A stretch of 33,444 nucleotides of DNA from a virus. The notes beneath the pieces are model-generated. The model worked only from the letters and a program-made list of their open reading frames with translations. It did not search any database and was not told the origin of the DNA. Position 1 is the first letter of the stretch. Every line of letters starts with the position of its first letter. Made by a program: the position numbers and the translations under genes. Below are positions 1 through 33,444 of this stretch, in pieces. The stretch is taken from positions 1 through 33,444 of IMG/VR virus record IMGVR_UViG_3300012361_000217, one strand, 5' to 3'.

Positions 1-304
1 TGAGCACGGCTTCGCTGAGGTTGGCTCCATTGAGCTTGGCTCCGCTGATCTTGGCTTTGCTGAGGAGGGCATGGCTGTGGCTCAGGTCGGCTCCGCTCAG
101 GTCGGCTCCGCTCAGGTCGGCTCCGCTCAGGTTGGCTTCGCTCAGGTCGGCTCCGGTTAGGTTGGCTTCGCTCAGGTCGGCTCCGGTTAGGTTGGCTCCG
201 CGCAGGTTGGCTTCGACAACCGTATCTTTAACCGTATTATCTTCTTTTTCAAATTCAAATAATACTGTTCCAAAAATTGACTTTATTTGTATTTTTGTTT
301 TCAT
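1..304 (-). CDS. Pentapeptide-repeat protein, C-terminus cut by window edge
   Basis: On the minus strand an ATG at 304-302 opens a frame that runs off the left edge (at least 101 codons). After about 33 N-terminal residues ([20 protein letters not shown], then acidic residues) the protein becomes tandem A(D/N)LxG/E pentads such as [15 protein letters not shown] and ADLSG. This is the pentapeptide-repeat family signature, which folds as a right-handed beta-helix. AAGGA lies upstream of the ATG at a normal SD distance. The stop of the preceding gene is 3 nt upstream, so it is the last visible gene of the minus-strand operon. Function is unknown: pentapeptide proteins of this N-terminal type are common in phages, and some others mimic DNA. 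The GC-rich repetitive repeat DNA contrasts with the AT-rich N-terminus. Plus-strand open frames across it are shadows. Confidence 0.9.
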
Positions 305-307
305 ATC

Positions 308-508
308 TCAATCCTTTTTATTCAAAAAGTATAGTCCCGCGAAAAATGTTAAGGTAATTAAGCTTGCTATTACAACCACAATCAAAAATTCACCTACTTG
401 TATCCAACTAAAGCCTTTGTTAGTAAATCCCAGTATAAATAAAAATAAACCGGATGGAATTAAGACAAGAATTGAACCTATAATTTTATTCTTTAACTTT
501 CTATTCAT
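308..508 (-). CDS. Small two-helix membrane protein
   Basis: A 66-residue protein with a basic N-terminus (MNRKLKNK) and two hydrophobic stretches at about residues 9-27 and 41-61, ending in NKKD. This predicts two transmembrane helices and a hairpin topology. Its start overlaps the stop of the upstream gene by 4 nt (ATGA), and its stop is 3 nt from the pentapeptide gene, so it is co-transcribed. The family is not recognised. A small phage membrane protein could act in lysis, superinfection immunity or membrane remodelling, but nothing here selects one. Confidence 0.65.
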
Positions 509-690
509 ATACTGTTAACAAAAAATAGAAATCCTGATATTACTATGCAAAGTATGTCTGTAAAAATTATCGCGAAAGCAAGAGCTGTTAAAAGATTAGC
601 TTGTTTATATGGATTCAAAACATACCAAAGTGCCCATATTGAAATGAACAGAATCGGTAAAAGTCCTAATAAACCCCATTTATTTTTCAT
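505..690 (-). CDS. Small two-helix membrane protein
   Basis: A 61-residue protein with hydrophobic segments at about residues 5-25 and 34-58 separated by a short polar turn (NPYKQ). It is very similar in architecture to the next gene, with which it overlaps by 4 nt (ATGA), so the two may work as a pair. No SD is visible; the leader is AT-rich (TTTTAAAAG before the ATG). Function is unknown. Confidence 0.6.
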
Positions 691-713
691 CTTTTAAAAT
701 ATTACTTAGTACT

Positions 714-836
714 CTAAAACAAATTGCATACATTACCATACGCGTCCCGGTCATGAGACCCTTTACGAAAACTTATTTCAAGTTCTTCTTCAGACTCTAT
801 CTTAAATTGATCTAGTATTTCTTTATTTGTTTTCAT
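714..836 (-). CDS. Small 40-residue acidic protein
   Basis: A short ORF beginning MKTNKEILDQF and ending GNVCNLF. Its ATG overlaps the stop of the upstream fibronectin-like gene in an ATGA arrangement (833-836), the same coupling seen at other junctions here, which is the main reason to believe it is translated. It is acidic in the middle (ESEEELE) and has no predicted membrane segment. No family is recognised. Confidence 0.45.
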   Translation of the reverse strand: MKTNKEILDQFKIESEEELEISFRKGSHDRDAYGNVCNLF

Positions 837-1360
837 GGATCAATAATAGAAGTACATTGAGCGCATCCATTCATATAGCTGCAAATTTGCGCATAAACAG
901 AATTTCCGGGACTTAAATAATTAATACTATAATTTCCTGAATTTGCCGGTAAAATTACCCCATAGATAAGACCCATAGGAGAATAACCATAGTTAATAGC
1001 TTGTATCTCTATATTTTTTGCCGTAGACGGCCACCAGCTAAAATTAACTGAAGTTGAGGATTCACGTTTAAATACCGGATTGACCGGACCACTAAAAGGA
1101 ATATTACAAACAGCATGGGGAGCTTGCCAAGGAGTAGTATTAACTTCAGGAGTAGAATTATTTGATAAAATTGGAGTAATAGTTGGAGTTAATTGAATAG
1201 GAGAAGGAGTAACTACAGATTCCGGTATCGGAGTTGGAAATATCTTTTTACAACTTGAATAAGCGGAAGCGGGAAACGCGTTCCAAAACCAGAGCGCTAT
1301 AATTAACGCGCTATATATTCCCCAGATAAAAAATAGTAAATCAAATTTAATTTTCATTGT
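833..1360 (-). CDS. Membrane-anchored or secreted protein with P/T-rich linker and FN3-like domain
   Basis: Residues 1-30 form a signal peptide or membrane anchor (MKIKFDLLFFIWGIYSALII, then more hydrophobics) ending near PASAYSS. Residues about 38-75 are a Pro/Thr/Ser-rich linker. The C-terminal part has alternating beta-strand pattern and motifs like SVNFSWWPS and SPGNSVYAQICSY, resembling a fibronectin type III sandwich, with several Cys that could form disulfides outside the cell. I chose ATG 1360 because the longer frame begins at a TTG touching its possible SD and adds a charged segment before the signal sequence. It overlaps the upstream gene by 14 nt. It could act on the host surface, for example in exclusion or adhesion; this is inference. 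Confidence 0.6.
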   Translation of the reverse strand, partial: TMKIKFDLLFFIWGIYSALIIALWFWNAFPASAYSSCKKIFPTPIPESVVTPSPIQLTPTITPILSNNSTPEVNTTPWQAPHAVCNIPFSGPVNPVFKRESSTSVNFSWWPSTAKNIEIQAINYGYSPMGLIYGVILPANSGNYSINYLSPGNSVYAQICSYMNGCAQCTSIIDP

Positions 1361-1640
1361 TAGGTTTAAAAGTAATAAAACTTGTTTCTTTTTCCAAAAT
1401 AGCAACTCCTGTTAGTTCTTCTGTTTTTTTTAAACGGGATAAAAGTTCTTTTTGTTTTTCTACTGCCGTAGAATATTCATAAGATTTACGCGAACTATAA
1501 AATAGTGTTCCTTGAGAAGTTTTATGGTAATTTAATCCTTCCCAATCTTCATCAAAGAGTTCCATTTCCAATTTTTTTCTTTCTTCTTCTAAAGCGTTAA
1601 GTTTTAATTTGACTTCAATATAAATTTGAAATTTATTCAT
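1347..1640 (-). CDS. Small coiled-coil protein of unknown function
   Basis: 97 residues, highly charged, with heptad-like helices at about residues 9-30 (rich in Lys, Glu and Leu) and 58-75, joined by a Tyr/Ser-rich middle (LFYSSRKSYEYS). It looks like a soluble oligomerising protein. It sits inside the minus-strand accessory operon and overlaps the next gene by 14 nt. No SD is visible before the ATG. No known family is recognised. Confidence 0.6.
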   Translation of the reverse strand: MNKFQIYIEVKLKLNALEEERKKLEMELFDEDWEGLNYHKTSQGTLFYSSRKSYEYSTAVEKQKELLSRLKKTEELTGVAILEKETSFITFKPNNEN

Positions 1641-1660
1641 AATTTTAAATTAGTTTCCGC

Positions 1661-1858
1661 TTAAAAATTTTCATCTGATTTTTCTGAAATCATGTCCCTG
1701 ACAAACTTTGTTCCCTCAACAAAGCAATCAAACATCGCTTTCCTATGGCTCTCCGGTATAGAGAAAAAGTCAATATTGTTCCATTTGCAAGCATTTACCA
1801 AAGCCGCAATCACACTCTTTTTTGCCTGCTCTTTGTTTTCTTGCGATAGTTCCTGCAT
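1661..1858 (-). CDS. Small helical protein of unknown function
   Basis: 65 residues from ATG 1858 (MQELSQENKEQAKKSVIAAL). A TTG at 1879 would give seven more residues, but it lies inside the 22-codon upstream ORF. The ATG is 4 nt after that ORF's stop, so translational coupling is plausible. The protein is mostly helical, with the segment ESHRKAMFDCFVEGTKFVRD and an acidic C-terminus. Function is not recognised. Confidence 0.6.
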   Translation of the reverse strand: MQELSQENKEQAKKSVIAALVNACKWNNIDFFSIPESHRKAMFDCFVEGTKFVRDMISEKSDENF

Positions 1859-1862
1859 ATTT

Positions 1863-1931
1863 TTATTTATCTTGCTCAAATTTAAATAGTACTGTTCCCC
1901 AAATTAATTTAATTTCTATCTCCTGTTTCAT
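1863..1931 (-). CDS. 22-residue mini-protein matching the N-terminus of the pentapeptide gene
   Basis: A short ORF (MKQEIEIKLIWGTVLFKFEQ, then DK and TAA). Aligned with the first 22 residues of the pentapeptide protein at the left edge, about 13 positions are identical, including IK, I, GTVLF and FE. It therefore looks like an isolated copy of that N-terminal cap without repeats. Its ATG is 8 nt downstream of a consensus -10 box, so the message would be nearly leaderless. It could be a real microprotein, a leader ORF coupled to the next gene, or a remnant of a decayed pentapeptide gene. Confidence 0.45.
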   Translation of the reverse strand: MKQEIEIKLIWGTVLFKFEQDK

Positions 1932-1939
1932 ATAAAGAT

Positions 1940-1968
1940 ATATTATTACTTCTTTTTTCTTTTGTCAA
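1940..1968 (-). promoter_or_regulatory. Sigma70-type promoter for the left accessory operon
   Basis: On the minus strand: TTGACA (1968-1963), a 17-nt spacer, TAATAT (1945-1940). The -35 is perfect and the -10 close to consensus. The predicted start site at about 1933 is nearly on the ATG at 1931. Confidence 0.7.
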
Positions 1969-1991
1969 GTAAGAAGAATAATATAGAAATA

Positions 1992-2021
1992 TTGTCTTTT
2001 AATATTCAGATAGATTATGAT
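1992..2021 (+). promoter_or_regulatory. Candidate promoter for the lysis cassette
   Basis: TTGTCT (1992-1997), an 18-nt spacer, TATGAT (2016-2021). It diverges from the minus-strand promoter at 1940-1968. The predicted start lies 3-4 nt before ATG 2032, which favours that ATG over the one at 2017, since the latter overlaps the -10 box. The -35 is only a 4/6 match. Confidence 0.4.
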
Positions 2022-2031
2022 AAATCATATT

Positions 2032-2346
2032 ATGAATAATACTCCCGGGAGTGTAAATGAAAGAGTAGCGGTTGTAGAAAATAAACTGGAAACTATAACT
2101 TTAAGATTAGAATCGGTAAGTATTGATATTAAAGTTATATCAACAAGTATAGAAAAAATATTAACACAAAAAATAGCCGGTGATACAAGGTTAAATATGG
2201 AATTGGAAAATTTAAAAGAAGAGGTAAAGGGATTAAAAATGAAAAGCGGTATGTGGATATTTATGACTCCTACTTTATCGGCAATTATCGGGAGTATTTT
2301 AACGTTTTTAATTATTTTCTATTTTCAACATATAAATAGTCCTTAA
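2032..2346 (+). CDS. XhlA-like lysis membrane protein
   Basis: 104 residues: a heptad-rich coiled coil at about 10-70 (RVAVVENKLETITLRLESVS region) followed by one transmembrane segment at about 78-99 and a short polar tail. This is the architecture of the haemolysin XhlA family, phage proteins found beside holins and endolysins. Here the endolysin and a holin-like gene follow directly, which supports a role in cell lysis at the inner membrane. An in-frame ATG at 2017 would add five residues but overlaps the putative -10 box. There is no SD, so initiation is probably leaderless. The family assignment rests on architecture and context. Confidence 0.65.
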   Translation: MNNTPGSVNERVAVVENKLETITLRLESVSIDIKVISTSIEKILTQKIAGDTRLNMELENLKEEVKGLKMKSGMWIFMTPTLSAIIGSILTFLIIFYFQHINSP

Positions 2347-2349
2347 TTT

Positions 2350-2775
2350 ATGTTAAAATTAATTATGGACTGCGCTTTGTTAGATTTTGTTAATAAATAT
2401 TTCGGAGTTGCCAATACAGGAAATACCCCGCAAAATAAAGGTCAATGCGTCGGGCTGGTAAGCGTGTATATGGATAGTCTAGGAATAGCCCATGAATGGG
2501 GTAATGCTAAGGATTTATTAGAAAATGCGGACCTGAATAAGTTTGAGGTGATATATAATGATCCGGATAATTATGATCAATATCCGAAACCGGGAAACAT
2601 TATGGTTTTGGGTAAAACGTGGGGTAATGGGTTCGGACATACGGGTGTTGTATTAAGAGCTAACGGTTACTCATTTTCTCTTTTTGACCAGAATAATCCC
2701 GCGGGACATACGCCTACTATTACTAATTTTCCTAATTATGCCGGAGTATCGGGTTGGCTCAATCCTAAAGTATGA
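2350..2775 (+). CDS. CHAP-domain endolysin
   Basis: 141 residues forming essentially one CHAP (cysteine, histidine-dependent amidohydrolase/peptidase) domain. The catalytic Cys is C33 in NKGQCVGLV, the His is H97 in NGFGHTGVV, and the third residue lies in the LFDQNNP segment (113-115). PKPGNIMVLG (79-88) is the usual strand preceding the His. The enzyme should cleave peptidoglycan peptide cross-links or the amide bond. No signal peptide or separate wall-binding domain is present, so export would depend on the neighbouring holin. It lies 3 nt after the XhlA-like gene and overlaps the holin-like gene by 4 nt. An internal ATG at 2365 is an alternative start. Confidence 0.9.
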   Translation: MLKLIMDCALLDFVNKYFGVANTGNTPQNKGQCVGLVSVYMDSLGIAHEWGNAKDLLENADLNKFEVIYNDPDNYDQYPKPGNIMVLGKTWGNGFGHTGVVLRANGYSFSLFDQNNPAGHTPTITNFPNYAGVSGWLNPKV

Positions 2776-3092
2776 AAAATTTAATAAGCTCTTTAGCTGG
2801 TTATAAGACATATTTTTTATCTCTTTCGTTAGCATCGGCAGTTTCGGGATCTATGGCGGCGGGATCCATAAAACCGGAAAACGGAATATTATATATCCTC
2901 AGCTGCCTAATTATAATGGCATTAAGAAGCGCGTTAAAAACCGAAAGAGGAAAATTAACGCAAGATTTAGCTTCAAAACTTTTAAGTCAAGCCCCGGAAA
3001 AATCAACCGCTCCCCAACCGGATGTAGATACCCTTATGTCTTCAATAAAAAACGCGTTAGAAGAGGTTTTAAAACCAAAGACGGCTAATTAA
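2772..3092 (+). CDS. Holin-like two-helix membrane protein
   Basis: 106 residues with two hydrophobic segments at about 12-32 and 37-52 and a charged, Pro/Gln-containing cytoplasmic-type tail (KTERGKLTQDLASKLL onward). The start overlaps the endolysin stop (ATGA). Size, topology and position after a CHAP endolysin fit a phage holin that opens the inner membrane. No precise holin family is recognised. It ends 3 nt before the convergent minus-strand gene, so the two transcripts converge here. Confidence 0.7.
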   Translation: MKNLISSLAGYKTYFLSLSLASAVSGSMAAGSIKPENGILYILSCLIIMALRSALKTERGKLTQDLASKLLSQAPEKSTAPQPDVDTLMSSIKNALEEVLKPKTAN

Positions 3093-3095
3093 CCC

Positions 3096-3446
3096 TTATG
3101 ACTCTAAAAAGAGGCATTGCGGGTATTTTTTTAAAAACATTTTTTTCTTTAATATATAAACAGGTGTTCTAATTCCCTTAACGTCTTCAACAACCCGTAT
3201 ATTTTCAGAAGTTTCATAAACAAAGTCGGCAATATAACTAATTTCACGGATTTTATTACCATATATATCCGCAAATCCTTTCTGAAGAACAAATTTTTTC
3301 TGAAGTTCAAGGTTTTTAATTATTTTTCTTTTTTCCAAATTTTTTAAAATTAAATAAGTATCAGCTTCTTTTTTTGAAGCGAAGACAATATTATCAATTG
3401 AGGTTTTTTTAGCTTTATATTTATTAAATGGAATCGGGAATTTCAT
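3096..3446 (-). CDS. DUF1064 phage nuclease-like protein
   Basis: 116 residues matching the DUF1064 pattern: N-terminal NKYKAKKTSIDNIVFASKKE, a helix TYLILKNLEKRKIIKNLELQ, then FVLQKGF, ISYIADFVYE and VVEDVKGIRTPVY. The ADF...EDVKG arrangement resembles a PD-(D/E)xK nuclease core, with D in ADF and the E/D-x-K of VEDVKG as candidate metal and catalytic residues. Proteins of this type sit in phage replication and recombination modules. It is co-transcribed with the ssDNA-binding protein (23-nt overlap), so a role on recombination intermediates is plausible. The nuclease activity is inference. Confidence 0.8.
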   Translation of the reverse strand: MKFPIPFNKYKAKKTSIDNIVFASKKEADTYLILKNLEKRKIIKNLELQKKFVLQKGFADIYGNKIREISYIADFVYETSENIRVVEDVKGIRTPVYILKKKMFLKKYPQCLFLES

Positions 3447-3987
3447 CGGGATTTACGCTTACGGCAAAAGGATCTTCTCCGGAGTAAAGCGCGTTTAAAT
3501 TTATAAACATATCTTTGTACAGCTGTACAACTCCTTTGTCTAAAGGTTCTTTAGGATCCGGTGTTGTAGAATAAGAAGTTTTACCGTTTTCGACTGATTT
3601 AACAATAACCAAGTCATATTCGTTAGGATTGCCCCATTTCTTATTCTCCGCCAGAGACTTAATCGCGTTCATTATGGATTTTTGGGTTATCTCTAAAATC
3701 TGAATACTTTTACTTCTGTAATTGTAGACAGGAAATGCCCAGAAGTGTTTAGGTATTTCTATTTCTCCGGTTTTAGGATTTAATTCAAGTTCGGACGCCG
3801 GAACCGCTACATTGGGTTTTAATCTTACAGGCATACGGCCTTTATCAGCAGTTTTCCAGTAAACAGTTCCCATAACCGCCGTTTCATTAATGAATGAACC
3901 CAAAATCCGGAAAATATTTTCCCCTTCCTCAAATTTCATATATTTACTGATTTGAGGTATTTCGTAATCTTTATTAAAAAAATCCAT
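3424..3987 (-). CDS. Phage single-stranded DNA-binding protein (gp32-like OB fold)
   Basis: 187 residues. The segment KFEEGENIFRILGSF (about 18-32), the conserved block HFWAFPVYNYRSKSIQILEI (81-100) and YSTTPDPKEPLDKG (about 138-151) are typical of the phage ssDNA-binding proteins related to T4 gp32. The C-terminus is acidic (VNPDEIPDSI), as in many SSBs where the tail recruits partners. It would coat ssDNA in replication and recombination. It lies between a zinc-ribbon protein and the DUF1064 nuclease-like gene on one minus-strand transcript. Confidence 0.85.
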   Translation of the reverse strand: MDFFNKDYEIPQISKYMKFEEGENIFRILGSFINETAVMGTVYWKTADKGRMPVRLKPNVAVPASELELNPKTGEIEIPKHFWAFPVYNYRSKSIQILEITQKSIMNAIKSLAENKKWGNPNEYDLVIVKSVENGKTSYSTTPDPKEPLDKGVVQLYKDMFINLNALYSGEDPFAVSVNPDEIPDSI

Positions 3988-3989
3988 AA

Positions 3990-4283
3990 TTAAATTAAAG
4001 TGTATCCCGTATTTTCTAAATTATCAACATAGCCGGAATCACAATTAAAACATTTACAATTATATTTATAGAATTCTATTTCCATTCCTATATTTAAAGT
4101 TCTTCCGCATCCGGCACAAACTAAAGGGGAATATCTGATTTCTATATTTTTTAAAAGTTTTAAAGCTATGACCGATGTAATTTGTAAAACTTCCAAACTT
4201 TCTTTTTTATATTTTTTTTCAAGATGATCCGATAATTTACGCCCTTCAATTAATAGTGAATTTATTATATCTATGTTATTCAT
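3990..4283 (-). CDS. Small zinc-ribbon protein
   Basis: 97 residues from ATG 4283. An N-terminal helical half is followed by a four-Cys ribbon: CAGC (first pair) and a second group CKCFNC about 20 residues later. This looks like a structural zinc site. The longer open frame extends upstream, but its extra residues overlap the HTH gene. ATG 4283 overlaps the HTH gene's end by 8 nt, and ATG 4289 is an alternative. The gene is part of the early minus-strand operon with the SSB. Function is unknown; nucleic-acid binding or transcription control is possible. Confidence 0.6.
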   Translation of the reverse strand: MNNIDIINSLLIEGRKLSDHLEKKYKKESLEVLQITSVIALKLLKNIEIRYSPLVCAGCGRTLNIGMEIEFYKYNCKCFNCDSGYVDNLENTGYTLI

Positions 4284-4473
4284 AAGCATTTTTAGACAAA
4301 AAGTATGTACGCGTGCTGTAAGGTAAGTGGACAATAAACTTTTTATCAAATTTATCATGAGTTAGCCAATTGTGCAGGGTACGTTGTGTAACCATAAGTT
4401 CATCAGCTTTTTCTACTAAAGTTAATAGCTTCAACTCTTTACCCATTATAAATATTGTTTTAGGATATTTCAT
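4276..4473 (-). CDS. Small helix-turn-helix DNA-binding protein (excisionase/MerR-like)
   Basis: 65 residues. LVEKADELMVTQRTLHNWLT (about 19-38) is a helix-turn-helix of the excisionase/MerR-like helix_turn_helix class, and the rest (LPYSTRTYFLSKNAYE) fits the wing region. It is the first gene after a consensus promoter (-10 at 4493-4488) and is probably an early regulator or a factor that loads at the phage DNA. No integrase is visible in the window, so an excisionase role is unsupported. TSS to ATG would be about 8 nt. Confidence 0.7.
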   Translation of the reverse strand: MKYPKTIFIMGKELKLLTLVEKADELMVTQRTLHNWLTHDKFDKKFIVHLPYSTRTYFLSKNAYE

Positions 4474-4487
4474 ATTATTTCTTCTCT

Positions 4488-4516
4488 ATAATACAACAAA
4501 TATTGTATATTGTCAA
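4488..4516 (-). promoter_or_regulatory. Sigma70-type promoter for the HTH/SSB operon
   Basis: Minus strand TTGACA (4516-4511), 17-nt spacer, TATTAT (4493-4488). The 3' end of the spacer plus the start of the -10 reads TATTTGTTGTA, the same string as in the promoter at 4754-4782, so the two are probably co-regulated or duplicated. Confidence 0.75.
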
Positions 4517-4539
4517 ATAGTATTTATAAATAAAATATA

Positions 4540-4731
4540 TTATAATTGGTTTAAAACCACTTCCCGGTTTTTAAATGGAAGAAAAGCAATCGCATTACCT
4601 TCCCGTAATTTTTTTTTAAAACTTTCAAATTCTGATAATTCACAAGAAAAATATCCTCGCGCATTACGGTTTTTATAAAAAACCATGCAATGGACTAAAT
4701 TTTCTTTAATCGGTAAGGTATATTTTTTCAT
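4540..4731 (-). CDS. Small early protein of unknown function
   Basis: 63 residues from ATG 4731 (MKKYTLPIKENLVHCMVFYK) with a charged C-terminal half (ESFKKKLREGNAIAFLPFKN). A longer upstream extension of the frame would run through the promoter and antisense to the terminase small subunit start, so I reject it. The gene has its own consensus promoter at 4754-4782 and about a 15-nt leader. The compact alpha/beta pattern is not recognised as a known family. Confidence 0.6.
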   Translation of the reverse strand: MKKYTLPIKENLVHCMVFYKNRNARGYFSCELSEFESFKKKLREGNAIAFLPFKNREVVLNQL

Positions 4732-4753
4732 ATTTTCTTTATTAACTTTCTGT

Positions 4754-4782
4754 ATTGTACAACAAATAAGGAAGGATGTCAA
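4754..4782 (-). promoter_or_regulatory. Sigma70-type promoter for the 63-residue early gene
   Basis: Minus strand TTGACA (4782-4777), 17-nt spacer, TACAAT (4759-4754). It shares TATTTGTTGTA across the spacer/-10 junction with the promoter at 4488-4516. Confidence 0.75.
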
Positions 4783-4809
4783 GTAGCAATATGAAAGGTG
4801 AAATATATC

Positions 4810-4818
4810 TGGTATAAC
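4810..4818 (+). promoter_or_regulatory. Candidate extended -10 promoter for terminase small subunit
   Basis: TGGTATAAC (TG-N-TATAAC) lies 7 nt before ATG 4826, with no good -35 (ATGAAA at 4791-4796 at best). If used, transcription would begin at or next to the start codon, giving a leaderless message. No SD precedes this gene. Confidence 0.35.
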
Positions 4819-4825
4819 CATATAT

Positions 4826-5293
4826 ATGCCATTTGGAGGTAAAAAGGTAGGAATAACATTAAAACAAAAAAGATTCGCTAGAGAATATGTGAGGAATGGA
4901 GGCAATGCGAGCAAAGCCGCTTTAAAGGTTTATGAAGTTATGCCTAAATTTGCTAAGAATCAAGGCGCGTCTGTTCTTAAAAGCCCCAATGTCCAGAAAG
5001 AAATTAAAGATATACTTAATGCAAATGGTTTATCTTTAGATGATCTTACCCAAAAAGCTGTAGATGTTGTTAACAAAGGCCTAGAAGAAGGGACCCCTAG
5101 TTTTTCATCCGCTAGTGATATGTTAAAATTTTTGTTCAAAATTCACGACGTTGTTCCGGCAAGCAAATCGATGTCCGCAAAGCTAAACATCAAGACAGAA
5201 AAACCTTCCGAGTTTGACCTTAAACAAGGAAAAGAGACATTATTATTATTAAATAAATTATCCGATAGTCTGCTAAAAGAGTTAGAAAAATAA
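4826..5293 (+). CDS. terS: Terminase small subunit
   Basis: 155 residues. LTLKQ-type opening (GITLKQKRFAREYVRNGGNA), then KAALKVYEVMPKFAKNQGAS and VLKSPNVQKEIKDIL form the helical N-terminal DNA-binding domain of the Terminase_2 family. The remainder, SLDDLTQKAVDVVNKGLEEG onward, is the oligomerisation part. TerS recognises the packaging site and feeds DNA to TerL. It is unusual that TerL lies 3.2 kb away, beyond the putative origin and a minus-strand operon. The gene start overlaps nothing else in sense and has no SD. Confidence 0.85.
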   Translation: MPFGGKKVGITLKQKRFAREYVRNGGNASKAALKVYEVMPKFAKNQGASVLKSPNVQKEIKDILNANGLSLDDLTQKAVDVVNKGLEEGTPSFSSASDMLKFLFKIHDVVPASKSMSAKLNIKTEKPSEFDLKQGKETLLLLNKLSDSLLKELEK

Positions 5294-5705
5294 TCTTATA
5301 GTTCACATCACGTCGTACAATATACAATTTACGACATGTATTCTTCTTATAAGATATAATTCATTAAAATATCAAAAATGTTAAAATCCATGACCCCGGA
5401 TACCCCCTTCTCTCCCTCATATCTATATAAGTTAGTCTGACATGAATACGAACTATATTTTTTGTAATTTTATATAGTATTCATTATGGTATACAAGATA
5501 CTTTATCTAATAGATAAAAGAAGAATAGAACAATTAATATCTCGTTAATATGACGTACGTCATAATGATCATCAGGAACCCCAGGCGTTTTTGATTATAT
5601 CACAAGTTTGTAATAAACAAGCACAAATTTATTTTAGCAAAATAAATTAATTAAAAGAGATATTAATATATCATTAGTTAATTAAAGAGGTAGTATAGTA
5701 ATTTC
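5294..5705. other. Non-coding stretch left of the iteron array
   Basis: About 410 bp with no credible ORF on either strand. It is AT-rich, with one GC-richer patch around 5391-5415. It contains an imperfect inverted repeat (ATGAATAC...CTATAT around 5441-5458 against ATATAGTATTCAT around 5472-5484) and the 16-bp palindrome listed separately. Together with the iterons this forms a roughly 700-bp regulatory or replication region. Confidence 0.6.
5549..5564. promoter_or_regulatory. Perfect 16-bp palindrome, candidate operator
   Basis: TATGACGTACGTCATA is a perfect palindrome, followed at once by a second small one, ATGATCAT (5565-5572). A perfect 16-mer in an intergenic region beside repeats suggests a site for a dimeric DNA-binding protein. 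The HTH protein of the neighbouring operon is one candidate, but no link can be shown. Confidence 0.4.
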
Positions 5706-5963
5706 TATGGTGAGTTATGGTGAGTTATGGTGAGTTGCTATGGTTAGTTTTAGCTTGGATAGACAACCTTATGGTGAGTTATGGTTAGTTTAATGGTATA
5801 TATCATACAAATATTTAATATTTCTTATAAAGAGGGATAAAGAAGAAAATATTAAATATACAGCTGCATATACCCTAAAACTAACCATAACTAACCATAA
5901 CTCACCATAAGGTTGATAGGACAATAAAAATTTTATGGTGGGTTATGGTGGGTTATGGTGGGT
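5706..5963. repeat. Iteron array, candidate phage replication origin
   Basis: Twelve copies of a 10-bp unit TATGGT(G/T)(A/G)GT: three head-to-tail (5706-5735), one at 5739-5748, two at 5770-5789, three inverted (5880-5909) and three of the TATGGTGGGT variant (5934-5963). The 5765-5790 and 5889-5914 segments are a perfect 26-bp inverted repeat flanking an AT-rich core that holds ATATTTAATATTT and its mirror. Ten-bp periodicity puts the units on one DNA face. The 3' end of the SF3 helicase gene follows. P4-type helicases bind iterons at their origins, so an origin is the leading reading; an operator array is the alternative. Confidence 0.7.
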
Positions 5964-5994
5964 TTGAAAACAGTAAAAAAAAATCTTTAATATA

Positions 5995-7350
5995 TCAAAC
6001 AAATACTAAACGGATATTTAGATATACAGTTCCCTGCATTACTTCTTTTTTCTCTAGTCCTATATTTTTTAATTGTAAACCGAAGGCTGTTAATGTTAAT
6101 GGATTCTTTTTATGTAAGCTGCACCATTGGATGTAATGGGCGTAAAAAGTAGAAGATAAAAGACTTTCCCCTTCTTCCTTAATGACTCTTTCATTTAAAA
6201 ATTCCGTTAAAGGATTATTTTCTATTTTATAATCCTCTGTTGCTTGTAAAATTGTCTTAGGGATGTCTTTTAATTTTTTTTCCTGCCACATAAGGCATCC
6301 TGTTGTTAACCAATTAAGGATTCCCGGAGCTTCTTCGTTAAAAAGGATTTCATCATATTCTAAAATTGTTTCATCGGAACTAAATTTGTATGGGAAATCA
6401 ATTACTCTGACTCTACGCCATAAACCATAAGAATCATCTTCGAATTTAGGACGGGAATTAGTATGGAGCCAGACTTTAGCGACTGGATAAAAAGAAAGGT
6501 TATTTTCATGGAGTCTGCGGGCTGTTATTTTGTCTCCTCCTGTTATAGATTTTAATTTTTCTTCATCCAGGAAAGTATCTTTAATTGTTTCGGCATTAAC
6601 GATAAATCTTTTTCTGTCAATGTCGGCTATGTCATTGGTATTTGTATAAAATTGGTTTTTTTTAAACAGATTAGAAGAGGCTGAATGAGCATAATCTCCC
6701 AGGATTTTAGATATTACTTTAAATAAAATAGATTTTCCGTTTCCTCCTTCACCGTGGCAGATAAAAAAAACTTGTTCACCCGTTGAAGCTGTAATTGAAT
6801 AACCTAGTGCTCTTTGGACATAATCAATCAGATTTTTATCCGAAAGGAAAATCTTTTCAATAAAGGTTTCCCATTTAGGACAAATTGCATTAGCGTCAAA
6901 ATTAACTGGGGATTTAAAGTTTATATAATCGTTAGTTTTTCCGTTTCTTAACTTTCCTGTTTCTAAGTCAATTATTCCGTTTTTAACTCCTAAAAGCATT
7001 TTTTGGGTATCAAATTCATCGCCTGTTATTGGAATTGGCTTGATAGCTTTAGCTAAAGAAATGATATTTTTTATTTTAGCGTTATTTTGAAGTTTTATGC
7101 CCCAGTCTCTTAGGTTTTTATTGTTTGTTTCTTCTCCTTCTTGTTTCATAAGATCACTTAAAGTAAAAACAAGGCGTGTAATATCTTCAGTCCGGTCTTC
7201 TTCCCAATAATGGATATTCCAAATTAGCCATCTATGCCGTTTATGGTCAAAGCGGGTGGTATATCCAAAGAGTGAAGTGAATAATTCTGCGACTGTTTTT
7301 TCAGTCAGAATTTCGGGAAACAATAAGGAATTAGAGTTAAGGACGGCCAT
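5995..7350 (-). CDS. SF3 replicative helicase, P4/D5 type
   Basis: 451 residues. A D5_N-like region (about 115-190, including NGIIDLETGKL and CPKWETFIEKIF) precedes an SF3 helicase core: Walker A HGEGGNGKS (199-207), Walker B-like RFIVNAE (248-254), and HTNSRPKFEDDSYGLWRRVR (296-315), carrying the conserved Asn and arginine-finger region. A winged-helix-like C-terminus follows. This matches the C-terminal half of phage/plasmid primases of the P4 family; the N-terminal primase-polymerase domain is absent, so it should unwind DNA as a hexamer while priming comes from elsewhere. It overlaps the upstream gene by 14 nt, and its 3' end abuts the iterons. Confidence 0.88.
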   Translation of the reverse strand: MAVLNSNSLLFPEILTEKTVAELFTSLFGYTTRFDHKRHRWLIWNIHYWEEDRTEDITRLVFTLSDLMKQEGEETNNKNLRDWGIKLQNNAKIKNIISLAKAIKPIPITGDEFDTQKMLLGVKNGIIDLETGKLRNGKTNDYINFKSPVNFDANAICPKWETFIEKIFLSDKNLIDYVQRALGYSITASTGEQVFFICHGEGGNGKSILFKVISKILGDYAHSASSNLFKKNQFYTNTNDIADIDRKRFIVNAETIKDTFLDEEKLKSITGGDKITARRLHENNLSFYPVAKVWLHTNSRPKFEDDSYGLWRRVRVIDFPYKFSSDETILEYDEILFNEEAPGILNWLTTGCLMWQEKKLKDIPKTILQATEDYKIENNPLTEFLNERVIKEEGESLLSSTFYAHYIQWCSLHKKNPLTLTAFGLQLKNIGLEKKEVMQGTVYLNIRLVFV

Positions 7351-7660
7351 AAATTTCTTTTTGTAATTTTTTTAGGAGTTTCCATTCAATCCGGTATTTC
7401 CAATTAATTGCTTGAGGATCTTTCTCATCTTTTGTCCTAAAAGATGCTTTTTTCATAGCTCCTTTGAAAGTGCCGTTATTTATATAGAAATGTTTACCGG
7501 GATTTTCTTCGAATAATTGTTTTAATCCATAACTTGATATTTGATGGCAATAATTTTTTGCCGGTTTTATTGTTTCAACAATCCATTTAAGGAGGATTTC
7601 TTTTTCTATCTTTTTTAATTTAGAAAAGTTTTTAGAATTATTAGGATCGTAATTATTCAT
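7337..7660 (-). CDS. Conserved phage protein of unknown function beside helicase
   Basis: 107 residues. The pattern of S-SYGLKQLFE, then YINNGTFKGAMKKASF, then INWKYRI is one I recall from small proteins in phage replication regions, without a known function. The N-terminus is polar and Lys-rich (MNNYDPNNSKNFSKLKKIEK). It overlaps the helicase gene by 14 nt and the upstream zinc-ribbon gene by 8 nt, so it probably contributes to the same replication step. Confidence 0.65.
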   Translation of the reverse strand: MNNYDPNNSKNFSKLKKIEKEILLKWIVETIKPAKNYCHQISSYGLKQLFEENPGKHFYINNGTFKGAMKKASFRTKDEKDPQAINWKYRIEWKLLKKLQKEIYGRP

Positions 7661-7823
7661 TTTTTATTTCTTTTGGATTACATTTTTCACAAAGTCTAAT
7701 ATGCATAGAATGGAAGTAAAAGGAATTAAAGATTTCTATTTTTTCAGAACAATTGGTGCATTTAGTGTCTGCTTGGGCAATTAGTTTTTCCCCTTTTGCT
7801 AGAATCTGTGAAATTGGTTTCAT
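7653..7823 (-). CDS. Small zinc-ribbon protein heading the helicase operon
   Basis: 56 residues from ATG 7823, with CTNC and CEKC pairs about 21 residues apart (KCTNCSEKIEIFNSFYFHSM, then CEKC) forming a four-Cys zinc ribbon. A TTG at 7877 would extend it by 18 residues, but that segment is the terminator hairpin itself, so I prefer the ATG. The ATG is 8 nt past the U-tract of that hairpin; the only SD-like string (GGAAGGG) is inside the hairpin's 3' arm. Expression is therefore likely controlled by the leader structure. Biochemical function is unknown. Confidence 0.65.
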   Translation of the reverse strand: MKPISQILAKGEKLIAQADTKCTNCSEKIEIFNSFYFHSMHIRLCEKCNPKEIKNE

Positions 7824-7830
7824 AAAGCGC

Positions 7831-7862
7831 AAAAAACCCTTCCAGCTGACGGCTGAAAGGGT
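7831..7862 (-). terminator. Intrinsic terminator in the helicase operon leader
   Basis: Minus strand: an 11-position stem (7862-7852 with 7846-7836, one mismatch), a 5-nt loop and then TTTTTT (7836-7831). It lies between the promoter at 7931-7959 and the first ATG at 7823, so it is an attenuator rather than an end-of-operon terminator. Confidence 0.7.
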
Positions 7863-7922
7863 CGGTTTTGATATCAAAAGCGATTTTTCGGGAATTAAAA
7901 ATAACCTGTTCCCGTCAGCTGG
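7842..7922 (-). promoter_or_regulatory. Putative terminator/antiterminator RNA switch
   Basis: The 11-nt segment CCAGCTGACGG at the predicted 5' end of the minus-strand RNA (7922-7912) is perfectly complementary to CCGTCAGCTGG (7852-7842), which forms the loop and half of the 3' arm of the terminator. The two pairings exclude each other. Between them are a small hairpin (CGGGAA/TTCCCG, 7889-7894 with 7909-7914), which overlaps the 5' segment, and the 14-nt palindrome TTTTGATATCAAAA (7866-7879). This is a classical attenuation layout; the trigger (protein, metabolite or transcription kinetics) cannot be told. Confidence 0.55.
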
Positions 7923-7930
7923 TTAAGTTC

Positions 7931-7959
7931 ATTTTAACTATGAATTTTTAGGCAGTCAA
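7931..7959 (-). promoter_or_regulatory. Sigma70-type promoter for the helicase operon
   Basis: Minus strand TTGACT (7959-7954), 17-nt spacer, TAAAAT (7936-7931). The predicted start at about 7924 puts the complementary segment CCAGCTGACGG at the very 5' end of the RNA. Confidence 0.65.
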
Positions 7960-7960
7960 T

Positions 7961-8449
7961 ATGATAAACTGGGTCAATATGGAAGATAAAAAAATATCCT
8001 TCAGGGATTTGGAAGAAAGAATTGATGCGATGGGCCAGGAATCAGAAACTAAAGCCGCTAAATGGGTAATTGAAAATGAATCGGATGAACAAAAAGACAG
8101 GAATAAGTTTGAAGCGGATCAACTTGATGTTTTAACGGAAAAAAGAAAATTTACAAAAGGAAATTACTATATCAATCTATATCAATACGCTAAAAAGCAA
8201 TTAAGTTTATATGATATTCCGCGGGGATATAATGTAGATATAGTTCTTAAAAAAGAAGGAAAATTAATTTTTGGATTACAAAAGAATGGATACCGCTGGT
8301 ACGCTAAAGGTATGAATATTTGCGGTGAGCCTAAATATGATATTAATTGCGTTGACCGTCTTATAATCCAGACGCAAATTTCTTTGGATGAGTTGGTAGA
8401 CCAACATGAAAAAGGAAAAACGGTAGCGGGTATAATTTTACCTAAATAA
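7961..8449 (+). CDS. Protein of unknown function preceding TerL
   Basis: 162 residues (156 if the ATG at 7979 is used; neither has an SD). The N-terminal half is acidic and helical (ISFRDLEERIDAMGQES, then NESDEQKDRNKFEADQLDVL). The C-terminal half has beta-strand pattern (GKLIFGLQKNGYRWYAKGMN). It is 1 nt upstream of the large terminase gene and diverges from the helicase operon, so it is the first gene of the packaging and head transcript. No known family is recognised. Confidence 0.65.
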   Translation: MINWVNMEDKKISFRDLEERIDAMGQESETKAAKWVIENESDEQKDRNKFEADQLDVLTEKRKFTKGNYYINLYQYAKKQLSLYDIPRGYNVDIVLKKEGKLIFGLQKNGYRWYAKGMNICGEPKYDINCVDRLIIQTQISLDELVDQHEKGKTVAGIILPK

Positions 8450-8450
8450 T

Positions 8451-9953
8451 ATGAAGCAAGATTTTTCTCCGGACTCTTTTCCCGCTCATGAAAATATCCA
8501 TGTAAAAAGGTTAAAAGATCAATTAGTTACCCAGCAGGAGCAATTTGATAATTTTCTGCGCGAAAATGCTAAAGAGCGGTTATGGATTTTTAATAAATTT
8601 ATTTTAAAGATTGAGGAAAATAAGGTAGGGCTGGGGGGGTTCCATAAAAAACTTTGTGAATTTATTGAGGAGGAAAGGAAAATGAAGAAACTTTGTCTTC
8701 TTCCGCGGGGTCATTTAAAATCTACTCTTATTACAATCGGTTATTCCACCCAGCAAATTATTAAAAATCCCAATATCCGCATTTTGATTCTTAATGCTAC
8801 GTGGCAACTTTCCGTTGATTTTCTTTCCGAAATTAAACGTAATCTTACCGCTTCCCCCGAACTTCTTCGTCTTTATGGAAATGTCGCGGAAAATCCTCTT
8901 GAGTGGTCGGCGGACCGGATTACTATCCAAAGGGATGATACCAATATTAAGGGTCCGACTGTTTGGGCTGCCGGAATTGAATCAAACCTTACCGGATCCC
9001 ATCCCGATTTGATTATTATGGATGATGTTGTGTCGCGTGAGAATACGTCAAGTCTGGACCAGATAGATAAAATAAAGTTGAGGTATAAGGATGCGCTTGA
9101 TTTGCTTGAACCGGGAGGACAATTAATTATTATCGGAACCCGTTGGACTTACAATGATTTTTACTCTTGGATTATGGAGAAAAATGAAAGGCATAGAAAC
9201 TTTCTTATTATGGTTAAGAAAGCATATATCGGAGATTTGCAAACCGGCGATCAATTTCAATCGCTATGGCCCGAAAAGTTCACCAGGAATGAACTTTTAG
9301 AGAGAAAGCAAGAGAAAGGCCCCTATGAATTTTTTGCTCAGTATATGAACGATCCGGTGGCGGAGGAAGATGCTGATTTTAAAAAAGATTGGTTTCAATA
9401 TTATGATCCTGAAGATTATCGCGGAGCGAGAATGAATACTGTGATGGCGGTTGATCCTGCTATAGCGGAGAAAAAGTCTTCGGATTATACGGCTATCGGC
9501 GTTTACGGGGCAGACCAGTTTCAAAATCATTTTGTAAAGGATCTTTACCGCGGACACTGGAAAATTGATAAAATTGTTGAAGCGATTTTTTATGTTTATT
9601 CGCTGCATCATCCAAAAGCTATAATTTTGGAAACTATTTCTTATCAGAAAGCTCTCAGTTACATTTTACAGCTTGAAATGCGTAAAAGAGGGATTATGTT
9701 GCCTATTTTAGAAAAGGCGTATCACGATAGGACTAAGGAAGAACGTATCAAAGCACTTCAACCTCTTTATGCTACAAAAAAAGTTTTTCATAATAAAGGA
9801 TTAGCTCTTAATCCGTATTTTGAAGAAGAACTCTTACAGTTTCCCCGTTCTAACCATGACGATTTAATTGATACTTTTGCCATGAGTCTTGATTATTTAA
9901 TTCCTCCTCTGCAAAAAACCAGGGAAAGATTTCAAAGACATTATCTTTACTAA
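8451..9953 (+). CDS. terL: Terminase large subunit (packaging ATPase-nuclease)
   Basis: 500 residues with both TerL domains. ATPase: Walker A-like LLPRGHLKST (about 83-92), Walker B LIIMDD (187-192), coupling motif IIIGTRWT (226-233). Nuclease (RNase H-like): VDPAIAEKKSSDYTAIG with D335, ILE with E394, and HDDLIDTF with D470/D471. It forms the motor that translocates DNA into the prohead through the portal and cuts concatemers. A TATAAT at 8431-8436 lies 14 nt upstream but without a -35. Portal follows after 27 nt. Confidence 0.96.
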   Translation: MKQDFSPDSFPAHENIHVKRLKDQLVTQQEQFDNFLRENAKERLWIFNKFILKIEENKVGLGGFHKKLCEFIEEERKMKKLCLLPRGHLKSTLITIGYSTQQIIKNPNIRILILNATWQLSVDFLSEIKRNLTASPELLRLYGNVAENPLEWSADRITIQRDDTNIKGPTVWAAGIESNLTGSHPDLIIMDDVVSRENTSSLDQIDKIKLRYKDALDLLEPGGQLIIIGTRWTYNDFYSWIMEKNERHRNFLIMVKKAYIGDLQTGDQFQSLWPEKFTRNELLERKQEKGPYEFFAQYMNDPVAEEDADFKKDWFQYYDPEDYRGARMNTVMAVDPAIAEKKSSDYTAIGVYGADQFQNHFVKDLYRGHWKIDKIVEAIFYVYSLHHPKAIILETISYQKALSYILQLEMRKRGIMLPILEKAYHDRTKEERIKALQPLYATKKVFHNKGLALNPYFEEELLQFPRSNHDDLIDTFAMSLDYLIPPLQKTRERFQRHYLY

Positions 9954-9980
9954 TTTTCAGACTAAGAATATACTAATTTT

Positions 9981-12293
9981 ATGCGTCAAAAAGATATTCC
10001 CAAAGGGGCCGCCGCTCCTTCTACGGATGAACAGGGAAGAGCTATTCTTCCCGGAATCCGGGCTGTTTATCAACCTACCCAGGAAGAAAGGAAAACTTTA
10101 AAATTTATTTATCATGAGCGTTTTACCGCCATGAAAGAATCTCCCGAAAGAACTGATGCTCAGAAGAAATGGGATTTATGGGAGCGTCAAATTGAGCAGT
10201 TTAGAAATGTGCGTACTATCGCGGAGTCTGACGATTGGCAGTCAAGACATGTAGCCCCTATTACTATAGCTATTATTCAATCGGCAATATCTGAGATGAT
10301 TAATCAGAATATCCGTCCTTTTTATGCTCCGGCCGGTATAGAGAAACAAGCTAAAGCTACTTTAATGCAGCATATATGGGATTACGGATGGTGGGCTGCA
10401 AACAGTGATCTAATGATGTATGACGTTTATTGGGATATGCTTGGTATGGGTACTGCTATTACTCAGGAATACTACCGCCAGGATAGGCGTATGGTGCGGG
10501 ACGTAGTTATGGGTAAAGATGATTCTTATGAAGAAAAGGAACGGGAAATTTTTGATTATGATGATGTTTATGGTGAATTGGTAAAGCTTCATGACTTTTA
10601 TATTGATGAATTAAGCAGGGGATTTGACGGTTCACACGCGGCGAGGGATTGTATCCGCCGTTATATTATGGACATTGACGATTTTTACCTGATGTATAAG
10701 GATACTAAATGGGATCAGTTTGGAAATGCCAAGAAAGTCAGACCCGGCGGGGATGTCGCGCATTATGAATATTATGAACCGCCTGACGGGATTGATAAAT
10801 CAAGACAGGTTGAAGTTTTACATTATTGGAGTATTAAACCTAAAGACAGGTTTGTTATCGTTGCTAACGATATTGTAATCCGGGATGGTCCAAATCCGTA
10901 TAAACATAAACAGCTTCCTTTTGTACGATGGCTTGATATACGCCGCCCCCATAAATTTTATGGAAAAGGTGAACCCGAACTTTTGGAATCAATTCAGGAT
11001 GAGATGAATACTCTTAGAAGAATGATTATTGACCGTAATCATTTGGATATAGATAAAATGTTTCTTGTTTCAAACCGGATAGGACTTACCGATGAAGATT
11101 TAATTGCCCGTCCGCATGGACTCATTCCTACTGATGACGTTAATGCCGCTAAAGCGGTAGAATATGGAGATATTCCCAGAAGTGTTGAGCTTTCTCTTCA
11201 GAATCTTGAAGATGACTCTGTTATTGTGACAGGAATTAATCCAAGGCAACAAGCTCTTCCTCAAGGTTCAACCGCCACGGCTGCCGCTTTAATGAAAGAA
11301 GGGACACTGAAGCGGCTTCAGCTTAAACTTTGGTTATGTGAACAGGAATCATTTACCAGGATGGCGCAGCTTAGAACCGAAAATTTTCTTCAATTTTATT
11401 CCCAGCCCCGTTTGCACAAAATTGTAGGTGAAGCTGCTGATTTGGATTATCAAAACGAAGTTGCTGATTTACAAAAACAGGGACTTTTGGTTTCTGACGG
11501 AAAAGGTGGTAACTTTATGGTTCAGAAAAAGCAGATTAGTTTAAAGAATCAATCTATATCTAAGGATAAAGACGGTAATATGAATTTTTCCGCTTATAAC
11601 GGTTATTCAAACTATGAGCTTGATCCTGATGATTTTCTTCCTTTATCAAGAGGCGGATATATTGTGCGTTTTGAAGGGGGTTCCAATATACAGATTTCGA
11701 AACCTTTAATGAGGCAATCCGATATGGAGCTTTTTGACAGGTTTGCTCCGATTGCGATGAGCGTTCCTGGTTCTTATGATATTGTGAAGTTAGGGGATAT
11801 GATTCTGCGGGACGCGGATAAAAATCCCGCTGATTTGCGTCCGGATTCCGCTCCTGTGGATAATGATGCTCAAATGTTACAACAGTCAGTCCAGCTTGCC
11901 CAGGTTGAAAATGCCGCTATGCTACAGGGAAAGCAGGTTCCCGCTACTCCTTACGCCCAGCCTGCCCATACCAGAATTCATTTGCTTAAAATGAATTCTG
12001 ATCCTGTTAAATCAATGACAGTGGACAATCCTATTAAGAAAAATTTTGTTACTCATGTAATGGGGGAAATGATGGACCAGCAATCGCGTGAGCAAGGCGG
12101 AGCTATATCCCCAGCACCCGGATCCATAGGGCAACCCGCGCCGGGACAAGTTCCGCCGAATCAACAACAGCTTCCTCCTCCGCCTTCACTTTCTAACGGG
12201 AAGGTAAATAAGGCAAACGGGATGAGCCAGCCGGGTATAAAAATGAGTAATATTGCCCCTAATCAACAGTCTGGATCAAATCCTAATTTATGA
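9981..12293 (+). CDS. Portal protein
   Basis: 770 residues, directly after TerL. The pattern fits large phage portals: an N-terminal helical region (WDLWERQIEQFRNVRTIAES), a wing rich in acidic and aromatic residues, KQLPFVRWLDIRRPHKFYGK followed by GEPELLESIQDEMNTLRRMI, a typical crown/stem helix, and an STATAAALMKEGTLKRLQLK stem-to-clip helix around residue 433. The last about 80 residues are Pro/Gln-rich and probably disordered. It forms the dodecameric ring at one capsid vertex that docks TerL. The length is on the large, P22-like side. The 3' end overlaps the next gene by 4 nt. Confidence 0.92.
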   Translation: MRQKDIPKGAAAPSTDEQGRAILPGIRAVYQPTQEERKTLKFIYHERFTAMKESPERTDAQKKWDLWERQIEQFRNVRTIAESDDWQSRHVAPITIAIIQSAISEMINQNIRPFYAPAGIEKQAKATLMQHIWDYGWWAANSDLMMYDVYWDMLGMGTAITQEYYRQDRRMVRDVVMGKDDSYEEKEREIFDYDDVYGELVKLHDFYIDELSRGFDGSHAARDCIRRYIMDIDDFYLMYKDTKWDQFGNAKKVRPGGDVAHYEYYEPPDGIDKSRQVEVLHYWSIKPKDRFVIVANDIVIRDGPNPYKHKQLPFVRWLDIRRPHKFYGKGEPELLESIQDEMNTLRRMIIDRNHLDIDKMFLVSNRIGLTDEDLIARPHGLIPTDDVNAAKAVEYGDIPRSVELSLQNLEDDSVIVTGINPRQQALPQGSTATAAALMKEGTLKRLQLKLWLCEQESFTRMAQLRTENFLQFYSQPRLHKIVGEAADLDYQNEVADLQKQGLLVSDGKGGNFMVQKKQISLKNQSISKDKDGNMNFSAYNGYSNYELDPDDFLPLSRGGYIVRFEGGSNIQISKPLMRQSDMELFDRFAPIAMSVPGSYDIVKLGDMILRDADKNPADLRPDSAPVDNDAQMLQQSVQLAQVENAAMLQGKQVPATPYAQPAHTRIHLLKMNSDPVKSMTVDNPIKKNFVTHVMGEMMDQQSREQGGAISPAPGSIGQPAPGQVPPNQQQLPPPPSLSNGKVNKANGMSQPGIKMSNIAPNQQSGSNPNL

Positions 12294-12628
12294 AACATAT
12301 AGCTCTTACAGCGGAAGAATCAGCTATGCTTAGAAAATTATCCGTTGATTCTTTGCGGAAATTGCTGGAACTGCGGGATAATATTTTAGTTTTTAATTCT
12401 TTATTGGAAATAGTAAATAATACAATTGATTTTGAAAAAGATTATCTTTTCTCGTTATCTACTAATGATTTAACAGATTTAGCCCTTAAACACGCTTTTT
12501 GTCGGGGACAGGCAGCTTTTGGAGTCAGGCTTTTAAGAATGGTAAAAGCGAGTGGAGATGAGATTATTAGACGGGAAAAAATACAGAAAGAACTAAAACT
12601 AAAACAGGCAAAAAACCAAAATGAATAA
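12290..12628 (+). CDS. Small helical protein in the head module
   Basis: 112 residues, predicted all-helical, beginning MKHIALTAEESAMLRKLSVD and ending in a Lys/Gln-rich tail. It overlaps portal by 4 nt (ATGA) and the NlpC/P60 gene by 8 nt, so it is made with the head proteins. No family is recognised; a head-assembly or packaging accessory role is suggested only by position. Confidence 0.65.
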   Translation: MKHIALTAEESAMLRKLSVDSLRKLLELRDNILVFNSLLEIVNNTIDFEKDYLFSLSTNDLTDLALKHAFCRGQAAFGVRLLRMVKASGDEIIRREKIQKELKLKQAKNQNE

Positions 12629-13148
12629 TATCTCTAATGCTAGTCAATATTTAGGTTCATCAGCGTTTGATGATTTATGCCAGGCTTTTGTAGAACAAGC
12701 AACTTATGGACATCAGGGAGTTTATCCTTCGGCAATTTCCGCCTGGAATTCCCAGAATACAAAAGTACAGGGATCTAAGGGAATTTCCCCGGGTGATTTA
12801 GTTTATTTTGGCGCGGATTCTTCTAATAATGGATTTGGGCACGCGGGAATTTATACGGGAAATAACCAGTTTATTTCAGCTACAAACAGCGGAGTGGGAT
12901 ATAACGATTTGGATAAATGGCAACAAAACACGGGACAAAGATTGTTGGGATATATACCGCAAAACCAGTCAGCTCAATCATTGGGCTCTAATCTTAACGC
13001 TCAAACTGGGCAAATAATAGGAGCTAATGGAGCTGTTATTAAACCTAATCCGGTTAATAAATCTTCAAATTTTGATTTTGGTACGGAAATGGAAAATTTT
13101 AGAAACGTTTGGAATCAAACGCATAGTACGCCGTTGGCAGCTTACTAA
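12621..13148 (+). CDS. NlpC/P60-like peptidoglycan hydrolase, probably virion-associated
   Basis: 175 residues. An NlpC/P60-type papain-like domain occupies about 1-113: Cys in FDDLCQAFVEQ (C20), SPGDLVYFG (56-64) as the strand before the active site, His in GFGHAGIYTG (H74), and QNTGQRLLGYIP near the end of the fold. The C-terminal about 60 residues are low complexity and polar. Its place between portal and scaffold, away from the lysis cassette, suggests a virion-borne enzyme that locally opens the cell wall at infection. It may cleave the gamma-D-Glu/diamino-acid bond, as many NlpC/P60 enzymes do. Confidence 0.8.
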   Translation: MNNISNASQYLGSSAFDDLCQAFVEQATYGHQGVYPSAISAWNSQNTKVQGSKGISPGDLVYFGADSSNNGFGHAGIYTGNNQFISATNSGVGYNDLDKWQQNTGQRLLGYIPQNQSAQSLGSNLNAQTGQIIGANGAVIKPNPVNKSSNFDFGTEMENFRNVWNQTHSTPLAAY

Positions 13149-13156
13149 AAGACTGC

Positions 13157-13186
13157 TTGACATGATGATATTTTATGTTTTATGCT
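13157..13186 (+). promoter_or_regulatory. Sigma70-type promoter for scaffold/capsid genes
   Basis: TTGACA (13157-13162), 18-nt spacer, TATGCT (13181-13186). The leader of about 33 nt contains the small hairpin TTCTT-TTAT-AAGAA and no SD. An internal promoter here would boost capsid gene expression. Confidence 0.6.
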
Positions 13187-13225
13187 ATAAGCGATAAAGG
13201 ATAATTCTTTTATAAGAACCCTCTT

Positions 13226-14005
13226 ATGCCAGAACCTACCGTAGACCCGAATATTGTTTCGGATAATCCACCAAATGTCCCTGTTAAAACAGGAGAAACA
13301 CCAAATAACTTACCTGAGAAATTTAAAGGAAAAACAGCGGAAGAAATTGCTAATTCTTATTTAGAGCTCGAAAGAAAAGCAACCGAAACAAATCAAAGTT
13401 ACGCTGTAAGTAAAAAACAATTAGAAGACTTAAAGGCATTGGAAGTATTTATTGATTCCGATCCTGAGAGTTTAGCATTTTTAAAAGAGAGAATACAAAA
13501 TAAAAACGGGAAGCAGATTCAGTCTCGACAAAATATTGACCCTGAATATAATCAGTTAAAACAGGAAATTGTTGATACTAAACTTGCTACTCAAACAGGG
13601 ATCTTTGAAAAATTTGAAGGGAAATACGGATTAAACGACGAAGGCGTTGATAAAGAAATAAAGCATAAAATAGGGGAAGCGGTTAAGCAAATGGTAGCTC
13701 CTAAGTCAACAAAAACGCCAACGGAAATAATCGCCGGATTGTCTTTAGACACTTTGCCTTTATATCTGGAAAACGCGTATAAATTGGTAACAATGGAAGA
13801 CCAGAAAGAGCAAACCAGACGTAAGACATTAGCTCAGATGCGGCAGAATAGTCAGGCAACATTTAGCAGTATTCCTTCAGGTTCAATAAGACAGGATAGT
13901 CAAACTCTCACGACTGAGGAAAAGAAAGTAGCAAAGGGATTAGGTATATCAGAAGAAAAATACTTGAAGCAAAAACAAGCATATATTTCTGAATACCAGC
14001 AGTAG
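13226..14005 (+). CDS. Scaffold-like head protein
   Basis: 259 residues, hydrophilic and largely helical with no Cys. The Pro-rich N-terminus (MPEPTVDPNIVSDNPPNVPV) is followed by LPEKFKGKTAEEIANSYLEL, a motif often found at the start of phage scaffolding proteins (sequence of type 'LP.KF.GK..E.L...Y..LE'), then a coiled coil and an ARG/LYS-rich C-terminal helix. It lies between the promoter and the decoration/capsid genes, where scaffolds are usually encoded. It should guide capsid assembly and then be lost. Confidence 0.72.
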   Translation: MPEPTVDPNIVSDNPPNVPVKTGETPNNLPEKFKGKTAEEIANSYLELERKATETNQSYAVSKKQLEDLKALEVFIDSDPESLAFLKERIQNKNGKQIQSRQNIDPEYNQLKQEIVDTKLATQTGIFEKFEGKYGLNDEGVDKEIKHKIGEAVKQMVAPKSTKTPTEIIAGLSLDTLPLYLENAYKLVTMEDQKEQTRRKTLAQMRQNSQATFSSIPSGSIRQDSQTLTTEEKKVAKGLGISEEKYLKQKQAYISEYQQ

Positions 14006-14013
14006 AAATATAT

Positions 14014-14628
14014 ATGGCAGTAAGTTCAACATCAGTAAAAGGCTTTAGCGTATACCGTAATATGTTTGGTGTGGACTCACCAAATGATCTTCTTTTTCTT
14101 CTTGATAATTCTAAAACATATACAGTCGGAGATGCGGTAAGGCTTAATACTAATGGTACGATTGTCAGATGTGCCAGTACTGACCCTGCTGTTTTAGGTA
14201 TTTTAACCGCTTTATATGACCAAAACGGTCAGGTTTCTGTCTTTTCTCCGCGTATTCCCGGTACTGCTATTGCAGGCGCGACTTTAACTCCTGATGATAC
14301 GATTGCCACTGCTTCGGATAACCGCACAAACGGACTTAAAAAATTGTCAGCTTATGTAATTCCTGATTTTTGCGGACAAACATTTTATAGGAATGTTACT
14401 AATGGAACTCTTGCTCAGTCGAATGTGGGACAATTATTTAATGTGGTTTCTTCTAACGCAGGTCAGATTGATACGGCAACCGCTTCAAATACGTCAGGTC
14501 AATTTCAGTGTGTATCTTTAGATCCTGACGGGGATGGAAATACGTTAAAGGGAGTATTTAGGATTGCTCAAGCTCAATTTGTTACGGCTTTCGCAAGTTA
14601 TGGTTCAACAGCGGTAATAACCGCATAA
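14014..14628 (+). CDS. Capsid decoration-like protein
   Basis: 204 residues, beta-rich, with little charge. The segment KTYTVGDAVRLNTNGTIVRC, followed by PAVLGILTALYDQNG, resembles head-stabilising or decoration proteins encoded just before the major capsid protein. It has no SD (leader TAGAAATATAT) and is 4 nt upstream of the capsid gene. It would bind the outside of the expanded shell; the assignment is mainly positional plus pattern. Confidence 0.6.
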   Translation: MAVSSTSVKGFSVYRNMFGVDSPNDLLFLLDNSKTYTVGDAVRLNTNGTIVRCASTDPAVLGILTALYDQNGQVSVFSPRIPGTAIAGATLTPDDTIATASDNRTNGLKKLSAYVIPDFCGQTFYRNVTNGTLAQSNVGQLFNVVSSNAGQIDTATASNTSGQFQCVSLDPDGDGNTLKGVFRIAQAQFVTAFASYGSTAVITA

Positions 14629-14632
14629 GAAT

Positions 14633-15547
14633 ATGGCAGCATATAGATCAAATTTTGCAGTATTATTGACACCCGGATTCAGGGAGATATTTAGTGATAA
14701 ATTTCAGGAAGTGCCGATGATACATGATAAAATTTTTCATGTCGATGATTCTATAAAAGATACGGAACGGGATAGCGCGATTTCCGGTTTTGGCCTTGCT
14801 GTCCAAACAGGGGAAGGTAGTCCAATTGCTTATGAGGATCCGGTTCAGGGATATACTACTACTTATATTCATCTAAAGTATTCAAAGGGATTTAAGGTTA
14901 CCCGTGAAATGTTTGAGGACGATCTTTACAATATTATGAAAAAGCGTCCGGCAGCTTTGGGTAGGACGATGCGTAGAACCGCGGAAAACCAGGCAGCTTT
15001 GGTTTTCGTAAACGGATTTAGTACTTCTTTTCTCGGAGCGGACGCTAAACCGCTATTTTCAACTGTGCATCCACGGCCTGACGGTGGAACCTCCCAGTCT
15101 AATGCTTCCGCTACGGGTATAACGCTTTCTGAGCTTAACCTTGAAACGGCTATCATTGCTATGAGAGGACAATTGGATGATAAGGGACAAATTATCGACG
15201 TTTATCCAAGGATGCTTGTAGTACCGAAAGAATTGAGAAAAACGGCTCATCTTATTGTTGATTCTCCGATGAGACAAGGTACGGCGGATAATGACGCTAA
15301 TTATTATAAGGATGATTTTACAATTATTGATTGGTTATATTTGACTTCGACAACGGCTTGGTTCTTGATTGATCCGGGAGTGCATGAATTGACATGGTTC
15401 TGGAGGAGACGGGCTGAATTCAAAGATGATGAGCTTTTTGATTCTGAATTCGCGGTATATAAATCGACAATGAGATTGTCACGCGGATGGAGTGATTGGA
15501 GAGGTGTCTATGGTTCCCAGGGAGACGGTAATGCTTACGCTAACTAA
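14633..15547 (+). CDS. Major capsid protein, Mu gpT-like HK97 fold
   Basis: 304 residues. N-terminal LLTPGFREIFSDKF, central YSKGFKVTREMFEDDLYNIM and RPAALGRTMRRTAENQAALV (the spine helix region), then KPLFSTVHP and IDVYPRMLVVPKELRKTAHL match the Mu gpT-like major head subunit pattern. It continues with TSTTAWFLIDPGVHELTWFW and a C-terminal beta segment. There is no long N-terminal delta domain, which agrees with a separate scaffold gene upstream. The protein forms the icosahedral shell. Confidence 0.9.
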   Translation: MAAYRSNFAVLLTPGFREIFSDKFQEVPMIHDKIFHVDDSIKDTERDSAISGFGLAVQTGEGSPIAYEDPVQGYTTTYIHLKYSKGFKVTREMFEDDLYNIMKKRPAALGRTMRRTAENQAALVFVNGFSTSFLGADAKPLFSTVHPRPDGGTSQSNASATGITLSELNLETAIIAMRGQLDDKGQIIDVYPRMLVVPKELRKTAHLIVDSPMRQGTADNDANYYKDDFTIIDWLYLTSTTAWFLIDPGVHELTWFWRRRAEFKDDELFDSEFAVYKSTMRLSRGWSDWRGVYGSQGDGNAYAN

Positions 15548-15607
15548 CTTTTAGGGTAGTCGGCCTGGTACGGGCATCTATCCTTAACCGACAGCACAAG
15601 TACATTT

Positions 15608-16012
15608 ATGACTACATTTTCAGGTTATCAGGGTAATACCCAGGCTTTAACAGGAAACCCCCTTAGTCCTAATGTTGGAGACTTTTATTATAATACAGTT
15701 AATAACGATTGGATGAGATGGAATGGGGTTAATTGGTTGGGTGCGGCTTATTCTACTACTACTTCTACTAGTACTTCTACTTCGACAACTACGTCTACTT
15801 CGACAACTACGTCGACTTCTACTTCTACAACGACTACTACTTCTACTACTACGACTTCAACATCTACTTCAACTACAACTTCTACGACAACTACAAGTAC
15901 CAGTACCACAACTACATCTACTTCTACGACAACTACGAGTACTTCTACTACAACGTCAACGACTACCAGTACATCAACGACTACCAGTACATCGACAACG
16001 ACTACTGCATGA
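15608..16012 (+). CDS. Mucin-like Ser/Thr-repeat virion protein 1
   Basis: 134 residues in two parts. Residues 1-48 are a small module (NPLSPNVGDFYYNTVNNDWM, then RWNGVNWLG) of the GD-x-Y-x-N/D-T...W-G-x-x-W type seen in phage fibre and appendage proteins. Residues 49-134 are almost only Thr and Ser (TTTSTSTSTSTTTSTS style), which would be an extended, potentially heavily O-glycosylated stalk. It follows the capsid gene by 60 nt and has two paralogues downstream. It may be a head fibre or decoration. The frame on the same strand in another register (Leu-rich) is a shadow. Confidence 0.75.
   Translation: MTTFSGYQGNTQALTGNPLSPNVGDFYYNTVNNDWMRWNGVNWLGAAYSTTTSTSTSTSTTTSTSTTTSTSTSTTTTTSTTTTSTSTSTTTSTTTTSTSTTTTSTSTTTTSTSTTTSTTTSTSTTTSTSTTTTA
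15751..16009 (+). repeat. Ser/Thr codon tract 1
   Basis: About 86 consecutive ACN, TCN and AGT codons. All four third bases are mixed for Thr, so the repetition is stronger in the protein than in the DNA. Short exact repeats survive (ACGACTACCAGTACATC occurs twice near 15958-15993). Confidence 0.8.
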
Positions 16013-16024
16013 TAATATAAATAT

Positions 16025-16297
16025 ATGCCAACACATTTAACTGATATAAAAGGAAGATATTTAATAGGAATAGGAATTGCGCCTATAGATCCTAATATTG
16101 GGGATGAATATTTTGATACGCAAAAAAATGTTTTATGCCGTTGGAGTGGAAGTAATTGGCTTTGTTATTTAATGAGTACAACTTCTACTTCTACTACGAC
16201 GACTACATCAACAAGTACGAGTACTAGTACCACGACTACGAGTACATCGACGACTACAACGACTAGTACCAGTACAAGTACAACAACAACTTTATAA
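16025..16297 (+). CDS. Mucin-like Ser/Thr-repeat virion protein 2
   Basis: 90 residues. A head module of about 50 residues (APIDPNIGDEYFDTQKNVLC, then RWSGSNWLC) followed by about 38 Ser/Thr residues ending TTTTL. It aligns with the first Ser/Thr protein over P-N-x-GD-x-Y/F-x-D/N-T and W-x-G-x-N-W, so it is a paralogue. The leader is AAATAT with no SD. Two Cys in the head module are extra compared with paralogue 1. Confidence 0.75.
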   Translation: MPTHLTDIKGRYLIGIGIAPIDPNIGDEYFDTQKNVLCRWSGSNWLCYLMSTTSTSTTTTTSTSTSTSTTTTSTSTTTTTSTSTSTTTTL

Positions 16298-16299
16298 AT

Positions 16300-16593
16300 A
16301 TGGGATCAACAAGATTTAATGCCGTAGAATCAAAATTAAAAACACTTCCGGGAACTTTTCCTACGGATGTTCCGCCTATTGGTGGAGATGCTTTTTATGA
16401 TACATTGAATAATTGTTTATGGGTTTTTAATGATTTGAAAAAACAATGGATGTATATGCAGTTGAGCACGACAACTTCAACTTCAACATCTACAACTACG
16501 ACTAGTACTTCAACAACGACTACTTCGACTAGTACAACCAGTTCGACAACTACGTCAACAAGTACTACGACAAGTACGACAACAACATTATAG
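16300..16593 (+). CDS. Mucin-like Ser/Thr-repeat virion protein 3
   Basis: 97 residues. Head module of about 55 residues (VPPIGGDAFYDTLNNCLWVF, then KKQWMYMQ) and a Ser/Thr tail of about 40 residues ending TTTTL, like paralogue 2. The start is 2 nt after the previous stop. The GD-AF-YDT-N...W pattern is shared with the other two. The shared tail ending and tandem order indicate duplication followed by divergence of the head module. Confidence 0.75.
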   Translation: MGSTRFNAVESKLKTLPGTFPTDVPPIGGDAFYDTLNNCLWVFNDLKKQWMYMQLSTTTSTSTSTTTTSTSTTTTSTSTTSSTTTSTSTTTSTTTTL

Positions 16594-16609
16594 AAAGGAG
16601 ATAAAAAAT

Positions 16610-17086
16610 ATGAGAATAATTTTTAATCCCGATAACGGGGCATCAATTAAAGATGTAACTTACGAAGGAGTAAAATACTTTTCGGAAAAATCGTTTGATC
16701 CGGGTACGCTTTTTAAATTTGAAGATGATTCTACGGGAGATTTTTTCTTAAATACTTTTGGTTTTTTAGAGCAGGTTGGTATTGATAAAGCTAAAAAAAT
16801 TATGGCTGAACCTACTATGAAATGTCTAAAATGTGATTATTCTACCCGTGTTAAAGCGTCTTTAACGGTACATGAAAAAAAGCATGTGGCTGAAGCTGAA
16901 CTTGATGAGTTGGGTATTCCGGTTGTAAGAATGACAAATGCCCAAAATTTACGTTCCACTATAGTAAATACTAACGTCCAGCAAAATATAGATAGTGAAG
17001 GTAAGGATTTTCATGATGGTTATCCCGGTTTAGAAGGGGAAGGGTTAATTAATGAAAATGTAAAATCAGGGGCAATAATGAGTTAA
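16610..17086 (+). CDS. Virion-region protein with a classical C2H2 zinc finger
   Basis: 158 residues. An N-terminal beta-rich part (about 1-66) precedes KCLKCDYSTRVKASLTVHEK-KH (C72, C75, H88, H92), an exact C-x2-C-x12-H-x3-H finger with the hydrophobic Leu at L85 and the CDYST turn usual in eukaryotic-type fingers. The C-terminal third is polar. It has one of the strongest SD sites of the window (AAAGGAGAT, 16594-16602), so it is probably abundant. Its place between the mucin-like proteins and another small virion-region gene suggests a structural or DNA-contacting role. Classical C2H2 fingers are uncommon in bacterial proteins. Confidence 0.75.
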   Translation: MRIIFNPDNGASIKDVTYEGVKYFSEKSFDPGTLFKFEDDSTGDFFLNTFGFLEQVGIDKAKKIMAEPTMKCLKCDYSTRVKASLTVHEKKHVAEAELDELGIPVVRMTNAQNLRSTIVNTNVQQNIDSEGKDFHDGYPGLEGEGLINENVKSGAIMS

Positions 17087-17090
17087 ATAT

Positions 17091-17438
17091 ATGATTAATA
17101 AACCTGCCGCAGCCCGGCAAAGATTCGTTTTTGTATCAGAAAATAATACTGATCGTTTCAAAATAATCGCTACGGCGGCATGTGAAGTGGCTTCCGTTAA
17201 TGTAACTGCGGGAGGTGCTGCTTGTGTGTTCCGTTTAGTTGATGCTAATAATTTTGTGGCGGGTCAACCGGCTCCTTCATATAACCTTGAATCGGGTCCA
17301 TCATTCGCGGCTGAACCGAGTAATTCGTATAGTCCTAATTTAAACCAACCTATTCCATTCCGAAAAGGGGTTGTGATAGTATGTGAGCAAGGAGAAGGAA
17401 GTAACGCGGAATGTATGGTTACTCTTAATGGAAATTAA
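17091..17438 (+). CDS. Small beta-rich protein, possible virion component
   Basis: 115 residues with an alternating hydrophobic pattern, three Cys and little charge (RFVFVSENNTDRFKIIATAA, later GPSFAAEPSNSYSP). The shape resembles a compact beta-sandwich of the type found in capsid or tail decorations, but I recognise no family. The start follows the C2H2 gene by 4 nt without SD. Confidence 0.6.
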   Translation: MINKPAAARQRFVFVSENNTDRFKIIATAACEVASVNVTAGGAACVFRLVDANNFVAGQPAPSYNLESGPSFAAEPSNSYSPNLNQPIPFRKGVVIVCEQGEGSNAECMVTLNGN

Positions 17439-17443
17439 AATAT

Positions 17444-17566
17444 ATGACAGCCAGAGCGATCAAACAACGGTATACACCGGCTAAAGTAGGAGTTCAGCCT
17501 CCTGATAAGGGTAAGGCTGTTAAAACAGGGAAAGATAGTGAAGGTCAAAAACAAACAAAGTATTAA
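17444..17566 (+). CDS. Tiny basic protein, 40 residues
   Basis: ORF starting MTARAIKQRYTPAKVGVQPP and ending KTKY-type residues: strongly basic, Pro- and Gly-containing, likely disordered. It starts 5 nt after the previous stop with the AAATAT leader used by its neighbours. It is first in a series of very small basic proteins between the capsid and sugar modules. Function is unknown. Confidence 0.5.
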   Translation: MTARAIKQRYTPAKVGVQPPDKGKAVKTGKDSEGQKQTKY

Positions 17567-17613
17567 GGAACTCACCTCCTGGATAGTGTTTATTTGACGT
17601 TTGCTTACCTGTT

Positions 17614-17676
17614 CGGATTTTAAACTTTAGAATCCGGATTGAGGAAGTGAAAAGATTTTTTGTTTTTTCAATCCGG
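17614..17676 (+). promoter_or_regulatory. Intergenic RNA structure with competing hairpins
   Basis: Three related segments, CGGATT (17614-17619), AATCCGGATTGA (17631-17642) and TCAATCCGG (17668-17676), allow two exclusive stems: a 6-bp hairpin (17614-17619 with 17631-17636) or a 9-bp hairpin (17634-17642 with 17668-17676). This is the only gap of over 100 nt in this stretch of plus-strand genes, and it precedes the tiny gene at 17685. Confidence 0.35.
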
Positions 17677-17684
17677 GTAATAAT

Positions 17685-17801
17685 ATGATTAGTTTTAATG
17701 AGAAAAAATCTAAGCCCAAAGAAAAAACAGCTGGTATGCCTGTGAAGGTGAAAGCTAAAATATCAGTTAAAATAGGAGGGGGTAAGTCAAAAAAGGTATG
17801 A
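17685..17801 (+). CDS. Tiny Lys-rich protein, 38 residues
   Basis: MISFNEKKSKPKEKTAGMPV followed by a second Lys/Gly-rich half ending GGGKSKKV. It is highly basic and likely disordered. Its stop overlaps the next gene's ATG by 4 nt (ATGA), which supports translation. It may bind nucleic acid by charge; no family is recognised. Confidence 0.5.
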   Translation: MISFNEKKSKPKEKTAGMPVKVKAKISVKIGGGKSKKV

Positions 17802-18013
17802 GTAAATTAACGACTGAAGCTAGAAAAAAACTACCTTCATCTAAATATGCTTTACCCGCGAAAAAGGGTGAAGCTAATAGCGGTTCTTATCCGATTCCCG
17901 ATAAAACTCATGCCAGAGTAGCTAAAGCTTATGCGTCCCGTTTTGCCAGTCCTTCAGAAAAAGCTAAAATAGATGCTAAAGCTGACCGAGTTTTGAAACG
18001 TGGGAAAAAGTAA
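17798..18013 (+). CDS. DUF6582-like small phage protein
   Basis: 71 residues with the pattern KLPSSKYALP, SYPIPDKTHARVAKAYASRF and SPSEKAKIDAKADRVLKRG. The combination of a short FALP-type strand, YPI-D-K-HA-A and a basic C-terminal helix is a recurring small phage or virion-associated protein (DUF6582 type), often fused to or next to head proteins. Function is not established. It overlaps its neighbours on both sides (4 and 14 nt). Confidence 0.65.
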   Translation: MSKLTTEARKKLPSSKYALPAKKGEANSGSYPIPDKTHARVAKAYASRFASPSEKAKIDAKADRVLKRGKK

Positions 18014-18446
18014 TTCTTATCAAGCTATTTGGAAAAGAAAGGATAGAAAAAAGCATCCTGAAAAATATAAGAAAAGGATGCAAAAATATTATAAAAATAA
18101 TAGAAAAAAATTAATTAATAGAGTAAAAAAATATACAGAAGATAATAAAGAAAAGGTTAAGATTAGAAAAAATAAGCATTATATGGCTATCCGGGAAGCA
18201 AGAAGATGGGACAATATAAGAAAATTATATGGATTAAGTAAAGAAGATTATGATAAATTATATGTAAATCAACAAGGAAGATGTGCGGTCTGTAGAATTG
18301 AATTACCAGTTTTACATATAGACCACTTCCATGAAGATGGAACTATAAGAGGTTTACTTTGTGGTAAATGTAATAGGGGTATTGGATTATTTGATGATAA
18401 TATAGAATTATTAGAAGCAGTAATTAAATATCTTAGGAAAAGGTAA
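18000..18446 (+). CDS. Endonuclease VII-family nuclease
   Basis: 148 residues starting at GTG. A very basic helical N-terminus (about 1-70, Lys/Arg-rich) is followed by an Endonuclease VII domain: YGLSKEDYDKLYVNQQGRCA, VC as the first Cys pair (CAVC), LHIDHFHEDGTIRGLLCGKC (His-Asp-His core and second Cys pair CGKC), then NRGIGLFDDNIELLEAVIKY. The family includes T4 gp49, which resolves branched DNA, and free-standing HNH homing-type nucleases. The insertion-like place among tiny ORFs allows a homing role, but debranching before packaging is equally possible. Confidence 0.9.
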   Translation: MGKSNSYQAIWKRKDRKKHPEKYKKRMQKYYKNNRKKLINRVKKYTEDNKEKVKIRKNKHYMAIREARRWDNIRKLYGLSKEDYDKLYVNQQGRCAVCRIELPVLHIDHFHEDGTIRGLLCGKCNRGIGLFDDNIELLEAVIKYLRKR

Positions 18447-18461
18447 ACAAAGAAAATAAAT

Positions 18462-18638
18462 ATGAGTTATAAAAGTGCTTATCCAAAAAACGCTAAAGAT
18501 AATGCTTTATCAAAAAAACATTTAAAAGAAACGATTAAATTTAATGAAAGGCATGCAAAAGATCACCTTAAAGAAATGAAAGATGCGAAAAAAGCTTTAG
18601 CAAAACGACAAAAAGATAAATTAAGTTCTTATTCTTAG
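18462..18638 (+). CDS. Small Lys-rich helical protein, 58 residues
   Basis: Starts MSYKSAYPKNAKDNALSKKH and is a single basic amphipathic helix with many Lys, Ala and His, ending KLSSYS. The stop is TAG. It has no SD (AAATAAAT leader). It probably binds nucleic acid or is internal to the virion; this is inference from charge. Confidence 0.5.
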   Translation: MSYKSAYPKNAKDNALSKKHLKETIKFNERHAKDHLKEMKDAKKALAKRQKDKLSSYS

Positions 18639-18652
18639 TGAAAGGAGGAATT

Positions 18653-18802
18653 ATGGCAAAATTAGGAGGGCAAAAATTACCAAAAAGAGGTTCGGATGCG
18701 TCTGGTGTTACTCAAGTAAAAGGTTCCGGTAAAGGAGGAGCCAATATTAAAAGTGGTGGAATGGGTAAGAGGCGTGAAAATATGAAGAACGGAAATTGTT
18801 AA
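18653..18802 (+). CDS. Small Gly/Lys-rich protein, 49 residues
   Basis: MAKLGGQKLPKRGSDASGVT then a Gly/Lys-rich stretch, ending KNGNC. A near-consensus SD (AAAGGAGG, 6 nt before the ATG) marks this as a real, probably well-expressed gene. It is basic and disordered, with no family recognised. Confidence 0.6.
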   Translation: MAKLGGQKLPKRGSDASGVTQVKGSGKGGANIKSGGMGKRRENMKNGNC

Positions 18803-18837
18803 TAAAAAAAGCATAATAAAATATGAAAGGAGGTAAC

Positions 18838-18897
18838 ATGAGTAAATGTCCTAAGTGCGGTAAAATGCATACTGGTAAATGTTCGAAAAAATATTAA
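18838..18897 (+). CDS. 19-residue zinc-knuckle-like microprotein
   Basis: MSKCPKCGKMHTGKCSKKY has C-x2-C-x3-H-x3-C, close to a retroviral-type zinc knuckle, in only 19 residues. It has a full SD (AAAGGAGGT, 18826-18834) 3 nt from the ATG. An ATG at 18823 in another register overlaps the SD and is not preferred. Size makes the call tentative, but SD and motif agree. Confidence 0.5.
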   Translation: MSKCPKCGKMHTGKCSKKY

Positions 18898-18900
18898 AAG

Positions 18901-19212
18901 ATGAATCCTACTAATCAAGTTCAACAACCTATACAGCGATTTACGCCTGCTAATGATGCTGTTTACAATACTCTTCGGGATACGCTTCAGCGTCATATTG
19001 CGGGTGGAGTTCCTGGATTGGATAAAGTGGTAGACTCACTTAATAAACAGCATGTATCTATGATGCAAAATTATCGTCCGTTACGTCCTCAAGGAGTAGC
19101 TCCTACTCAAACTCCTGTTCAAAATTCAATAGGTGCGTTAAATGATATGATGGGAAAAATACGACAACAAAACGCGCCTGCTCTTCCTAACGGATATAAC
19201 GCCTATTCATAA
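18901..19212 (+). CDS. Gln/Pro-rich small protein before the sugar operon
   Basis: 103 residues beginning MNPTNQVQQPIQRFTPANDA, with a central helical part (VPGLDKVVDSLNKQHVSMMQ) and a Pro/Gln-rich disordered remainder. It starts 3 nt after the microprotein stop and ends the head-side cluster. It may be a virion or assembly protein; no family is recognised. Confidence 0.55.
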   Translation: MNPTNQVQQPIQRFTPANDAVYNTLRDTLQRHIAGGVPGLDKVVDSLNKQHVSMMQNYRPLRPQGVAPTQTPVQNSIGALNDMMGKIRQQNAPALPNGYNAYS

Positions 19213-19232
19213 TTTGATCCATTTTTATCTAC

Positions 19233-19261
19233 TTGAAGTTTTATTCTTCTTTTGTTAGCAT
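19233..19261 (+). promoter_or_regulatory. Promoter of the glycosyltransferase operon
   Basis: TTGAAG (19233-19238), 17-nt spacer, TAGCAT (19256-19261). The ATG at 19268 is 6 nt downstream, so the transcript should start on or next to the start codon. It lies in the only 55-nt gap before the 12-kb operon. Confidence 0.45.
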
Positions 19262-19267
19262 TGAATA

Positions 19268-20599
19268 ATGAAAAAGGTTGTAATTTTTACTTCGTTTTCA
19301 GATATTCAAAAGGCTTACAGTTTAAATATAATTGTTCAGTATCAAATAAAGATGCTGCTTTTAAATGGTTATGCTCCTACAGTAATTGTCCACGAATCAT
19401 TTAAGCCGGAAGGAATTTATGCTCACCCGAATGTTACGATAGAGAAAATTCCTAACATGCCTGTCTATAATGAGATGAAAAAAGATGAGACATTTGACAG
19501 GGATGTTGAAGTCTTAACATCAAGACTTTTTGAAATATTAAAAGATAAAGACATTGTGTTTACCCATGATATTATTTATCAAAATGCCTGCCTGAAACAT
19601 AATTTTGCCTCAAGGAAGGTTGCTGAAAAATTACCCGGTTTAAAATGGTTGCATTGGATTCATTCAGCTACTTCCCCTTTACTTTTGAATATGATCCGTC
19701 CTATTTTTTCGGACGCTTATGCTGATTTAGTTACTAAACCTTTTCCTAATAGTAAATATATTTATCCTAATTCTTATGCTGTGCCGGCAGTAGCGCATAA
19801 TTTTAATATTTCTCAGGAAGATGTACGTGTAGTTCCCCATCCTACGGATGTATGCGATTTTTTTGGAATGGATAAAAATATTGAAAAAATTATTTATATG
19901 TATGATATATTAAGTGCTGATGTGATTACTACTTATCCTATCCGTCTTGATAGGGGAAAACAGGTTGAATATGTTATTAAGACAATGAGCGCATTAAAAG
20001 ATTATGGTTTATCAATTAGAATTATAATTATTGATTTTCACTCATCGGGAGGGGATAAAGTTCGTTACCGTGATGAATTAAAACAACTTGGAATTGATTT
20101 GGGACTTAATAGCGATGAGCTTATTTTTATTTCTGAACAACGGGAAGAATATAAATATGAAGTTGATCCGAGAGTTGTAGCTATGTTTCAATGTATTTCA
20201 AATGTTTTTATAATGCCTTCTGTTTCTGAAACTTATTCGCTTATTACCCAAGAAGCCGGATTAACAAAACAAGTAGTTGTTTTAAATTATGATTTTCCTC
20301 CATTTAGAAGTATTTATGGTGAAAATGCGATATATAAAAAATATTCATCCCGTTTTGACATTATGGCTGATCCTGTCGAAGCAGTTATGCCTAATTCCCA
20401 GACTAAAACAGAATATGGATCAAGTGACTTACCTAAAGAAGCTAGAGGTGAAGCAGAAAAACAATATCACCGCGGAACAGCAGGGGAAATTGCGGCTAGA
20501 TTAAAACATCCTGAAATGGCATTGTCTACGTATTTAAGGAAAAACAGAAATTTGCAAGCCGTATTTAAAAAATTTATTGAGCCTTTATTATATGACTAA
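19268..20599 (+). CDS. GT-B glycosyltransferase (GT4-like)
   Basis: 443 residues. The N-terminal Rossmann half (MKKVVIFTSFSDIQKAYSLN) and the C-terminal half, which carries YPIRLDRGKQ (the Arg/Lys of GT4 enzymes) and PSVSETYSLITQEAG with the E-x7-E pair at E321 and E329, are typical of GT-B transferases using nucleotide sugars. It heads the sugar operon, which implies a first or central transfer step. The C-terminal about 80 residues are charged and unassigned. Acceptor and sugar cannot be told. Confidence 0.85.
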   Translation: MKKVVIFTSFSDIQKAYSLNIIVQYQIKMLLLNGYAPTVIVHESFKPEGIYAHPNVTIEKIPNMPVYNEMKKDETFDRDVEVLTSRLFEILKDKDIVFTHDIIYQNACLKHNFASRKVAEKLPGLKWLHWIHSATSPLLLNMIRPIFSDAYADLVTKPFPNSKYIYPNSYAVPAVAHNFNISQEDVRVVPHPTDVCDFFGMDKNIEKIIYMYDILSADVITTYPIRLDRGKQVEYVIKTMSALKDYGLSIRIIIIDFHSSGGDKVRYRDELKQLGIDLGLNSDELIFISEQREEYKYEVDPRVVAMFQCISNVFIMPSVSETYSLITQEAGLTKQVVVLNYDFPPFRSIYGENAIYKKYSSRFDIMADPVEAVMPNSQTKTEYGSSDLPKEARGEAEKQYHRGTAGEIAARLKHPEMALSTYLRKNRNLQAVFKKFIEPLLYD

Positions 20600-21368
20600 T
20601 GCTTGCGTAATTGGTTGGGGTACGGTTGGTAAAGCTACCGCTGAAACATTTAATATTGATAAATATTATAGTAGAAGTAGTAATAATATTAGTTTAGAAG
20701 AAGCATCTAAATGTGAATATATATTTATTTGTTTGCCTACTCCGGTTCAAGCTAATGGAGATTATTATGTCGAAGATATTACAAAGATTATTTCAGAATT
20801 ATCAAAATTTTCTTCTTTTGAGAAAAGTGTGGTTATTATCCGTTCAACAGTCTATCCGGGATATAATCTTAGTCTTAGAACAGAATATGGATGGATGAAT
20901 ATTGTTTCTAATCCTGAATTTTTAAGTGAAGATACATGGAAAGAAGATGCATTGAAACCTCAATTAGTTGTAATTGGAGCAGATAACGCGAATTTAAGAG
21001 ATAAAGTAGCTGCTTTATATCGTGGAAGGTTTAAATATAATGAACCTGTTGTCACCGATTCAGTTACAGCGGAATTTATAAAAATATCTCTTAATGCTTT
21101 TTTTACAGCTAAAGTTGTATTTGCTAATCAGCTATATGATTATTCCAGAATGATTAATGCTAATTATGAAACTGTTAAAGATATTATTGAATCTCATCTA
21201 TGGGGAAGTAAAAATCACTTTACGGTATTTCATAAAGGAGGGCGGGGAGCGGGAGGAAAATGTCTACGAAAGGATATAAAAGCTCTCGCTCATTTGGTTC
21301 CGGGTTCATTTTTCGGAAGTATTTACCATCATAATGAATTATACGTAACTAATAGTAATAAAACTTGA
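20592..21368 (+). CDS. UDP-glucose/GDP-mannose dehydrogenase-like enzyme, short form
   Basis: 258 residues from ATG 20592. The NAD-binding motif VIGWGTVGKA lies at the start; IRSTVYPG and NPEFLSEDTW are conserved in the family, AEFIKISLNAFFTAKVVFAN contains the substrate Lys/Asn pair, and GAGGKCLRKDIKAL holds the catalytic Cys (in GGxC-L-x-KD). Family members have about 400 residues with a C-terminal UDP-binding domain, which is missing here, so this is a minimal N-terminal plus central-domain form. It would oxidise a nucleotide sugar at C6 to the uronic acid. It overlaps the first glycosyltransferase by 8 nt. I used the ATG because the upstream TTG extension lies inside the previous gene. 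Confidence 0.85.
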   Translation: MTNACVIGWGTVGKATAETFNIDKYYSRSSNNISLEEASKCEYIFICLPTPVQANGDYYVEDITKIISELSKFSSFEKSVVIIRSTVYPGYNLSLRTEYGWMNIVSNPEFLSEDTWKEDALKPQLVVIGADNANLRDKVAALYRGRFKYNEPVVTDSVTAEFIKISLNAFFTAKVVFANQLYDYSRMINANYETVKDIIESHLWGSKNHFTVFHKGGRGAGGKCLRKDIKALAHLVPGSFFGSIYHHNELYVTNSNKT

Positions 21369-21369
21369 T

Positions 21370-22179
21370 ATGTTTAAAAATCCATATTTTGATACTTTAA
21401 ATAAAGATAATACTGCTAAAGTATATCCTGTTAAGGAAGTAGAAAATGCACCTAAAACAGAAATAGTAAAGGGATTTACTTCAATTATTATTCCTGTATT
21501 TTTTAATTCTTATCCGGTTTTTCATTATACCGGGCATTGTATAGGTTCAGTCAGAGAGCATACGGATAAGTCTAAAACTCCTTATGAAATTATAATGGTT
21601 CAAAATGGAGAAAATGGAGTTGAGCATTTTGAAGAGCAAACTTTTAAAAATACTTATTGCGATAAAGTAATACCTAATAAAGTTAATTTAGGTTATTCAA
21701 AAGCTGTAAATCAGGCAATTAGATGCGCTCAGGGTGAATATATAGCAATTATCAATAGTGACGTTTGCGTTTACGAACATTGGCTTGAAGATATGCAGGA
21801 AGCTTTAAGTTATGTTGATCTAGTTATGGCTCAACCAATGTATGGGATGCCTTTTGCGCGGGCAGTTGAATCAGCTGATTTTCGTAAGGAGACATTGGGG
21901 AAACCCGTTGAAGAATGTTTAGATACATTCCGGGATTTCTCTTGTGTCCTTACGAAAAAAGAAGTATTTGGAAGGGTAGGTCTTTTTAATGAAGAATTTT
22001 TCTTGTACGGGGAAGATTTAGATTTAATGCGTAGAATAGAAAAATCAGGTGGAAAAATAGCTTCTACAAAAAGAGTTAGAACATTTCATATTATTGGAGG
22101 AACAACAAGCGGAATGGATGAAACTTCTAAAATTATGGATGAAAGTAAAATTAAATTAAAAGAAATTTGGGGTTATTAA
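21370..22179 (+). CDS. Family 2 glycosyltransferase (rhamnosyltransferase-like)
   Basis: 269 residues. GT-A fold: FTSIIIPVFFNSYPVF (strand 1 and nucleotide site), YEIIMVQNGE, NLGYSKAVNQAIRCAQGEYI, then AIINSDVCV in place of a DxD, and FNEEFFLYGEDLDLMRRIEK (ED motif with the catalytic acid). This layout fits family 2 enzymes of the rhamnosyltransferase type. It should move one sugar onto a growing glycan or protein acceptor. Confidence 0.9.
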   Translation: MFKNPYFDTLNKDNTAKVYPVKEVENAPKTEIVKGFTSIIIPVFFNSYPVFHYTGHCIGSVREHTDKSKTPYEIIMVQNGENGVEHFEEQTFKNTYCDKVIPNKVNLGYSKAVNQAIRCAQGEYIAIINSDVCVYEHWLEDMQEALSYVDLVMAQPMYGMPFARAVESADFRKETLGKPVEECLDTFRDFSCVLTKKEVFGRVGLFNEEFFLYGEDLDLMRRIEKSGGKIASTKRVRTFHIIGGTTSGMDETSKIMDESKIKLKEIWGY

Positions 22180-22180
22180 A

Positions 22181-22966
22181 ATGAAAACATTTAGTATTAT
22201 TACTCCCATTTATTCATATAATGAACAAAAATCTCAAGAATTATATCGTTGTATAGAATCTATAAAACATCAAATTTATAATAAGGATTTAATTGAACAT
22301 ATCATTATCAATGATGGCAGTATTGTCCAATTAAAAATTCCTGACTATAGATGGATTAAAGTTATTAATCAACCTAACTTGCAAAGAATTACAGCATATA
22401 ATGAGGGTTTTAAAAAGGCTAAGAATGATATTTTTTGGATGTTGGATGCTGATGATGAATTAGTTCCGGAAGCATTATCTGTTATTAATGTTTATTGGGA
22501 AACTTATCCGAAATATAAGATGTTTAATTTTGGTTGTTTTTATGTTCATAAGGATGGGGTAATAACTAAAAGAGGAGTATTCCAACCAAAAGAAAAAAGA
22601 AAAGGACATGAAGTATTTGGAGGGGGAAATATTGTAAATGGAACTTATGTATTTAATAAAGATATTTATAAAAAACTAGGTGCTTTTCCTGAAAATGAGA
22701 TAAAAAATATAGATTGTAGTTCTTTGAATTATGGTGGAGTTAGAAATTTGTGTATGTCTAGTCCTTATGATTTTTCAGCTTGGTTTCAATTGGAATTTCC
22801 TGAAACTCAGCAATATTTTATGGTAGACCATGAAAATGAAAAGAATAAAATTATTAAAGAAATTGGTAATCCCTGGGGTCAGGATTACGCTTTGTTTTAT
22901 AAATATTTAAGGACATATTTATGTATGCCTATACCATTACTTTTAGAGAGAGTATATGTCAGATAA
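22181..22966 (+). CDS. Family 2 glycosyltransferase
   Basis: 261 residues. FSIITPIYSYNEQ at the start, HIIINDGS, ITAYNEGFKKAKNDIFWMLD then ADDELVPEAL gives the DxD-type metal motif (DADDE). The C-terminal part (WFQLEFPETQQYFMVDHENE) is less conserved. It lies 1 nt after the previous transferase and overlaps the KGG protein by 11 nt. Confidence 0.88.
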   Translation: MKTFSIITPIYSYNEQKSQELYRCIESIKHQIYNKDLIEHIIINDGSIVQLKIPDYRWIKVINQPNLQRITAYNEGFKKAKNDIFWMLDADDELVPEALSVINVYWETYPKYKMFNFGCFYVHKDGVITKRGVFQPKEKRKGHEVFGGGNIVNGTYVFNKDIYKKLGAFPENEIKNIDCSSLNYGGVRNLCMSSPYDFSAWFQLEFPETQQYFMVDHENEKNKIIKEIGNPWGQDYALFYKYLRTYLCMPIPLLLERVYVR

Positions 22967-23201
22967 GAAAATATTTATAAAAAAGAATCCTAATAGCGTG
23001 CATCCAACTGGACAAGCCGGATTTTCCAGTCCTAATTTTCCACATGACAGGAAAATGGAAATGGCAAGAAAAGGAGGTAGAAATAGCGGTAATGGTTTTG
23101 CGACTTTATCACCTGAAGAAATGCGCCGGATAGCTAAAAAAGGTTATGCGGCTATGAAAGCAGGAGTTAGAAAAGTAAAATTAGATCCTTTTGATGTATG
23201 A
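22956..23201 (+). CDS. KGG-motif small protein (YciG-like)
   Basis: 81 residues with MARKGGRNSGNGFATLSPEE and RIAKKGYAAMKAG, two units resembling the KGG stress-protein repeat. It is basic and disordered. KGG proteins appear in phages and sporulation or stress regulons without a clear mechanism. It interrupts the sugar operon and overlaps both neighbours (11 and 4 nt). Confidence 0.6.
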   Translation: MSDKKIFIKKNPNSVHPTGQAGFSSPNFPHDRKMEMARKGGRNSGNGFATLSPEEMRRIAKKGYAAMKAGVRKVKLDPFDV

Positions 23202-23947
23202 ATAAACCTATTGATATTTTTATTTTGTGTTATAAAAGGCCTCAATATACAAGACAAACTCTTAGTTATTTATATAAGCGTACTGGTTACCCATTCCGTA
23301 TTTTTTTATTAATTCAGGATAATGATTTATATACTAATTATCTAATAGATCATGAATTTAAAGATAAAATATTTATGAGGATTAATTTTTCAAAAAATAT
23401 TGGAGTTCATTCAGCTTGGAATATAGCATTAGCTCTTACGGAAAGTGAATATTTTATAACAAGCGATAATGATATTTATGTTCCTAAATTAGAGCCGGAT
23501 TGGCTAACTAAATTAGTTGGATTTTTAGATGAAAGACCGGATTATGGTGCAATTTCTCTTCATCCTCATGTTTTTATCGGAGCAGCAGGTATTGATCCGG
23601 ATGATTCTGAAGATGTTAAAGAAAGGAATATGTGCGGGGCTGTAATGAGAATTATGCGGCGTGATGCTGTTTGGAAAGCGGGGGGATGGGAAAATATAAT
23701 CCATGCCGGAAGGAATCATGAGGAGCGTACAATTTGTTTAAGGCTTCAGAATATTGGGTATAAAGTGGGGATAACTAGCCGGATTCGTGCTTATCATCCA
23801 TTTGGAAAAGATGTGGATAAAAATTCAGGATGGGGTTATACCGATTTTACGCCTGAAGAACAGGGACATAATCCGCAACTTAAAGATTATGTTTTACAAT
23901 TTGATAATCCGGATGCTTATGATAAAGATACTTTTCTACCTAAATAA
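23198..23947 (+). CDS. GT-A (family 2-like) glycosyltransferase
   Basis: 249 residues. IDIFILCYKRPQYTRQTLSY, IGVHSAWNIALALTESEYFI, SDNDIYVPKLEPDW (DxD-type) and IHAGRNHEERTICLRLQNIG support a GT-A transferase of the family 2 group. CYKRP is a recurring start in such phage and bacterial transferases. The C-terminal tail is acidic. It overlaps the KGG gene by 4 nt. Confidence 0.85.
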   Translation: MNKPIDIFILCYKRPQYTRQTLSYLYKRTGYPFRIFLLIQDNDLYTNYLIDHEFKDKIFMRINFSKNIGVHSAWNIALALTESEYFITSDNDIYVPKLEPDWLTKLVGFLDERPDYGAISLHPHVFIGAAGIDPDDSEDVKERNMCGAVMRIMRRDAVWKAGGWENIIHAGRNHEERTICLRLQNIGYKVGITSRIRAYHPFGKDVDKNSGWGYTDFTPEEQGHNPQLKDYVLQFDNPDAYDKDTFLPK

Positions 23948-23948
23948 T

Positions 23949-24731
23949 ATGAAAAAAATGAAACTATTAATTACAGGAAGTAAGGGATTTATAGGAACAA
24001 GTTTAATTTCTTTTTTAAATTCTGATATTTATGAAATAACGGGAATTGATATAAAAGATAAAAAAAATTTGTTTGATTTAAATTCTGTACAAGGATACGA
24101 TGCGGTTATTCATTTAGCGGCTTTAGTTGATGTTAGGGAATCATTTATTGTTTCACAACCATACTTTTATATAAATACATTAGGTACTTATCATATTCTA
24201 AATCTTTGTATCAGAGATAAAGTAAGAATGATTCATATATCAAGTGCTGCGGTTAAAAATTCTTATTCTTCTCCTTATGCTTATTCAAAGTTTTTAGCTG
24301 AAGAATTAGTAGATAAAATGCTTTCTACTGTTAATGGGGTCATTCTACGGTTAGAAAACGTGTATGGTTTAGGAATGAGTAATCAATCTGTATTTTCAAG
24401 ATTTTTATATGATAAAAAAATGATTGTTTATGGAGGGGAAGAAACCAGGGATTTTATTTCTATAATAGATGTAATTAATATTATTAATGCTGCTATTTTT
24501 AAAGATTGGAGAAATATGAAATTGGAAGTTGGAACAGGAGTAAAAACTAAAATTAGTGATTTAGCAAAAAAGTTTGCAAGATATAATAATAAAGAAATCA
24601 TTTATGAACCTGCTATACCGGGAGTTACAGATTCGGTAGCAAATGTAAAAGATTTAGCAACAGTATATTTTTTACCTTTTGTTACTAATCTGAATGTGGA
24701 TATTGAAAATATGGTTTTTAAAATAAATTAA
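23949..24731 (+). CDS. SDR nucleotide-sugar epimerase/dehydratase
   Basis: 260 residues from ATG 23949 (MKKMKLLITGSKGFIGTSLI). The glycine motif GSKGFIG, YDAVIHLAALVDV, the catalytic Ser/Tyr/Lys set around HISSAAVKNSYSSPYAYSKF (YxxxK = YAYSK), and ILRLENVYGLGM are those of extended short-chain dehydrogenases acting on nucleotide sugars, such as UDP-glucose 4-epimerase and UDP-glucuronate decarboxylase. It is shorter than the usual 310-340 residues. It follows the dehydrogenase-like gene by five ORFs and could convert the uronate made there. The longer open frame upstream overlaps the previous gene and is rejected. Confidence 0.88.
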   Translation: MKKMKLLITGSKGFIGTSLISFLNSDIYEITGIDIKDKKNLFDLNSVQGYDAVIHLAALVDVRESFIVSQPYFYINTLGTYHILNLCIRDKVRMIHISSAAVKNSYSSPYAYSKFLAEELVDKMLSTVNGVILRLENVYGLGMSNQSVFSRFLYDKKMIVYGGEETRDFISIIDVINIINAAIFKDWRNMKLEVGTGVKTKISDLAKKFARYNNKEIIYEPAIPGVTDSVANVKDLATVYFLPFVTNLNVDIENMVFKIN

Positions 24732-24733
24732 CT

Positions 24734-25369
24734 ATGCAAAATCCTAAAAATTATTGGGACTATATTGTTAAAGATGGAAATACATATCAAATGGGTGCTC
24801 AATCCCACCGTATATTTTTATTAAATTTATTACTTACTAAGGAGGTAGATACTATTTTAGATGTAGGATGTGGTACGGCTCCTATTTATCAACTTATTAA
24901 AACGGAATTTTTGTTTCAACTTTTAAAATATAAAGGTGTTGATTATTCAGAAGGAATGATTGAAGTATGTAAAAAAGAATTTCCAGCAGGTAATTTTGAG
25001 GTTCAAGATGCAAGAAATTTAAAGGAAGAAGATAATTCATGGGACTGCGTACTTCTTCTTCACGCGTTAGATCATGTTGATGATTATAAATTAGCAATTA
25101 GTGAAGCTGCTAGAGTAGCTAAAAAATATGTTTTGATTGTTTTATGGCGTGCAATGACTACTAATGGACAGAATAATTTAAATAGCAAGAATAGTTTAGA
25201 CCGTCAAGACGGGAAAGATTGGGAAGATACCCATTTACAGGAATACGCGAAAGAAAAACTTATGGAAGCTTTCAAGGAAAATAATTTAGAATTAGAATTT
25301 GAAAAAAATGATGAAGAAATTAATAAGGAAGGTAAGACAAATACATTATTTCTCCTTAAAAAGATATGA
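24734..25369 (+). CDS. Class I SAM-dependent methyltransferase
   Basis: 211 residues. Motif I ILDVGCGTAPIYQL, KGVDYSEGMIEVCKKEFPAG (motif II acidic residue), FEVQDARNL and WDCVLLLHALDHVDDY form a class I methyltransferase. The substrate is unknown. In a sugar operon it most likely methylates a glycan or sugar hydroxyl, but DNA or protein is possible. It overlaps the next gene by 4 nt. Confidence 0.88.
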   Translation: MQNPKNYWDYIVKDGNTYQMGAQSHRIFLLNLLLTKEVDTILDVGCGTAPIYQLIKTEFLFQLLKYKGVDYSEGMIEVCKKEFPAGNFEVQDARNLKEEDNSWDCVLLLHALDHVDDYKLAISEAARVAKKYVLIVLWRAMTTNGQNNLNSKNSLDRQDGKDWEDTHLQEYAKEKLMEAFKENNLELEFEKNDEEINKEGKTNTLFLLKKI

Positions 25370-25617
25370 AACATAAAGATAAAGTAAAATTAGCAAGGAA
25401 ATTAAGGGAAAAGGAAGCTGCTATGACTATGGAACCATTTATTAAAAGGTATCCTAAGAATATTTTGAGTAAAATGCACGTACGGATAATGAAAACTCCT
25501 ATTTTTCAAACTCAGCTTTGGGATTTTTTAGTTAAACGTAATCAAAGAAAAGTAGATCAAGCTGAAGCTAATAGGCAGATGGCTAAATATAAACGAAGTA
25601 AAAAATATGAAAAATAA
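25366..25617 (+). CDS. Small basic protein of unknown function
   Basis: 83 residues, helical, about one third Lys/Arg (KHKDKVKLARKLREKEAAMT, later KRSKKYEK). It overlaps the methyltransferase (4 nt) and the zinc-ribbon gene (11 nt). No family is recognised. Confidence 0.55.
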   Translation: MKHKDKVKLARKLREKEAAMTMEPFIKRYPKNILSKMHVRIMKTPIFQTQLWDFLVKRNQRKVDQAEANRQMAKYKRSKKYEK

Positions 25618-25810
25618 AGAAACGCTTTGTAAGCAATGTAGTAAACGTGTAAGGTCATCTTTATGGGAAAAAGACAAATTATGCGCTGCTTGTAGGACTA
25701 TTAATGGAGGTTATTACCGTTTAAAACACCATAAAAAGCTTGTGCGGGATTATACAAAACATATAAAACATAAACAGGCAAAAGAAATAAAAAAATTTAT
25801 ATATGATTAG
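25607..25810 (+). CDS. Small zinc-ribbon basic protein
   Basis: 67 residues with CKQC and CAAC pairs about 17 residues apart (residues about 8-11 and 27-30), followed by a very basic tail (KLVRDYTKHIKHKQAKEIKK). A four-Cys zinc site plus a basic tail suggests nucleic-acid binding. It overlaps the next transferase by 8 nt. Confidence 0.6.
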   Translation: MKNKETLCKQCSKRVRSSLWEKDKLCAACRTINGGYYRLKHHKKLVRDYTKHIKHKQAKEIKKFIYD

Positions 25811-26669
25811 TCAGTCTGATGTAACTATTATTATTCCTACACTTAACCGTACGGATGACCAAAAGAGAGCTTTTATGGAATGTATTAAATCTTTAAACGA
25901 GACAATTCCTGAAATGAAAAAAATTATTGTTATAAATGGATTAGATTTTCAAAGTGATTTTGATTTATGGGGAGAAGTAGATAAAAAAACAACATCTATT
26001 ATGACTTTAGAAGAGCAGGGACAGTGTAAGGCGGTTAATGCGGCTATTGCGACTATAAATACACCTTGGATATTTATAACAAACGATGACATGATTTATG
26101 CGCCTGGATGGTGGGAAAAATTAACAGATTTATCTTGGTTTGGAAAAGAAGAAATAAAAGCTATATCGCCTATGCTTATTGAACCACGATCTGGTGCCCC
26201 AACTTTTATCATTCAATTTTTTGGTGGTGCTGGAGGAGATTTTAATAAACAAAGTTGGTTAGAATATGCAAAAAATTGGAATGTAGCAACTTCTGGTAAA
26301 TGGAAAACTGGATTTAATTTTCCTTTATTAATAAAGCGTAAACTGTGGAATACAATTGAAGGTTATGATATTAATTATGATCCATGGGGAAGTAATGGAG
26401 ATTCAGATTTGGAATATAAAATTAAATTAGCGGGTATTCAACCATATCAAAATACTAATTGTATTGTTTATCATTTTAGTCAAACTAGTGGAACTTTTGA
26501 GCCTAAAAATGATTCCTATAGATTTAAAAATTATGCTTATTTTAAAGAAAAATGGGGATTTGACCGTACCGATAATGGAATATGGGAAGCCGATTTTAAA
26601 ATTCCGACAAAAGAAGAAGGGAGGATATATTTTCCTGAATGGGAAAATAAATATACTAAACAATTATGA
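25803..26669 (+). CDS. Family 2 glycosyltransferase
   Basis: 288 residues. VTIIIPTLNRTDDQKRAFME, QGQCKAVNAAIATINTPWIF, ITNDDMIYAPGW (DxD-like NDD) and YDPWGSNGDSDLEYKIKLAG (acidic motif) place it in the GT-A family 2 group. The C-terminus ends in a charged extension. It is preceded by an 8-nt overlap and followed by a 4-nt overlap. Confidence 0.88.
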   Translation: MISQSDVTIIIPTLNRTDDQKRAFMECIKSLNETIPEMKKIIVINGLDFQSDFDLWGEVDKKTTSIMTLEEQGQCKAVNAAIATINTPWIFITNDDMIYAPGWWEKLTDLSWFGKEEIKAISPMLIEPRSGAPTFIIQFFGGAGGDFNKQSWLEYAKNWNVATSGKWKTGFNFPLLIKRKLWNTIEGYDINYDPWGSNGDSDLEYKIKLAGIQPYQNTNCIVYHFSQTSGTFEPKNDSYRFKNYAYFKEKWGFDRTDNGIWEADFKIPTKEEGRIYFPEWENKYTKQL

Positions 26670-27631
26670 AAATAGGACTTGTGGGTAATTTTCAACAATC
26701 GCCTAGCGGTGAGATAGCGGATGAAGTACATATTGCTAGATCAATGGAAGAATTGGGACATGAAGTCTATAAGATTCCCCGTGATGAATGGCGTGAATAT
26801 GTAATAGAAAATTCGCCTAAAGATAAATATAAAGTTCCTGAAGATATTCAGATGGATATTGTTATTTTTGCTAAATGGCATCATTTTTATGATGGGTCTT
26901 TTATACAGTTTGCCAGGGAAAAATATAAATGTCCTGTTTTTTATTGGGTATGGGATAGTGTTGATTTAGGAATAGAATGGCATAAAAAGATGGCCCAGCA
27001 AGCAGATTTATATCTTTCCGGTGAATTAGGTCGTGTAAGTGAATTTCATAAAAATGATATTAGATTTTACTATTTTCAGTTTGATAGCGTAGATGGATCT
27101 GTGCCTTATGTTTTTACACAAACTAGATTAGATGTAGTTTATTTAGGTTCATGTGATAATCAAAATGGAAGAGTAGATTTACTTAAAGCAATTAATAAAG
27201 AAATTCCGGTTATTGTTTATGGTCCTGATTATGAGGAGTGGAAAAGACAGGGATTTGAAGCTCGACCTGCTGTTTTTGGAATAGAAGCTAATAAAATTAT
27301 TGCACAAGCGAAAGTAGTGTTAGGAACTTCTTGCGATCCTCATTTATATGGATATTGGAGCAATAGAGTCGGAAGAGTTTTATATACCCGTGGTAAATTA
27401 CTTCAACAATATACTCCCGGAATGGAGAATTTTTTACATGATTGGGTTGAATATTATTCAACTCCGGAGGAAGCTATAGAAAAGATAAAGATTCTTCTTT
27501 CGTTTACTTATAAAGAAATTAAAGGTTTTGATTATAATCAATGGTCATCTTTTAATAAAGTAAAAGATTTATTAATTATGATAGAAAGATATTTAAAGGA
27601 AGATTGCGGAAGGGAGTGGAAATTGCCATGA
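26666..27631 (+). CDS. GT-B glycosyltransferase-like protein (CgeB/Glyco_trans_1_2 type)
   Basis: 321 residues. KIGLVGNFQQSPSGEIADEV at the N-terminus and VVLGTSCDPHLYGYWSNRVG, then KLLQQYTPGMENFLHDWVEY and TPEEAIEKI at the C-terminus resemble the CgeB/YkvP-type GT-B transferases, where the last motif binds the nucleotide. Other parts are divergent. It shares an ATGA overlap with the next small gene. Confidence 0.75.
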   Translation: MKIGLVGNFQQSPSGEIADEVHIARSMEELGHEVYKIPRDEWREYVIENSPKDKYKVPEDIQMDIVIFAKWHHFYDGSFIQFAREKYKCPVFYWVWDSVDLGIEWHKKMAQQADLYLSGELGRVSEFHKNDIRFYYFQFDSVDGSVPYVFTQTRLDVVYLGSCDNQNGRVDLLKAINKEIPVIVYGPDYEEWKRQGFEARPAVFGIEANKIIAQAKVVLGTSCDPHLYGYWSNRVGRVLYTRGKLLQQYTPGMENFLHDWVEYYSTPEEAIEKIKILLSFTYKEIKGFDYNQWSSFNKVKDLLIMIERYLKEDCGREWKLP

Positions 27632-27816
27632 GCGTTATTACAGATAGTAAAGTAATAATTTCTTCTTTATTAAAAAAGCTTTCAAAAGAGGAAAATTTAC
27701 TGGATACTCAATCTGACAAATTAAGATTTAAAAGAATGATGGCTCATTTGGCAGATGCTTATCTTTGGTTAAAAGAAATCGAAGAAGTAGAAAAAAATAA
27801 AAATTATGAAAAATAG
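27628..27816 (+). CDS. Small helical protein of unknown function
   Basis: 62 residues from ATG 27628 (MSVITDSKVIISSLLKKLSK), rich in Lys/Glu helices. The ATG overlaps the previous stop (ATGA), which I prefer to an upstream in-frame start that would lie inside the transferase. It overlaps the next tiny gene by 11 nt. Confidence 0.55.
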   Translation: MSVITDSKVIISSLLKKLSKEENLLDTQSDKLRFKRMMAHLADAYLWLKEIEEVEKNKNYEK

Positions 27817-27931
27817 ATCATGGGGAATATGTTTTTTATTATTAGGGATAGTTGTTTCTGTAATATTTTATCCTATTTTTAGTTTAATATCATTTTTACT
27901 TATATTAGGATTAGTTTTACTTGACCCTTAA
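27806..27931 (+). CDS. Tiny single- or double-pass membrane protein, 41 residues
   Basis: MKNRSWGICFLLLGIVVSVI followed by a second hydrophobic half ending LLDP. Basic N-terminus, then nearly continuous hydrophobicity, suggests a helical hairpin in the membrane. The 11-nt overlap with the preceding ORF repeats the junction style of this operon. Confidence 0.5.
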   Translation: MKNRSWGICFLLLGIVVSVIFYPIFSLISFLLILGLVLLDP

Positions 27932-27940
27932 TTTTAAATT

Positions 27941-28894
27941 ATGCGCATTGCAATAGCAGATAATAATAATAAAAAGTTTACTGGGGATATTATTAATCAC
28001 TGGGAATCTCTTGGTCATGAAGTGCGATTTGAGACAGGGGCTTCTGAAAAATTGGCTCAGTGGGCTGATATTTATTGGATTGATACTTGGGATAATAATA
28101 TTCATTATCTTTGGAAACTTTATCACGGAGTTGATGGTGTATCACGGACTGATCCCTGGGATAATAATAAAAAACCTTTAATTATAGTAAGGGCTTTAGA
28201 TTGGGAAGTATGGATAGGGCTTATGCGGGATCAAGCTATTATAGATTGGGTTGATAAAATAGTATTTATAGCAGATCATATTAAAGAGAAAGTAAATCAG
28301 GAAGTTAAAATTAGCAACGATAAACAAAGAGTGATAAAACCGGGAGTTAATCTAGATAGGTTTACTTTAAAGTCTAAACAGACAGATGGATTTCAATTAG
28401 GAATGGTTTTGGGAGATATGTGGAAATATAAGAATCATATAGGAGGATTGGATATTTTTACTTCTTTATACCAAAAAGATAATAGATGGAGACTTCATGT
28501 GAGAGGACAACATGAAAATAGTATGTATGATCCGGCTAATTGGAATTATTATCTTGATTCAAGAGGAATCCGTGAAGCTGTAACTTTATATGGACACCAA
28601 AATAATATGAATGAATGGTTGGAAAATATTGATGTGATGCTTCATCCCGGACAAAAAGAAGCTTTTTGCTATGCGATTGGTGAAGCAATGGCTAAAAATA
28701 TTCCTGTTTTTATAAATGATTTCTTAGGTAGTCAGAATATTTGGCCTTTTTCTCTTTTATATGAAACTCACGAAGAAGTTATACATAAGTTAAATGATAA
28801 TCAGATATTAAACTTTAATTATAGGGAATATATTCAAAAATATTATTCTAATGAGCGTATGTTTAAAGAAATAGATGAATTTATAAATTTATGA
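27941..28894 (+). CDS. GT-B glycosyltransferase (GT4-like)
   Basis: 317 residues. MRIAIADNNNKKFTGDIINH, VIKPGVNLDRFTLK (the PNGVD-like motif of GT4), GMVLGDMWKYKNHIGGLDIF and HPGQKEAFCYAIGEAMA, with E-x7-E spacing between KEA and GEA, fit a GT4-type retaining GT-B transferase. It is shorter than the cellular average. Confidence 0.85.
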   Translation: MRIAIADNNNKKFTGDIINHWESLGHEVRFETGASEKLAQWADIYWIDTWDNNIHYLWKLYHGVDGVSRTDPWDNNKKPLIIVRALDWEVWIGLMRDQAIIDWVDKIVFIADHIKEKVNQEVKISNDKQRVIKPGVNLDRFTLKSKQTDGFQLGMVLGDMWKYKNHIGGLDIFTSLYQKDNRWRLHVRGQHENSMYDPANWNYYLDSRGIREAVTLYGHQNNMNEWLENIDVMLHPGQKEAFCYAIGEAMAKNIPVFINDFLGSQNIWPFSLLYETHEEVIHKLNDNQILNFNYREYIQKYYSNERMFKEIDEFINL

Positions 28895-29181
28895 TATTTG
28901 TAATATTATTTGTATTACTTTTTGTAAGCTTAGTAGTTAATATATCTGCTTTATTTTTGATAAAAAATTATAAAGCAGTAATTAATGACTTAATTGAATG
29001 GAGGGATATTTCTGAAATAACTATTAAATCTTTAGTTGACGAAGTAAAAAAAATAGAAATAATAGAATTAAAATTAGCAGAAAGAACAATAATTAAAGAC
29101 GCAAAAAAAAGGGAAAGAAAGAAAAAAGAAAAAATAACTCCTTTAGTAGAAAAAGTAGATATTTTAAAAGATTATAACTAA
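28891..29181 (+). CDS. Membrane-anchored coiled-coil protein
   Basis: 96 residues: one N-terminal transmembrane helix (about 1-25) and a long Lys/Glu-rich coiled coil. It overlaps the previous transferase by 4 nt. It might tether a complex at the membrane, for instance the transferases; this is inference only. Confidence 0.55.
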   Translation: MIFVILFVLLFVSLVVNISALFLIKNYKAVINDLIEWRDISEITIKSLVDEVKKIEIIELKLAERTIIKDAKKRERKKKEKITPLVEKVDILKDYN

Positions 29182-29183
29182 TT

Positions 29184-29855
29184 ATGAATAAATGGGATGA
29201 GAAAAAACAAATAGCGATAGTAGAAGCTGATGATTTTCAGGATCGTTGGGACAGGAATGGACTCAATTTTCTTTTTGCATGGAAAGCAAAATATCCTAAT
29301 TTTAAAATAACTCTTTATACAATACCGGATAGAATTTCTAGTAATATGCTTAATCTCTTAAAATCTCATAAAGATTGGATTGGATTAGCAATCCATGGAT
29401 GGAATCATGAAAGTAATTTTGAATGTTATGGTTGGGATTATGAGAGAACACAGATGTTTATGTCAAGAATAGATACGGTTTTTACTTTTAGTAAGAATTT
29501 TAAAGCTCCCGGATGGTCAATAACACCGGATTTAAACGGTTATCCCGCCAATGAAAAAGATCCAATTATAAAAGATCCATCAGCGGTTTATAAAGCTTTA
29601 ACTGATATGGATTTTATGATTTGTGATAGACATTATAATAAACCTGCTAGACCCAAAAATTCTAAAATAATATGTATTGATTGTAATCCGGATATTGTTC
29701 ATTTCCATACCTGGAATATACCTAGTTCAGATCCTAATGGAAGGAATGGATTTCAAGATATTGAAGAAAGATTTGGAGTTCCGTGGGATCAAAATACTAA
29801 ATTTTATTTTATGTCCGAAGCTTGGGATAAGGGGTTAATTCAGCCTTGTAAATAA
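29184..29855 (+). CDS. Polysaccharide deacetylase-like (NodB-related) protein
   Basis: 223 residues. IAIVEADDFQDRW (acidic pair of motif 1), LAIHGWNHESNFECYGWDYE (the HGW-x-H motif 2 with two His and a Glu), FKAPGWSITPDL (motif 3, usually RPPxG) and later VHFHTW (motif 5 His) resemble the NodB/DUF2334 deacetylase fold, a metal-dependent enzyme removing acetyl groups from sugar amides. The substitution in motif 3 and the short length leave activity uncertain. In the sugar operon it could trim acetylated sugars of the phage glycan or the host wall. Confidence 0.7.
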   Translation: MNKWDEKKQIAIVEADDFQDRWDRNGLNFLFAWKAKYPNFKITLYTIPDRISSNMLNLLKSHKDWIGLAIHGWNHESNFECYGWDYERTQMFMSRIDTVFTFSKNFKAPGWSITPDLNGYPANEKDPIIKDPSAVYKALTDMDFMICDRHYNKPARPKNSKIICIDCNPDIVHFHTWNIPSSDPNGRNGFQDIEERFGVPWDQNTKFYFMSEAWDKGLIQPCK

Positions 29856-29868
29856 AGGGGGTGATTTT

Positions 29869-30024
29869 ATGGATAAAAAAATGTATTGCATGAAATGTAA
29901 AGAACTTAAAGAATATAAAAATGCTACAGATACCGTTTTGCGTAATGGAAGAAAAGCCAGTACAGCTCAATGTATTACTTGTGGAACTAAAATGTATAAG
30001 ATGAAAGGAGGTGATAAAAAATGA
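29869..30024 (+). CDS. DUF5679-like zinc-ribbon protein, 51 residues
   Basis: MDKKMYCMKCKELKEYKNAT, then TVLRNGRKASTAQCITCGTK. The C-x2-C...NGR-A...C-x2-CGTK layout is that of the small DUF5679 zinc-ribbon family common in phages. An SD (AAAGGGGGTGAT) precedes the ATG by 4 nt. The stop overlaps the next ATG (ATGA). Confidence 0.75.
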   Translation: MDKKMYCMKCKELKEYKNATDTVLRNGRKASTAQCITCGTKMYKMKGGDKK

Positions 30025-30269
30025 AGGATATTGAGGTAATTAATCAAGCAGCTTCTAATGGTTTAATCTCAGACGAGGACGCTATAGCTTTGCATACTAC
30101 AGGTATAACTTATTGTTTAAAACTTAATAAGTTAGCTAAGCAGTTAAAAGATATAGTAGAAGTACAGGAAAAAGAAGATGATAAATATCAGGAAGAAAGA
30201 CTTACTGTTCTCAATGCTATTAATCCTGAATTAGCATTAAGAGTATTTAGTACTGATAAAACAGGATAA
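30021..30269 (+). CDS. Small protein of unknown function
   Basis: 82 residues, mostly helical, acidic in the second half (EVQEKEDDKYQEERLTVLNA). It has a full SD (AAAGGAGGTGAT) located inside the end of the zinc-ribbon gene, making it one of the few clearly SD-driven genes of the operon. No family is recognised. Confidence 0.6.
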   Translation: MKDIEVINQAASNGLISDEDAIALHTTGITYCLKLNKLAKQLKDIVEVQEKEDDKYQEERLTVLNAINPELALRVFSTDKTG

Positions 30270-30279
30270 TATTTTTTGT

Positions 30280-30309
30280 TTATAGTTAATAGTTATCTAT
30301 TAACTATAA
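30280..30309 (+). promoter_or_regulatory. Perfect 13-bp AT-rich hairpin before the last transferase
   Basis: TTATAGTTAATAG (30280-30292), loop TTAT, CTATTAACTATAA (30297-30309). There is no U-tract after it on either strand, so it is not a standard terminator. It sits in the 50-nt gap before ATG 30320 and could be an operator, an RNA stabiliser or a processing site. Confidence 0.45.
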
Positions 30310-30319
30310 AAGAGAAAAT

Positions 30320-31279
30320 ATGAAAATAAATACATTTGTTATTCCTATTATCCGTTCAGACTATATTGAGCGTATGTTATTTACGTTGTATCGCTATACT
30401 CAAGCTGATAGATTTAATGTAATTGTTATAGACCAGACACAAGATGATGAAGCGCAAAAAAAGTGTCAAAAATATGCTCATTTATGGATTAAAAGCTATA
30501 GAAATTTAGGATTTGCTAAAGCTATGAATACAGGAATTAGGTTAGCAGATACAAAATATATAACTCTCGCTAATGATGATATTGAGTTTATAGATTCGAG
30601 ATGGTTTCAGGGAATTATTGATACATTTGCACAGGATAGTAAAATTATAGCGGTTAATCCAATGAGTCCAAAAGAAGCTAGTTGGGGTTACGGTTTATCT
30701 AATGATAATAAAGAAATTTGGCAACCGCCTCAAGGGTTTTATCCTATTGATGATAAAAGTGGAATTGTACCTATTGTTAATGGAAAACCCTTTATTTATC
30801 AGGAACAGTTTTCAGAAGAAGAATATAATTCTCTTTTAGAAAATCATCCGACATGGAGTAAGGGAAGTTGTTGTGATGCTATTGCTATGTGGTGTACTGT
30901 CTTTAAAAAAACAGGGTTAGAAGAAATAGGATTATTGGATGAGAAGTTTTTTCCCGGAGGCGGAGAAGATTATGATATGAACGCGAGGGCATATTCTTGT
31001 GCATATCCTAAACCTATAGATGAATGTGACGTTGACTTTCATAGACGGATGGTTGGTACTTCTAAAAGTTGGGTTTGGCATCATTGGTCTAAAAGCCGTA
31101 ATATGACGCTTGATAATAAAGAAAGTAAATATCTAAATTCACGTCCCCGTTGGAATAATAACGATGAATTATGGCCTAACGGATTTGATTGTTGGGGCCA
31201 TAGTCATAAAGTTATAAATGATAAAGACGTTAAGATTCCTCTTCAGAGAGTACCATTTGTATTTACAGATGAGTTGTGA
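30320..31279 (+). CDS. Family 2 glycosyltransferase
   Basis: 319 residues. FVIPIIRSDYIERMLFTLYR, FNVIVIDQTQDD, NLGFAKAMNTGIRLADTKYI, TLANDDIEFIDSRW (NDD as DxD-type motif), IGLLDEKFFPGGGEDYDMNA (ED acid) and SWVWHHWSKSRNMT (C-terminal His region) are family 2 motifs. It is the last enzyme of the sugar operon and sits behind the AT-rich hairpin. Confidence 0.9.
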   Translation: MKINTFVIPIIRSDYIERMLFTLYRYTQADRFNVIVIDQTQDDEAQKKCQKYAHLWIKSYRNLGFAKAMNTGIRLADTKYITLANDDIEFIDSRWFQGIIDTFAQDSKIIAVNPMSPKEASWGYGLSNDNKEIWQPPQGFYPIDDKSGIVPIVNGKPFIYQEQFSEEEYNSLLENHPTWSKGSCCDAIAMWCTVFKKTGLEEIGLLDEKFFPGGGEDYDMNARAYSCAYPKPIDECDVDFHRRMVGTSKSWVWHHWSKSRNMTLDNKESKYLNSRPRWNNNDELWPNGFDCWGHSHKVINDKDVKIPLQRVPFVFTDEL

Positions 31280-31291
31280 TATCATGGGGGC

Positions 31292-31783
31292 ATGAAGTAT
31301 ATTTTGCTTACTCAAAATAGAAAAACTTTAATAGATGATGAAGATTTTGAATGGTTGAATCAATATAAGTGGAGTGTAAATAGTAGTAATTATCCTAGTA
31401 GATATGGATATATAAACGGTAAAAGAGTTTTTATTACAATACATAGATTTATAATGAACCCTCCTGTTAGAATGCAAGTAGATCATATTAATGGAAATAG
31501 ATTTGATAATAGAAAAGAAAATCTAAGGATATGTACTAGATCGCAAAATTGTACAAATAGAAAATCTTGGAAACCGAATATTTCTGGTTATAGAGGAGTA
31601 ACTTTTCATAAAACTACTAAAAAATGGAGAGCAACTATAAAGATAAAACAACAAAAAATATCTTTGGGATTATTTTTTATTAAAGAACAGGCCGCTCTTG
31701 CTTATAATAAAGCTGCAATAGCATATTTTGGTGAATATGCAGTTTTAAATAATATTCCTTCTTCTTTCTCAGAGAATACCTAA
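31292..31783 (+). CDS. HNH endonuclease with AP2 DNA-binding domain
   Basis: 163 residues. An HNH core (TIHRFIMNPPVRMQVDHING, then NRFDNRKENLRICTRSQN, with the His-Asn-His set) is followed by an AP2 domain (GYRGVTFHKTTKKWRATIKI, then LGLFFIKEQAALAYNKAAIA). This two-domain layout is typical of phage homing endonucleases. It lies between the sugar operon and the fibre gene and has a G-rich string (GGGGGC) just before the ATG. Homing into the fibre/sugar junction is plausible. Confidence 0.92.
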   Translation: MKYILLTQNRKTLIDDEDFEWLNQYKWSVNSSNYPSRYGYINGKRVFITIHRFIMNPPVRMQVDHINGNRFDNRKENLRICTRSQNCTNRKSWKPNISGYRGVTFHKTTKKWRATIKIKQQKISLGLFFIKEQAALAYNKAAIAYFGEYAVLNNIPSSFSENT

Positions 31784-31839
31784 AATTCATATAGACGAGT
31801 TATAGTTTCCTCTTTGTTTATTCTTCGACTTAAATCTTC

Positions 31840-31845
31840 TACAAT
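31840..31845 (+). promoter_or_regulatory. Candidate -10 box of the fibre gene
   Basis: TACAAT lies 6 nt before ATG 31852, which would give a leaderless message, as at several other genes here. The -35 region is poor (TTTATT at 17 nt), so this is tentative. Confidence 0.3.
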
Positions 31846-31851
31846 CGTTTT

Positions 31852-33444
31852 ATGGCGTTTTCAACAAAGGTTGGTTCATTTGCTTTAAATACTTCTACAG
31901 GTAATCAAGCAGTTACCGGCGTTGGATTTCAACCAAAAGTAGTACTTTTTTATTTTACACCTGAAACTGCTGATAATAAGGACGGAAATGTTGCTAGTGA
32001 TTTTTCATTTGGTATTGGTGTTTCTTCAAGTAGCCGGGCTAGTATAGACTTTTCCGGAGGGAGTACAAATGCTACACGTACCACAGATACAAAGTGCATT
32101 ACTTACATAAGTATTGCCGGTGTAACTTTAATGGAGGCAGATTTAGTAAGTCTTGACTCAGACGGATTTACTATAAATATTACTACTGCTCCTCTATCGG
32201 CTTTTATTCTTAACTATTTTGCGTTAGGAGGTGCTGATTTAACTAATGTTGCTTTAAAAGAAATTACCGCGCCTGCTTCTACGGGTAGTCAAGCCACAAC
32301 GGGTGTGGGTTTTAAACCTGATGCACTTTTAATTATTACTGCCGGACTAACAACTGCGGTTACTACTAATACTACTAATGCTATTTTTGGTATAGGATTT
32401 GGGCAATCTTCAACTAAGCGCGGTTATTCATCGGTTTTTAATGGAAATAGAATTGAATTAACTACTAAAGTAATAGGCGCGTTAGCTTCAGGTACTACTA
32501 AATCAATTGAGGCTGACTTAACTTCTTTAGATAGTGATGGGTTTACATTAAATTTTTCTACTACTACCAGCGGAGCTTTTCTTTGGGTTTTATGTTTAAA
32601 AGGAGGTAGCTATTTTGTAGGTAGTGATACTCAAAAAACTAGTACAGGAACTAAGGCTAATACCGGACCGGGTTTTCAGCCTACCGGAATTATATTAACA
32701 AGCGTAGATAATACTGCCAGTTCGTCAATTAATACTTCAGCAGGAAGAATGACGATTGGAGCTGCAAGTGCGACTACTGCTCGCGGTTATATATGGGGAG
32801 GAGAACTTGTTTCGCTAGGAACAACTAATAGTAGAGCATTAAATAGGTCCAATGTGATTGGAATGTTAGTAGAAGGTTCTACAGTAACTACAAATGCGGA
32901 AGCTGATTTGTCTTCGTTCGACTCTACCGGATTTACTCTAAATTGGGGAACGGCTGATGCTACCGCTAGAGAATTTTTAATATTTGCTGTAGGAAATTCA
33001 GCGGGTACTACTACTTCGACTACTACTACAACTTCAACTACGACTTCAACTACTACTACTTCGACAAGTACATCTACTACAACTACTTCGACTTCAACCT
33101 CAACGACTACTACTAGTACTTCAACTACGACAACTACATCAACTTCAACATCTACTACGACGACTAGTACGAGTACCAGTACTACAACTTCAACCAGTAC
33201 TTCAACAACAACTACTTCAACATCTACTACTACTTCTACTTCAACTTCGACAAGTACGTCTACAACAACGACTAGTACAAGTACCACAACTTCAACTTCA
33301 ACAAGTACTTCAACTACTACTACTTCCACCAGTACCTCGACCACTACGACTTCGACCTCAACTACTACTACCACCTCAACTTCCACTTCGACTACGACTA
33401 CTTCAACCTCAACTTCTACCACGACTACGTCGACTTCGACTACA
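31852..33444 (+). CDS. Three-domain fibre protein with long Ser/Thr tail, cut by window edge
   Basis: An ATG at 31852 opens 531 codons without stop to the right edge. Residues about 1-385 hold three copies of a beta-rich domain, starting near residues 16, 144 and 265 with TG-x-x-A-x-TG-x-GF-x-P and ending with L-x-S-x-DS-x-GFT-x-N (LVSLDSDGFTIN, LTSLDSDGFTLN, LSSFDSTGFTLN). From residue 386 to the edge (at least 146 residues) it is Thr and Ser only. The fold suggests a tail-fibre or receptor-binding surface protein with a mucin-like stalk, the same tail style as the three proteins after the capsid gene. No SD is present. Confidence 0.75.
   Translation, partial: MAFSTKVGSFALNTSTGNQAVTGVGFQPKVVLFYFTPETADNKDGNVASDFSFGIGVSSSSRASIDFSGGSTNATRTTDTKCITYISIAGVTLMEADLVSLDSDGFTINITTAPLSAFILNYFALGGADLTNVALKEITAPASTGSQATTGVGFKPDALLIITAGLTTAVTTNTTNAIFGIGFGQSSTKRGYSSVFNGNRIELTTKVIGALASGTTKSIEADLTSLDSDGFTLNFSTTTSGAFLWVLCLKGGSYFVGSDTQKTSTGTKANTGPGFQPTGIILTSVDNTASSSINTSAGRMTIGAASATTARGYIWGGELVSLGTTNSRALNRSNVIGMLVEGSTVTTNAEADLSSFDSTGFTLNWGTADATAREFLIFAVGNSAGTTTSTTTTTSTTTSTTTTSTSTSTTTTSTSTSTTTTSTSTTTTTSTSTSTTTTSTSTSTTTSTSTSTTTTSTSTTTSTSTSTSTSTTTTSTSTTTSTSTSTSTTTTSTSTSTTTTSTSTTTTTSTSTSTTTTSTSTSTTTTSTSTT
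33007..33444 (+). repeat. Ser/Thr codon tract 2, continues past the window
   Basis: At least 146 Ser/Thr codons with scrambled synonymous codons, in the 3' part of the fibre gene. The long Val/Glu-rich frame on the opposite strand is a mirror of these codons, not a gene. Confidence 0.85.

Follow-up and report, generated by a model that had tools for sequence, protein, structure and literature searches.

The stretch of DNA analyzed here (the window) comes from an uncultured phage and is recorded in IMG/VR as a linear fragment of 33,444 nt; all genes described below lie on its + strand. A major capsid protein gene (14633..15547; phrog_371 major head protein, E 2.3e-25), which has 24 relatives among the loci collected below, served as the synteny anchor. 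It is followed by three small genes whose products combine one type of 48-aa virion-type domain (GDxYYNT..WNGxxW) with a C-terminal tail of serine and threonine: p1 (15608..16012), with 85 pure S/T residues, p2 (16025..16297), with 39 pure S/T residues, and p3 (16300..16593), with a 41-aa S/T tail that ends in TSTTTTL. A fourth tract belongs to a fibre-like protein (31852..33444), where it starts at residue 386 and runs for at least 145 residues until the contig end cuts the ORF. An earlier note on this DNA had described four proteins with pure Ser/Thr tails, and the count bears this out, since 310 of the 310 tract residues are S or T.

Serine/threonine tails and their carrier proteins

The domain that bears the small tails weakly matches virion structural/connector PHROGs and also occurs in other structural proteins, one of them with a head decoration domain; a profile search with it matched no solved structure. 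The fibre matches, at 25%, a fibre of locus L214 that likewise has an S/T tract together with a minor tail protein domain. Adjoining the tails are a conserved gene with a weak C2H2-like motif (16610..17086) and a small conserved gene without a PHROG family (17091..17438), whose product, judged by eye, appears to resemble small S/T-tailed proteins of the relatives L206 and L195.

A chance origin of the tracts is excluded: the next longest S/T run among the window ORFs measures 4 residues. The tract codons are mixed (ACN 213, TCN 66, AGY 31) and the tract DNA has only weak tandem repeats, which together indicate that the feature is maintained at the protein level. Further, the p2 and p3 tails keep their exact lengths of 39 and 41 residues in most relatives while the order of S and T differs, and these fixed-length tracts share 53 to 62% DNA identity; constant length with varying order points to selection on length and S/T content rather than on exact sequence. 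Adjacent serines are rare in the window (1 SS in 310 residues compared to ∼29 expected, summed over the four tails), but avoidance of SS is not a required recognition rule, as SSS is common in the tails of L002.

The sugar operon and its first glycosyltransferase

Between the capsid-side tails and the fibre lies an operon of 12 sugar genes, including the eight glycosyltransferases noted earlier, which Pfam divides into five GT2 and three GT-B enzymes. Several small unrelated ORFs are interspersed among these genes. The GT2 enzymes, all matching PF00535, are GT2a (21370..22179; 2.9e-17), GT2b (22181..22966; 2.2e-17), GT2c (23198..23947; 5.8e-10; at most 68% identical to its relatives), GT2d (25803..26669; 7e-8), and GT2e (30320..31279; 7.8e-14). 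Two GT-B enzymes are found in the second half of the operon, a Glyco_trans_1_2 protein (26666..27631; PF13524, 1.8e-7) and a GT4-family protein (27941..28894; PF00534, 1.4e-10), and the third is encoded by the first gene (19268..20599). The proposed SDR epimerase and methyltransferase were matched by Pfam as an NAD-dependent sugar epimerase/dehydratase with an uncertain start codon (23949..24731; PF01370, 4.7e-25) and a SAM methyltransferase (24734..25369; PF08241, 3e-16).

Two assignments need qualifying. The UDP-sugar dehydrogenase-like enzyme (20592..21368) does match the UDP-glucose/GDP-mannose dehydrogenase family in Pfam and retains GGKC, the motif of the catalytic Cys, along with its NAD and central domains, but it is a short form of ∼258 to 263 aa that lacks the C-terminal UDP-binding domain; it has relatives in 27 loci, which are similarly short in L199, L204, L206, and L207. 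The deacetylase-like protein (29184..29855) carries NodB-type (polysaccharide deacetylase) motifs (EADDF, HGWNH, KAPGW, and HFHTW), mostly retained in L199, but we found no Pfam, PHROG, or NCBIfam family, convincing PDB match, or viral-contig relative, and its model is poor (pLDDT 37.8).

The first-gene GT-B, our candidate for the enzyme that initiates Ser/Thr O-glycosylation, is GT4-like, with only a weak Pfam match (E 0.0017). Its AlphaFold (AF2) model (pLDDT 91.7) shows two Rossmann domains in a retaining GT4-type GT-B fold, and its EX7E pair (E321/E329) is invariant in 36 sequences; the family also has an invariant HWxHS motif of its own. In Foldseek the closest solved folds are MshA and BshA (E 1.9e-15), with low TM scores of 0.30 to 0.37 that perhaps reflect domain orientation, and the comparison does not discriminate between peptide and small-molecule acceptors. 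MshA and BshA act on small molecules. Among 50,697 deposited phage records, tblastn searches with this GT-B or with GT2c gave no hit. The GT-B is also rare in bacterial chromosomes, with 3 loci in 84,980 species (peptide pattern) and a presence in 1 of 140 of the family to which the Luminiphilus genome belongs. In the Luminiphilus chromosome, its convergent neighbor encodes a small exported-type protein with an S/T/G tail, making this one of two bacterial chromosomes where the GT-B adjoins proteins with S/T-type tails.

Association of tails and transferases in both directions

The earlier note had linked the tails to the operon on the basis of gene order in one contig and had proposed comparative genomics of their joint gain and loss; this comparison, once run, favored the link in both directions. 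Using the first-gene GT-B as the sole query, we collected 51 loci and found S/T tracts at 39 of them, compared to none of 51 random viral loci. Collapsing the set at 70% identity left tracts in 29 of 40 GT-B clusters (Fisher p ∼5e-15), although the loci are partly related and the counts thus not fully independent. Among 38 loci, the GT-B and its nearest tract share a strand in 35 and lie no more than 2 kb apart in 30, and three loci earlier counted as negative (L205, L211, and L221) proved to have long S/T tracts at contig level. The association persists down to ∼30% GT-B identity and on different scaffolds, as the tails are borne by the mini-domain, by other small virion-type proteins, and by fibres with tracts of 400 to 600 aa; in some loci, nearly pure S/T proteins of 51 and 192 aa directly precede the GT-B. 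GT2 genes follow a similar pattern, being present on 25 of 29 GT-B contigs compared to 2 of 18 random contigs with a length of 20 kb or more. Three GT-B contigs (L209, L212, and L225) have no S/T tract, so the GT-B is not tied only to S/T tails.

For the reverse search, we queried with the 48-residue tail-bearing domain alone (scan profile of four rows). Where the domain is tailed, a GT-B lies within ∼3 kb in 10 of 13 loci, the remaining three having 0.6, 2.7, and 6 kb of sequence downstream; where it is tailless, a GT-B was found in none of 19. Tailless relatives of the capsid (10 loci, 36 to 41% identity) stand on records without a GT2. The case named earlier as counting against the link would be tails in a phage devoid of transferases; the single candidate is L002, which retains three tails and has no transferase on what is a fragment of only 19.9 kb. 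A generic scan for S/T-encoding DNA patterns returned mostly T-rich internal linkers, which in other phages lack a GT-B in 44 of 49 cases and have one in 5, and was replaced by the domain- and enzyme-based searches.

The co-occurrence of S/T tails and the sugar operon across dozens of unrelated phages makes a self-glycosylated particle very probable, and we consider it likely, from what the genes and their distribution suggest, that this uncultured phage coats its virions with sugars by means of its own glycosyltransferases. The best reading, which we also hold to be probable, is a stepwise cytoplasmic O-glycosylation of the virion tails started by the GT-B. We infer that the tails would be unstructured tags that can be appended to various head and tail proteins and that accept glycans; in the cytoplasm of the infected cell, the first-gene GT-B may add the first sugar to the Ser/Thr residues of these tags. 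The GT2 and remaining GT-B/GT4 enzymes would extend the glycan stepwise, while the short dehydrogenase, epimerase, methyltransferase, and NodB-like protein may make or trim its sugars, some of which are probably uronic or methylated. Particles assembled from the modified proteins would carry a brush of mucin-like glycans on their capsid and fibres, with possible benefits in shielding, in keeping virions from aggregating, or in adsorption.

A variant within this explanation, with which our confidence overlaps, keeps the glycosylated tails but has the GT-B elongate the glycan or make sugars, with a phage GT2 or a host enzyme as the initiator. We regard this as possible but somewhat doubtful: the solved neighbors of the GT-B use small acceptors, all eight transferases are candidates, and GT2b and GT2c are widely retained among relatives, yet in distant contigs that have S/T tracts the GT-B is retained alongside one GT2 (G026) or none (G040 and G041), and its position beside S/T-type-tailed proteins in bacterial chromosomes also argues against a merely later role.

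The two other targets raised in the earlier note, host polysaccharide and phage DNA, are weakened by what the operon lacks. O-antigen-modifying phage glycosyltransferases are common, and the operon could remodel the host surface for superinfection exclusion or receptor masking, with the tails as flexible spacers and the linkage a product of shared phage ancestry. A weak match to a GtrB-like PHROG and the position of the L209 GT-B inside a GDP-sugar/epimerase cluster fit this idea, but none of the operon's sugar enzymes has a transmembrane helix, and we identified no flippase, polymerase, oligosaccharyltransferase, or lipid-linked initiating enzyme among the window genes scanned. Moreover, host-surface remodeling does not sit well with a single domain that mostly has a GT-B nearby when tailed and none when tailless, nor with an association that persists in loci without a recognizable related capsid, and we judge this explanation unlikely. 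Phage DNA glucosylation exists in general, and one DNA alpha-glucosyltransferase appears at rank 40 of the viral fold list; still, modification of phage DNA (glucosylated or hypermodified bases) is very improbable here, as the window genes scanned include no DNA-modification gene or base-modifying partner, the UDP-sugar dehydrogenase, epimerase, and NodB-like protein suit glycans, and the S/T linkage would be left unexplained. That the tracts simply reflect repeat expansion in the DNA and do nothing as protein, as weak period-6 and longer repeats might hint, is hardly credible given their mixed codons, complete purity, and fixed lengths at such low DNA identity.

Returning to GT-B-started O-glycosylation, we tentatively propose, at slightly less than even confidence, that the GT-B represents a new family of peptide Ser/Thr O-glycosyltransferases with a near-pure S/T tail as its substrate signature, with which phages and a few bacteria tag very different proteins, a portable glycan-brush module giving mucin-like coats across many uncultured lineages. 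If this is correct, a mucin-like coat made by the phage itself would be a feature of many uncultured tailed phages, and views of their adsorption, stability, and recognition would change; tail and enzyme together would offer a genetically simple system for dense O-glycans on proteins in bacteria, and virion glycosylation would become predictable from an S/T tail plus a GT-B.

Comparison with known glycosylation systems

Phage-encoded virion glycosylation is, as the earlier note stated, already known: the mycobacteriophages Che8, Corndog, and Myrna encode glycosyltransferases that add sugars to their capsid and tail-tube proteins, which shields them from antibodies (Freeman et al. 2023, as cited in PMC12363180). 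The window shares the phage-encoded transferases but differs in its dedicated small proteins and fibre with pure S/T tails, in having eight transferases plus sugar-modifying enzymes, and in a GT-B unmatched in the deposited phage records, which should include mycobacteriophages. The streptococcal SRR adhesin Fap1 is O-glycosylated stepwise (Gtf1/2-Gtf3-dGT1-GalT2-Gly) by sequential intracellular transfer to the protein backbone, with a two-protein initiator complex, a variable set of extra transferases, and export via accessory Sec (PMC5207161). Here, too, an S/T-rich acceptor is encoded beside soluble transferases; the window, however, is from a phage, and neither SecA2/SecY2 nor a second initiator gene was identified among the window genes scanned.

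Other known systems resemble single parts of the window. MshA and BshA share the fold and the EX7E pair of the GT-B but are ∼15% identical to it, use small acceptors, and stand apart from a family with an invariant HWxHS. Unlike UDP-glucose 6-dehydrogenase, the short window enzyme ends before a UDP-binding domain, and in contrast to Wzx/Wzy or GtrABC systems, the window transferases have no transmembrane segment and no such genes were identified in the operon. The T-rich linkers of phage fibres are likewise long T/S tracts in structural proteins, but they are internal, T-dominated, often flanked by Pro/Ala, and mostly without a GT-B. Our search of an open literature library found no description of S/T-tail phages. 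Compared to mycobacteriophages and SRR adhesins, what appears to be new is a dedicated, putatively mucin-like substrate, together with a GT-B family without a match in the deposited phage genomes searched.

Serine/threonine tails of the phage

The window is linear (33,444 bp), an IMG/VR virus record of a tailed phage that encodes a terminase, a portal and a phrog_371-type capsid protein, together with a D5-like primase/helicase and a CHAP lysin. Repeats lie at both contig ends, the left one (1-215) being a pentapeptide-like 15/30-bp tandem repeat, so that the assembly probably broke there.

Directly 3' of the capsid gene, three small genes (15608-16012, 16025-16297 and 16300-16593; products p1 to p3) each encode a domain of about 50 residues with the motif GDxYYNT...WxGxxW, followed by serine and threonine almost to the last residue, in tails of 85, 39 and 41 residues. 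In the product of 31852-33444, a fibre-like part of about 385 residues leads into a fourth S/T tract, at least 145 residues long and cut by the contig end. Ser or Thr occupies 310/310 positions of the four tracts, compared to 10.6% in ordinary window proteins, where the longest other S/T run is 4 residues; since tract codons are mixed (ACN 213, TCN 66, AGY 31), this purity is kept at the protein level. Adjacent serines are nearly absent from the window tails (15608-16593 and 31852-33444; one SS per 310 residues) and common in the relative L002.

The first tract measures exactly 85 residues in the window and in its relatives L002, L185 and L187, at 53-62% DNA identity there. Most relatives have a p2 tract of 39 residues and a p3 tract of 41, for which the usual ending is TSTTTT and then a single small or aliphatic residue. 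Length and S/T content are conserved and order drifts, which is what a glycan scaffold predicts.

The sugar operon and its first enzyme

On the strand that also carries the tail genes, 19268-31279 encodes eight glycosyltransferases, a short UDP-sugar dehydrogenase-like protein, an epimerase, a methyltransferase and a NodB-like protein (assigned by motifs only), with several small ORFs interspersed. The operon's sugar enzymes all lack membrane segments, and the window genes scanned include no flippase, polymerase, lipid-linked initiator or oligosaccharyltransferase. The dehydrogenase-like protein (20592-21368), which has kept the catalytic Cys motif and lost the C-terminal UDP-binding domain, has relatives in 27 related loci, equally short in several checked, and may act on another or a protein-bound sugar. 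Homing-type genes flank the operon on both sides (Endonuclease VII-like, 18000-18446; HNH-AP2, 31292-31783).

The first product, a GT-B enzyme (19268-20599; below simply GT-B), matches no curated family above cut-off and has no match among 50,697 deposited phage genome records. Its AlphaFold model, built from an alignment of 36 sequences (pLDDT 91.7), matches the retaining GT4 enzymes MshA and BshA in Foldseek (E down to 1.9e-15), with low TM scores (0.30-0.37) that possibly reflect a different orientation of the two modelled domains. All aligned sequences share Glu321/Glu329 (EX7E) as well as an HWxHS motif.

Association of GT-B with the tails

With GT-B as sole query of viral contigs, and tails unused in selection, we obtained 51 loci, of which 39 carry an S/T tract of at least 12 residues and 33 one of at least 30; no tract occurs in 51 random viral loci (508 kb) or in 10 capsid relatives without tails. 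Related loci inflate these counts, and at 70% identity 29/40 clusters are positive (Fisher p ~5e-15). For three loci scored negative (L205, L211 and L221), long tracts lie on other parts of the contig, and L209, L212 and L225 are the only negatives left among the 29 GT-B contigs of 20 kb or more. GT2 genes occur on 25/29 GT-B contigs versus 2/18 random ones. The tract-bearing scaffolds differ: the mini-domain of p1 to p3 in some loci, other small virion-type proteins (L195, L201, L206, L218, L220), nearly pure S/T proteins of 51 and 192 residues immediately before GT-B (L213, L216), and fibres whose tracts span 400-600 residues (L215, L219). Among further GT-B contigs, G021 (L243:415-10830) has 25-420-residue S/T tracts in three large proteins, and in G079 (L294, L295) four different proteins have an S/T tail at the C-terminus.

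In the reverse direction, the 48-residue domain alone, tail excluded, retrieved 32 loci. Thirteen have S/T tails (several are near copies, leaving about nine independent phages), and 10 of these have GT-B 1-3 kb downstream; in the remaining three, the sequence downstream extends for 0.6, 2.7 and 6.0 kb. In the other 19 the domain sits within a long, tail-less structural protein, and GT-B is found in none. One such protein also has a head decoration domain, which supports a virion location.

An S/T tract alone does not always imply the system, since 44/49 generic T-rich linkers lack GT-B; its presence in 5/49 linker contigs versus 0/50 random contigs is nevertheless an enrichment. L002 keeps three tails, and transferases are absent on its 19.9-kb fragment.

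GT-B also occurs in bacterial chromosomes. In Luminiphilus, the gene convergent to it encodes a small exported-type protein that ends in an S/T/G tail. In a second proteobacterium (L237:9320-11386) the enzyme has a sulfotransferase-like domain (weak Pfam match) fused to its N-terminus, and its neighbour is a small exported-type protein whose tail is T-rich. L236, a phage contig that was binned with a Neomarinimicrobiota genome, carries GT-B together with two S/T tracts, 182 and 224 residues long.

Proposed pathway and known systems

The genes, the predicted fold, the tails and the two-way association are shown here; the chemistry, initiator, sugar, location and benefit are inferred. Most likely, GT-B would act in the cytoplasm to start O-glycosylation of the S/T tails, and the chain would be extended and decorated by the remaining operon enzymes before virion assembly. 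Self-glycosylation by phages is known from mycobacteriophages (Freeman 2023, as cited in PMC12363180), and the stepwise pattern proposed for this phage resembles that of streptococcal Fap1 (PMC5207161).
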